From: Carex sylvatica
Taxonomy: Eukaryota > Streptophyta > Magnoliopsida > Poales > Cyperaceae
Reading direction: 5' to 3'
Assembly: GCA_964058845.1 (NCBI GenBank)
Contig: CAXKVR010000043.1
Location: 62,001 to 126,000 of the forward strand
DNA length: 64,000 nt
The position numbers and the translations under genes were made by a program. Positions 1-64,000 of the stretch are shown here, one piece after another. Under the pieces are notes generated by a model that was not told the origin of the DNA, did no database searches, and saw only the letters and a program-made list of their open reading frames with translations. Each line of letters starts with the position of its first letter. Position 1 is the stretch's first letter.

Positions 1-158
1 CGGTGTCCGTCAGGCTGGTTGTGGCTAACGTGTCAGAGGAGCACAACACGGCTGCAATACCTGAAGGGACAGCAGAGAATAACACGGCTGCACGTGAAGA
101 GATGGTGGAGGGTAACAGTAACACATCAGCATCTGAGGAGACAATGGAGGACAACTAG
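1..158 (+). CDS. 3' end of a small unknown gene (left duplicate, partial)
   Basis: An open frame enters from the window edge (codons begin at base 3) and ends at TAG, 156-158. Its tail resembles the C-terminus of the 116-aa gene at 36674-37024: both have an EEHN(T/I)AA segment followed by a Glu/Thr/Asn-rich acidic stretch. The 3' flanks also match, sharing stretches such as the run into a TTCTTGGGTTCTGTTGTTATG block near 285-302 and near 37100. I infer a paralogue produced by the same duplication that gave the two prenyltransferase genes. The function is unknown, no known domain is visible, and the start lies outside the window. Confidence 0.55.
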   Translation, partial: VSVRLVVANVSEEHNTAAIPEGTAENNTAAREEMVEGNSNTSASEETMEDN

Positions 159-1452
159 CATCAGCTTGCCCTTGATCCAAACAAGAAAGATTGAATTAGT
201 AAAAACCTGATTAAAGGCTGGTGGTGCAAGAAAGTTCAGAAAAACCTGTGTTTACATTTCTTGATTGTTCTTTTTGTTGTTTTTTCTTGGGTTCTGTTGT
301 TATGTGGTTTAAGCAATAGTGACATACTGAGATGAGTATTTTTGGAATATGTTCGTTCAGTTGAAAGGTGGTTTATGCAATGGTGACATATATACTGAGA
401 TTAGTATTTTTGGAATATGGTTACATAGAATAGATTTCTGAGCATTAAAAGGTTCTTGAATCTTGTTTTCTTGTTTCTTTTCAACTGTGGAATTAATTGT
501 CTTTCGCGCCGATTGTATCTGATCTTGCTGCTTGCAACAAAGAAATAAAATGCAGTTTAATACTTTCCTTTGTTTCTTTTTCTTATTCCATATTGTAGTA
601 GAGTTCCTACTTTTCTACAATAATATTCTGATGCTAATTTTAGTGTGAAATAATGCTATTTTAGTGTTCTTGAGCGTTCAAAAGTAAAATAAGTGTTTGA
701 AAAGTGATGCGGTGCTACTTAGTATGTGAAACACTGGCTGGAGCTTTTTTTTGCTCCTAGAATTAAAAGCTTATTATACATAAAAATGTTTGCTTTCATT
801 TTATTTATTTTCTTTTGGAAGTAGTAGTGGGCCTTTGCCTACTTAAGCACATTGAAATTGTTACTGATCCACATTTTACAATTATCATAATCTAATACTG
901 ATAAGAAAATACTGTTACCAGTATTTTAGGTAGCGAGGTCACGAGGTGAGTGTCCAAAGTTACAGTACTTTAACCCATGGTAATCAGCAACAAACTGATC
1001 TGAACGTAATTGTTTGACTTGTTTCACCAATATCCCAAACTGTCGCTCTCTTAAGCATATCATCAAGCATCTCTTACTAAGAATTATCCAGTGTTTATGA
1101 TCGAATTGCAAATTACACATTGATATAAAGTTTCATTCGTTCGAAATTGCATTGCAAACAAAGAGATTGAGGAAGAATACATCATAAGTTTCATAACTCT
1201 TAACCAGGTGCACATACTTTTACAAAACCCTTAAAACCTGAAAGATTTTAGTTACTAAGAGTCATTATTGGAGCTGTAAATATGTTAAGTTTGGTTTGGT
1301 AGCTTCTACCGGCATTGTAAAAAAAAAAAAAAGGATGTTAAGTTTACAGGTGTTGAGAATAATGAAGGAATTAAAAAAAAAAAAATGAAATACATGAGTG
1401 AAGCCACTCTTTTCATTATTCCTAATTTCATTTCTATGTTGCCAAATAGTTC
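159..1452. other. Intergenic AT-rich spacer between the left duplicate genes
   Basis: This holds the 3' flank of the partial gene and the 3' flank of the convergent prenyltransferase copy. It aligns in patches with 37025-39325. Poly-A runs occur near 1320 and 1375. I see no coding exon or RNA gene. Confidence 0.5.
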
Positions 1453-3989
1453 TCAGGATACAAGCCGACCATATATTATTCCAGTAAAAACCAGTGCTCC
1501 AAACCATTTATTGGACTCGTATCTACAAATTCATGAAGGAAAATAAAAGTCAATTGGTATCCAGTGCAAGTTTCTATATATGGACAATTTAGTTTGTCAC
1601 CAAAATTGCGAAATGGTTTTCTTTGGGAATCTTCTTCCGTGGTCAGTAAACTATGATATTATATTTTTTTGTTCAAAGTAATAGCAGTACATATATGCTG
1701 TGATTGAGCCAATGTACCCTTTTTCTTAGAATATGTCATTAATTTAGATAAGATTCATGGCAGAAGAAGCCACGTACCGATTATTATCACCGTTTCAATA
1801 AACTATGGAGAAATTAGTGAGGCTTCATTAATCAATTAATTGAATTAATATTTGTGCATTTGTACCTTCTTTGCTAATGATTGAAAATGCTTTTAGAGAG
1901 ATATAAGAACATGCATGTCTTAATTAGGTAAACTTACTTTTTGTTGCAATCAGATGGATCTGACAAATCAACTGTTAAAATTTGCCATAAAAGTTGGCCT
2001 GCCGCAGAAATGATAAATGGATAAAAGGGCCAACCTAAAAAATAAAACCAATATGAGCAATTTGGCATAAGAATAATAAGTGATCATTTTATCTAAATAA
2101 TTATTTCCTTAAAAAAATGACTAAAAAGTACTTCAGATCTGAGTGTAAGAAATATTGGTATAGTTTATGTCTTGGGTTTGGGGCATAAGAAAAAATTAAA
2201 TTGGGGACATTAACTAAATTTGTAAACTTGAAAGGTGGATGAGCAATTCTAGATTTCAAGTAAAGAATAGAAATGTAAGATATGTCCTAAATTTACCAAG
2301 ATGAGCATTGTAACCCCCAAGTCCCAAGCTACCAATACAGACTGCAGCAAACCCTAAAGTCCAGTATGTCGACGAATTTCCGAACAGCAATGCTGAGGAT
2401 TTAACTCCAGCTTTGACATCATCTTTCTTATCCTGTTCATCAATCAAGAAAAATCAATATTTGGTATATATTGATAAATTGATTACATGAATTTGTTAAT
2501 AATTAAGCATAAATGTACCTGATGTGCATATATTGTGTCATATGTAATTGTCCAAAAAACACCACCGATGTAAATCGGAAGGAAAACATTGGTATTAACC
2601 AAATTTCCAGTGACAGCAGTCCATCCAACAAGGGCACTCCAATTGATTGTTATACCAAGAAAAGCTTGAGGCTGTAGTTGTAAAATGACACAGAAATATA
2701 TCAACTCAGTTCGCTTTCAGTAAGAATTTATCTTTACTTATTTAAATAGGAAAAAAGGAAACACAAGAAAGTATTCTATCACACAAAAGCCCGTAAATTA
2801 AATTATTCGAAAGTTGGTTGACAATCCTAGTAATTATTCAAATCAAAAGTTCAAAACCTTTGTTAGCAAATATTAATTACCTTAGCTTGTTTAGTTGAAG
2901 CAGAAGTGGTGTCAGCAGCAGAAGCTGAAAGACCCAAAAACACCAGCCTTGCAATGGCATCAACTCACCCGAGGCCAAAGGTCTCTTCTTGCTGCGCTCT
3001 ACCTAAAATTCACAGATTATTTCACGTAAAATATATAATTGCTCGTCAACAAATTTAGTTGTACAACTAAACTTCTTTAGTTCAAATACAATGTCATCTA
3101 TCTGTACCTGCTTGTCAAATTCTATGTCGTGTAGGTCGTCTATGGTGCAACCAGAGGTTTTTATAAGAAGAGATATACACCCTAGCAGTACCATCAGTTT
3201 TATATCAGGTAAAGCTCCTGGGCTTGTAGCTAGCGCAATTGACCTATGATTGATGAAAAATATCCTCTTCAGAATGCCACAATTCTCTCAATCACTCCCT
3301 GGCTTACAAAACTGTTCAAAATGCATTTAATTAACAATGCCACAGTATGATAGACAAAACTGGCACCGCAATTCATCCAATTTTTTATGAACAGGTGAAT
3401 TGTACCAGAACTCTGATCACATAGCAAAAATTACATTGAACTTGGAGTTGAATAGTTCTTTTGTTTCCTTCTTTTTTGAACAACAAACAAACAAAATATG
3501 ACATATCACCAACCACATAATGTCTTGACCTTAGAAAATCTCTGAAACGAGTATCTTTGAACAGTACAAGATTTGCGCAGACAAGAAAATCTCAATTTTT
3601 TTCTTTTTGACAAAGTAATTAGATTATAGTAAAAAAATATTGAAGGATCTAGCAAGGCATAAAATTAACACGCAGTACCAGTAGCTAGGCCAAGCTTGTA
3701 TCCAAAATCCAATGTCATGAGTTAGGCGAGATAGCATGACATATGGCCTCAATGGTTCTGGAATGGTTGTTTCCAGCCATGCGGGTCGTTCTGCGCTCTG
3801 ACATATGATTTTGTTACCACGGAACATTGACAATGAATAAGGTTGTTCTGAAATGGAAGGAAGCATTTTCTGGTGCAGGGTACGTGCAATATTGCGTTTA
3901 GGTTGGTTATGAAATGTGGTACGCTGAATGTTATAAGTGTGTTGCTGGAAATGAGGGGAGGAGGGGGATGTACCACACAAAAGCTCCAT
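1453..3989 (-). pseudogene. COQ2-like UbiA prenyltransferase, left copy, exon 4 missing
   Basis: Seven exons on the minus strand can be placed with GT-AG junctions: 3679-3989 (ATG), 3108-3243, 2881-3002, 2519-2671, 2297-2432, 1938-2034 and 1453-1522 (TGA). Lengths from the second exon on equal those of the copy at 39326-42904, except that the 70-nt exon 4 of that copy is absent from 2672-2880. Joining exon 3 to the next exon shifts the frame and meets a stop within about eight codons. Family marks remain: a first Asp-rich motif DDLHDIEFD (the usual leading Asn is Asp), the RPLASG motif, and YDTIYAHQDKKDD as the second Asp-rich motif. Known plant COQ2/PPT proteins attach a prenyl tail to 4-hydroxybenzoate in mitochondria. 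I call this copy broken; an exon too diverged to see is the alternative. Confidence 0.8.
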
Positions 3990-4100
3990 CGGTGTGTACC
4001 AACGTTACGGTAATGTGTTTGTGTGTGTGTGTGTGGAATTGTTGGGGATGGGGGAGGGTTGGAGGTTGAGATAGACTAATGGGTGCTTTAGTTTGAGACT

Positions 4101-4110
4101 ATATTTATAG
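4101..4110 (-). promoter_or_regulatory. TATA box of the left prenyltransferase copy
   Basis: On the minus strand this reads CTATAAATAT, about 112 bp before the ATG at 3989. The intact copy has the same box about 100 bp before its ATG. A short GT repeat (about 4013-4034) lies in the presumed leader. Confidence 0.5.
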
Positions 4111-4783
4111 AAGCCATATCAAGATGCCTTCGTTGAATATCCAACTTGAAGCAAAGGGTTTTGTGCTTAATTAGGAATAATAATAAAGGGTACAAAGCTT
4201 GTAAACCCATACTTTAGGTAAAATATAATCTATGTAAAAGAACAAAGGAATTAAAAAAGCATTTCTTAACATATAATTCCTCATTTTTCAACTATTAAAT
4301 TACTATTAATTATAATCCTTATCATAATGTAAAATTAAAAGTATATTGTAAACATGTTAATTATATCGTACTTTGACAATAACATCAATATAATAATTAT
4401 TATTTTTTAAATATGAGATGATGTTCAAAATTTTGTAATAACCTTTAATGATATGCAATCAAGCTTTAAACTACAATCTTAAATTTTGTATAAAAATTAA
4501 TGGCTTAACCAATTATAAATGATTCTCAATTTAATTATGCTTAAACATTCAGCATCTTTGATGAATTAAAATCAATCACCCTCCGAGTTTACTTCAGCAT
4601 AAAAGACAAATGTATTTTGGTAAATAATGCCTGCTCAAAAGAGAGAATGTTGTCTTGGTTTCTATATATATATATATATTAATTCAAACGGGCCTAATCC
4701 TATATATTATCATATCCTAATTTTTGTATGTTGGAATTAAGAATCGACTTGAATGAGTCAACTCGATCAAATAGCAATCTTTC
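4111..4783. other. AT-rich intergenic DNA
   Basis: No gene seen. A short TA microsatellite is present at about 4665-4679. Confidence 0.4.
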
Positions 4784-4791
4784 GTTTTATG
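4784..4791. repeat. 8-bp target-site duplication, left side of hAT element
   Basis: GTTTTATG here is repeated exactly at 9851-9858. Eight-bp duplications are the rule for hAT transposons. Confidence 0.9.
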
Positions 4792-4799
4792 TAGAGCTT

Positions 4800-5110
4800 T
4801 GCAAATACCCGTGGCGGGCGGACCCGACCCGTACCCGTCCGTGCCCGGTACCCGGGGTATCCGTGCCCGAGCCCGGGTATGGGTCGGGTAAACGGGTACG
4901 GGTAAAAAACGGGTAGGATACGATTATTTGGTTCAAAATCCGAGCAAACCCGGTTCGATTTACGCCCGACCCGACTCGACCCGGACCCGACCCGACCTGA
5001 CCCGATCTGACCCGGACCCGATCCGACCCGACCCGGACTCGATCTGACCCGACCCGACCCGTTGAATTCAAATTCCCGCCGGTTCAACCGGGCCCAGACC
5101 GGTCTAATCA
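4800..5110. repeat. GC-rich subterminal repeats of the hAT element (left)
   Basis: Tightly packed variants of CCCGACC, CCCGGACC and GGGTACGGG, strikingly GC-rich against the AT-rich surroundings. Subterminal repeats in hAT elements normally bind transposase; that role here is inferred. Confidence 0.75.
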
Positions 5111-5629
5111 AACCCGACCGGCCGGACCCACCCGGGTCACCCGTCGGTTTTTTCTTTTTCTTTTTCTTTTTCTTTTTCTTTTTTCTTTCAAATTTTATTC
5201 CCTCCCAATATTTTCTTTAAATACCCCATCTTCCTCTCCAAAAATTCACACTCTCATTCTCTCATCTCTCATTCTCTCAATCTCAATTCTCCAATTTAAT
5301 TATTCACTATTTTTTAATTTATTGTTTAAAAAAAATATAATTGTAAATTTAATTCATTACACAAATCCGCAAACGGAATTACAAAGTTCGGCACCTCCCG
5401 CAAATTTTTTTCGCGAGATTTAAAGGTAACATTTATTTCATTTTAGATTAATTTATTTTTGTAGAGTACATTTAGTTTATGCTTGATTTATTGAATATTA
5501 AGTAATTAGATTTGTCATTTGTTAGGTTTGTTAAATTTATTAAGTAATTAGATTTGTTAGATTTATTGAATATGTTAGATTTATTTAGTTTATGTTAGAT
5601 TTGAATATGTCAAATAATTATATTTGTTT

Positions 5630-6850
5630 TTAATTTCTGTTTTTGAATTTCTGTTTTTGAATTTCTGTTTTTTAAATTCTGTTTTTTAATTTCTGTTTTT
5701 TAATTTCTGTTTTAAATTTTCTGTTTTTTAAAATAGGTTAGTTTTATAGATTTGAATATGTGAAGTGATTATATTTGTTTTGAATAGGTTAGATTTATTT
5801 TTCAAAATTCGGATTTAATTTTAATAGGTTTTTTAAAATATGTTAGTTTTATAGATTTGAATATGTGGAGTGATTATATTTGATTTGAATAGATTAGATT
5901 TATTTTTCAAAATTCGGATTTATTTTTAATAGGTTTTTTAAAATAGGTTAGTTTAATTTCTGTTTTTTATTTTCTGTTTTTTATTTTCTGTTTTTTTATT
6001 TCTGTTTTTAATTTTCTGTTTTTTAAAATATGTTAGTTTTATAGATTTGAATATGTGAAGTGATTATATTTGTTTTGAATAGGTTAGATTTATTTTTCAA
6101 AATTCGGATTTAATTTTAATAGGTTTTTTAAAATAGGTTAGTTTTATAGATTTGAATATGTGGAGTGATTATATTTGTTTTGAATAGATTAGATTTATTT
6201 TTCAAAATTCGGATTTATTTTTAATAGGTTTTTTAAAATAGGTTAGTTTAATTTCTGTTTTTTATTTTCTGTTTTTAATTTTCTGTTTTTTTATTTCTGT
6301 TTTTAATTTTCTGTTTTTTAAAATAGGTTAGTTTTATAGATTTGAATATGTGAAGTGATTATATTTGTTTTGAATAGGTTAGATTTATTTTTCAAAATTC
6401 GGATTTAATTTTAATAGGTTTTTTAAAATAGGTTAGTTTTATAGATTTGAATATGTGAAGTGATTATATTTGTTTTGAATAGGTTAGATTTATTTTTCAA
6501 AATTCGGATTTATTTTTCATAGGTCTTTTAAAATAGGTTAGTTTAATTTCTGTTTTTTATTTTCTGTTTTTTATTTTCTGTTTTCTTATTTCTGTTTTTT
6601 AATTTCTGTTTTTTAATTTCTGTTTTTTAATTTTCAATGTATGTTAGAATTATTTTGAATAGGTTAAATAATAAGGTTACATATTTTTTTTAATATGTCA
6701 AGTAATTTACATTTATTATTTTGAATAGGTTTTTTAAAATATGTTAGTTTAATTTCTGTTTTTTATTTTCTGTTTTTTTATTTCTGTTTTTTAATTTCTG
6801 TTTTTTTATTTTCTGTTTTTTAATTTCTGTTTTTTAATTTTCAATGTATG
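5630..6850. repeat. Higher-order tandem array upstream of the hAT transposase
   Basis: T-rich tracts of (T)nCTG(T)n with AATTT alternate with roughly 100-bp units beginning GTTTTATAGATTTGAATATG near 5739, 5846, 6030, 6139, 6326 and 6434. These form pairs repeated about every 295 bp. The array fills the 5' region of the transposase gene where an N-terminal exon would be expected. Confidence 0.8.
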
Positions 6851-7032
6851 TTAGAATTATTTTGAATAGGTGAAATAATAAGGTTACATTTTTTTTTTTA
6901 ATATGTCAAGTAATTTACATTTATTATTTTGAATAGGTTTAATAAATGTCAAGTAATTCTGAACCGGGATAAATCCAAACCCTTATAAACGCGGATGGTA
7001 CCAGAACAAATCCAAAATTCGATGAATCAAAA

Positions 7033-8855
7033 ATGCTTAGTGAATTGGCCCGGTACATTACCCATAAAGAACAATCAATAAGTATGGGTGGTTGCATGAG
7101 TTTTGTCCGGTTATGCATTCGGGGGTTAGGTCAACCAATGTACAAGAGGATCCATCATAGAAAGATGGTTAGTGAAATAAAAAATCAGTTTACCTCCACC
7201 AAAAATGACCTTAAAGCTCTATTTGCATACCAAAACAATAAGGTGTCAATTACCTCCGACATATGGACTGCCGGTAAACATGGCCTTGGGTACTCTTGTA
7301 TTACCGGCCATTGGATCGATGATCATTGGGTATTACAAAAAAGAATATTAAGTTTTCGAGTTTTGGACCACACTGCAACTGTAATTTTCAAATCCATTAT
7401 TAAGGTTTTAGAAGAGTATAACCTTAAGAGGAATTTGGGTAACAAGGTTTTTCCTATATCCTTCGATAATGCTAGCAACAACATTGCTTCCATTGAGATT
7501 TTTAAACGGTCACTAAACCCGATCATGAATGGTGAAATGTTTCATCAAAAGTGTGCTTGCCATGTTCTTAACCTCGTCGTGAAGGCGGGTCTAAAAACAG
7601 AAGCCGTAAAACTATTGATAATTAAATTTAAGAATGCCCTCAACCACATTGTTTCAAACCAAGAAAGAAAACAACAGTTTGCTGCATTATGCGTCACCTA
7701 TAGATTGAGCAAGTTGAAGGTACCTTGGGATATAGATACCCGTTGGAACTCAACATATAGGTTGTTGAACCGATGCCTTCCCTACAAAGCTGTCATAGGT
7801 GAGTTTTTGAGAAGCTCCAACCCCGAGGCATTGCAATTCGAACTCATTGACGAAGAATGGGATAAACTGCAAAGGCTTAGCAAATTCCTTGGAATCTTTT
7901 TTACTGCAACAGTTCAACTATCATGCTCGTACTCATCGACGTCGTTTGAGTTGCTGAGACATCTCTATGAAATCTTCAAGGTGTATTGCGAATTAGAACA
8001 ATCTGAAATCTATGATGCATCTCTCACGCCAATTGTAGATGCCATGAAACAAAAATTCCTAAAATATTGGGAAGATGTACCTCTCCTAGCCATTATCGCA
8101 AACTGCCTCCACCCGGCATACAAGAAGTTTTACACGATCAAAGTAGTTGAAAGGTACAAACAGAATTTACATTTAGACTCAACCGGGGTGGAGGCTTACG
8201 TGAATTCGAAGTTCGATGAGATGTTTAACATATACCACTCAAGAATGAGTGACAACCGAAACCCAGCTTCGTCCCGTCCCGCCCCTAGGTATGAATATAA
8301 ATATACATGTGTTTTCAATCTTTATTATTTATAATATCTACATTATTTGTCAACTAATTTTTTTAATTGTTAAATAGTTCCACTACTAGGAGCACTAGCA
8401 GTGGTGGATTATTAACAGATTTTCAGTCGGAGAGCCAACCGCACACATCCGCAAACGAGTTATTGGGCTATATATCGATGATCAATGAAAGTGAACAAGG
8501 ACTTGACGTGATGGCATGGTGGAGGAGGCATCAAAGTTCCTTGCCAACGCTGGCTATGATGGCCCGCGATGTATTTGTTGTGCCCGTATCAACCGTCCCT
8601 TCTGAAAGTTGTTTCAGTTCGGCGAACAGGATCCTCTCCGATAAACGAAGTAAGTTGGGTGTACATGTTTTTGAGAGACTTGTGTGCTTGAAGGATTGGA
8701 TTGCTGCTGAAGAGCGTACGCAACATGTGCCTCAACAACCATCATCATCTGAAGCCGACACTGAAGAAAGCGGTACTGAGGCGCCACGTGAGGCTAATTC
8801 GGATTCTGACGGTGCCGAAGAGAGCGAACAATGGTATATGAATCCAAACTACTAA
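7033..8855 (+). CDS. hAT-family transposase, two exons
   Basis: The exons are 7033-8288 and 8378-8855, joined across an 89-nt intron (CTAG|GTATGA ... AAATAG|TTCC). The product is about 577 aa and the frame is kept. Visible hAT marks: TSDIWT with the first catalytic Asp, SFDNASNN with the second Asp, CACHVLNL, and the C-terminal dimerisation block with PSESCFSSANRILSDKRSKL. The upstream in-frame codons (FDESK) resemble the region after the BED zinc finger in RICESLEEPER-type proteins, but no BED Cys/His set is seen; the tandem array sits there instead. An ATG at 7033 is the first usable start; an upstream spliced exon is possible. It would cut and join the element's ends in the nucleus. Confidence 0.85.
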
Positions 8856-9640
8856 ATAGGTAGTGTCGGTATAAATTTCTAACCTCTTTTAATCTTTATG
8901 GTTATTTTTTAAATTATAAATTTCTAAACATTTCAATTAGTTTTTAGGTTATCTATTTTAAAGAAGAATTACTAACAAAAAAAAAGTTAGAACTCCGCCT
9001 ATGTTATTTTACATAGCCGGTCCCAAGCCCGGAATTAAGGAGGAGGGTAACTTTTATTTTTTAATCTATTATTTTAAAATTATTCATAATTATTTTTAAA
9101 GTAATTGATTTAAGAAAATTTTTATTTTTATTTTATTCTTTTAAAGTAAAAGATTTAATTATATTTTTGATTTATATTTTATGTAACCTATTAAAAATAA
9201 ATGAACGTTTATAAAATATATTATAGATATAAATAAATTATGAAACTATATAATTAGAATGAAAATTTGAAAATAAAATAAAATGACTGGTGTAAAGAAA
9301 TAAATAAATACATTTGTATTTAGCTGAATAAATATACAAATTTTCGCATGAATATTTTTTATATATAAGTTACAAATTTTATTTATTTATATACACTATT
9401 TGATATTTAACTATTTTGATTTTAAAAGTCGAATTATAAACACGTAATAATATTCGTACAACACCGTAAAAAAATACTGTAAAAAAAAAAAAAAAAAAAC
9501 AGAAAAAAAAAACAGAAAAAAAAACAGAAAAAATAAACATAAAAAAAAAACATAAAAAAAAAACATAAAAAAAGAAGAAAAAAAAACAGACAAAAAACCC
9601 AGAGAAAAAACAGAAAAAAAAAACAGGGAAAAAAAAAAAA
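8856..9640. repeat. 3' part of the hAT element, AT-rich with A-rich AAAAAACAG repeats
   Basis: Noncoding. 9470-9640 is a run of poly-A broken by CAG, the inverted counterpart of the CTGTTTTTT tracts upstream of the transposase. The Phe-rich open frames on the minus strand here are products of the repeat, not genes. Confidence 0.6.
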
Positions 9641-9850
9641 AAAACCGGATCGGACCGGGTACCATACCCGGACCGTCCTACTCGTGCCGAGTACCACGGG
9701 CACGGGTATAACTCGGGTAGGGTACGGGTTTTGAAAAATATACCCGACCCGAGATATCCGTATATCCGACATATCCGTACCTGAACCAAACCCGTACCCG
9801 ACTCTGGGTACGGCCGGTCCGCCCGAACCCGGTCCGAGAGCAATTCACTA

Positions 9851-9858
9851 GTTTTATG
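9851..9858. repeat. 8-bp target-site duplication, right side of hAT element
   Basis: GTTTTATG, identical to 4784-4791. Confidence 0.9.
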
Positions 9859-10123
9859 CATGTATGCTGACGTTGTGGGAGCACCCGAGGGGAAGGGCCG
9901 AGGAAAAAAGATCAGAAAGGTCGACCTAATTTTGTAAGAATAATAGACGCCTAGGCCTAGACGGACGTGCGTCACGTGCCTAGAGATCAGAGGCCGACTG
10001 CATGCAGTCTATATACATAGAGTCTAGACGCATCGGTTAATTAGTAGCTTATTTCTCAACGCCCCACCTGCAGGTAACCGCGTCTATGCCATCAAAATGT
10101 GCCACCTTTTATATTATTTATAC

Positions 10124-10489
10124 GAGGGGGTCCACTTACAATATTTGAAAGTTATAACAATTTAAATTTGTTATTTTTAGAGTTCAAACAGTTAATTCAA
10201 ACCGTTCAACATGTAATATGTACTAATATGTGCTTAAAGATCAAATTTTATATTTTTCTGAATTTTTTTACTATTTATTAAGTATTTTACAAAACTATTG
10301 TTTTTCAATGGTCTAGAATTATTTAAAAAAACAGTTTTGTAAAATACTTAATAAATAGTAAAAAATTCAAAAAATTATAAAATTTGATCTTTAAGCACAT
10401 ATTAGTACATATTACATGTTAAACGGTTTGGATCGACTGTTTGAACTCTAAAAATAACAAATTTAAATTGTTGTAAGTAGACCCCCCTC
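10124..10489. mobile_element. Foldback MITE, 366 bp, Mutator-like
   Basis: The two halves are almost complete inverted repeats: the left GAGGGGGTCCACTTACAA is matched by the right end read backwards. Flanks are TATTTATAC and TATTTATAT, a 9-bp target duplication with one change. There is no coding capacity. Confidence 0.8.
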
Positions 10490-10498
10490 TATTTATAT

Positions 10499-11687
10499 AG
10501 TACCCTATTTCTCTTTATATGTATAATTAAATATACCAAAATAGTCATATACAAACAAACAAAAAAATCATACATTTCCTACATAATACATATACATATA
10601 TAAGAACTTGTAAAATCTACCACAATAGAGATATCATACGAAATATTTGTAAAAAAATAAATTAATTCTTTTATTCAATTACAGATATGATTTAGCACTG
10701 ATATCATTCTAAAAAATCTTAATTTGTACTATTATATATGATAGATAATCACGAACTTGAGGTACAATTAATACAATATATTAATTAATTATCCATTTTA
10801 TTTATTTTTCATGTAAGTTGTTTTGCAGCTGCATATTATTTTTAATTTTTTATGATATCATACTTGATTTTCCTTCTTTTTTTTCTTGTCCTTTCGAGAG
10901 GGGTGGGGGCGTATTAATATTTCCAAAAATGTCATACTTAATTTGTTCTAGATACATTCAATTCAAGCTTCAAATTTCAAAGTCTGACTGCATTCATGAG
11001 AGAAATGTTTTTTTTTTTTTTTTTCAAGTGGCGAACAATAACAATCATTAATTATATATCTAATAATCATGCATCTATTGCACATGTATTATTCTAATTT
11101 CGATAATAATTAATGTGACAACGCTTGTAAAAATGTACCAATTAATAATTACTTGATTTTCTATAATGCTTCTTGCGTCCAAGCTGCTAATTTGTATTAT
11201 TTCCATTACAATTTCTACAATTAATTATTATAACTAGTTAGTATACTATCATAAAAATTCATAAAAACAGCATATCTATATATATATATATATATAACAG
11301 TTAAATACGGAAAGTTATTAAGATAGTCCCAAAAAAAAAAAAAAATGAAGCCGTGTGTTTCTCTACCGATGAAAAGTCAGATTAGTCCTTTGATCAACTT
11401 TTTTTGTTGACTTGTACTTAATTGCAAACTTTTCAAATTGAAGTTTTTCTACGGGTTTTTCCACCATCAAGCGAAGGAATTTTCAAAACTAAGAAATGAG
11501 AACGCTAAAAATTATTTCTAATATTATAACTATAGGCAACCAATATATTTCTCATTGATTATAATTTACAAACTATTATTAGTTAATGTATTTCTTAACT
11601 ATGTCATTTGCACATTATTTCTACTTTTAATTAATTATCCGTCTAATGCTGTTTTTTCACTCTTCATTTATTTTGATCGACTCATAT
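10499..11687. other. AT-rich intergenic DNA
   Basis: No gene seen. It contains a poly-T run near 11009, a TA repeat near 11277 and a poly-A run near 11328. Confidence 0.4.
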
Positions 11688-11697
11688 ATGATATTTC

Positions 11698-12060
11698 GAG
11701 TAGAACTAGAGTGTTCTTAATTTCACCAAGCTCTTTGGTAAATTCAAGTCTAAAACTCATCAAATCGGCTTCAAATGACGAATCCGAACCGTTGAAACCC
11801 GCCTACCTTACAAGTGATGCGTCTACATGTAAACAAATTTAATTTTGAAATTAATTTTGTATAGAGTCAAGTAGTAAAAAAAAATTAAAATTAATGTATT
11901 AACCTGCTAATTTTGACTGCTTGACTTTACACTAAATTAATTTAAATATTTAAAATTTTCAACAGTTCGGATTTATTAATTGTTTGAAGCCAATTTGACG
12001 GATTTTAGACTTGAGTTCACCAAGAAACTTAGAGAACTTAAGAACACCCTAGTTCTACTC
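11698..12060. mobile_element. Mutator-like MITE, 363 bp, 10-bp target duplication
   Basis: The long inverted repeats start GAGTAGAACTAGRGTGTTC. The sequence ATGATATTTC occurs directly before (11688-11697) and after (12061-12070) the element. It is related to the MITE at 12118-12489: both begin GAG, carry an AGRGTG motif and contain a CAAGAAACTT/TGGTGA-type inner arm. Confidence 0.9.
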
Positions 12061-12117
12061 ATGATATTTCTCTTTTTTTCATTTAATAAGAATGTATTTA
12101 ACGTCCTTAAAGTATAT

Positions 12118-12489
12118 GAGCAAAGCTAGAGTGTGATATGCTCATCAAGAGGATTTGGTGAGCACAACTTCAAAAATATATCAAATCGACTTCAAATGTT
12201 GAATCCAAACCATTGAAATCCATATACTTGTACATACAAAATTTTGAAAGTTTCGAGTTTATTTACTACAAGGTCAAGTTATCAAATAAATGATAAAAAT
12301 TGAATATATAAAATAATTCATAAAATAACAACTTATAAAATGTTAATTTTTTTTTACCGCTTGACTTTGTAGCAAATAAACTCAAAACTCTCAATGATTT
12401 GGATTCGGCATTTAAAGTCGATTTGATATACATTTGAAGTTGTGCTCACCAAATCCTTTTGATAAGCACATCACACCCTAACTTTACTC
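12118..12489. mobile_element. Mutator-like MITE, 372 bp, 9-bp target duplication
   Basis: The inverted repeats read GAGCAAAGCTAGAGTGTGAT on the left and GAGTAAAGTTAGGGTGTGAT on the right complement. AAAGTATAT stands at both 12109-12117 and 12490-12498. It lies 58 bp from its relative at 11698-12060. Confidence 0.9.
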
Positions 12490-12498
12490 AAAGTATAT

Positions 12499-13989
12499 TG
12501 TAACTCATAGAAAAATACATTTTTTAGCATTTCTTTGCATGAATTACTGCGCTACTAATTGTGTTGTTGATCACTATGCATGTCCTTAAATTAAAAAAAA
12601 AAAAAATGTATGTGATCAAAATTGTTTAATAAATTTTTTTTTTAATAAAATTGATATTATTTTAAGAATAATTATTTTTTAAGAAATACTTTCTAGCGCA
12701 GGAAAGTTCATACGAGTCTAATTTTAATTATTTGCAATGAAATCTACCATGTTACAAGTCTAGGAAGACAGTCCATATGCCAATTTTCACAATTAAAGAG
12801 GGTGCCGTTCTGGGGGTGTTTGTTGAATAATCCTGTATCGAACCCTGATTAATTCCTTCTTAGTTCTTAATTGTTTTTTTTAAAGAAAATTTGGTTTAAA
12901 TTATCACCAGCAGTTAAAAATTTATAATTAATTTAGATGCCATCTTTCCAAACTTTTGCCTGTCTTTGAACAGAAAATCACAGATGCATTTGAAAGAGTA
13001 AAAGTATATCAATTTTCACCGAGGTTACAATATATGACTATGTTAACTTAGGTTTAAAATAGTACTTGATTATTTTTTTTTTTTTTTTTGGAGGATCTTC
13101 ATTTTGGAATTGAGAAGAATTTTTTAAACTTGACAAGGAAATTTGTGAAATAATTTTTGAAGGGTTAGAATATTTTGACTTATCTTGACAACTTTAAAAA
13201 TGCCTTTTTAAATAATGCCAAAAATAATAGACATGTTATTTCGTTATATATTAAATATATATCAATTTTCGTACAATTTTTATATCATTTGATACCGCAT
13301 CATTCTTTATACATGAATTATTGTAAATTTTATGTTAGTTGATAAATGACAAAATTTCTATTAAATTTTATCTTCTTCTTTTTTATATAGATGATGTATA
13401 TTTTACTCAAAATAAAAAAAAACAGTTTTTTTATAGTTGTTAAAATTATAAAACTAATATATGTTCGAAGTATATTTTTTTGCATATGTAATTAAATCAT
13501 CGGATGATTTTAAAACAGAGACCTTGTAAATTTGCTCATAATCAAATCGCTTAAAAAATACCAGCTCATAGAATTATGACACGTGGTACCAGAAACGACA
13601 CTTTACTATAGAACTTTTTCATTCCGCCTGATTTTGCATAAAAAAAAAATATCGATAAAATATGATAAAAAATGATAAAATTTATCATAATTCTAATGGT
13701 AGAATGATATATATATTCTGTTGTTATGATGAGAAAGTTAAGGGTTTTTAAATGTTTTGATAGGTTTCAAAGAAATTATCTCATGTATTTAATTTGAGTA
13801 AAATCATAACATAAAAATCCTAATTGACATAATTAACTTAACCAAGCAGGAAAAAAAATAATCTTCTTATCTATACAAAATATTTCACGAAATTAACATT
13901 CCCCTGAAATCCACGTGACATTTTTTTTTTCCATAGTTCTCACATGCAGGCACTAAAATATAAAATTAAAAGAAACTCATAGGTACGGA
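12499..13989. other. AT-rich intergenic DNA
   Basis: No coding exon, RNA gene or clear element was recognised. Confidence 0.4.
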
Positions 13990-15202
13990 AAATTTTACAA
14001 AGTGCCCTTCATTTGTAAAATATAGAACAAAATTCTCCTTCTAAAATTCTTAACAAAATGCCCTTGTAGACCCCACATATTCCCTCTCTTTCGCTCCCTC
14101 TTCATTCTCTCTATTTACTCTGATCTATTCTTTGCTTATATAAAATATATAATTGTAATTTTATTTAAATTTTGAATAACTTTTTATTTTTATATATGTG
14201 TATAAATAATTTAGAATAAAAAAATTAAGTGTGAAATTTTATTTGCTAAAATCAGTGTATATATAGAATATTTCCAACATATGAGTCTTTTAGAAAAATA
14301 ATTATAAGACATGGTATTAACTTATTTTATAAAATCTAACATATAAATATTTTTAACATATGACATTTTATCTAGTTTATTCGGTATAAAATATCATATT
14401 CCTGGTTTTCACAATTATAAGAATTGTATCAATCACATGTTAAGAATAATTTAGTGTGATACTTATGCTTCAATAAAAATATTCTAATTATGTATATGAC
14501 ATAATCTTAAAAAATTAAGAAATAAATAACCAATGCAAAAAAATATCGAGGTCAAATACTATAACAATGAGTGGTGTAGATGGTTTGAGTATATTTTTTA
14601 CACTTTCGAAGTACATATCTAGTCCGATTAATAACCAAATTTAGCAAAGTTTAGTTTTTAATTTTTCACCATAAGTATTTACTGGCGAGTTATATTATTT
14701 GCATTGTAACTGATTCTAAGCTGCTAGCATTATTTCTTGCATTGGTTACTTATATTCTTAATTTTTTAAGATTATTCTATATACATAAGTATATTTTTAT
14801 TAAAGCATAAGTATCTCACTAAATTATTCTTAACATGTAATTGATAAAATTCTTATAATTGTGAAAACCAGAAATATAAAATTTTATACCGAATAAACTA
14901 GATGAAATGTCGTATGTTAAAAATATTTACATGTTAAATTTTGTAAAATAAGTTAATCCATGTCTTATAATAATTTTTCTAAAAAACTCATATGTTGAAA
15001 ATATTCTATATATACACTGATTTTACAAATAAAATTTCACACTTAATTTTTTTTACTCTAAATCATTTATAGACATAAAAATTAAAAGCTATTCAAAACT
15101 TAAATAAAATCACAATTGTATATTTTACATAAGCAAATAATAGATGAGAGTAAATAGGGAGAATGAAGAGGGAGGGAAAGAGAGAGAACATGTGGGGGTC
15201 TA

Positions 15203-16720
15203 TGATGTGAGATTCCTATATCTCTTATGCAAGTAATAAATCCTAGTTTATACTCAATTTGGTTGCAAGTGTACAACCTAGTCAAGTAGTACTTAGGGAT
15301 CGTCTCCACAGGGACAAGTCGAAATATTAATTCTAACCTAACGATTTAATTTAGTAAAAGCGAAGTAAAAAGTGTTTTGTTTGTTTAAGATGTTTGTTTG
15401 GTAGTGATTAAACTGAATTAAACTAAAGTCTCAAAGTGAAATTTGGTTTTAAACAAGTAAGAGAAATTAGGGTTTCTTAGGGTTCCTATCCACTAATGCC
15501 GTGATTAATTGGTTTGTTAAATTTGATCTTATATTTATGAAGGCACAGTTGGATGTTGTAGGTACAAAGTGATATCTCTATATTAATACCATCTTAAAAT
15601 TAGAATAAACGTCACCTCTCGGTACTTGGCTACACTAATCTAAAGTCATTAAGTTTTTACTGTCCCAATTTATCTAGAAAGCTATTCGTCACCTCTCGGT
15701 ACTTGGCACAATTCTCTAAACTATTGGATAAAGCCCGTATAAGACACGCGTCACATCTCGGTACTTAGCCTATCAAATACCCTATTCCTTATGGTCGAGA
15801 CTTAATATTCAATTTCTCAATTGCAAATACCAAATCCTAAGATTTCATGTGATTTCGATTAAGTCTTCACAATCAATTAAAATAAAGAATAGATCATAAT
15901 AAAGAACAAGAAGATATGAAATAAAACCAACTAAATCATAACAAAAGTTTCAATTACAGCCCTAATTAACCCTAGAAAAGTCCTTAGCCGATCATGGCTA
16001 AGGCACAAATGAAATTAAAAGAGTTCAAAGAGTTTCAAAAGCAAGAAAGATAATAAAACCGGTGGATGAATGATGTTCTTTTCTCCCTTCTTTCTCTCCT
16101 TTTTCTCCTCTCTTTTCTCTCTTCTTTTCTGTCTAAAAACTCTCTAAATTTCGTCCATGACCGTCCTTTTTTTTATTCCCCCCTGGTAAATCCTAAATAA
16201 ATAACTAAAAATAGCAAATTCGGGCTCTGAACCGACTTATTGTGAGCCGCAATCAATTCTATTGCGGGCCGCAATGAATGGAGGCAGTTAATAACTTGCC
16301 GCGCAGAAACTGCAGAAGTCATTGCGGGCCGCAATGAAAACCATTGCGGGCCGCAATGAATATGCAGGAATGAAAGCAGAAACTGTAGAAGTCATTGCGG
16401 ACCGCAATGAAAACCATTGCGGGTCGCAATGAATATGCAGGAATAAAAGCAGAAACTGTAGAAGTCATTGCGGGCCGCAATGAAAACCATTGCGGGCCGC
16501 AATGAATGTGCAGTTGCTCCAATCTTCATGCTGACTTGCTACAAATCACCCGTTTTGCTCCGTTAAGCTCCAAACACTTGATTACCTGTAAAATAAACAT
16601 AACTAGGGCAGTAACTTGAACTTTCGGATATTTTTACCTAATTAGACCTAATTTAATCAAAACTTGGCTTAATTTACATAACTAACCCTAGGTTTCAATA
16701 GATACAATTTTGGCTTATCA
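15203..16720 (-). repeat. 3' LTR of element B (1518 bp)
   Basis: Starts TGATGTGAGA and ends GGCTTATCA, as does its partner. It is 146 bp longer because a 73-bp unit carrying a dyad pair is present three times (starts near 16321, 16394 and 16467) rather than once. Confidence 0.95.
16239..16503. repeat. Dyad array in B 3' LTR: four pairs of ATTGCGGNCCGCAAT
   Basis: Palindromes are at 16239-16253/16261-16275, 16321-16335/16343-16357, 16394-16408/16416-16430 and 16467-16481/16489-16503. Every pair is exactly 22 bp centre to centre. The last three pairs lie in 73-bp tandem units. Confidence 0.95.
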
Positions 16721-16735
16721 AATTCCCCCAAGCTT
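16721..16735 (-). other. Polypurine tract of element B
   Basis: On the minus strand this is AAGCTTGGGGGAATT directly before the 3' LTR, the expected primer site for plus-strand DNA synthesis. Element A has the same tract in the same place. Confidence 0.85.
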
Positions 16736-17684
16736 GAACATTGCTTGTCCCCAAGCAACATCTAAACTTGAAATACAATTCGATCTCTAATTTAACCTTA
16801 TATGAAATATACATTTTTAAATTGTAAAATTTGTATGAGCTTGCCAAAGTTTAGAAACCTCAATGTAAATTTCTACAAATGTAAAGTTCAACCCTTGGTT
16901 AATCATACTTCACACCACAATTCGATTACTCTAACTTTTTATTTCCTTAAAGGCTTAGAATTTGTAAACTTCGGTTATCTAAATTTGTTACAAAAAATAC
17001 AATCTTATTTGTGAAAATTCTTTTAAAAATCCCCCAAGCTTGGATCAAGCTTAGGTTAGAAAGTCGCGGACATCGTGTGTTGATATTTACAAAATTTAAT
17101 TTTTCTTTTGTTGCTTTTATTTGATGACACTCCTTAGGACAAAACTGGTTAGTTATGGGTAGCTAATCCATACCCAATTGTTTTAATTCAAAAGCGCATT
17201 TGCATGCTCATGGTTCAACCCTTCCATGACACGAATTCACATGTTTAGTGCGAACCCGGTCACTTTATCGGGCAAACTAGCGGAGCAAAGTGTCAATGAT
17301 TCATTGCTATAAGTACGTCATATCGCCGTAATATAAGCAAGCGGAATCTTATTTTCTTAAAAAAAAAAAAAAAAATTTTAATTTTGAACAATTTTTGCAA
17401 AATATCATGAATACACACATCCATATGCATTAAATCATACTCATGAATATCCCGATCTTTCTAAATTTATTTTCTACATATAAGTTGCATTTTCAAAAAA
17501 AAAAAATTTAAATTTCTAAGTTTTCATTTTCGTAAACCTTTATTTCCACTAAGTTTTTCGTCAATTTATGGAGTTATTTCAAATTATTCCAAGGGTATTC
17601 CTAAAACTCGTTAAAATTTACACAAAAATTAAACATGATTTTATACTTTATGCATTTTCAAACAATTAAGTCCAATTATGCAAG
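16736..17684 (-). other. 3' untranslated part of element B
   Basis: Noncoding AT-rich DNA between the insertion site of A and the polypurine tract of B. A second polypurine-like box (AAGCTTGGGGGA on the minus strand) lies near 17031-17043. Short open frames here carry no recognisable domain. Confidence 0.6.
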
Positions 17685-17859
17685 ACTCTTGATATCTCCA
17701 TATTATATCTGAATTATGGCCCTAATTTACAATGAAACCTGTGCTTTAAAGCCTATTAATGTGGACTTTTTTACTTATATTTCGATGAAATGTGGTACTG
17801 CTATGTTTTGTTTGGTATTTTGCAGGAAAAAGGGCGAAAAACTGGTTCTGACAACTTTT

Positions 17860-17995
17860 CATACGGCCCGTATGATATTCTGTGCGGGCCGTACAAGAAC
17901 TGCCCAACCACACAGAAGGATCCACAACAGAGGCACGAAGTCTCCAAGTCAAAGCCCAGGCATACGGGCCGTACGGGATCCTGTACGGGCCGTAC
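17860..17995. repeat. Two dyad pairs in U3 of A 5' LTR
   Basis: CATACGGCCCGTATG (17860-17874, a perfect palindrome) pairs with 17882-17894; 17961-17974 pairs with 17983-17995. Centre spacing is 21-22 bp. The pairs are about 100 bp apart. Confidence 0.95.
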
Positions 17996-18809
17996 AAAGC
18001 TGATTCGGAAAATCCAGCTGGAATCTGAATTGAGCACAATTTGAGGAGCCGAAAAGGAAACCCCTGGAGGCGTGATCTGGGGCATTAAAGGAGATATTCC
18101 ACAGCAGGAAAGGGGATTAATAGCTAATCAATCAATAACTTTCTGATCATCATTCATTCTATCATGGATTCTCTCTAGGTTTTTGGACAAGGGGAAAAGA
18201 AGAAGAGAAGGGGAAGAACGCGAGTTTTCCACGGATCTTCAGATTTTCCACTGTTTTATCATGAACTCTTTTATTTCTTGTTATTTGTGCTATCTCATGA
18301 ATATGAGTAGCTAATTTACTTTGTTTCTAGGGGTAAGATGTAGTTTCTAGTTTTGTTTTGCTTGTATGCTACTTGGATTTTGTGTTGAACGCTTTGTTTT
18401 TACTTTGTTATGTAGTATTTTTATTGCTCTATTTGTGCTTGCTTGAATCTGATTAGTCATCCCGTTAGATGAATGCGCACATCTAAGTGTGGAGCCAAGT
18501 CTATGAAATTCATTCCAACCGAATAAAGTATATGAAGTAGGGTGAAACCAAGGAGTACCCGAAAGGCGAAACTTTCCTTGAGGCGAAAGTCCTTGGATAC
18601 TTTTAGTAAACTAGCAAGTAACTTAGATAAATTAGGCCAAAATGCGAAAGTTGAGGTTTAACGCATCTAAGAGGGAAGTACTTGAGTCCGGTAATCGGGT
18701 ATCAGGCCAAAATGCGAAAGTTGAGGTTAGGTACCTAGATCTGGTCAAAAGAAACCCTAAACACAGTATCAACACAGGAAACAGTAGCTGCAGCATTAAC
18801 TTGAGGTGC

Positions 18810-18844
18810 CATACGGACCGTACGGGAATCTGTACGGGCCGTAC
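18810..18844. repeat. Third dyad pair in A 5' LTR
   Basis: CATACGGACCGTAC (18810-18823) and GTACGGGCCGTAC (18832-18844), centres about 21.5 bp apart, near the 3' part of the LTR. Confidence 0.95.
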
Positions 18845-19169
18845 GCCTTGAGACTGAACAGAAATGAAATCTGAACCCTGGAAACGCCCTTTTATCAATT
18901 GAAAACAACTTTAATTATCTCTTATTGTCTTTTAATCAGTAGAATTGTTAGAACTAAAACCAAACCAAATTCTTCTCACTTCTAGAATCTCAAGTGATTT
19001 TAGGATAAGTCCAGTGTTTTTATTCCGTCCCTGTGGATCGATACCTGAGCATACTCAACGACAGGATAGTTCACTTGCTATCTGAATTGACAGAGTATAA
19101 CAAAGGTTTAAGAAGTATAGCTTGCTATACTGAAACTTTTTGGCATATATTCTCGTGCGATCAAGTTTT

Positions 19170-19187
19170 TGGCGCCGTTGCCGGGGA
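19170..19187 (+). other. Primer-binding site of element A (tRNA-Asp type)
   Basis: TGGCGCCGTTGCCGGGGA lies six bases after the LTR. It is complementary to the 3' end of plant tRNA-Asp, the usual primer of Athila elements. Confidence 0.85.
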
Positions 19188-19372
19188 CGGCAACTAAAAT
19201 TCTATACTTTTTCTTATTTTTGCTTGATTCTAGATTTTAATTTTAATTTTTCGTATTCTATCTTTGCAGGAACATACTGGAAGAGTCATTGCCCAAGAAC
19301 CACTACCAACTTAGAAGCAAAGGGCAAACTTCCAATACATTTGTTCCAGCGCCACCACATCTGTCACCTCTC

Positions 19373-19406
19373 CGTACGGCCCGTACAAAATTCATACAGG
19401 CCGTAC
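19373..19406. repeat. Dyad pair in the leader/gag start of A
   Basis: CGTACGGCCCGTAC (19373-19386) and CATACAGGCCGTAC (19393-19406), 20 bp centre to centre. It lies before the first in-frame ATG (19448). Confidence 0.9.
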
Positions 19407-19447
19407 AAACCGACAACAGAGGCCAGACAGATCCAGAACAAAGCAAA

Positions 19448-22400
19448 ATGAACAACCACGGTGCTGAACAAGATCCACTCAACGAGGGTACTGGACAAGG
19501 TCAACCCAACGAGGATCAATACTCTGATGACGAAGGAGCAAACTATGCACCAAGGACGTTGCGAGAGTTCAATGTCCCGCGAGCTGGAGATGTTAGAGGA
19601 GCAATCCGATTGCCAAGGATTGTAGGCAACCAACCCAACTTCAATCCGGGCGTTGTAAACATCGTGCAACAAAACACATTCCATGGCATGGATCATGAGG
19701 ATCCACATGCCCATGTTCAAACCTTCCTTGAATGCTGTGCCACCATTAAAATTAATGGCGCAACAGCTGATTATATTAGACTTGCTTTATTTCCTTTTAC
19801 TCTTAGGGATAAAGCCAAGAAATGGTTAGGGTCATTACCAAGGGATTCAATCACCACTTGGAGGGAATTGTCCAAACTGTTTTTGACCAGATTTTTCCCC
19901 CATAAAAGAACTGCCAAGGTTAGGACCCAACTGACCAGTTTCAAACAAAGGTCTGATGAACCATTGAATGAGGCATGGGAAAGGTTTAGGGAATTGCAAT
20001 ACTCTTGTCCACATCATGGTATTCCCGAATGGTTACTTATTCAATCTTTTTATGCTGGTTTAACTGATACCACTCGTACTTCTGTAGATGCAGTTGCAGG
20101 TGGAGCTCTCATGGATCGAGACGCTACTGAAGCAATGAACTTAATCGACAATATGGCGACTAACCAACAGTGGTCAGGCCGAGAGGGCAATCGACCAACT
20201 GGAGGAGGTCGACTTGAGCTCGATCAGATCACAGCTCTCACCGCCAAGTTTGACGCTATGCAGAAGGCTTTTGACAAGATGAGTGTCAAAGCACTCGGTA
20301 ATCAGCAACCACAGCCTTGTGTTATGTGTGGAGACGAGGGGCACGAGTATGAGAATTGCCCGCTTGCGCAAAGGGATGAAGGGCCCGAGCAAGTTAACTC
20401 TCTCAACAGTGAACCATCCTACTTCCCAAAACCTCCTTTCAGCCGAACCTATTCCAAGGATCCGATTGAACAACAGAATTGGAGGTGGAAGCAAAACAAT
20501 CCCACACAATTCAACAACAACCCTTCTGGCAGCAACAACAACAACAACCGCAACTTCTACAACAATGCTGCATTCAATAACTCAAACAACCGACCACCAT
20601 ATTCTGGACCATCTAAGCCCTATGTTGCTCCTGCAGTAGAAAACTTCATGCATGAACAAGGGAAGATGAATCAAATGCTTTTCGAACAGATGCAAACGAT
20701 CAGTGCTCAATTGGCAAGTTTGGCCCAAAACAAACCTCAAAGTGGGAGCCAAACTGCACCACCACAACCTGGGATGCTACCAAGCCAACCAGAGATTAAC
20801 CCCAGGGGAGAGGCCAAAGCGGTGACGTTGCGAAGTGGGACACAATACCAAGGACCAGCCATACCTGTCGAGCCAGAAGCCGACCATACGGTCCGTACAA
20901 ATCCCATACGGCCCGTACCAACACCCCCTGCGATTTCTGAACAGTCAAAGCCTGATCCGATTGAGGTTGTGACTGAGACAACAGACCATACGGTCCGTAC
21001 AAATCCCGTACGGCCCGTACCGAATGAAACTGATAAACAGAAAAAGAAGGTGACCGAGAAACCACCGCCCTACCGGCCACCAGTACCATTTCCACAGAGA
21101 CTAGCCGAAACCCGACTCAATGAACAATTCTCAAACTTTCTTGGAGTTCTCAAGCAATTGCACATTACCATCCCATTTACCGAGGCTTTGACCCAAATGC
21201 CAACCTATGCTAAGTTTCTCAAAGATATCCTATCCAATAAACGAAGCTTGGGGGGGCACGAGACGGTGAAATTGACTGAACAGTGCAGTGCTATCCTGAG
21301 AAATGAACTTCCACCGAAATTAGGAGATCCGGGTAAATTTTCCATTCCATGCACGATTGGCAAAGCAACCATCCGACAAGCTTTATGCGATTTGGGGGCT
21401 AGTGTGAGTCTCATGCCGCGAACTATTTTCGAACGAATGGGTGTAGGCGAGCTTAGACCTACACGGATGACTTTACAACTTGCGGATTCTTCGATGAGAC
21501 TACCACTTGGCATAGTGGAGGATGTACCGGTTCGAGTCGGTAAGTTCTATGTGCCCGGTGATTTTGTTGTGATGGAAATGGAGGAAGACAAGGAGGTCCC
21601 TATTATTCTAGGACGGCCGTTTTTGAGAACCGCCGGGGCGCTAATCGATGTGAAAAATGGGACTTTAACCTTGAACATTGGAGATGAGAAAGTTCACTTT
21701 CAAATCGACCGAGCAATGAAGTATCCCGCTCAACCCGAATCGTGTTATATGGTCGATGTGATTGATGAATTAGTTGAAGAGAAGTTAATGGAGCAAATCA
21801 ACAACTCTCTAAGGTATCATTCTGATTTTTTATCTGATTTGCAGGCTGAAACAGGTGATCTTGAGAGAATTTGCGCAGCAGACATGACACCTGTCTGTCT
21901 GGAAGATTTTCCGTACGGGCCGTACACAGATCATACGGACCGTACAACAGACGAATTTAAAACAGAGAAGCTGGAGATTGAGAAGGAACCAAAAGGCCAG
22001 TCTGAAGCTGAGGCATACGGTCCGCACGAAATCCATACGGCCCGTACAACAAGCCAGACAGCACAGACCACTCCCGAATTAAAACCTCTCCCAGCCACTC
22101 TCAGGTACGAATTCCTTGACTCAGAAAAGACATGTCCTGTCATTGTGAATGCAGGGTTGACCCCTGACCAGACCGCCAAGCTCATGGAGAAGTTGAGAAC
22201 CCACAAAAGCGCGATTGGGTATTCTATCAATGACTTGAAGGGGATCGATCCAACCACTTGCACACACAGGATCTTGCTAGAAGACGACCACAAGCCTTCA
22301 GTTGAACACCAAAGACGGCTCAACCCGAATCTAAAAGAGGTAGTAAAGAAAGAAATTTTAAAACTTTATGAAGCAGGTATCATCTACCCGATTTCTGACA

Positions 22401-25096
22401 GCAAATGGGTGAGTCCCGTCCATGTGGTTCCCAAGAAAGGAGGAGCAACAGTGGTGAAAAATGAGAAAGAAGAGATGATTCAAACGCGCGTTGCAACCGG
22501 TTGGAGGATGTGCATAGATTATCGGAAGCTCAACGCGGCTACACGCAAGGATCACTTTCCTTTGCCATTTGTTGATCAACTCCTTGAGAGGCTTGCTAAC
22601 CACTCATATTTTTGTTATCTTGATGGATATTCAGGTTTCTTTCAGATTCCCATTCACCCGCAGGATCAAGAGAAGACCACATTCACATGCCCATACGGCA
22701 CCTATGCATACCGTAGAATGCCCTTTGGTCTTTGCAATGCACCTGCGACTTTTCAAAGAGCCATGATGGCTATTTTTTCTGACTTTATTGAAAAAGAAGT
22801 TGAAATTTTTATGGATGATTTTTCTGTATACGGTACTTCTTTCGATTCTTATTTGGGTAATTTGTGTAAGATTTTGCAGAGATGTGAAGAAGTCAATTTA
22901 GTCCTCAATTGGGAAAAATGTCATTTCATGGTCCAAGAAGGAATTGTCTTGGGGCATGTTATCACCTCTAGAGGGATAGAGGTTGATAAAGCAAAAATTG
23001 AGGTAATCGAGAAACTTGAAATCCCAACAAATGTCAAGGGGGTTCGAAGTTTTCTTGGACATGCCGGTTTTTATCGCCGTTTCATAAAAGACTTCTCAAA
23101 AATTGCGAAACCTTTGACCAATTTACTTATTAAAGATTCTGATTTTATTTTCACTGATGATTGTATCAAGTCCTTTTGCAGTTTAAAGGAAGCTCTTATC
23201 TCTGCACCTATCTTACAACCGCCAGATTGGTCACTACCGTTTGAGTTGATGTGCGATGCAAGCGACTATGCAGTCGGAGCAGTTCTGGGACAACGGAAAG
23301 ACAAGAAGCCGTGCGTTATTTACTATGCTAGCAAGGTGCTAGATCCGGCCCAAATGAACTACACCACAACCGAAAAGGAGCTCCTCGCCATCGTATTTGC
23401 TCTCGATAAATTCAGATCATATTTGGTGGGCTCGAAGATAGTGGTCTACACAGATCATGCCGCACTAAGGTACCTTTTAAGTAAAAAAGATGCAAAACCA
23501 AGACTGATTAGATGGATTCTTCTTTTGCAGGAGTTCGATCTTGAGATAAGAGATACGAAAGGAGTCGAGAATTCTGTAGCAGACCATCTGTCACGTCTTC
23601 ATTGGGAAGAAGATACCACAACTAAGCTCCCAATCAATGACTCATTCCCCGATGAACAACTCCTTGCAATCAGTTCTGATCTGGACGACAACCATACGGG
23701 CCGTACAGAAGTTCATACGGCCTGCACAATCCACCATACGGACCATACACAAACTCATACGGACCGTACAAGTACCAACCAGTCCAAACAGCAGACTCCC
23801 TGGTATGCCGATATTGCGAATTACCTGGTCTCTGGAGTTTTGCCCTCCACAATGTCCCAACAACAGAAGAAGAAACTAAGGTCAGATTCCAAGTACTACT
23901 TTTGGGACGAGCCCTATCTCTTCAAGGTTGGAGTTGATGGCGTATTCCGACGCTGTGTTCCATTCGAGGAAACAGATTCTATTCTTGCACATTGCCACTC
24001 GTCCGCTTATGGAGGACACTCTTCATTCTCTAAGACCACTGCCAAGGTATTACAATCTGGTTTCTTTTGGCCTTCTCTTTTTAAAGATGCAAGATCTTTT
24101 GTTATAGCTTGTGATAGGTGCCAAAGAACTGGAAACATGACAAGACGAAGTGAGATGCCTCTCAACTTTATTCTTGAGGTCGAGATTTTTGATGTTTGGG
24201 GCATCGATTTCATGGGTCCATTCCCATCTTCTCGAGGGAATGAGTATATTTTGGTGGCAGTCGACTATGTATCAAAGTGGGTTGAGGCCATGGCGTGCCG
24301 CAAGGCTGACTCGAATTCGGTAAGAAAGTTTTTCAATGAGATCATTTTCCCTCGTTTTGGGGTCCCTCGAGCTGTCATTAGTGACGGAGGCAAGCATTTC
24401 ATCAATCGACAATTCAAAAAACTATTGAGCCGACATGGGGTGACTCACAAGGTATCAACTTCTTATCACCCTCAAACTAATGGCCAAGCTGAAATTTCTA
24501 ACAGGGAAATCAAGTCGATTTTAGAGAAAACGGTTGCAAGGACAAGGAAGGATTGGGCTTTCAAGCTGCATGATGCACTCTGGGCCTACCGCACCGCATT
24601 CAAGACACCGATTGGCATGAGCCCGTACAAGCTGGTGTATGGAAAGCCGTGTCACCTTCCTGTTGAAATTGAGCACAAAGCATTCTGGGCCACAAGAGCG
24701 ATCAACATGGACCTGCTTGCAGCTGGAGAAAAGCGTGTCCTCGACTTGCATGAGTTGGAGGAAATGAGGTTGCATGCATATGAGAATGCGAGATTTTACA
24801 AGGAAAAGACGAAGCGATTGCATGACCAGCGCATTTCGCCTCGCCAGTTCAAAGAGGGAGATCTTGTACTTTTATTTAACGCTAGATTGAGAATTTTTCC
24901 AGGTAAACTCAAATCGAGATGGTCCGGCCCATTTCAGGTGGAGAAAGTGTACCCTTTCGGAGCAATTGATATCTGGAGCAAAGAAAGTGGTACCTTCAAG
25001 GTAAACGGTCAGCGTCTCAAGCACTACGTTGCCGACCACTTGATGGATGAGCGGAATGTTCAGTTTCTTTCTAACCCCGCTCAGATAGAAGTTTAA
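19448..25096 (+). CDS. Gag-Pol polyprotein of element A (Athila-like)
   Basis: About 1882 aa from the first in-frame ATG. The frame is open back to 19289, but no ATG lies there; a TTTGCAG|G acceptor-like site at about 19270 could feed a spliced leader. Order: gag ([16 protein letters not shown], later [19 protein letters not shown]), CX2CX4HX4C zinc knuckle at 20318-20359, aspartic protease with DLGAS at 21389-21403, reverse transcriptase with FMDD at 22808-22819 (in place of YMDD/YVDD), RNase H ([14 protein letters not shown] ... YTDHAAL), and integrase with zinc-binding N-terminus, GIDFMG, SDGG near 24382 and GQAEISNRE near 24482 as the DDE triad. There are no frameshifts or stops. It assembles particles, copies the RNA and integrates the DNA. 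Linkers between domains carry DNA dyads. Confidence 0.96.
20885..21020. repeat. Two dyad pairs between gag and protease coding regions
   Basis: 20885-20898/20905-20918 and 20987-21000/21007-21020, each 20 bp centre to centre. Because 20 is not a multiple of 3, the two members of a pair are read in different frames (HTVRT, then IRPV or VRPV). Confidence 0.95.
21912..22046. repeat. Two dyad pairs between protease and reverse transcriptase
   Basis: 21912-21925/21932-21945 (20 bp) and 22014-22027/22033-22046 (19 bp). Here the first member is read in the third frame, giving PYGPY, so all three frames are used within one gene. Confidence 0.95.
23693..23769. repeat. Run of four dyads between RNase H and integrase
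   Basis: Dyads at 23693-23706, 23714-23727, 23735-23748 and 23756-23769, exactly 21 bp apart each time. All four fall in one frame (HTGRT, HTACT, HTDHT, HTDRT). Confidence 0.95.
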
Positions 25097-25136
25097 GTTG
25101 AAAGGTGGTCTAGCTAACGACCTTAAATGAGCGCTT

Positions 25137-25154
25137 CTTGGGAGGCAACCCAAG
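25137..25154 (+). promoter_or_regulatory. Conserved stem-loop after the pol stop in element A
   Basis: CTTGGGAGGCAACCCAAG forms a 6-bp stem with a 6-nt loop 41 bp after the stop. The same 18 bases follow the integrase remnant in element B (30073-30090, minus). Conservation at the same place suggests an RNA function, such as ending translation or starting the next frame; this is inference. Confidence 0.65.
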
Positions 25155-25306
25155 CATTTTTAAAATTATTTTGTTTGGTCATTTCTCTTATTGTTATTAC
25201 TTTAGTTTCTAAATATTTAATTTGCTATTAGTTTAATTTTGATTTTTCATTTTGTAGTTGTCTTTCAATTCTGATCAGATAGGAGAAGAAATCATCTCTG
25301 CAGGTT

Positions 25307-25340
25307 GGTACGGTCCGTACACAATATCATACGGGCCGTA
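25307..25340. repeat. Dyad pair between pol and the second ORF of A
   Basis: GGTACGGTCCGTAC (25307-25320) and CATACGGGCCGTA (25328-25340), 21 bp centre to centre, in noncoding DNA. Confidence 0.92.
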
Positions 25341-25860
25341 GGGCACCCATCCGACGCAGAAACTCAAGGGGCGCGACCTTTTCTCTTCGCGTTCCTTCGC
25401 ATCAATTCGCGTCCCTTCGATTAGACCTCTTCCCTTTTAAACCCGACCCCCCCCGACAGACTCTACCCCACACCACCTCCTTTTGTCGTTTTCTTCCTAC
25501 GGACCGAACACCACCCCGTATAACCAAAACCCTAGCCGCCGCAACTTCTCCTCCGCCGCTCTCCGCCTCTCGCTACCCACCGGCCGCCCCACTCTCCGCC
25601 ACCCTTCTATCCGCCTCTAGCGGATCGCTGCCACCTCACCTCCGCACCACCCTTCTCTTTTCCACTGGTCACCGATCTTCTCTAGCGGCTCACCACCACC
25701 GGTCACCATCTCTAGCAGAGCACCACCGCCCTCGTTCGCTGCTACACCCTAGTGATTCCCTCCAAGCCGCACTACAAATCCCTCGCCGCCGACAATTATT
25801 CTACCAAGACACCGACCAAACCCTACCAGCCGCCTCCTTCCCCTCTGAGCACACACCAGC

Positions 25861-25940
25861 CCTACGGCCCGCACAGACTCCCCATACAGGCCGTACCAAC
25901 CACCGTCCGACCCGTACAAATCCCTCTCCGGGCCGTACCA
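25861..25940. repeat. Run of four dyads just before the second ORF of A
   Basis: Cores centred at 25868, 25890, 25911 and 25932 (22, 21 and 21 bp). Two are imperfect (CAGGCCG, CGACCCG), but spacing is kept. The run ends 17 bp before the ATG. Confidence 0.88.
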
Positions 25941-25956
25941 CTTCCTACTGACAGCT

Positions 25957-27291
25957 ATGTCTGGTGAGCGCCGTCAAAAGCGGCGCCAAGACCGCTCCCC
26001 CACACCACCCCGTCATCCCTCACCAGAGCCCTATGACTCCGGCTCTGACCGCACTTCCTCTGGTGAATACACCGACCGCGCCGACCGCTTCGCGGCACGG
26101 TACTTTGAAATGCCCACTCGTCGGATGTACGAGAACTTCATCTCTTTACAACGGCGAGTATTCGAGAACACCGCCATGGTTCACTTCGACACACTCCACG
26201 CTCTTGGCGTCGAGGATGATTTCCTCCGTCTCACCGCTGGAATTGGGTTCAGCCCAGATTTCTGGAACATTCGCAACCCCGCCTACGAGATGGACACCAA
26301 GGAATTCCTCTCCTCTCTCGAGCTGAAGTTGGACAACCACGATGTCCTCTTCATCAAATTCCGGCTCTGTAATCAAACCCATCGCGTCTATCTCTCCTCT
26401 CTACGCGAGTGGTTCGGTTTCTATCGCGAGCCCACTACTGACACTCTCAGTTTCCGACCTGGGTGGGATCGAGATACCTTCTGGGCCATGATCACCGGCT
26501 GCCCTCGCTCCGCCAATGCATCATACCGAGCCCGCTACATCCCTCACCCGGTTCTGCGTATCATCCAGCGCGCCCTTGCTTCTACCATCTTTGCGCGCGG
26601 TGAGACTCAGAACCGCGCCAACACCGTCGACCTCATGCTCATGGATACCATGCTCCGTGCCGACTCTGAGTATCCAGACTTAGCCCTTCTCATGGTCCAG
26701 CACTGGATTGGGCAGCAGTCCAAAACCAGGCACGGTGGCAAGATCAAAATTGGGGCTTATGTCGAGGTCATTAAGCAACGCCTTGGCTTGGGTGAGTATC
26801 CAGGTCGAGACCCCTGTCCGGGCCCCACTCTGATGGACCTTGAGAGCTACCGCCTGGCTCTCTTCCTCACTATCTCCCGGGGCCCGGCCGGTCACTCTGA
26901 CTACTATGAGTGGCGCTTTGCCGATGGCTCTTCCCGCCGCCTACCATTTGGACCATCCATCACCGTGGACGACCCCTCCACCTGGTTGGTCTCCGCTACT
27001 CCACCTCCTGCCTCTGACATCCCCAGTACCTCCTTCCAGCCACCCACATCTGCGTATGCCCGCCCTTGCCCAGCTGACCCCTCTCTTAGGGATCTCTACT
27101 ACCTCATGACTGATATCCGGGCCACTCAGCTGCAGCAGGACCGCTACATCACAGCCATCCAGGAGCAGACGGCCATTCACACCACTCGACTGGATGAGAT
27201 TAGTGGCAGCATGTTTGACTATGCCGAGCGTCTTGGTGACATCGAGGACCAGTTTCGCGACTGGCGCTTCGACCCCTCTTCTGACTACTGA
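25957..27291 (+). CDS. Second ORF of element A, ATHILA ORF-1-type protein
   Basis: 444 aa with an ATG start, separate from pol by about 860 bp. It starts with a basic, Ser/Pro-rich tail (GERRQKRRQDRSPTPP). The body (PTRRMYENFISL, FSPDFWNIRNP, YLSSLREWFGFYREP) resembles the plant ATHILA ORF-1 family, and the C-terminus is heptad-like with likely coiled coil (QQDRYITAIQEQTAIHTTRL). In Athila elements this position is often called envelope-like, but I see no signal peptide, membrane segment or glycoprotein pattern. The basic tail and coiled coil would also suit a nucleic-acid-binding, dimeric protein. Local GC content is much higher than its surroundings. Function unknown. Confidence 0.8.
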   Translation: MSGERRQKRRQDRSPTPPRHPSPEPYDSGSDRTSSGEYTDRADRFAARYFEMPTRRMYENFISLQRRVFENTAMVHFDTLHALGVEDDFLRLTAGIGFSPDFWNIRNPAYEMDTKEFLSSLELKLDNHDVLFIKFRLCNQTHRVYLSSLREWFGFYREPTTDTLSFRPGWDRDTFWAMITGCPRSANASYRARYIPHPVLRIIQRALASTIFARGETQNRANTVDLMLMDTMLRADSEYPDLALLMVQHWIGQQSKTRHGGKIKIGAYVEVIKQRLGLGEYPGRDPCPGPTLMDLESYRLALFLTISRGPAGHSDYYEWRFADGSSRRLPFGPSITVDDPSTWLVSATPPPASDIPSTSFQPPTSAYARPCPADPSLRDLYYLMTDIRATQLQQDRYITAIQEQTAIHTTRLDEISGSMFDYAERLGDIEDQFRDWRFDPSSDY

Positions 27292-27348
27292 TCAGGTTTC
27301 TTTCTCCCTACCCTAGCTTATTTATTTTTCCCATTACATATCCTGAAG

Positions 27349-27384
27349 CATTGAGGACAATGCTCGGACTAAGCTTGGGGGGGT
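27349..27384 (+). other. Polypurine-like box after the second ORF of A
   Basis: A GAGGACAATGCT stretch followed by TAAGCTTGGGGGGG, 58 bp after the stop. It repeats the layout of the box before the 3' LTR (28252-28286), and a third shorter copy lies at 27947-27960. It could be a second start site for plus-strand synthesis. Confidence 0.55.
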
Positions 27385-27841
27385 GATTAGTTATTTTCTT
27401 TATTCAGCATTTAGTTTGTCTTAGTTTGTTTCTGTGTTTGCATGTTTTGAGGATTAAATCTGTGTGAATTGCGTGAATTAGGGTTCAATTTGAAAAATTT
27501 TGGTTGTGAAATGGTTGAATTTGGGAAATTGGAAATAACCACACGTTTGGTTGAAAGAACTGTATACGATAGTCTGTTTTGGGACTTTGTAGAATTGAAT
27601 TGAATTGTGCCAAGAAAGCATTTGAAACCGGAATATGCCTTGTAAAAATAGAAAAATGGGATTTCAAAACAATAGAAAGATTTGGATATCCATTGGTATG
27701 AATGAATATCATTGGATGTGTGTATTCATGATGAATACGAGGATAAAAGATAAAAAAAAAAATTCTTGAAAAGAATGAAAAGATGGAGAATATAAGAGTA
27801 CTGGCAATAAGCCATGATTTGGCGCCTTTGAGCTCGTCTCC

Positions 27842-27875
27842 CATACGGACCGTACCCAGATCATACGGGCCGTAC
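27842..27875. repeat. Dyad pair in the 3' untranslated part of A
   Basis: CATACGGACCGTAC (27842-27855) and CATACGGGCCGTAC (27862-27875), 20 bp centre to centre. Confidence 0.95.
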
Positions 27876-28271
27876 ACCTAACAAAAAGGGTGCCTTTACA
27901 TACATCAACACACGAAGTCTGTGACCTTTCTGACCTAAGCTTGTTCCAAGCTTGGGGGAATTCAAAGAAAAACAAATCACCACAAATGAGGGCATAAATT
28001 CGGTGAAAGAATGAACTATTGATGCGTTTGATTTCTTAGTTCTTACAAATAGCATTACATTCTTGAAGTTAGGGTTTGATCAATTGAGTTGTGGGGTGAA
28101 TTAAATTGACCAAAGGAAACCAAGTTACTATCCAAAATGACTCTAATGGATTTCTAACGAACGCAAGATCATGCACATTTTTCCTCTTAGTAGATTAAGT
28201 TGCATTTAGGTAAGTCCAACAACCCGAACCACACCTAAGTTAGAATTTTTGCTTGAGGACAAGCAAAGTTC

Positions 28272-28286
28272 AAGCTTGGGGGAATT
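28272..28286 (+). other. Polypurine tract of element A
   Basis: AAGCTTGGGGGAATT plus T immediately before the 3' LTR. Confidence 0.88.
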
Positions 28287-29760
28287 TGATATCTCCATAT
28301 TATATCTGAATTATGGCCCTAATTTACAATGAAACCTGTGCTTTAAAGCCTATTAATGTGGACTTTTTTACTTATATTTCGATGAAATGTGGTACTGCTA
28401 TGTTTTGTTTGGTATTTTGCAGGAAAAAGGGCGAAAAACTGGTTCTGACAACTTTTCATACGGCCCGTATGATATTCTGTGCGGGCCGTACAAGAACTGC
28501 CCAACCACACAGAAGGATCCACAACAGAGGCACGAAGTCTCCAAGTCAAAGCCCAGGCATACGGGCCGTACGGGATCCTGTACGGGCCGTACAAAGCTGA
28601 TTCGGAAAATCCAGCTGGAATCTGAATTGAGCACAATTTGAGGAGCCGAAAAGGAAACCCCTGGAGGCGTGATCTGGGGCATTAAAGGAGATATTCCACA
28701 GCAGGAAAGGGGATTAATAGCTAATCAATCAATAACTTTCTGATCATCATTCATTCTATCATGGATTCTCTCTAGGTTTTTGGACAAGGGGAAAAGAAGA
28801 AGAGAAGGGGAAGAACGCGAGTTTTCCACGGATCTTCAGATTTTCCACTGTTTTATCATGAACTCTTTTATTTCTTGTTATTTGTGCTATCTCATGAATA
28901 TGAGTAGCTAATTTACTTTGTTTCTAGGGGTAAGATGTAGTTTCTAGTTTTGTTTTGCTTGTATGCTACTTGGATTTTGTGTTGAACGCTTTGTTTTTAC
29001 TTTGTTATGTAGTATTTTTATTGCTCTATTTGTGCTTGCTTGAATCTGATTAGTCATCCCGTTAGATGAATGCGCACATCTAAGTGTGGAGCCAAGTCTA
29101 TGAAATTCATTCAAACCGAATAAAGTATATGAAGTAGGGTGAAACCAAGGAGTACCCGAAAGGCGAAACTTTCCTTGAGGCGAAAGTCCTTGGATACTTT
29201 TAGTAAACTAGCAAGTAACTTAGATAAATTAGGCCAAAATGCGAAAGTTGAGGTTTAACGCATCTAAGAGGGAAGTACTTGAGTCCGGTAATCGGGTATC
29301 AGGCCAAAATGCGAAAGTTGAGGTTAGGTACCTAGATCTGGTCAAAAGAAACCCTAAACACAGTATCAACACAGGAAACAGTAGCTGCAGCATTAACTTG
29401 AGGTGCCATACGGACCGTACGGGAATCTGTACGGGCCGTACGCCTTGAGACTGAACAGAAATGAAATCTGAACCCTGGAAACGCCCTTTTATCAATTGAA
29501 AACAACTTTAATTATCTCTTATTGTCTTTTAATCAGTAGAATTGTTAGAACTAAAACCAAACCAAATTCTTCTCACTTCTAGAATCTCAAGTGATTTTAG
29601 GATAAGTCCAGTGTTTTTATTCCGTCCCTGTGGATCGATACCTGAGCATACTCAACGACAGGATAGTTCACTTGCTATCTGAATTGACAGAGTATAACAA
29701 AGGTTTAAGAAGTATAGCTTGCTATACTGAAACTTTTTGGCATATATTCTCGTGCGATCA
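28287..29760 (+). repeat. 3' LTR of element A
   Basis: 1474 bp, one difference noticed from the 5' LTR. It carries the same three dyad pairs, at 28457-28491, 28558-28592 and 29407-29441. Confidence 0.97.
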
Positions 29761-29765
29761 ACTCT

Positions 29766-30062
29766 ATTTTTATAACTTCGTAAAACATCTTGACAAATTT
29801 TCAATTTCAAGCATTTAAGTTCAAAATCACAAATCTTATTCATGGTCAAGTAAAAATTCAATGTTATAAATCCTAAATTTTGAAAAATAATTAAACATGC
29901 ATGTAAAGATACAATTTCTTCCCATCCCCAAGCTTAAATTAAGCATTGTCCCCAATGCATAAATCTAAAACTAAAAAGTAAATAGAAAGAAATATGAAAG
30001 CTTAACTTGTGTGAAGAACCGTCATAGAGGCGGAGAGATGGCGGTTCGAGTAGAGGGAAGGA
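29766..30062 (-). other. Noncoding part of element B, 3' of its ORF
   Basis: On the minus strand a GGACAATGC...AAGCTTGGGG box lies near 29925-29960, matching the box after the second ORF of A. No second ORF is present. Confidence 0.6.
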
Positions 30063-32876
30063 TCAAGAAGGACTTGGGTTGCCTCCCAAGAAGCGCTTGG
30101 TTTTAGGTCTTCGGCTCGACCCATTTTCTTGGACTAGGAGGGGTGTTGATCGGGCATCGGTAAGGGAGATGCTTGTAATCCCTTCAACCGGTTCTCCATA
30201 GTTGTACCCCTTGAGTCGCTGCCCATTTACTTTAAATGCTCCTATTCGCTCGCTCCATATTTCTACCTTGAGCGCATCCTCCGAGGTTTCGACAAAGTTA
30301 TGAAGGATCTCAGCGGTCGAAACTTGAAAAATCGGGTTTAGAATAGGCTTCTTGTCCTTCTGGAAGGGTTTACTGCGGGCCGGAACAGATTCATTGCGGG
30401 CCGCAATGAGTTCTGGTGGATTCAGGTGTTCTGACTGAGGATGTTGCGGGCCGCAATGGGTGTTGTTGCGGGTCACAATTATTTCACGATTTTCTTCCTC
30501 CTCTGACTGAAGATGTTGCGGACCGCAATTGGTTTCATTTCGGACCGCAATGGTATCAACAGAGCTCGTTTTGTGAGCTTGTTCGCATTCCTGATCCATC
30601 CAATACTCAAAGGAACCATTCCTCAAGTTGTTCATGAGCTCTTCATCTATCAACCTGTCAAGAATATCAACACTAAAAACACTTTGATCGTTAGATGGAT
30701 ATCTCATAGATCTTTTGATATCGAATTTTAATTTTTCTTCACCAATATTCATTGTTATAATTCCATCATGAACATAGATTACAGCTTTTGCTGAATTGAG
30801 GAATGGTCTACCTAGCAAGAGTGGTGTATGAATGTCCTCATCCATGTCAACCACAACAAAATCTATTGGTACAAAGAACTTTCCAATTTGAATTGGCAAG
30901 TCCTCTACCACTCCTAAAGGTAGCTTAACCGATTGGTCTGCCAATTGAAGAGATATTCTAGTTGGCTTAAGTTCTCCAACACCTAACCTATCATACACCG
31001 ACTTTGGCATAAGACTTACGCTTGCTCCTAGATCACAAAGTGCACGTTTGAATTGGACATTTCCAATAGAACATGGTATGGAAAATTTACCCGGATCATC
31101 CAACTTTTTGGGCAATTCATTCATTACCATGGCACTACCGTTGGTGTCTAAGGATACAATTTGTACTTCTTCAAGTTTACGCCTATTTGAAAGAATGTCC
31201 TCGAAAAATTTGGTGTAAACCGGCATTTGGGTCATTACCTCAGTCAATGGTAGGTTTACATGCAATTGTTTCAACAGTTCAAGGAATTTGGCAAATTGTT
31301 TGTCGATTTTCTCATTCTTAAGTCTACCAGGAAAAGGTGCGTATTTGTGAGGAGGAGTGTAGAGAGGTACTTGTGCACTCACCTTTGGTGACTCACCTTG
31401 AGATGGTTTTGCTTGTCTCGCATGGTCGCTTGGTGCAATGGGTGTGGTTTCCTTTGAGGCGGAATCCTCATGTGTGGAGATGTGCTCATCATTGCCTCTT
31501 GTCTCTTCACCTTGCGGTTGCACGTAGTCACTTTTTGGCAAAGGTGGATCCTCATATTGCATACCGCTGCGAAGCATGTGCCTAACCGCCTTGACATCCT
31601 TGGGATTGTTCTCGAGTTTTGGCGGAAGGGTGCCCGGTTGGTGAGAGAATTGTGTAGCTTGTTGTGCAACTTGGTTTTCAAGCATTTTATTTTGGGTTGC
31701 CAACATATCTACCTTTTTGGTCAATTCATCAAACTTTTGATTTTGACTTGTCATGAAAGCCTCAATCATCAATTCAAGATTGGATTTCGGTTGTACATTA
31801 GAACCATACCCTTGATTTGGTCTATTATAGTTTGAGTTACCTTGGGTCGGTTGGTCATTTTGTCTCCACGAAAAGTGTGGATGATTTCTCCACCTGGGGT
31901 TGTAAGTATTGGCATAAGGATTGTTATTTGGTTCGAAATTGCCTTGGTTAATTGCATTAACCTCTTCAATACTACCCTCATTACTTAGGCCACAATTAAT
32001 TGCTAGATGATTGGTACCACCACAAATTGAACAAGGAAGAAAAGAGGATTTGTTTACCGAGTTTACGCTCATTTGATCAATTTTGCGATTCAAAGCGGCA
32101 ATTTCTGCAGCCAAGTTCGGATTCGGATTCATCTCTTTCATCCCCCGCTGCATGATCATCGGTGTCTCCCTAGGGTTGTGCCATTGGCTTTGGTTGAGAG
32201 CCATGTCATCAACCAACTTGTATCCATCAATAGCCCCTTTATTCATGAGACTCCCTCCAGCAGCTGCGTCTAACATACCCTTGTCCTGTGGCATGAGACT
32301 GTTGTAGAAGATTTGCAATAAATTCCACCCCTCGATACCATGGTGGGGACAGCACCTCTGCAGTTCTTGAAATCTCTCCCACGCCTCACTGATGGTTTCA
32401 TCTCCTTTCTGTCGGAAATTGTGGATTTGATGGCGCAAGGAGTTTGTTTTGGACGGTGGAAAGAATTTGTTAAGAAAGGCACTTGCCACCTTAGGCCAAG
32501 TATTCATGTTCTCGGGCTGTTGTCCCCTTATCCAACCTTTAGCCTTATCTGCAAGAGAAAAAGTAAAGGCCATTACTTTAAGATTTTCGGGAGAAACAGT
32601 TTGTACCTTAATCGTGCTGCAGATTTCTTCAAAATTGGCTAAGTGTTGTGTGGCATCTTCGTGAAGGAGACCATGGAACAGATTACGCTGCACCATGCTA
32701 ACCCATGCAGGCGGAATTTGATATTCTTCAGCATTGATAGTAGGTGCCGTATAGCCAAGGTGGATTTCCTCAGCCCTAGGTGCTGTGAAGTCTCTCAAAG
32801 GGCGGTTGGCATCGGCTGCTTCATTGTTTTCTCTTTCAACAGCGGCTGCCCGTAGTTGTTGAAGTTCATCAGCCAT
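30063..32876 (-). CDS. Gag-protease protein of element B fused to an integrase tail
   Basis: 937 aa, ATG at 32876. It contains gag (FHGLLHEDATQHLANFEEIC; ISEAWERFQELQRCCPHHG), a CX2CX4HX4C knuckle (CSICGGTNHLAINC) and protease ([21 protein letters not shown]). After a linker with DNA dyads it jumps to [20 protein letters not shown], which matches the last part of integrase in element A ([20 protein letters not shown]). Roughly 1,100 residues of RT, RNase H and integrase are absent, yet the frame is open. A TAG lies directly before the ATG; 18 further open codons from an ATG at 32933 precede that TAG, so the original start was probably lost. It resembles non-autonomous elements that keep only gag (TR-GAG type), here with protease. 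Confidence 0.9.
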   Translation of the reverse strand: MADELQQLRAAAVERENNEAADANRPLRDFTAPRAEEIHLGYTAPTINAEEYQIPPAWVSMVQRNLFHGLLHEDATQHLANFEEICSTIKVQTVSPENLKVMAFTFSLADKAKGWIRGQQPENMNTWPKVASAFLNKFFPPSKTNSLRHQIHNFRQKGDETISEAWERFQELQRCCPHHGIEGWNLLQIFYNSLMPQDKGMLDAAAGGSLMNKGAIDGYKLVDDMALNQSQWHNPRETPMIMQRGMKEMNPNPNLAAEIAALNRKIDQMSVNSVNKSSFLPCSICGGTNHLAINCGLSNEGSIEEVNAINQGNFEPNNNPYANTYNPRWRNHPHFSWRQNDQPTQGNSNYNRPNQGYGSNVQPKSNLELMIEAFMTSQNQKFDELTKKVDMLATQNKMLENQVAQQATQFSHQPGTLPPKLENNPKDVKAVRHMLRSGMQYEDPPLPKSDYVQPQGEETRGNDEHISTHEDSASKETTPIAPSDHARQAKPSQGESPKVSAQVPLYTPPHKYAPFPGRLKNEKIDKQFAKFLELLKQLHVNLPLTEVMTQMPVYTKFFEDILSNRRKLEEVQIVSLDTNGSAMVMNELPKKLDDPGKFSIPCSIGNVQFKRALCDLGASVSLMPKSVYDRLGVGELKPTRISLQLADQSVKLPLGVVEDLPIQIGKFFVPIDFVVVDMDEDIHTPLLLGRPFLNSAKAVIYVHDGIITMNIGEEKLKFDIKRSMRYPSNDQSVFSVDILDRLIDEELMNNLRNGSFEYWMDQECEQAHKTSSVDTIAVRNETNCGPQHLQSEEEENREIIVTRNNTHCGPQHPQSEHLNPPELIAARNESVPARSKPFQKDKKPILNPIFQVSTAEILHNFVETSEDALKVEIWSERIGAFKVNGQRLKGYNYGEPVEGITSISLTDARSTPLLVQENGSSRRPKTKRFLGGNPSPS
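30073..30090 (-). promoter_or_regulatory. Conserved stem-loop at the end of the B ORF
   Basis: Same 18 bases as 25137-25154 in A. Here the ORF reads through it and stops just after (FLGGNPSPS). Confidence 0.6.
30370..30550. repeat. Three dyad pairs inside the B coding region
   Basis: Cores centred at 30379/30400, 30450/30472 and 30522/30544 (21, 22 and 22 bp), in the linker after the protease. They are B-type (TTGCGGNCCGCAA), some imperfect. Confidence 0.92.
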
Positions 32877-33176
32877 CTAATTCCGTTCTCTTTGAAGGTT
32901 TTGAAAACGAACCTCTTCATTTCCGGTCGACATGTCTAACCGGCGTGGACTTAAGTGCAAGAAAGGTCCCCTTGTCGGGTGTTTGTTTCTTCTCTCGTAG
33001 AAAAGATGAGTTGACCCCTTCCTAGAAAACCACTCAACCAAATCTGTGGCGTTCGGGGTTGGAGGTTCCTCTGCCAGGTTTCAACCTGAAAAATGAGAGA
33101 GAGAGAAAGAAAGCAAAAGAAAATTAAAAACAATTACTAACTAAATTACTTAGGTCTGAAATAATATTCACCGTTG

Positions 33177-33194
33177 TCCCCGGCAACGGCGCCA
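33177..33194 (-). other. Primer-binding site of element B (tRNA-Asp type)
   Basis: On the minus strand TGGCGCCGTTGCCGGGGA follows the 5' LTR at six bases, the same as in element A. Confidence 0.85.
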
Positions 33195-33200
33195 AAAACT

Positions 33201-34572
33201 TGATGTGAGAATCCTATATCTCTTATGCAAGTAATAAATCCTAGTTTATACTCAATTTGGTTGCAAGTGTACAACCTAGTCAAGTAGTACTTAGGGATCG
33301 TCTCCACAGGGACAAGTCGAAATATTAATTCTAACCTAACGATTTAATTTAGTAAAAGCGAAGTAAAAAGTGTTTTGTTTGTTTAAGATGTTTGTTTGGT
33401 AGTGATTAAACTGAATTAAACTAAAGTCTCAAAGTGAAATTTGGTTTTAAACAAGTAAGATAAATTAGGGTTTCTTAGGGTTCCTATCCACTAATGCCGT
33501 GATTAATTGGTTTGTTAAATTTGATCTTATATTTATGAAGGCACAGTTGGATGTTGTAGGTACAAAGTGATATCTCTATATTAATACCATCTTAAAATTA
33601 GAATAAACGTCACCTCTCGGTACTTGGCTACACTAATCTAAAGTCATTAAGTTCTTACTGTCCCAATTTATCTAGAAAGCTATTCGTCACCTCTCGGTAC
33701 TTGGCACAATTCTCTAAACTATTGGATAAAGCCCGTATAAGACACGCGTCACATCTCGGTACTTAGCCTATCAAATACCCTATTCCTTATGGTCGAGACT
33801 TAATATTCAATTTCTCAATTGCAAATACCAAATCCTAAGATTTCATGTGATTTCGATTAAGTCTTCACAATCAATTAAAATAAAGAATAGATCATAATAA
33901 AGAACAAGAAGATATGAAATAAAACCAACTAAATCATAACAAAAGTTTCAATTACAACCCTAATTAACCCTAGAAAAGTCCTTAGCCGATCATGGCTAAG
34001 GCACAAATGAAATTAAAAGAGTTCAAAGAGTTTCAAAAGCAAGAAAGATAATAAAACCGGTGGATGAATGATGTTCTTTTCTCCCTTCTTTCTCTCCTTT
34101 TTCTCCTCTCTTTTCTCTCTTCTTTTCTGTCTAAAAACTCTCTAAATTTCGTCCATGACCGTCCTTTTTTTTATTCCCCCCTGGTAAATCCTAAATAAAT
34201 AACTAAAAATAGCAAATTCGGGCTCTGAACCGACTTATTGTGAGCCGCAATCAATTCTATTGCGGGCCGCAATGAATGGAGGCAGTTAATAACTTGCCGC
34301 GCAGAAACTGCAGAAGTCATTGCGGGCCGCAATGAAAACCATTGCGGGCCGCAATGAATGTGCAGTTGCTCCAATCTTCATGCTGACTTGCTACAAATCA
34401 CCCGTTTTGCTCCGTTAAGCTCCAAACACTTGATTACCTGTAAAATAAACATAACTAGGGCAGTAACTTGAACTTTCAGACATTTTTACCTAATTAGACC
34501 TAATTTAATCAAAACTTGGCTTAATTTACATAACTAACCCTAGGTTTTAATAGATACAATTTTGGCTTATCA
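33201..34572 (-). repeat. 5' LTR of element B (1372 bp)
   Basis: TGATGTGAGA...GGCTTATCA. It has one dyad unit fewer by two than the other LTR. In sense orientation its 5' end is 34572. Confidence 0.95.
34237..34355. repeat. Two dyad pairs in B 5' LTR
   Basis: 34237-34251/34259-34273 and 34319-34333/34341-34355, each 22 bp centre to centre, about 235 and 317 bp from the LTR 5' end. Confidence 0.95.
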
Positions 34573-34980
34573 GTCTACAAGGGCATTTTGTTAAGAATTT
34601 TGGAAGAAGAGTATTTTGTTTTATGTTTTGAAAAAGAAGGGTACTTTGTAAAATTTATGAGGAGAGAAAATTGTTACACTAAAAGTATATAACAAAGTTT
34701 CAGTACAGTAAACTGTACCTTTTAAATCTTGGTACACTTTTCGAATCGAATTGCAAGTGCACAATCCTATCGAGTAGTATGATAAGGTATCGATCCAAGA
34801 GACGGTTCAAATTTAAACTAGACTTAACATAAATTAATTGAAAGACTAGAAGTGTGTGAAAAGTTGATTTGATTGTTTTATATCCTAACAACAGTAATAA
34901 AAAATAACTGGTAATTTATATTGGGTTTCTAAATTGGTTTAAAATGGTTTCTGACTCATCTACAACTCTGTCTCTCGGCT

Positions 34981-35016
34981 GACACGACTCGTGTTGGAAT
35001 TGATACGGTCCGTGTC
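34981..35016. repeat. C-type dyad pair near the LTR 3' end
   Basis: Cores CGACTCG (centre 34988) and CGGTCCG (centre 35009), 21 bp apart, in ACACGNNCCGTGT-like flanks. It is 1093 bp from the LTR 5' end; the matching pair in A is at 1137. Confidence 0.85.
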
Positions 35017-35790
35017 AGCTTTGGATAAATACAGCTGTTATCTGATTTCTACACTGATTGACTTGTGTAGAGTAAACTGACCGTACCTGATGTTCTTAAG
35101 CCTCAACTCTCGTTTGTTGGCTTAATAAACTCGATAACGGAATTGCAATTTAGTCCTCTCGGGGTTCTAACCTCAACTCTTGTTTATTGGTTTGAATTAC
35201 CTAAGTCACTTGTTTGGTTTACTAAAGATATCCACCATCTCTCGATGTATGGAAAGTTTACATCTCGGCTACTAATTGGTTCTACCTCTCGGTTTGTGAA
35301 CCTACCTCAAATACTAGTCTGGTTGAAAGACCAAATTGGACACAATACCTTATAGATGAGGCCTCATCTAATGGTTAAACCAAATAATAATCAATCAATT
35401 TCAAAAAAATAATTAAAATAATACTCAAGCAAGCAAACACAAGAATCAACACATAATCAAATAACTAGCAAGTAAATAAAGTATTTGACTACATCATAAT
35501 CCTAGAAACTAAAAATCTACTCAAACATCATTATAAAAATAACAAAACAAGAGTAAGAAAGATAATTCACGACAAAACCCAAAAATACAAAGAAGAATCG
35601 TCGAAAATATTGCGTTTTCCTCCTCTCTACTTCGCCTCCAAGTCAGCTACCAAGAAGTCGCCTAGGGTTAGCTCTTGTATGCTAAGATACCCCTCATAGA
35701 GCAAGAAATACTGCTTATATGGTCCCAAGATCGACTTTCCTTCCTTCAGACTTCTTTCCAAAATTTTAGATTTCCTGTCAGATTTTGTCT

Positions 35791-35918
35791 GACACGACCC
35801 GTGTCAGAATTGACACGGTCCGTATCAATGTGCTTCTTCTGTGATCGAGTCAGCGGTTAGACTGGTGATCGGGTCGAGGCTGATACGGTCCGGACAAGAT
35901 GTTGTACGGTCCGTGTCA
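35791..35918. repeat. Two C-type dyad pairs near the LTR 5' end
   Basis: Centres 35798/35819 and 35889/35910, both 21 bp. Distances from the LTR 5' end are about 283 and 192 bp, against 288 and 187 in element A. Confidence 0.88.
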
Positions 35919-36092
35919 AGACTTCTAAAAATCAGATTTCTCATCGATTTCACCCGATTCCTGCAAAATAAGAACAAATTTGCAGCAATACCATATTCTA
36001 TAGATTTTCAATGAACGACCGATTTAATAGTTATAAACACATATTTTGGCATAAGATATAGATCGAAAAATAGATACGTTTGCGAGATATCA

Positions 36093-36673
36093 AAAACAGA
36101 GCTGGAGAGCCAAGACCAGAAGAAATTAAATGAGAGATGGATAACAGTATCGGACAGAGCAATTTCAGCCAAAAAAGAACATAATTAACGGACAAAATAA
36201 CGCCGTCAAAAGAGATCAGACGATCGAATGCCACTTAAGTTGAGAATGGCTGGCAAGCGAGACATATATATTGTTCTGGCAATGATATATAATTGAGAAA
36301 TTATTCATGCAATATACTTTAATTACTTAATTGCGCAAATGTTTATATTTATCACAAAAATATTTATATATAAATTTTAAAGTATTTATATATAATGTAT
36401 AAAATGTTTTTCACTTTGTGTAATAAGTAAAAATACAGCTTCCAAATTTTTGTCACTCAAGATAATTTGAGCTTACAAATTTTGTGTTGTTCATTCGCAA
36501 ATATATATAAAATAATTATATAGCCACATAAAATTGAAAAAAGGAAATAAATTAAGAACGCTAGCTCTTTCCATAGAACAGTATAAAACTATTTATATAA
36601 CCCATCCGATATATCGACCACTGATCCTTGAAAACCAAAACCACCATCTCTCCTCATCATACTAATTATAATC
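36093..36673 (+). promoter_or_regulatory. Upstream region of the 116-aa gene
   Basis: AT-rich. A TATA-like stretch (ACTATTTATATAACC, about 36589-36603) lies roughly 75 bp before the ATG, followed by an A/C-rich leader. Confidence 0.5.
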
Positions 36674-37024
36674 ATGGAAGAATTCATTGACACGTTGATT
36701 GATGCCAATAAAAGATGCAGAGAGGCTTTCACAGCCATGGAGGATCAATACAACGCTGTTGTAGAACATTACGCATTTGTGGACCCCGACTTGAGCTTGA
36801 ACAGCGCCATAAACGAACTCCATCACTCCTACAACCACGTCGAGTCAGTATCCAATGATATGAGTGATTTAATGGACCTTGCGAGACAGCTGCTGGCCCT
36901 CAACACCAATGCAGTGGGTCCCACTTCACCTGAGACCGTGCCAGAGGAGCACAACATAGCTGCACCTCAAGAGACAGTGGATCATAACACAGGTGCACCC
37001 GAGGATCCAAACAAGAACGATTGA
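36674..37024 (+). CDS. Small unknown protein (116 aa), intact duplicate
   Basis: ATG start in good context (ATCATGGAAG) with a TATA-like box upstream; single exon. The protein is acidic and mostly helical in character: MEEFIDTLIDANKRCREAF, a central helix-rich part with NELHHSYNHVESV and MDLARQLLAL, then a Pro/Glu/Thr/Asn-rich tail (VPEEHNIAAPQETVDHN). No signal peptide, membrane segment or known motif is visible. The tail matches the partial frame at the window start, so the gene was duplicated together with the prenyltransferase. I do not recognise the family and give no function. The left duplicate keeping an open tail modestly supports it being real. Confidence 0.6.
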   Translation: MEEFIDTLIDANKRCREAFTAMEDQYNAVVEHYAFVDPDLSLNSAINELHHSYNHVESVSNDMSDLMDLARQLLALNTNAVGPTSPETVPEEHNIAAPQETVDHNTGAPEDPNKND

Positions 37025-39325
37025 ATTAGTAAACATCTGAAAAAGTTCAGCAAAGCTGGTTCTGTGATTACATTTCTTGATTATGGTTTGTTTTTGTTTT
37101 CTTGGGTTCTGTTGTTATGTGATGTACTGAGATGAGTTATTTTGGAATATGTTCGTTAAATTGATAATATCCAGAGAATAGATTTGTGAGGGTTCAAGTT
37201 TCTTGAATCTTGTTTTCTTGTTTCTTAATTTTGAACTGTGGAATGGGCTTTAGCAGATCTCTATGACCTTGCTGCTGGTTACAAAGAACAAAAATGCAGT
37301 TTATTTTTTAGCTTCTTAAAGTAACAATTCATCCTATTTTTTTAGTATAATACTATTTTAGTTTTTTTAAGGTTTAAAAGTAAAATAAGTGTTGGAAAAT
37401 TGGTAAACCAATATTGCTGAAAATTTGGCACTTAAAAAAAAAATAATTAAAATAGTCAGTAACAAGTTAATTCCTCTTTGGTGGAATCGTGTACTGGTAT
37501 AGATTTTTTTATTTTTTTTATTTTTTTATTCTTTGAGTCTTTGAATTAATGTATTGTTTTCTCTTGTTTGAAAAGTGCTGGCGTTATGTTAACTGACACC
37601 TACCTTAGTCTGCATAATGCAAGCAACTAAGCCAACAAAATATATATCACTGGTAAAAGTCCAGCACCAACTAAACCAGCAAAATATATATCACTGGTAA
37701 AAGTCCAGCACACTGATACTTAGTTTGTGAGACACCGACTGGAGATTTGTTTTGCTCCTAGAATTTTATGTCAAATGTACATTGAAAATGCTTGTTTTCT
37801 TTTTGTTTATTTTCATTTGGATTTACTGGTATTTGGCTCCTAAAGTATACTCAAACTTACTGACCCACATTTTAGAATTGTCATAGTCTACTAAATTATG
37901 TTAACAGTAGTGCGGTTGGCGTGACGTTGGCAGAAATTACAATAAACAAAGATGCAAAAAAAAAAAAAAAAATACACTTAACATGGGTGTGAATCAGCAA
38001 ATAAGCTGAACTGAATTTAATTTTTAGATTCAAATGATTTGAAATCAAATTGAATAATGGTAATTCTAGCTCAATTATGTAATGGAGCTATTGTACTACA
38101 GCATGAACATGCACTGCACGAAAGAACTGTAAGAACATAAACATAAATCAAGGAGGCCGACTTAACAGATTAAAGCAACTAGACAAGACAAGCACAGCCC
38201 GGCCCAAAACCTATTACAAACATATATGTTTCCGGCCCATATTACGAATTGTTCTTTTGTATTCAAATCCTCTTGAGTTAACTCAAATTTTGAGTTTAGA
38301 TCAGAACCGTCCGATGTAAATTCACACGAATATTAAAGGATCCGTGCGCTGCAGGCTGACGCCTTGGCCCGGATTCTGATCGTACGGTCAAGAGATGCGG
38401 ATTCCTTTTGTGAGTGGCTATTTGGTTCGTTTTCCTTCTCCTCTCTTTCGCGCTAAACCCTACCTGGTTTGGTGCTTCTCTGTGGTGGGCTATATTCCAG
38501 TAGCAGGGTATGGCGGCTTTACATTTTACAGAATATAGAAAGATTCAGGCGAATTTGAGCAAAGCTCAGAGAAGCGATAATGGAAACTGAGGTAAAGACG
38601 AAGAAGACCAAACTCAAAATTATTCATTCAATTCATAATCTAAGATAGTACATCAGTTAGCCTTTTATAGGCGATGGGATTAGTTGATGTGGTTTAACAC
38701 TCTTCAACAAATTAATAGCTCTCCTCTCCAGTTAGTACTGCAGCTGGTGTGTCCAATTCTGCAGAAGTGGGCCCGAATTTCAGTGATTGAGAGTTATTCA
38801 CAACTGAGGGAAGCATATTAAAAGTGACTTAAGTTTATATTTAAGGTGACTTTTCATGCGTACCTCATGAAACCTCAGAATATATCACCGGAACCCTTAA
38901 AATATTTGTAATCTAGTGCTCGGTTACCAAATTATAATGGGGATCTAAATTTAAAAAGGAAAATACTAGACATGATGAGAAAATGAGGAGAGGCTCTCAA
39001 CTTTCAAATCAAAACAAAGCTTTATTGCTAATTCTCAACTGGTTTATGTATTACAATGATGCAAGGGTTCCTTTATAAAGCTTGGGTCTTGTCAAAATTT
39101 TATCGAAATTTCACCTAGATGTGACATATGATTTTCCGAATAACTAAACTACAATAATCCTGATAGAGAGAGCAAGCAACCATTCACTTCCTAAATATTC
39201 AACTAAATCTTTCTTAATTATTATTAATTTGTCAAAATCTTCTATAAATTCTATGGTGGAGAGAAAATGCAATCAGCATCATCTAATATCATCTGACTGA
39301 ACTCTATTTGCTCCATGGATGCTTC
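37025..39325. other. Intergenic DNA of the right duplicate block
   Basis: Contains the 3' flank of the small gene (patchy match to 159-900), a repeated CAAAATATATATCACTGGTAAAAG block near 37640 and 37680, a fragment of the GAGTTTAGATC repeat family near 38270-38400, and a promoter-like stretch with AAACCCTA near 38454. No complete gene was recognised. Confidence 0.45.
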
Positions 39326-42300
39326 TCAAGGTGCAAGACGACCAAGGAGTATTCCGATGAAGACTATCGCTCCGAACCATTTGTTGGAAACAAATCTACA
39401 AATTTATGAAGGAAGATGTAAGCTTACTGAGACCCAATGCATCTTGCTTGCGCAAGTGCACACGTGTCCATCATTATTATAATCAATATACTCTTCTTGG
39501 CAACAATTTGTGCTAGACCAAATGTTTATCTGGTTACGATTGTTCCCTGATCTCATACTAAGCATTAGAGGTTCATTCCATAACTAAGATTGACATGTCT
39601 AAGTTGAGCCCTCTTTATACAAGCAATAACTGTTATTGTTAAATTAAATTTACTTTTCACCATAGTTATCATTTTCTAAAATCACCAATCAGAAGTTATC
39701 AGAGAGAGCTAAGAAGCATTTCATTTAATGTTGAATAAACTTACTTTTTGTTGCAGTCAGAGGGATCCGACAAGTCGGCCGTCAAAACCTGCCACAACAG
39801 TTGGCCAGCCGCAGCGATCATAGATGCAAAATAAGGCCAACCTTACAAAAGGAAAAGGAATCAACCAGGATGTGTTAGTTAACATTTTTTAGTAATTAAA
39901 AGAAAAACTTGGGTTAAAAACAGATTAAGCAAAATATGTTACCATCAGTTGATTCATTTCATTACTGTTCAGATGCATAAGTATGTATTTTGAGGCATAA
40001 AACTTTTTGCTTCTATCTTTTGCAGGAAGGTGAACTGAACTTGTCAAATTTCAAAATATTTTTTATTTGCAGTGCCTGCTACCTAGAAGTTGTCTAGAAG
40101 ATACAAATTTAAGATCAAGCACAGAATCTTACCGAGGCCACCATTATACCCTCCAAGTAAGAAACAACCAATACTGATGGCCGAAAAACCCAAATTCCAG
40201 TACACTGTCGAATCTCCAAACAATAATGCGGTCGATTTAACACCAGCTTTGGCATCATCTACTTTGTCCTAATAATTAATAATGGAATCACAAATAAAAC
40301 AATAACTGTCAAAGGAAATAACAAAATTTGTATGCCCATGAAACAAAAGTTAATTTGGAACTTTCTTCTGTTGATAAAATTACCAAAAAAAATGCTATAT
40401 ACAGAACTCAGCAAAGAACCATTTGTCTATTTCTTAATTCTTTCCACATCTAAACCGTATCTATAGAAGATACAATTTGATGGTTTCTTCATCCCACAAG
40501 CACATGGCTTGTGCTTAATACTCTTTTCTTTCCCTTCCAATTTTATCACCTTTTTTCTCTAGAAGACACAATTTCATGTTCATTTGAAAAACCGAAAATC
40601 AATTACATAAGAAAAATACTGATTGCACAAAAAAAAAAAATGGTACCTGATGGGCATATATGGTATCATATGCAAGTGTCCAGAATGCACTACCGATGAA
40701 TATCGGCAGTATAGTGCCAAGATCAGCAAAATTTCCTCTGACAGCAGCCCATCCAACAAGTGCGCTCCAATTTATTGCTACACTGAGAACAGCTTGTGGC
40801 TGCATTGTTAATAAAATTGATTTACTAACAGAGTGATGTGAAGTTGAATAGAATAATTGGAAAACAAAATGATTATTTGAAAATTGAGGTAAAAACGAGT
40901 TGTTTCTTGTTAATGTTGTATTGATTTTCCCATGAGATCGGTATTGAATGCCTAGTGTAACTATGTGAGATTTAAGTAAATTTTGACATTGGGTACTGAT
41001 AATTATGTGAACAGAACTTTTAGGCTGTCAGTGAAAAACAGAGGTCAATTGTATGATGTACATTTTTTTTTTGTTTTTCTTTTTCAATGCCATAAGCAAA
41101 TTGTAAGAGTTGCTAACATACCCAATAAGTCACTCTCTTCATAAGAGGATAGAGAAACCACAGAAGATGTTGTGCAGCAGCAAGTCCCATGCTGTCAGTG
41201 TTTCAATTAAAAAATACATAAATTAATACATGTCTCCAAAGAAATTAAAGGCCATTAGTTTGTAGCTCATCTCATACCAAAATAAATATATTTAAATAAC
41301 GACGGTTTAAATTATAAAAAAAATATATAAAATTAAATCCATCGTGGGATTTGAAAAGTAACTGTTTTATTGAAATTTTAATATTGACCAATTGGTTACC
41401 AAATTGAATCAAAATTGATATGTAATCTATTTTAACTATGAAAATAATCACATCAATACGGAAATAGAGTTTTTCAGATTTCGAATAGTTTTATAATATT
41501 AATACATATGTGTATTCCTTTATGCTATCCTGTTTGTTAATTCTGGTACTGACTCGTCAGCCAGCAAAGGTTCTGGTCAACAAAAATTCTTTCATTACAC
41601 ATCCTAAGAAATAGTTAGTTGTTTTCTCATACCAAACCTACTAGGATTGGAAATTTTCCTTTTAATAAACAACTAGAATCAAACAAAATAAGTGCAAAAT
41701 ATAATCGTTCTGCACAGTCATAACTCCACTAGTAACAACCCACAATAAAAAATAGGTATGTATATACAGTACACACAATAAATCAACTTTGACCTGAAGG
41801 AATAGACCTAGAAATAAGTACCACATTTAACTTGGAAAGAATTGAAAAAGAACTTGTAATTAATTCCTTGTACCATAGCTTGTTTAGTGCAAGAAGAAGT
41901 GGTGTCATGAGCAGAAGCTGAAACCCCCAAAAGCTCCAGCCTTGCAAAGGCATCAACTCACCCGAGGCCAGCGGTCTCTTCTTGCTGCGAGCTACCTAAA
42001 ATTCACAATATAATCTATTGTACTAAAGCCATTGTTCTTAATTTAATTACTTCAGAGACAAAATTAACAACAGCTTGTTAATTAACGTTAATTACCTGTT
42101 TGTCAAATTCTATGTCATGAAGATCATTTAAGGTGCAACAAGAGGTGTGCATCAGGAGAGATATCACCCCTAGCAGTATCATCAATCTTACATCAGGAAG
42201 TGCTCCAGGTTTTGTAGCTAGTGCAATTGACCTGCGTATATAACGGATACAACCAATATGCAAATCAACCTTACCAAAAAATTTAAGCTATATATACTGA

Positions 42301-42904
42301 AAAAAATATATGCCATCTTCAGAAATGGTCAACACACTATATTCTAGTTATATTTTCTTAGGAGGTAGATATTAATTAACAGAAAGTAAGTTCTACAAGT
42401 TTCAGATGTGTGTTGTAGCCTGTACCAACTATATTGGTGGCCAATTTAAACTCTGCACAAAACAGTTTTTACCTATGTAAATTTCATTTATACTGACTCT
42501 TATCATTCCTTTAAAAGTAAAAAACTTAAAAAGGGAAAAAATTTGCAGTACCAGTAGCTAGGCCATACTTGTAGCCACCACCCAATGTCACGGTTTACAC
42601 GAGCAAGCATAAAATATGGCCTCAAGGGCTCTGGTATGGTGGTATCTAGCCATCCCGGTCTCACTGAGCTCTGGCAAATGATTTTCTCACCTCGGGACAA
42701 TGACGGTAAACGGTGTCCTTCTGAAATGATAGGGGAAAATTTTGTGGGCAGAGGAAGTGAAAACTTCGCATGATTGAAGTTACTTGCTTTGTCATAAACA
42801 TTGGTATGGTTGAAGTTAATTTTTTGGTCATGTAGTGTGGCACATCGAACGGTAGTAGGTCGCACATAAGGAAAGCTGAGGGAGGCAGCACACAAGCGCT
42901 CCAT
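39326..42904 (-). CDS. COQ2/PPT-like aromatic prenyltransferase, intact copy
   Basis: Eight exons with GT-AG borders: 42552-42904 (ATG), 42096-42231, 41874-41995, 41122-41191, 40647-40799, 40133-40268, 39745-39841 and 39326-39395 (TGA). They total 1137 nt, giving 378 aa in frame, near the usual plant COQ2 length. Motifs in order: PEPLRPYFMLARVNRDIGWW, first Asp-rich motif NDLHDIEFDKQV (NDxxDxxxD), KKRPLASGEL, YPLMKRVTYW, YDTIYAHQDKVDD as second Asp-rich motif, and ending FVSNKWFGAIVF. UbiA enzymes are multi-helix membrane proteins that bind Mg-diphosphate through the two Asp motifs. COQ2 prenylates 4-hydroxybenzoate for ubiquinone. The middle (exon 3-4) differs from typical COQ2, so a specialised aromatic substrate is possible. 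The N-terminus is Ser/Thr-rich and could be an organelle transit peptide. Confidence 0.88.
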
Positions 42905-43000
42905 AGATGAATGTAGGGAAAGTGGTGATCAGGGGTGGGAGAAAGAGAGAGAGAGAGAGAGAGAGAGCTTAGCAATGGGTTTATGTTAGAGCTGATGAGG

Positions 43001-43012
43001 AATATTTATAGA
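43001..43012 (-). promoter_or_regulatory. TATA box of the intact prenyltransferase
   Basis: CTATAAATATT on the minus strand, about 100 bp before the ATG. A GA microsatellite (about 42943-42966) lies in the leader. Confidence 0.5.
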
Positions 43013-43019
43013 CCGTTAA

Positions 43020-43871
43020 TTAGGCACTCAAGATTTGGCGAAGTGCATATCAACTTTAGAAAGGTAAATTGTACATATAGTCCATAAGTATCACCATATT
43101 ATAATTATAGTCCCTGAAGTTTCATGTTCTCATACTTGTCCCAAAATTAATCCGACCTTTGACATATTTTTAAGTTTTAACAAAATGGATGAAAACAAAT
43201 TGTGAGCGCATCGATATGTGAAAATATGAATTTTAATTTCATTTCTTCGTCATATATATATCCTACTATCATTAGCTAGCCACGTCATCGATCAGCTAGC
43301 ATGTCTAACACAGATGATGATGAGTCTCGCTTTTTTTCCGGGGAGACACGTGTTTAATTTTCGCAATAATAGACATATCAAAAGAAATTAAGCTTTGTTT
43401 CAGCCATGTCATCATACATCTGTCGAAAGCATTATTTTTGTTCATATATATGTGTGTAGTGTTATCATCAAGTCATTAATATGCTACTGATGAAACGGCT
43501 ATGCATTTTGCAACGAATGTTAATTAATAAACACTAAAACTTGTGAAAGTCTAAAATTTTATGCATGGAACTTTAAAAACTTGGTCAAATGAAAACATGA
43601 TGACACCTCATCAACGACTCATCAAGGATTTATAACGTTAAAAAATTAGCTAAACGACAAAAGTCCCAATATAAAGTTATGGAGAGTTATGGTTAATTAG
43701 TCTATGAAGCAATAGGGATATTGAATTAACTACTCTAATCATCATCATCATCAAGTAGAATTCCTAGCATTCTCCTGTTGCCTGGGAAATTAAGAATGTT
43801 TCTAGGCTTAGTTCTCCAAATTTGACTGCTCCATTAATTGTCGTATTTTTTGAAACATAAGTCTTGACTCT
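43020..43871. other. Intergenic DNA upstream of the prenyltransferase
   Basis: AT-rich; no gene or element recognised. Confidence 0.4.
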
Positions 43872-44209
43872 TGTTACGGAAAATAAAAGAATACAACACT
43901 CTCAAAAATACCCTTTCTTCTCAGATTTTTCATATATTCAAAACATTGTTTTACAAAAAGATATCTTTATTTTTTCTATAGACATTAATGTATGAAAACT
44001 AAATATTACAAAGCTTATTTTAGAACAACAAATCTCATAGAATAAATAATAAATTCTGCTACTCCAATATCTTGCCATCCTTACTTGCTTTGATACCGAA
44101 TATTAGATGTTGCATTATTTCTTTCCTTGCTTTGATATCTTGCAATATGGGCTGCTGCAATATTTCCTTCTTTGGTTTGATACAAAATGTGCCAGCTTGT
44201 TCTTTCTAT
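43872..44209 (-). repeat. Probable 3' LTR remnant of a copia element
   Basis: On the minus strand a TTGAGGGGGATA polypurine tract (about 44209-44220) comes right after the copia reading frame, and the following 340 bp end in ...CCGTAACA at 43872. The 5' boundary is not a clean TG, so the extent is tentative. Confidence 0.4.
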
Positions 44210-44212
44210 ATC

Positions 44213-45540
44213 CCCCTCAAGTTAGTGCATAGATATCTGTCATGCCTAATCTTTTAATTGAGTCATTAAATATTTTACTCAACACCGATTTCGTTAGTAC
44301 ATCTGCAAGTTGTTCACTTGATCGTACAAATGGTATTGTAATAACCTTAGCTTCCAATTTCTCTTTGATGAAGTGTCTATCCACCTCAACATGTTTTGTT
44401 TGATCGTGCTGCACCGGGTTATGAGAGATATCGATGGCAATTTTATTATCACACAATAATCTCATTTCGGACTTTGGTTCAAAACCTAGTTCTGTTAAAA
44501 AATTATTTAACCATTACAGCTCACATATTGCTTTCACCATTCCTCTAAATTCTGATTCTGCATTGGAGAGCGCAACAACATTATGTATTTTGCTCTTCCA
44601 TATTACCAGGTTTTCACCTACAAATGTGAAGTATCCTGCTGTTAATTTTCGATCCATCACACACCCTGCCCAATCTGCATCACTATAAGTCATTATATTT
44701 AAGTGTGAAATTTTCTTAAACGTAATACCTTTTCCTGGTGCCCCTTTCAAGTACTTGAGAATTCTCATCACTGCCTCTAAATGTTATTCCTTGGGAGAGT
44801 GCATAAACTGACTAACAACGCTCACAACATATGCAATGTCAGGTCTAGTATGAGATAAATAAATCAGTTTTCCAACTAATATTTGATATCTTTCTATGTT
44901 GGTTGATGTGTGATCCGAATATGCATCTAATTTTAAGTTTGAAACCATTGGAGTATCAACCGATTTACACTATAACAAACCAACTTCAATAAGAAGGTCA
45001 AGTATATATTTTCTTTGAGATAAATAAATACTTTCTTTATTTCGAGACACCTCGATACCCAAAAAATATTTTAGTCCACCAAGATTTTTCATCTCAAATT
45101 TCCTAGATAATTTTTCCTCTAAATTTTGTATCTCCCATTTGTCATTACCTGTTATGATTATGTCATCGACATAGATTATCAAGATTACAATTTTACCTTG
45201 ACTCTTCTTATAGAATATAGTGTGATCAGATTCACTTTGTGTGTACCCATATCCTTTCATCGCCTGACAAAAATGCCCGAATCATGCTCTCGGTGACTGC
45301 TTTAGTCCGTATAATGACTTCTTTAATCTGCACACCTTGTTCATGTTAGTTGATAATTGGTAGCCAGGAGGTACCTCCATATAGATCTCTTCTTTTAATT
45401 CTCCATGCAGAAATGCATTCTTTACATCAAATTAATATAATGGTCAATCCAGATTTACTGCAAGAGATAAAAGAACTCTAACATAATTTAATTTAGCAAA
45501 TTGGTGTAATGTATTCTTTACTTCAAACTTCCTCCCTAAT
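44213..45540 (-). pseudogene. Ty1/copia pol fragment (RT-RNase H), decayed
   Basis: Read on the minus strand: [46 protein letters not shown] (RT active site), GGLKYFLGIEVSR, then RNase H with YSDADWAGC and the end block CDNKIAIDISHNPVQHD...KHVEVDRHF, LADVLTK. One continuous frame is broken by at least five stops (for example after SLAVNLD, after QSPRA, after EVGLL and after HSPKE). Gag, protease and integrase are absent and no 5' LTR was found. Confidence 0.88.
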
Positions 45541-46194
45541 ATGACCGGCAACATTCCTGTTATTTCTTTCAGACAACATATTAATTGTTGACCAAATTTG
45601 GGTCATTTTTTGATAGAATAATTGTACATGGCGGTTTTTCAACACAAGACTAGCTAGCTAGCTGACTGCGCTTGTTTATTCAATTTTTCCACAGAGACCG
45701 GGTTGTTGGCTACTCGATCTTTTTGACGAATTGGGTTAGTATACGTCACTCTAAATACTACACGAAAACTGACCACGAAAATGGAACCCGTGTACTCTGC
45801 ATTAACTCAGATTTTGAGTTTAGATCTCAACCTTCCAATTAATCAGAATTCGAACCATTCCGCCTCGTGGTAAAACACACGAGGTTCCTTTCAAATCTGA
45901 ATTAATTAATAAAGAAAACTAATAAAGAAATGACTAACTTCCTTCCGATTTTCACCTAAATCAATTAGTAAAAAAAAAGTTAATAAAAGAAAGTTAGTCA
46001 TTTCTATTAGAAACTGCATGTAAATAGTATATCATAATCAAAACTATCTTATTTTGAAATTCAACATTTAAATATCGGGAACCTATTAATTATTCTAGAA
46101 AATATAAATTAGAATTTTTTCAGTAATCATTCGAATATTGCAAAAGAATGTTATAAAATAATATTTTTTTTAAAATTTGTGACTTTAAATGTCT
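45541..46194. other. AT-rich intergenic DNA
   Basis: Contains a GAGTTTAGATC-family fragment (about 45800-45890) and a short inverted repeat around AATGACTAACTT (about 45930-46005). No gene seen. Confidence 0.4.
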
Positions 46195-46540
46195 GATAAT
46201 AATTTTATTGATAAAAAAATATATTTATAACGAGTCAAATGACATTCATTTCTAGATCTACTTCATTATTCTTATCAATTTCTCTAAACTATATTATATT
46301 CTTTTAATCTTACTTATCTACACTCTTAATCACTCTATTATCTTATTCATCATTTCTTCATGACCTGCTTTTGTCTATGAGTCGTCGTGCTCTGACGACC
46401 AAATCTACTCTGCGCTCCAATTGAAATGGAAGTAGAGACTCCACACTCCGACGACTCCGCGCTCATATCGGGTTCAATCAGCTCTACTTCTTCCCCTCAC
46501 CCTCATTCTCCTCTCTACTTAAAATAATAGAGACGAGAGG
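46195..46540. repeat. Dispersed repeat, copy 1 of 2
   Basis: Matches 53698-54060 in the same orientation: ATTTTATTGATAAAAAAA, AGTCAAATGAC, the CTCTGACGACC/CTCTGACATCC region, GCGCTCCAAT and TTCTCTCTACT align in order. Read on the minus strand it ends with AATAAA-like signals, so it may be an LTR or the 3' end of a retroelement. Confidence 0.6.
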
Positions 46541-47389
46541 GGGGATATTGATGTGTCCGGGGTGGAGAGGGAGGGGGACGGCTAAGGTTTGGAATTGTCT
46601 GTCTGTTGCTGAGAATGGAGGGCGTGGGGTATGTAAGAATTTCAAATACGGATGTTAATTTTATTGTTGGTTAAATATTGTATTAATAGAATAAATATTT
46701 CATTCTAATAATAAAAAAATTTAATCTGAAATATGTGACAAATTATAAATACATACGGCAGATATTGATTTATATCGTAAATTTAATTTTGAAGGATAGA
46801 CAATCATATAATATTGTATGAGATAGAAGTAGCTTTTAGATAGAATAATTTATTTTATAAAAATAACATCTAAGAAAAAATATTATTATAACGTATATAT
46901 GTAAGAGAAATAATTTAAAGGAAATAATTAATATGTGGTAAAATTTTCTATCAATTAAAGTATTGGATAATATTGCATTAATAAAAAAATTAGTAATATT
47001 AATATTATGACCCTAACTTTACTGTAAGAGAAATAAACTTCAAATGATATTATGATATCAAATATCCATCAATTTGCTTATAGTGGTGGGTAGGTAGGTA
47101 GGTGGAGTTTACGTAAATTCCTAAAAACATTTTGTTCTCTGAAAGACTGGATTGGATTGGACTGCGTGTGTTTTGACTTTTGAGTCTTTGATTCTTCCGG
47201 AGACCGCATGCTATTTCTGAATTCTGATGGATTATTTGAGTATTCACTTCTTGCGACGAAATTCGGAAGGATCGACCGACAAAAATTCATACTGAATTTT
47301 TTTGATCCGACCGAAATTAAATCAGGACTTTTTTTTTTTTTTTTTTCTATTGCACCTCGTGTAGATGTGGGGATACAAATGCGCTGGAT
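46541..47389. other. AT-rich intergenic DNA
   Basis: No gene recognised. A poly-T run lies near 47330. Confidence 0.4.
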
Positions 47390-47447
47390 TGGGACCCACT
47401 TTTCAGTACCAAGATATAACATTTTTAGCAAGAAGGCTTTTGGAATT

Positions 47448-47657
47448 GAAATCAAATCTGCTGCGATTCAAATCTCTACTACAGTATCTTAAAATCTCTG
47501 TTTTTTCTAATTTCACCGTTCATTTTTTTCAGTACACACATCTTTAAATAGCTAGTTTTTATGTGCACGCATCTAAAAAAAATTGACAGTTAAATTTGAA
47601 AAAACAAGGATTTCAGAATATTGTAGCAGAGATTCGAATTGCAACATATTTGTTTCC
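47448..47657. mobile_element. Mutator-like MITE, 210 bp (family with CAAATCTGCTGC ends)
   Basis: Inverted ends GAAATCAAATCTGCTGCG and GGAAACAAATATGTTGC (right complement). TTTGGAATT is duplicated at 47439-47447 and 47658-47666. The related segment at 50640-50660 has a single TTTGGAATT and no insert. Confidence 0.88.
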
Positions 47658-47742
47658 TTTGGAATTAAGATCATTGATTACTGTGTACGAAGAAAACCAA
47701 GAAATGACATATACTTAATGCAATTAATTTAAGCAACGTATT

Positions 47743-48268
47743 AAAGAGGAGGGTTCAAATGCACCATCATTTTGGTGCTCCAATATGTTTCATATTTTTT
47801 ATCTTTATTTTCAAAGTAAGAATAGTTGATCCGAACCGCTCAACATAATCTTCATAATAAAATATGCTTGGAAACCAAATTTTATATTGTTTAGATTTTT
47901 TTTACTATATTTTTAGATATGTACAATATGATTTTATCAGATAGTCTAGAATCTCCTTAAAAATGTGATTTTGTATTATCTTAAAAAATAGTAAAAAAAA
48001 TATAAAAAATATAAAATTTGGTCTTCAAGCATATTTTATTATGAAGATCATGTTGAACGGTACGAATCGACTTGCGGACTTTGAAAATAAAGATAAAATA
48101 TATGGAGCATATTGAAACACTAAAATAATATGCATTTGAACCCTCCTCCGCTGCGATTCAAATCTCTGCTGCGATTCAAATCTCTGCTGTGAACTTTAAA
48201 AATAAAGATAAAACACATGAAGCATATTAAAACACTAAAATAATGATGCATTTGAACCCTCCTCCGCA
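47743..48268. mobile_element. Foldback MITE with GAGGAGGGTTCAAATG ends and an internal duplication
   Basis: The left end GAGGAGGGTTCAAATGC is matched by the inverted end near 48146 and again near 48265. Between these two right ends lies GCGATTCAAATCTCTGCT repeated about three times. Outer flanks CGTATTAAA and CGCATTAAA form a 9-bp duplication with one change. Confidence 0.75.
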
Positions 48269-48330
48269 TTAAATTATCTATAATATATATATCCTCTCCA
48301 TTTTATCGCAAATCAAATCAACCGCTTTGG

Positions 48331-50069
48331 AGTTTGGACCAGCCCAATAAGAGACGTGCTCCAGCCCAAATTAAATTCGGGCTTAAATACTAATCCAAAT
48401 GCTACCGTCAACATTTGAAGAATTCATCAGACTCATGAAATATCAGGACGCATCCAGCAAATACATTGTGAAACGAGAATCATGTTTGCATAAAATCACC
48501 GTTAATATGATGAATTACTATAAAATTTTCGATCCAGTGCAATATTTCCAACCATTTCGATCGAATGTCATAAATTCTTATTTATTTCACTTTTCTTTTA
48601 AAAAAAAAAAAATCTGTTCAACACTCCAAAATTGCACCTTTTTGTGAAATTTGTTTGTTATATTTTGTTGTGTTTGTGGTTGGTAGTGTTCTCTACTGAT
48701 ATTACTATTTTTTGTTGGTGATATAGCTGTATCAGCTTATGCATGTACACTAGGCTCTGGTACTAGAGGTTTGTTACCAGTTCCTTTTTTCTTTTTTTAA
48801 ATCTTGGTTTCAATGATAATGAAATCTTTGGGGTGTACCCACTTTTGTCCATCTCTCATGCCAATGAGAAAATATCTAAAATAACACGGAAGTCTTATTA
48901 GTCAGCTCCATTTGTCCATGTGAAATGTGTAATACATCAACAAATTATGCAATTAGGCACTCTTCATAAATCTCACTACCACAACTACATATGCATGCCA
49001 ACTTAACATATATAACAGACGACGAACATATGATCGACATTAATTAGCAAATAATGCACGCTTGACATATATATATATGTGTGTGTAGAATATGACAATT
49101 GACAGTGGAAGGAAGAAGATAGATGGATCGATCGACAAGCAGGCTAGCTAGGTTTGACATGAAGCACCAAATTAAACTTAATTTATTATCGATCTGTGGT
49201 TAACTCTTCCTATGCCATCTAGCTTTAAAGATACATCATCATTGAATTGCTTTTCGATCGGTTGAAAGTGTTCTTCCTACCATGCATCTAGGCTCTCACC
49301 TCTCAGTGCTAGCTGATGAAATTAAAGAAACCTGCTTAGATTAAAATGGGCCGGGCCGGAGTTTCATCTCAGTCCAAAAATTTACAAATATAAAACCCAG
49401 TACTGTTGGTCTTGACTCTTGCTCTGGCCTGAAGCATATTTATTATATGAGATATATCTTCTTTATATCTTTGCTATTTGACATTTCCATTACTAGCAGA
49501 TTCATGCCCCAACGCTTCATCACTTAGAGATCCGTTACATCATATTAATTTATCCTCGACTGTGCTCCAGTTGAACCTCACTCTCTGTATTTTTCTTATC
49601 TGCACTTCAAATATGTTTATACTTAATATATATATATAAGTTATCCATATTTCATTTAACAAGTATTTATATCTATTATGTAAAATGTTTTACACTTTTT
49701 TCATAGTATAAACAATTTAAATTAATTAATATATACAATGAGTAAAATACATCTTTCACATATTTCATTTTTTGTAACATAAGGTATAAACACTTTTTTT
49801 TAATCAAATACCTGAAGTGCAAGTAACAAGTGCATATATTTTTTTGGCAGTAAACTCGTTGGAGATTTTATTAATTTAAAGAGTTACAAACCAGCTGTTA
49901 CATAAAATTAGACATAAAATGTCTTAGAAAGTATTCAGTTGTAAACAAACTAAAAACACACAGTGGTATGTGCATCATGTGGATACAATTTTAATCATCC
50001 TTGCTTGATAGAATGATAGGAGCCTAGTTATGGTTTCCTCTATGCGCATAGTTGTTATGCTAGCATACT
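48331..50069. other. AT-rich intergenic DNA
   Basis: No gene recognised; the small open frame at 48399-48647 has no recognisable domain. Confidence 0.35.
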
Positions 50070-50215
50070 TCATCGTAGAAGGCACTGAATCAAACCAGAT
50101 CGAGAATTGAATCAACCGGTTCAGGACAGTCACCACTCAAAAGTCTCAAAAGAGACACTGAATCAAACGGAACCACGAACTGAATCAATCAAACCAGAAC
50201 AGTCATCACTCAGAG
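50070..50215. repeat. Two-copy tandem repeat, unit about 68 bp
   Basis: CACTGAATCAAAC...GAATTGAATCAA...CAGTCACCACTCA is followed by a diverged second copy with the same landmarks. Confidence 0.6.
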
Positions 50216-50765
50216 AAAAAAAAAAGGTGCATATCAAGGGGTGGGTGTAATTATCATCCCTCATTTCTAATTTGTTTAGATATTGATATAACTTGTTTAA
50301 ATATCGTTTATAAATATAAAAGTATTGATAGAGTTTTAAATAAATTTGTGAAAAGTGTCAAGGCAAAAAGATTTTTTTTATTTTCTCCATAAATTTTTCA
50401 GAGAAAAAAAAAAAAGATAATTAAACAAGGATTGTTGTTCCCAATCTTTCAAACGAGACACATGACACATGTCATAAGCATTAAGTTTATGGAATAGAAT
50501 AAAGAAAACCCGCTTGACTTTCTGTTTTTCTTTTTACAAACAGATCAGGTTGACCCCATGCAATTACTGCAGAGAAAGTGCGCTGTAATGGGCCCCACTT
50601 TTCAGTACTAAGATAAAAACATTTAGTAAGAGGGCTCCGGCTTTTGGAATTAGGATCATTAATTATTGTGTAAGGATGTCGTTTGGTCGTGTCCATCTTA
50701 CTGTAATTTAATCAATGCATTAAATTATCTAAAATATATCCTCTCCATTTTGCCGCAAATGGATA

Positions 50766-51937
50766 AAAAAAAACTCCTAATATATACCTAGCTGGTATCA
50801 ACATTATTTAGACATTTTCAGGGAAAAAAAAATTATAATTAAATCATGGAATCTACACCTATTATTCATAATTTAAAAGTGTGTGTACGTATTTTTATGA
50901 ATATTTATAACTAATAACAAGATTATTGATATATATTTTTCTTTTTTATGAAAACTATATATGCAAGTTGAGATTGAATGAAACTTGAATTATACTGAAA
51001 TGGTGTTTATAATAAAAGGTTTACAATTTTGGTCCCATGGACCTCTCCATTTTTGTTGAAAACGGAGGGAAAGAAACATAACTTAATGAGCGAACAATCC
51101 GGCACCCAACTGGGAAAAGCCGCAACCGTCCTCGGCTGGATCCAGATTGACCCATCCTCATCGTCTAAAATTTAATCAACGGTTCAGACTATTCCGAGGC
51201 GACATTTCCGCTGCCTGTTCATCCGGTGCACGAGCCAAGCACAACAATACAAAACTCGCTTACTCTGATTATACACCCAATCATGTAGCAGATTCTTTTA
51301 TATATTTTTTTATCCGCTACATAAATTACAACACGGAAATAGTACTAGAAGAACTGTGCCTGGAATCGATCCGGCATCCAAACGTCCTTGCGGGAACCGC
51401 AGCTAAAATTCCACCTGTCGTGATCTGACTGGTCGGACGCACGTGCGCGTGCTATTGGGAAGTCAGGGACCCCCTTTTAGTGCTACTCTGTGGACTGGGT
51501 CTTTCATTTACTGTGAAAGTATAACTTATAGTTTCGAACTTTGAAATTCTGTCGGCATATATATACACAAACAGAAATACAAATTCAAATATCAATGTAA
51601 AATGAATACTATGAAAATGTAATTAAATATAGTTTCAAACTTTTGCTAACTTTCACGTCCGTAGGCTTTTCACAATTTTCTTTTAATAATAATTTCAAGT
51701 AGTGAGATAAACATTTAAATAATTCAGATATATATAATTTTATTCAATTATTTATATCAACAAAAACATTAATTTAGAAAAGAGATTTAGACAATTATAT
51801 AAAAAAAAAATACGTAGATACGATACAAATTTCACTGATAGTATAAATCAACTTACATCCAAGTACAAGAGAATGGGCGTGAAGCATGTCAATAGGCATC
51901 AGACCGATTTTAATCCGATGTTCGCTCGAAATGATTT
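50766..51937. other. Intergenic DNA with a GC-richer island
   Basis: 51080-51470 is less AT-rich than its surroundings and holds an open frame of 93 codons (51147-51428) with no recognised domain. I do not call it a gene. Confidence 0.35.
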
Positions 51938-52254
51938 ATAACACAGATTGATTTGTAATACATATCAATATTTTTTATTTTTAAAATTCTAACGGTCTCA
52001 ATCTTAACCATTCAACATGATCTCCATATGAATATGTACTTGCAAACCAAATTTAATATTTTTTTTCAGAATTCTTTTACTATTTTTAAGATAGAATTTT
52101 CTACCTATCTTAAAAAATAGTAAATAAATTTTAAATAAATATAAAATCCGATCTGCAAGTATATATTTATACGGTAATTATATTAAACAGTTCGAATCGA
52201 CCGTAGAATTTTAAAACAAAATATTAATTCATATTATAAACCAATCCGTGCTAT
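51938..52254. mobile_element. Foldback MITE, about 317 bp
   Basis: Arms ATAACACAGATTGATTTGTAATA and the complementary right end are inverted. The middle carries ACTATTTTTAAGATAG...CTATCTTAAAAAATAGT, as in the MITEs at 10124 and 47743. No clear target duplication. Confidence 0.65.
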
Positions 52255-52852
52255 AAATAAGTATCATAGATTCACTCATAAAAAAAAATAGATATATTGT
52301 TACTTTTAGGTTCACACACTTAATTGTAGACCGAGCCTTTATTTAAATGACGACAACTCGCGCTGGGATCTGAAATGGTAACCGATGGCATGAAATTTAG
52401 GAGCCATGTCTCTTCTACGTTCTCTATTTAAAGCGGATCAGGCGATCCATTTCTTCTCACCTCTCTCTCTTTTTTTTTGAGAAATCATTTCTTTCTCACC
52501 TCTCTCTCTCTCTCTCAATTTTGTGAAAAGGTTTTAACTCATGGAAGATGAGATGATGATTTATGTTTTCCACAGGCTTTCTTGAACTTTGAACATGAGC
52601 TGTAATTTTGCATCAATTTATTCCAAATTTGATTTTGTCAAGGAATAGAGAGGCGCATCAGTAGTCTTGTTGATGGTTCAAGAAAGTCCTTGGAAAACAT
52701 AAGCACATCTTTGCAGTACTGGTTGTTTACTGGTACAAAAAATTCTCTTTTATTATACCTAAATTTTACTTTGTAGTCATTTTGGGTTCATTAAACCTTT
52801 ATTGATGTTTATTCTAGCTACTCTGGTAAAAAAAAGTGAGTAGATAGATTTC

Positions 52853-52893
<41 letters not shown>

Positions 52894-53697
52894 AAATAGA
52901 TTTCAAAAGACAAACAAAATTTCCTTATTTTTTATTAGAAACCAGTACTATATAAGCCTAGCTACAAAATCATTAAGCCAGGAAAAAAAATATACAATGA
53001 AGAATTGATATTAAAATAAAATAAAAAACAACACAGATGGAAACCAACAAATATCGTTGGTAATTAAATAAGTTAACACGGTAATTCTAATATTGATTTT
53101 GTTATGGTACTAATTCTTTGTTTTTGTGCAAATTATGTGTTCATGAAATGTTTCTGAGACCTCCTCCTCCTTTTATACATAATTTTAAACTTTGCATCAG
53201 AAAGAATAATCAGTGTGCATCAAAGTGTTCACAATGGTTATTTTGAACTAGATCAAGTAATGTCCCAATTTGGCAAGGTCTGGGTTTCTTCTTCCTGGCC
53301 TAATTTGGACATGGAATGCTAAATTGGTGTGTCTAATTCTGAAGATATGATATGATATGATATGATATGACATTCAATCAGTAATTTCCTTTCAGATCGA
53401 CTTTATGAAAAGGCTGTGATATTTTCAGAAACTGAGGTGACCCAACTCATACCTACTTTTCCTTGTGGGATTATTGGTTATGGGAATGTTGACATTCAGC
53501 TCCAAATTATGTTTGTTTTGTTGGTGCAAATATTCTGTACATGCATGCCTAATTTGTGCTGCAGACAATGCTTTCTTTTCAATTGAAAATAATTAATTTC
53601 AAGAAATTTTTCATATTTTACAAAAGAATATTGTTTAGTTACTGAGATAATATATATATATATATATATATTTAAAGTTAGTGCCTTAAGTATCAAC
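52255..53697. other. Intergenic DNA
   Basis: CT microsatellites near 52460-52520, a TA repeat near 52862-52888, and a short exon-like stretch near 52645-52735. No gene is called. Confidence 0.35.
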
Positions 53698-54060
53698 TAA
53701 CAATTTTATTGATAAAAAAAATAAAGTTACAATGAGTCAAATGACTCCTCAATACAAAATCTAATATTTTATGCTCACAAAATTACTCAAAATAACTATA
53801 ATATTCTAATCTCACTTATATATACTCATAATTACTCTATTACCTTAAAACTCTATCGCTCTCTACGATTGAATCCTCTCTTTCAACTGCCGTCGCACTC
53901 TGACATCCGGATCTACTCACCTGCGCTCCAATCGATAGGACGTAGAGATTTAATATTCCGAACTCTGACAATACCGCATTTTTGGTTTCGGTCGGCTCCA
54001 CTCGGCTCTGGTCCCTTTCCTCTCTCTCATTTTTCTCTCTACTCAAGAGAGTAGAGCTGA
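53698..54060. repeat. Dispersed repeat, copy 2 of 2
   Basis: Partner of 46195-46540. Pyrimidine-rich end and GCGCTCCAAT landmark conserved. Confidence 0.6.
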
Positions 54061-54473
54061 GAGAGAGGGGAGAAGTTATGTAAATGGTGAGATCTAGAAG
54101 AGTGAGAAGAAAGAACTAGAGAAAAAATGACAATCACAACCGTTAGAATTTTGAAATGACTTTTAGGTGTTGCTCTTTTGTTTTTCTCTCTCTGGCGAAC
54201 CAAGGTTCTTATTTATCTTGTATTTTCATGTTCTGAGATAATATATATTCGGTTAGCTCTCACCAAAAAGTCTACAGGGACATTTGCATTTATTTTTCAA
54301 AAGGAAAGTAGGAAACAGTGATGTGCTTAACAGCTGGTAACTTTATAATGAGATGTCACATTGTCAATAATATATACTTGCGCTTATATTTAAAAGAAAA
54401 GAAAACGTTGACCAATAAACCTTTGCTATTCGTTAATTAAATTTGGTGTTATTCTGATGTGCTTATATATATG

Positions 54474-54684
54474 GGAATGAATTCTGCTCTGATTCGAATT
54501 TGATGAACCGTATTCTAAAATCTCTGTTTTTTTAAATCTAATCGTTCAACTTTTTATGTGCACGAATCTTCAAATAACTAGTTTTTCTGTGCACGCATCT
54601 CAAAATAAATTGACAGTTGGATTTAAAAAAACAGAAATTTTAGAATGTTGTTCATTCAATTCGAATCGGAGCAGATTTGTTTCC
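54474..54684. mobile_element. Mutator-like MITE, about 211 bp, same family as 47448-47657
   Basis: Ends GGAATGAATTCTGCTC and GGAAACAAATCTGCTCC (right complement). ATATATATG is duplicated on both sides. Confidence 0.85.
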
Positions 54685-54946
54685 ATATATATGAGCCATG
54701 TTTATAGAATGTGCAGCAACCCGTAGATAATCTGACAAACATACGTATATTCTCTCATCAATTTAAATTTCCGAAAGTGTGTGTAAAAAAAATGTGCATC
54801 CTGTAACTGTTACTGTAGTGTCATTCACGGGCGTACGTAGGTGATTGGTTGTTATCTGGGTTCCACAAGAAACCACACACAATATATAGTCCGGTTCTCC
54901 TGTGGCTGTGGTTCACCTGTGTGCCTATTTGCTGCCAATTGGGTGA

Positions 54947-55136
54947 AATAAATCTGCTACGATTCTAAAGGATCGCACGATATCTGCAATATATTCTAAT
55001 CCTAACCATTCATATGTTTTGAGACTCGTGCACAAAAACTAACTTCTTTTGAAATTCGTGCATTCCAATAAATGAATAGTTCAGATTGGAATCACAGAAC
55101 CCGGCCATCCTTTCGAAATGCAGCAGATTTGCTCCC
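54947..55136. mobile_element. Diverged MITE, same family as 47448-47657
   Basis: Ends GAAATAAATCTGCTACGATT and GGGAGCAAATCTGCTGC (right complement), with GTGCACAAAAACTA-type middle. The target duplication is not clean. Confidence 0.65.
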
Positions 55137-55602
55137 GTCAATTAATTGGACATCTTTTTCTTGAAAAGTTTGATGTCACTTTTCGAAGTTTCGGAGTTTC
55201 TTGAAATGGAGACTGTCTGATCGGAACACACAATTTAACGGAGTTAAATTGATTTCAATTCAATAGAATTCCATATAGATGAATTCTGATTGAACATTGT
55301 CAATCAAAATTAAAATGGAAAACAATTGAATTCTTCTCAATTTATTAATTAGAAAGTACACATAATATGATCGAAATAATTAATTATTTCATTTGAATGA
55401 AAATGGCATTTGTGAACTTAAGCTGATTAGATGCAGAATGGAGAATTGGAGACTAAGATCCAGTGCTATCTTTTAGAAGTATGGTCCAACAAAATAATTT
55501 AATTTTTAGAACCCAACTTCTAGATATTAATTATGCATCCAATTTCTTAGAAAGTATGGTCCAACAAAATCATAAGAATATAATTATATATGAATATAGA
55601 TA

Positions 55603-56010
55603 AGAGGAGGGTTTAAATGTCTCTATTTATTGTGAATTCACTATGCCTTCATTTTTAAAAACGTTAATAAATTAAAATTAAAATCATAACCATCAAAATA
55701 AAACTGTTGGATGTGATCTATGTTATTTTCTCTAAATGCTCATAAAAGAAAATATCACATTTTGATTTTGTTTTTATGTGAATCGATCATTTGAAAAATC
55801 AATGTCTAGAAATTATTCTTATTAGTACGTTTTTATAAGCTCTTGATTACAATCAAAATAAAATTCAAATGTCATAATTTTTTACATGTGCGTAGATAAA
55901 ATTAATGTAGATCATATTCAACAGTTTTATTTTGACTTTTAAGTTTTAAATTGTAAATTATTAAAAAATTTAAAAATGAAGGGATGATGGAGATAAAAAA
56001 TAAAGACATT
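55603..56010. mobile_element. Foldback MITE related to the GAGGAGGG family
   Basis: Starts GAGGAGGGTTTAAATGTCT. The inner arms (CCTTCATTTTTAAA..., AATAAAACTGTTG) are repeated in inverted order to about 56010, where the end is eroded. Confidence 0.65.
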
Positions 56011-56037
56011 TGACTTTTAAGTTTTATGGAAGCAGTG

Positions 56038-56441
56038 GAAAATTTTTTATTCATAGAAATTAAGAAAAAGGTAGAGAGAGAAACAGAAAGAGTATATGAT
56101 TTGTAATATTCATAGAAAGATCGGTACAATCAGAGTTAGGATAGATAGAAATTCTACTGATCCTAACATATTGTTTTTATTTATCCCATCTCTGCAGCAA
56201 CATTGAAATGAAGTTTAGATAGGTAGAATTTCTATCCATCCTAACTGTTTTTATTGTTATAATAGATATAATTTCTACTTATTCTAGCTCTGTTGATTGG
56301 TAGAATTTCTACTTATCCTAGCTCTGTTGATTATTAGAATCGATAGAATTTCTACTAATCTTTCTATCAATATTACAAACTATGTACTGTTTCTGTTTCT
56401 CTCTCTACTTTTTTCTTAATTTCTATGAATAAAAAATTTCC
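56038..56441. mobile_element. Mutator-like MITE, 404 bp
   Basis: About 80-bp inverted ends start GGAAATTTTTTATTCATAG or GAAAATTTTTTATTC. GAAGCAGTG is duplicated at 56029-56037 and 56442-56450. The centre contains several copies of TAGAATTTCTAC with CTTATCCTAGCTC. Confidence 0.9.
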
Positions 56442-56609
56442 GAAGCAGTGCATCTAAATCTTAAAAGCCCACATTCAAACCCAAAGTAAGCCCACTGATT
56501 GAAGCGATTAATTCTATAAAATTTTGGGCCCTGTTTCCAGAAGAATTGGGCTCCCAATAATAGAAATAGAGAAGAAAAAAGAAAGAAAAAAAGGATAGAG
56601 GGATTGAAT

Positions 56610-57174
56610 TAGGGATGTAAACGGATCGGATAATATCTGATTTCGTCCGAATCCGAATCCGAATCCAAAAAAGTACTTAAATTATTCGATCCGTATCTGT
56701 ATTTGAGACTATCCGTATCTGTATCCGTATTAAAAAAATTATAACGGATGCGGATACAGTAAGACATTTTACTATCCGTATCCGACCGTTTACACTTTAA
56801 ATCACAACAAATGCGATATATGTTTTTAAATTGATTTATTAAATTACATATTATACGAATAATTTATTAAATTGCATATATATATATATATATAAATTTT
56901 GATGAACAATATAACACTATGACATAATCAGTGACTAATATTTTAATAATATAATAGATGTTTTGTAACTAACAAGCTAATTATGAAAAATATCTGTATC
57001 CGTCCGATATCCGATCCGTATCCGTAGTATTTAATATCCGAAATGTATCCGTAACATTTAATATCCGATCCGTATCCGTATCCGAGACTATCTGTATCCA
57101 AAAAATTATAACGGATACAGATACGGATACGGTAAGACCACTATCCGATCCGTATCCGACCGTTTACACCCCTA
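56610..57174. mobile_element. Non-autonomous hAT element, 565 bp
   Basis: Ends TAGGGATGTAAACGG and TAGGGGTGTAAACGG (right complement). GATTGAAT is duplicated at 56602-56609 and 57175-57182. Both ends are packed with CGGATA/TATCCG repeats; the middle is AT-rich and noncoding. Its CGGATA repeats differ from those of the 5-kb hAT, so another transposase probably moved it. Confidence 0.9.
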
Positions 57175-57686
57175 GATTGAATGCACATAATATGCTTTCT
57201 GTTCTTCACAAAAAAGTTACAATCAACTAAAATTTGAATGAAAACATCAAATAGGAAATACATTTAGATTCTAAATAAGAGACACATTTTTCAACAGTAA
57301 AATCCAGCCACTTAGCCAGCCTCGTTAGGTTTGGTTATAAGATAATTTTAAGCACACCACCATTTCTTTAGTTGTTAAGGATCATGAGTAGAACCGTATA
57401 AAAGGTAGCTGTCGAAATTATATAAAGATAATATAGGATATTAAATGAAATGCATTCATATTTCGATTTTATAGAAGAAATCAACTCTTTTCTTTTTTTT
57501 TTAATTCCTTCAGAGACTTCGAAATTCCAATCTCAGTTCTAAAGAGACCGAATTTTTTTCTAAAAGAATCTATAAAAAAATAATTCGTTCTATAAATCAA
57601 AATATAAATATACTCTATCCAATATTCTATATTGTTTAATATAACTTTTATATATAAAAAATTTGTGCTAAAAAAAAAAAAACCAG

Positions 57687-57829
57687 TGTAGCATAATAGT
57701 TCTGTTTAGATCCGGATCCTCCGATCCAAATCCGAACCAATCTGATTCTGAGTGAAATACAGGACTCCTTTAATTTTCATGCCGATGTTGATCGGACGGT
57801 CCGGATCTAAACATAAATATTATGTTACC
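57687..57829. mobile_element. Short inverted-repeat element, about 143 bp
   Basis: Ends GCATAATAGTTCTGTTTAGAT and the inverted right end, each followed by CCGGA. It shares GTTTAGATC with the neighbouring element at 57945. Confidence 0.6.
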
Positions 57830-57944
57830 TTAGAATACATAATTTTTTTTTTTTTTGGTTTCGGAATACATAAATTTGTTGAGTAATTTAATAGATACAG
57901 TAGTGGATCCACCACCTGAAAACCTGATATATCCAGTCTCCATT

Positions 57945-58122
57945 TGAGTTCGGTTCTCCTAAAGTAACTCATTTTTTGAGTTTAGATCCAGACCATCAGA
58001 TTCGAATTTGGCTGTCAGATTAAAGTAGCCGTGCGTTTTATCTGAAATCGGATTGGCCGGATTCGAATCGAACGGTCCAGATCTAAACTAAAAAATCGGG
58101 TTACTTCAGGAGAACCGAACCC
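57945..58122. mobile_element. Short inverted-repeat element, 178 bp
   Basis: Inverted ends contain GTTCGGTTCTCCT and GAGTTTAGATC. Flanks GTCTCCATT and GTCTGGATT agree at 7 of 9 positions. Fragments of the family occur near 38270-38400 and 45800-45890. Confidence 0.65.
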
Positions 58123-58327
58123 GTCTGGATTCTGTAGCTTCATTTTTCTGAATAAAAAACCGCAGTAACAATTAACAATTCCCACTGGGCTTTAGTTAAT
58201 ACTTATTCCTGACTAACTACTCGAAGGTTGAAGCAATGGGTCACATCTCCATCCCCAATAGATCTGGAAGCAAAATCAATCGGGTAATACGATTTTCAAA
58301 AAGATTGAGAAGATTGATAGTGGAACA

Positions 58328-60950
58328 ATGGCTAATGCCGTGAAAAAAGACACAGAAATTGGGGTAAAAAACAAATACGAGAGAATGGATTCGCTAGAGG
58401 AGGATGAAGATGAAGATTTAGAGGTTAAGTTGATGCAAAGAAGAAGAGGCACCAAGAAGTATGTTTATGCCTGTGCGCTGTTTGCCTCGCTAAATTCTAT
58501 TCTTCTTGGATATGGTCAGCTATTTTTTTAGTTGTTTCTATTCTTACCATTGGAGAAAAGATAAGTGTTTAAGTGGTTTGGTGAATTCTTAAGGTTTTTG
58601 GTTCATGTTGTACTTTTGCAATGTATGCAAAGTGTTTGTAAAAATGCTTATCAGCAAAAATTATTTTCTAAGTACTCAAGCATTCCAATTCCACATAAAT
58701 GGGATCTACAATTAGGATCTTCTTATATATCTAGAGATAACCTATTATTAAATAAGATAAAAACAGTACAATGTTTCAATGTGGTAAAAAAGAGAGAAGA
58801 AAAGGACAAAAGAAGTCAAAGGATAGTGTAAGTACTACTCTGTGTAATAACAGCATATTGCCAACCCTGTCCTATACCAGTTCTGTTTCCATCCATCTCA
58901 ATCTTCAATTCACTGAGTCCCCTAAACACAGGATTGACTGCACCACAAACTAACAAAATTCTAGAGAGAACTGGGCTTCAGCTCTGGAAAAGGAATCGAA
59001 AGGAGCATTAGGCACCTGTCAGTACCATTCAGTGTAAATGCTCGAGAATAAAAAAATTCGGAAACAAGTAGTCAAGTGAGAAGCAATTCTCTCAGATGGC
59101 CACAACTTCATCTATTCCAATTTCCAGTTCAGCTTATGGGTTTTTCTCAAAAGAATTTTTTTATTCCAGCTGCATATATGAGTCATTAACGACTGACCTA
59201 CAGGTGCTTACTAGTGCCCACCAAGATTTAAGCAGCAGATTTACAGTCAATTTTCATAGTGTTAATGGATTTGAACTTTTGAAATCTGATCTAGTGACAG
59301 ACCTTCATTGTTGAGGATCTGTTCTACTTTTATCATTTTTTATTTTTTTTCATGAATTATGGGACAAAAATAATTTTGGCCAGTTAATTCTCATGAAACA
59401 GCATCATTAGAGATAGTTGTTCAATATAATTGCTTTGTTTTGGTGATTGATAATATTACTGAGTCAGCTTTGAGGTTAGGATACCAACTTAGCACAACAT
59501 CATCATCTTTTTTTTTTTAATTTTTTTATTTGCTTTATATTGACAACAAACAATGTAGTCTAAGATAAAAAAATATATTAAATTGACAGATGCTGGTGTG
59601 ATGAGTGGTGCAATCCTATACATACAAAGAGACCTCAACATAACTGAATTCCAAATAGAAATCTTAGTTGGCTGTATAAGTGTCATCTCACTGATAGGCA
59701 GTTTATCTGGTGGCCGCACCTCTGATGCAATGGGCCGAAAATGGACAATGGGCCTTGGCGCGATTGTTTTTCAATCTGGTGTGATCATAATGACATTTGC
59801 ACCATCATTCACTTATTTAATGATCGGACGGCTCATGGCTGGTGTAGGTATGGGGTTCTGTGGCATGATCTCGGGTGTCTATATAGCTGAGATTTCACCA
59901 GCCGGTGCTAGAGGTACTCTTACTTCATTCATTGAGATTAGCATTAATCTCGGGATTTTACTCGGATATGTTTCTAATTACGCATTTTCGGGTATATCTG
60001 AGCATATTAACTGGAGAATAATGCTTGGAGTTGGTGTTCTTCCTTCAGTTTTTATTGGTATTGCACTTTTTATTATACCGGAATCACCTCGGTGGTTAGT
60101 TATGGAAAACAGGCTAGAGGAGGCACAGGCAGTGTTGTCTAAATTAAGTGAGACAGATATAGAGGTCGAGCAAAGAATGGAAGAAATAAAGGAGGCAGCT
60201 GAAGTATCTAAAGGTTGTGAAGATAAGGCTGTTTGGAAAGAGCTTTTGTATCCATCTCCAGCTGTGCTACGCATGTTGTTTGCTGGGTGTGGCATCCAGA
60301 TTTTTCAGATGATTACTGGCATAGATGCAACAGTTTACTATAGTCCGACAATTTTTAAAAGTGCCGGTATCGAATCTGACAAAGAGATTCTCGCAGCCAC
60401 AGTCGCGGTTGGGTCCTCCAAAACTGTTTTTATATTGATTGCTATATTCTTGGTTGATAAGGTCGGGAGAAAGCCTCTTTTATATGTCAGTACAATCGGC
60501 ATGACTTGCTGTTTATTTGTTCTTGGCATTGCTTTGACATTGCCTAATTCAGTTTTTGCCATTAATCTTGCCATCCTGGCTGTCTGTAGCAATGTTGCAT
60601 TTTTTTCTGTTGGAATGGGACCCATATGTTGGGTTCTCTCATCTGAGATTTTTCCTCTGAGACTCCGGGCCCAGGCATCAGCTCTCGGCCAGGTAGGAGG
60701 GAGGGTTAGTAGTGGACTGGTTTCTATGTCATTTTTGTCAGCATCTAAGGTTATATCTGTAGCCGGTGTGTTTTTTGTTTTTGCTGCTGTTTCAGCTATA
60801 TCGGTATTGTTTGTCAAGGTGTGCATTCCGGAGACAAAAGGGAAAACCTTAGAGCAAATTGAGATGATGTTTAGAGGGGGAAATAATTCAAATAGAGGCG
60901 AGGTAGAATTTGGGGATGCTGAGCGTTTAATACCCACAGAAGAGAAATAG
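58328..60950 (+). CDS. Polyol/monosaccharide transporter, PLT4-like
   Basis: Two exons, 58328-58514 and 59590-60950, joined across a 1075-nt intron (GGATATG|GTCAGC ... TTGACAG|ATGC); 515 aa. The N-terminus has NKYERMDSLEEDEDEDLE, an acidic cytosolic tail typical of plant polyol transporter 4. Then come Major Facilitator motifs: GGRTSDAMGRKW after the second membrane segment, PESPRW at the end of segment 6, QMITGIDATVYYSP in segment 7, DKVGRKPLLY, and PETKGKTLEQIE after the last segment. Twelve hydrophobic segments fit the family. It would move a sugar alcohol or sugar with protons across the plasma membrane. Odd point: the usual QQ of segment 7 is QM, which may affect substrate binding. Confidence 0.92.
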
Positions 60951-62633
60951 GTAGGATCATTTTGGGGATTATATCTAAAATTGGATTCTAGATTTAGTTC
61001 GTCTACCGTGATGCTATTATGAGGTTTATTTCTTTATTTTTTTTCTTTGTTGTTTTATTTAGATTAGGTTGTTCTTTTTGTGGAAAATAGAATTATGGTA
61101 TGTTTTGTGTGACCATTATTGCGTTATTAGTAATTACAATTTTATATGTACTTTACTAGCTAGAAATGAACTGAAATGCTATGCGGATAAGCGTACACCA
61201 GTTTACATGGCATAGTCCCAGAAATCTCCTCCTCGCTAAACATTTCCTATAAACCCAAATTTTCTTTAAATTGACATTGTTTGGCAAACATGATTAATAA
61301 CACCAGTTTTTGACTAGAATTCGTCGAGAATGATTTTATCTGAACAATTTTGATAACACCTTTTTATATTACGTAATTTTTTTTTTTTTAACAAAAATAT
61401 ATGGACGTTTGTTTTTCTTGTAGATTAGTTGTGTATCAAATTCCTTGCAACTCTAAAATCATTTGACGTTTCATTAAATATCTTTACATGTTTATAAATT
61501 TATTAGTGTAAAATTGGAAAGATACATAGATAATTATGCATAAAATTCTATTGGAATGCATTTACAACGTGTTTGTACATTTCTGTTCATGTTTATATTC
61601 ATTTTAGAGTAAATCAAACCGATGCATAAAATATTTTCAGCAATAAAATATTATGAATATAAATCGAACCGATACATAATCATGACATAAATCAATATTT
61701 TACAACGCATGTTTAATTCAATATCATGATTTAAATCACGATTCATAAATCGAACTGATATAAATGCGTATAAAGTTACTAGTATCGTGCCCGTGTGTTG
61801 CAACGGAGGCATATTATAAAATTTAATAAAATATGAAAAGATTTGGGTTGGATGTTTTTTCAAGGAAATTCAAGATTCTAAGTTTAAATAATACAGAAAT
61901 TACTGGTTAACTCAGGGGTCTGGGAACAGAGAATTTGAAATAACACATCCTTACGTGTCATATATGCATTGAATTTAGAGTATAATAGTAAAACTAAAGT
62001 TGTATGGGACAATGAGACAGTCAGATCCAGTAAATTCTGCCTCTCAACTTGGAAAACAAAGTGCAGAAAAATTTGTAGCTCTATACATCAAGTGTCACAT
62101 TTACTGCTAAAGTCTTTATATTTTCCCCCAAAGAACATTAAAAAAAGTAGCTATCAAAATCCTTTTCTCTTTCTAACTAATCATTAGCATGAATAAATCA
62201 ATAGAACTGAATACTCGAAGCATCTTCAAGCAGCCATTATCTAAAAAACCTGCAATGAATAATTCAGCAAACATGTCAAGAAAATATAAGCAGGAAAAAC
62301 AAAGTAATAGTGGAAATTTAAGCAACCAAAAATCCACCAAAACCCAGTAAAGTTGGAAAAAGCAATCTTAAACTGTTATGAAGCACCAGACATGTCACAC
62401 ATTATGGATTGCCATACTTGGTTGGTATACATGCAATTTAAATTCCTATACTTTTTCTAAGGGACAGCACCTTATAGATTGCCCCTAAGAAGTTTATCCC
62501 TTTTTACCTTATCCATACTGGCCATGTTTCTTAATTGATTTATCCAACAAAGCCTGGAATTCATTGTCTGACAAAATTTCTAGTCTAATCCTCCTAGGGG
62601 ACCAGAAGAAAGAACAGAACAAGATATGGCAGC
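60951..62633. other. Intergenic DNA after the transporter
   Basis: AT-rich; nothing coding recognised. The transporter 3' UTR probably occupies the first 200-300 bp. Confidence 0.4.
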
Positions 62634-63961
62634 TTACTGGTCGGTGGCTATGGTGTCAGTACTCAATAGTTGCTGCTGTTCAGGAGAGAGGGTGGGGCTG
62701 TCGATGGAGAGAGTCTCTGCCAGAGGCTGTTGCTGCTCTTGAGGAGAGAGGGTAGGGCTTCCGATGGGGAGATTCCCTGCCCGAGGCTGTTGAAGATGAC
62801 TGCCAATGGGGAGAATTCCTGCCCGAGGCTGTTGAAGAGAGAGGGTGGGCCTGCCAAAGGAGAGAGGGTGGGGATGTTGCTGTTCTTGAAGAGAGAGAGT
62901 CCCTGCCTGAGGCTGTTGAGGAGAGAGGGTGGGCATGCTGATGGAGAGAATATCTGCCTGAGGCTGTTGAAGAGAGAGGTTGGGTCTGTCATTGGAGAGA
63001 GACCCTGCCCGCTGTTGCTGCTCTTGAGGAGGGAGGATCTGTGTCAGAGGCTGTGCCTGGTTGAGGTACTAAACAGTTAGTTTTATTTTTAGGCCGAATA
63101 ACATCTGAAATAACGTAAGACATGTAATATCAAGACTCCTACCACACTGGCCAAAAGTTTCTCCCCGAGAGGAGGTTCGATCCGTGATGCAACCTCAAGG
63201 AGTTGCCAGAGATGGAGATTAAAGGCTTCCCTTAATTGTTCTTCAGAGAGATTATTAGTGTCAACAGTCTTAGCGTCAGAAAATAGCTGAGTACGAAAAA
63301 AAAAGAGAAAAAAAAAATCCAAATCTCATCGTTACAGAGGATCAAAATTGCAAAAGACAAAACAAGATCTGGCATAAGCACCTTTCGAGACAATGTTTTA
63401 TAACAAAATGAACCTACGATTTCACATGTTTTATAACATAGAATTGATTGATATCTATAAAAAAATTACAACTTCAGGATAGAGATGATGTTAACAACAT
63501 GGATGGGGAGTACAAAACATAAGCACCTCTGGAGAGTACTGTACCTGAGATTTATCCAGGAAGTGCCCCATCTTAATAGACAAATCCACTAGTGCACCTG
63601 AAAATTACAACTGGTCAACACTCTTGTTCAAGAAAATATTTGAAGAACTGATTTTTGTCAGATGAAAAAGAGTCTCTAAGAGTTAAAGACTCTCTCTTTA
63701 ATTCAAGATTATTGGTCTTGGATTTTGCAAGATCTTTTAATTATTCGTGCTGTATTGTTTTCTGTTTAGAATTATGTAGATGAACTTTAGGCTAAGAGTT
63801 ATGGCTCTCTGTGACTCACAATTTCACTGTCCTTGTTAGGAAGCTGAAGTACAAAATCCCAGTTTAAACACACAAAACAGACAGGCACACATACCTTGCA
63901 AAAGATCTGGAGTATTTGGTATCTTTTGGATATAATCATTAATCCTCTTTTGATAATCATA
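62634..63961 (-). CDS. 3' exons of an unrecognised gene with Q/P-rich repeats (continues beyond the window)
   Basis: Exons on the minus strand with GT-AG borders and matching phases: 63895-63961 (YDYQKRINDYIQKIPNTPD), 63545-63597 (ALVDLSIKMGHFLDKSQ), 63143-63286 (LFSDAKTVDTNNLSEEQL ... EPPLGEKLLASV) and 62634-63068. The last begins YLNQAQPLTQILPPQEQQQ and carries imperfect repeats of about 15-25 residues around SLQQPQAGTLSL and TLSPQEQQQ. It ends at TAA (62634-62636), though CA|GTAAGC there is also a good donor, so another exon may follow. The first parts look helical; the repeat region is likely unstructured. I do not recognise the family. Confidence 0.6.
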
Positions 63962-64000
63962 CTAAGAAGAGGAATAGAGATATTAGAAAAACTTGAACAG

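What the first reader, a model, noticed from the sequence alone, without database searches (positions are those of the whole stretch)
16239..35918. Paired CGGNCCG palindromes, two helical turns apart, in three Athila-like families with family-specific flanks
Elements A, B and solo LTR C all carry 13-15 bp palindromes with the core CGGNCCG, nearly always in pairs or runs. Centre spacing is 19-22 bp at every site I measured (A 19-22, B 21-22, C 21). The arms differ by family: TA(CGGNCCG)TA in A, TTG(CGGNCCG)CAA in B, ACA(CGGNCCG)TGT in C. Two-turn spacing puts the sites on one face of the helix, as expected for cooperative binding of a dimeric protein. Change of the arms with retention of core and spacing looks like co-evolution with a family-specific binder, comparable in spirit to the VANC proteins and motifs of VANDAL transposons. 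I know of no such description for Athila elements.
Basis: partly seen in the sequence, partly recalled or inferred. Interest (0 to 1): 0.9.

Follow-up and report, generated by a model that had tools for sequence, protein, structure and literature searches.

The report
Paired DNA palindromes in plant retrotransposons
Several families of these plant retrotransposons each carry their own short palindrome, repeated in pairs about two DNA turns apart, and the pairs stay in place while their letters change, which looks like docking sites for a fast-evolving DNA-binding protein.

Summary
Region 16239-35918 has 48 CGGNCCG and 18 pairs at 19-22 bp (simulations: mean 1.39 sites, no pair). Genome-wide, 928 of 1444 pairs at spacing 8-38 lie at 19-22 (reversed-pattern control 9 of 85).

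New: Athila relatives carry other family-specific dyads, some with another core (TGCGANTCGCA, CCGCANTGCGG, AGTGCGNNCGCACT), again mostly 19-22 bp apart. Eight boxes of A align with boxes of related families, all four pairs exactly 20 bp apart, with arms replaced on both sides. Fourfold sites in boxes show no shared variants (0 of 22; outside 105 of 506). Carex rostrata proteins are compatible with the same pairs. ORF-1 is 40-49% identical where RT is 85-88%.

Best reading: cis-sites for a dimeric nuclear DNA-binding protein. New variant of a known kind.

The parts
17690..29760 (+). Element A: complete Athila-type LTR retrotransposon inserted in B; ACTCT at 17685-17689 and 29761-29765
   Evidence: LTRs one mismatch in 1476 aligned bases
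17690..19163 (+). A 5' LTR; CGGNCCG boxes start at 17864, 17885, 17965, 17986, 18814, 18835 (three pairs 21 apart)
28287..29760 (+). A 3' LTR; boxes at 28461, 28482, 28562, 28583, 29411, 29432
19247..25096 (+). A gag-pol open frame (gag, protease, RT, RNase H, integrase)
19377..19403 (+). A pair in the first part of the gag-pol frame (19377 exact, 19397 one mismatch), 20 apart
20889..21017 (+). A two pairs in the gag-protease linker: 20889/20909 and 20991/21011, each 20 apart
21916..22044 (+). A two pairs in the protease-RT linker: 21916/21936 and 22018/22038, each 20 apart
23697..23766 (+). A run of four boxes 21 apart between RNase H and integrase (23697, 23760 exact; 23718, 23739 degenerate)
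25311..25935 (+). A boxes between pol and ORF-1: pair 25311/25332, single 25500, run 25865, 25887, 25908, 25929
25957..27291 (+). A ORF-1 (444 aa), Pfam PF03078; candidate partner of the boxes
27846..27872 (+). A pair in the 3' noncoding part, 20 apart
15203..16720 (-). B LTR with 73-bp tandem units; exact boxes at 16265, 16325, 16347, 16398, 16471, 16493
33201..34572 (-). other B LTR; exact boxes at 34263, 34323, 34345
30376..30547 (-). B boxes inside its open frame (30063-32876): 30376, 30397, 30447, 30519, 30541 exact, 30469 degenerate
34671..36094 (-). C: stretch similar (72-78%) to the LTR-side sequence of the C298 family; boxes at 35006, 35816, 35886, 35907. That it is a solo LTR was not tested

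Best explanation
The boxes are family-specific dyad binding sites for a dimeric nuclear DNA-binding protein; two dimers sit side by side about two helical turns apart. They lie in the LTRs and, in Athila, also in linkers between protein domains and in noncoding parts, so the protein would be spread over the whole 12-kb element and help keep it transcribed or less silenced. Shown here: enrichment, spacing, fixed positions, replacement of both arms, conservation of the letters within family A. Inferred: that it is a protein, a dimer, acts on DNA, and the function. I lean to host transcription factors used by several retrotransposon lineages, because chromovirus-like elements of the same genome share two box types and Sireviruses of other plants have the same CGG-CCG core.
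For: 928 of 1444 CGGNCCG pairs at 19-22 bp, control 9 of 85; 46 of the 48 TTGCGGNCCGCAA pairs at 21-22, control 0; 87 of 99 neighbour spacings under 50 bp at 19-22 in nine element sets (counted). Eight boxes at homologous places with all four pairs 20 apart in four sequences; from A to L049, 9 of 10 double changes at mirrored positions stay complementary. No shared variants at 22 fourfold sites in boxes versus 105 of 506 outside. The same box types in chromovirus-like elements. Published CGG-CCG boxes in Sireviruses (PMC2829016).
Against: No binding data and no binder. Three of 10 RT relatives show no box in 2.4-2.5 kb. Exact TGCGANTCGCA pairs occur nowhere in the genome, so that type is degenerate. 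Some boxes are unpaired. Most within-family departures are one-sided: 163 single against 6 symmetric double changes. The shuffled control uses places that are not palindromes to start with and boxes change in concert, so its odds flatter the case. An RNA role is not excluded. No Ty1/copia control was obtained.
Confidence: 0.5

Rival explanations
1. VANC-like system: the Athila ORF-1 protein itself binds the boxes of its own family and counteracts silencing; ORF-1 and boxes co-evolve.
For: ORF-1 is 42-49% (A-C298) and 40-44% (A-C87) identical where gag, PR and RT are 80-89%, and these families differ in box letters. The model has a long C-terminal helix 377-438 that could dimerise. A related Athila ORF carries nuclear signals (PMC11728184, passages). 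VANC motifs are short, family-specific and repeat-borne, and one unrelated element shares a VANC6 motif (PMC5735166, passages).
Against: No DNA-binding fold or family recognised for ORF-1. Chromovirus-like elements carry boxes too; whether they have an extra ORF was not tested. Exchange between families, known for Athila (PMC2410132, passages), could also explain the ORF-1 contrast.
Confidence: 0.2
2. RNA-level signal: the two boxes of a pair form a hairpin in the element's RNA, for packaging, export or interplay with small-RNA silencing.
For: 8 of 10 tested stretches fold better than shuffles at z -2.2 or lower. Small RNAs map to palindrome clusters in maize Sireviruses (Bousios 2016 as cited in PMC10760457, passages).
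Against: Centre bases of the two boxes pair in 19 of 82 pairs, about 22.4 expected by chance, and in 0 of 28 pairs of B, C31, D and E. Covariation within and between boxes is equal (753 of 920 each), so it decides nothing.
Confidence: 0.15
3. Passive repeats: box pairs are a small satellite or tandem expansion from one founder, without function.
For: B's LTR boxes lie in 73-bp tandem units, three in one LTR and one in the other.
Against: A has boxes in about ten separate places; spacing holds while letters turn over inside coding linkers; fourfold sites in boxes are conserved; families of different lineages that share a box type align over little more than the pair itself.
Confidence: 0.05

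Closest known systems
Sirevirus (Ty1/copia) repeated motif (RM) boxes, Bousios et al. 2010, PMC2829016 (abstract and sections 9, 10, 19 read)
   Different: Here in Ty3 elements (Athila and chromovirus-like); boxes paired at 19-22 bp; also inside gag-pol linkers; homologous places with replaced arms; some families without the CGG core. Pair spacing is not discussed in the sections read.
VANC proteins and motifs of VANDAL transposons, PMC5735166 and PMC10398659 (passages read)
   Same: Short family-specific motifs at high density, gain and loss by tandem repeats, rapid change of motif between related families, an unrelated element sharing a motif.
   Different: Retrotransposons, dyad boxes in pairs, boxes also in coding parts, no demonstrated binder or loss of methylation.
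Athila lineage of Ty3/gypsy elements with PF03078 ORF-1
   Same: Domain order of gag-pol, PF03078 ORF downstream of pol.
   Different: No description of such boxes in Athila was listed in the nine paper searches.

Membership tests
Athila (element A) | Ty3-type gag-pol with PF03078 ORF downstream of pol, between LTRs | tested here: met
Sirevirus RM boxes | multi-copy palindrome with CGG-CCG core | tested here: met
   A, B and C types met; the C87, C140 and C258 types do not have this core arrangement
Sirevirus RM boxes | carried by a Ty1/copia Sirevirus | tested here: not met
   A is Ty3-type with PF03078; E and F are chromodomain-like Ty3 elements. So not members; they may work alike
Sirevirus RM boxes | boxes in the LTR and before the env-like gene | tested here: met
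   A LTRs and 25311-25935 before ORF-1
Sirevirus RM boxes | box clusters define CpG islands | not tested
   -
VANC/VANDAL anti-silencing | high-density family-specific motif | tested here: met
VANC/VANDAL anti-silencing | motifs mainly in noncoding regions | tested here: not met
   A has boxes in at least four places inside gag-pol
VANC/VANDAL anti-silencing | element-encoded VANC protein | tested here: inconclusive
   ORF-1 matches only PF03078 at E 1; no VANC sequence was compared
VANC/VANDAL anti-silencing | binding and loss of DNA methylation | not testable with these tools
   -

The most novel reading that the evidence does not exclude
Athila retrotransposons run a VANC-like, family-specific system: the fast-evolving ORF-1 protein binds paired palindromes spread over its own element, even inside coding linkers, and shields it from silencing; related families avoid cross-talk by replacing all their boxes in concert, and chromoviruses carry the same boxes and profit from it.
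Probability: 0.2. Interest if true: 0.92.

Novelty: new variant of a known kind. Interest (0 to 1): 0.66.

Why it matters
It gives a handle on two open questions: what the extra ORF of Athila does, and what the palindromic boxes of plant LTR retrotransposons are for. The families form a natural series in which position and spacing are fixed while letters vary, so a binder and its specificity could be found with matched and mismatched boxes in one assay.

Full report
Setting. The window lies in a plant assembly of 64 Mb in 950 contigs. Element B's protein is 81% identical over 86% of its length, and up to 92% over a third, to proteins of Carex rostrata, a sedge; that the host is a sedge is inference. 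Element A (17690-29760) is a complete Athila-type element with a gag-pol frame, a downstream PF03078 ORF-1, LTRs with one mismatch in 1476 aligned bases, and ACTCT on both sides. It sits inside B, a minus-strand element with LTRs at 15203-16720 and 33201-34572 whose open frame has gag and protease but no RT match.

Observation. There are 54 exact CGGNCCG in the window and 48 in the reported region, with 18 pairs at 19-22; 300 simulations gave at most 5 sites and no pair. Genome-wide, CGGNCCG pairs at centre spacing 8-38 number 1444 (reversed pattern 85), of which 928 (reversed 9) lie at 19-22. The strict A pair at spacing 20 occurs 127 times against 0; of the 50 places that the listing showed, 43 lie within 8 kb of an A-like RT match and 7 do not. 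B-type pairs number 48 against 0, 46 of them at 21-22 and 2 at 40. In 29 further A copies (the best RT matches) aligned with the window copy, boxes are mostly kept, for example 27 of 30 rows identical at 20991; one or two rows have deletions at some boxes.

Other families. Ten RT relatives of A at 88 to 43% identity were read upstream of RT. Seven carry a repeated dyad: ACACGG..CCGTGT in L046 and L047 (88, 87%), TGCGANTCGCA in L049 (84%), CCGCANTGCGG in L050 (82%), TTGCGGNCCGCAA in L051 and L052 (81, 80%), AGTGCGNNCGCACT in L053 (72%). Three (L048 at 82%, L054 and L055 at 44 and 43%) show none in 2.4-2.5 kb. More was read of five of them. The dyad is far above expectation in each: A 24 copies (both LTRs counted), expected 0.009; C298 11, expected 0.011; C140 13, expected 0.003; C31 12, expected 0.004; C258 9, expected 0.005; C87 only in the short form GCGA-N-TCGC, 7, expected 0.07. 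Over nine element sets, allowing 2-3 mismatches, 87 of 99 neighbour spacings under 50 bp are 19-22 (counted). Genome-wide, CCGCANTGCGG pairs number 71 against 0, but exact TGCGANTCGCA pairs 0.

Same places, new letters. In the gag-PR and PR-RT linkers, eight boxes of A align with boxes of L046, L047 and L049; some of these have 2-3 mismatches to their family's dyad. All four pairs are 20 apart in all four sequences, while distances between pairs vary. From A to L049, of 40 mirrored positions 9 changed on both sides and stayed complementary, 1 changed on both sides without pairing, 14 changed on one side and 16 not at all; random places in the same alignment gave a mean of 0.39 symmetric double changes and never 9 in 2000 sets. 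A to L046 and to L047 give 3 of 40 each (20 and 19 of 2000 sets as high). The random places are not palindromes to start with and the boxes change in concert, so these odds are flattering; the plainer fact is that 9 of 10 double changes are complementary, where about one in three is expected. Within family A, fourfold sites in boxes show no shared variants (0 of 22; 105 of 506 outside; p 0.012; CpG fourfold sites alone 0 of 9 versus 25 of 69, p 0.051), and CpG columns fewer (3 of 37 versus 59 of 249, p 0.03). Private CpG changes are equally frequent inside and outside. This points to selection on the letters in active copies, not to protection from mutation after insertion. Columns of one box are not independent.

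Other species. Of 210 proteins (209 listed by three searches, where one search listed 120 of 170, plus window B), only window B and P0142 of Carex rostrata have codon-compatible B-type boxes 19-22 apart, both at 22 and in the same stretch. P0005 of Carex has compatible C87-type boxes 20 apart, and P0004 has three, two of them 102 apart as are the first boxes of two pairs in A. For the A type only P0122 of 141 proteins has a compatible pair. This is back-translation, not DNA. Rhynchospora P0002 and Carex P0003 have other 7-residue repeats in the same linker.

Not only Athila. LTR stretches E (C99) and D (C91) have TTGCGGNCCGCAA arrays, mostly 21-22 apart; F (C188) and C8 have CCGCANTGCGG. E and F proteins end in a chromodomain-like stretch below Pfam's cut-off (21.5 and 24.7 bits against 25.1), as in chromoviruses; this was not shown for D and C8. 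D, E and F were chosen because they carry boxes; C8 was chosen by RT alone and has them too. B against D or E aligns over only 35 bp, D against E over 38-44 bp, and C31 against D over 37 bp and one weak 89-bp stretch (73%), which suggests convergence. C140 (Athila) and C8 share 309 bp at 82% around C140's boxes, which suggests exchange between lineages.

ORF-1. Between A and C298 identity is gag 80, PR 89, RT 88, integrase core 83, ORF-1 42-49%; between A and C87 gag 82, PR 85, RT 85, ORF-1 40-44%. ORF-1 thus diverges, or is exchanged, much faster than the rest; exchange between Athila families is known (PMC2410132, passages). The model (mean pLDDT 76, 23 sequences) has a folded part from about 42 to 330 and a helix 377-438 without a PDB match. 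A sunflower study reports nuclear signals for a related Athila ORF (PMC11728184, passages and the Discussion), another reports Athila clades with methylation drops in the LTRs (PMC12844716, passages).

Mechanism and limits. A protein dimer on each dyad and two dimers per pair is the simplest reading of held two-turn spacing, two-sided turnover and selection. RNA hairpins remain possible: 8 of 10 stretches fold better than shuffles and covariation does not discriminate, though centre bases pair no more than by chance (19 of 82, about 22.4 expected). Host factor or ORF-1 cannot be decided from sequence. Precedent: Sirevirus RM boxes (PMC2829016, abstract and sections 9, 10, 19). New here are the Ty3 setting, the pairing, the boxes in coding linkers and the turnover at homologous places.

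Noticed in passing
window 9651-9830: Four CGGNCCG sites 15-18 bp apart outside the Athila elements, about 1.3 kb after a hAT-like frame; similar CGGTCCGGGTA..ACCCGGTCCG pairs at spacing 15-18 recur in the genome list and look like another repeat.
   Followed up: partly
window 14071-15197: Nested inverted repeats (arms 14071-14488 and 14785-15197, 84-92% complementary) ending 6 bp before B's LTR.
   Followed up: no
window 15203-34572: A is nested in B; B lacks RT in its open frame and its LTRs differ in the number of 73-bp box-bearing units, 3 against 1.
   Followed up: partly
G000 contig C896: 8, 4335 and 8662: Three PF03078 matches about 4.33 kb apart in the same direction, as if a piece of Athila were tandemly repeated.
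   Followed up: no
L065 2628-2934 and L073 1978-2275: A 309-bp box-bearing LTR stretch is shared at 82% by an Athila family and a distant Ty3 family; a third element inserted in both was not excluded.
   Followed up: partly
P0002 (Rhynchospora) and P0003 (Carex): Seven-residue (21-nt) peptide repeats in the gag-protease linker (TRSEM.., NAGCTDD..) that may encode further box types.
   Followed up: partly
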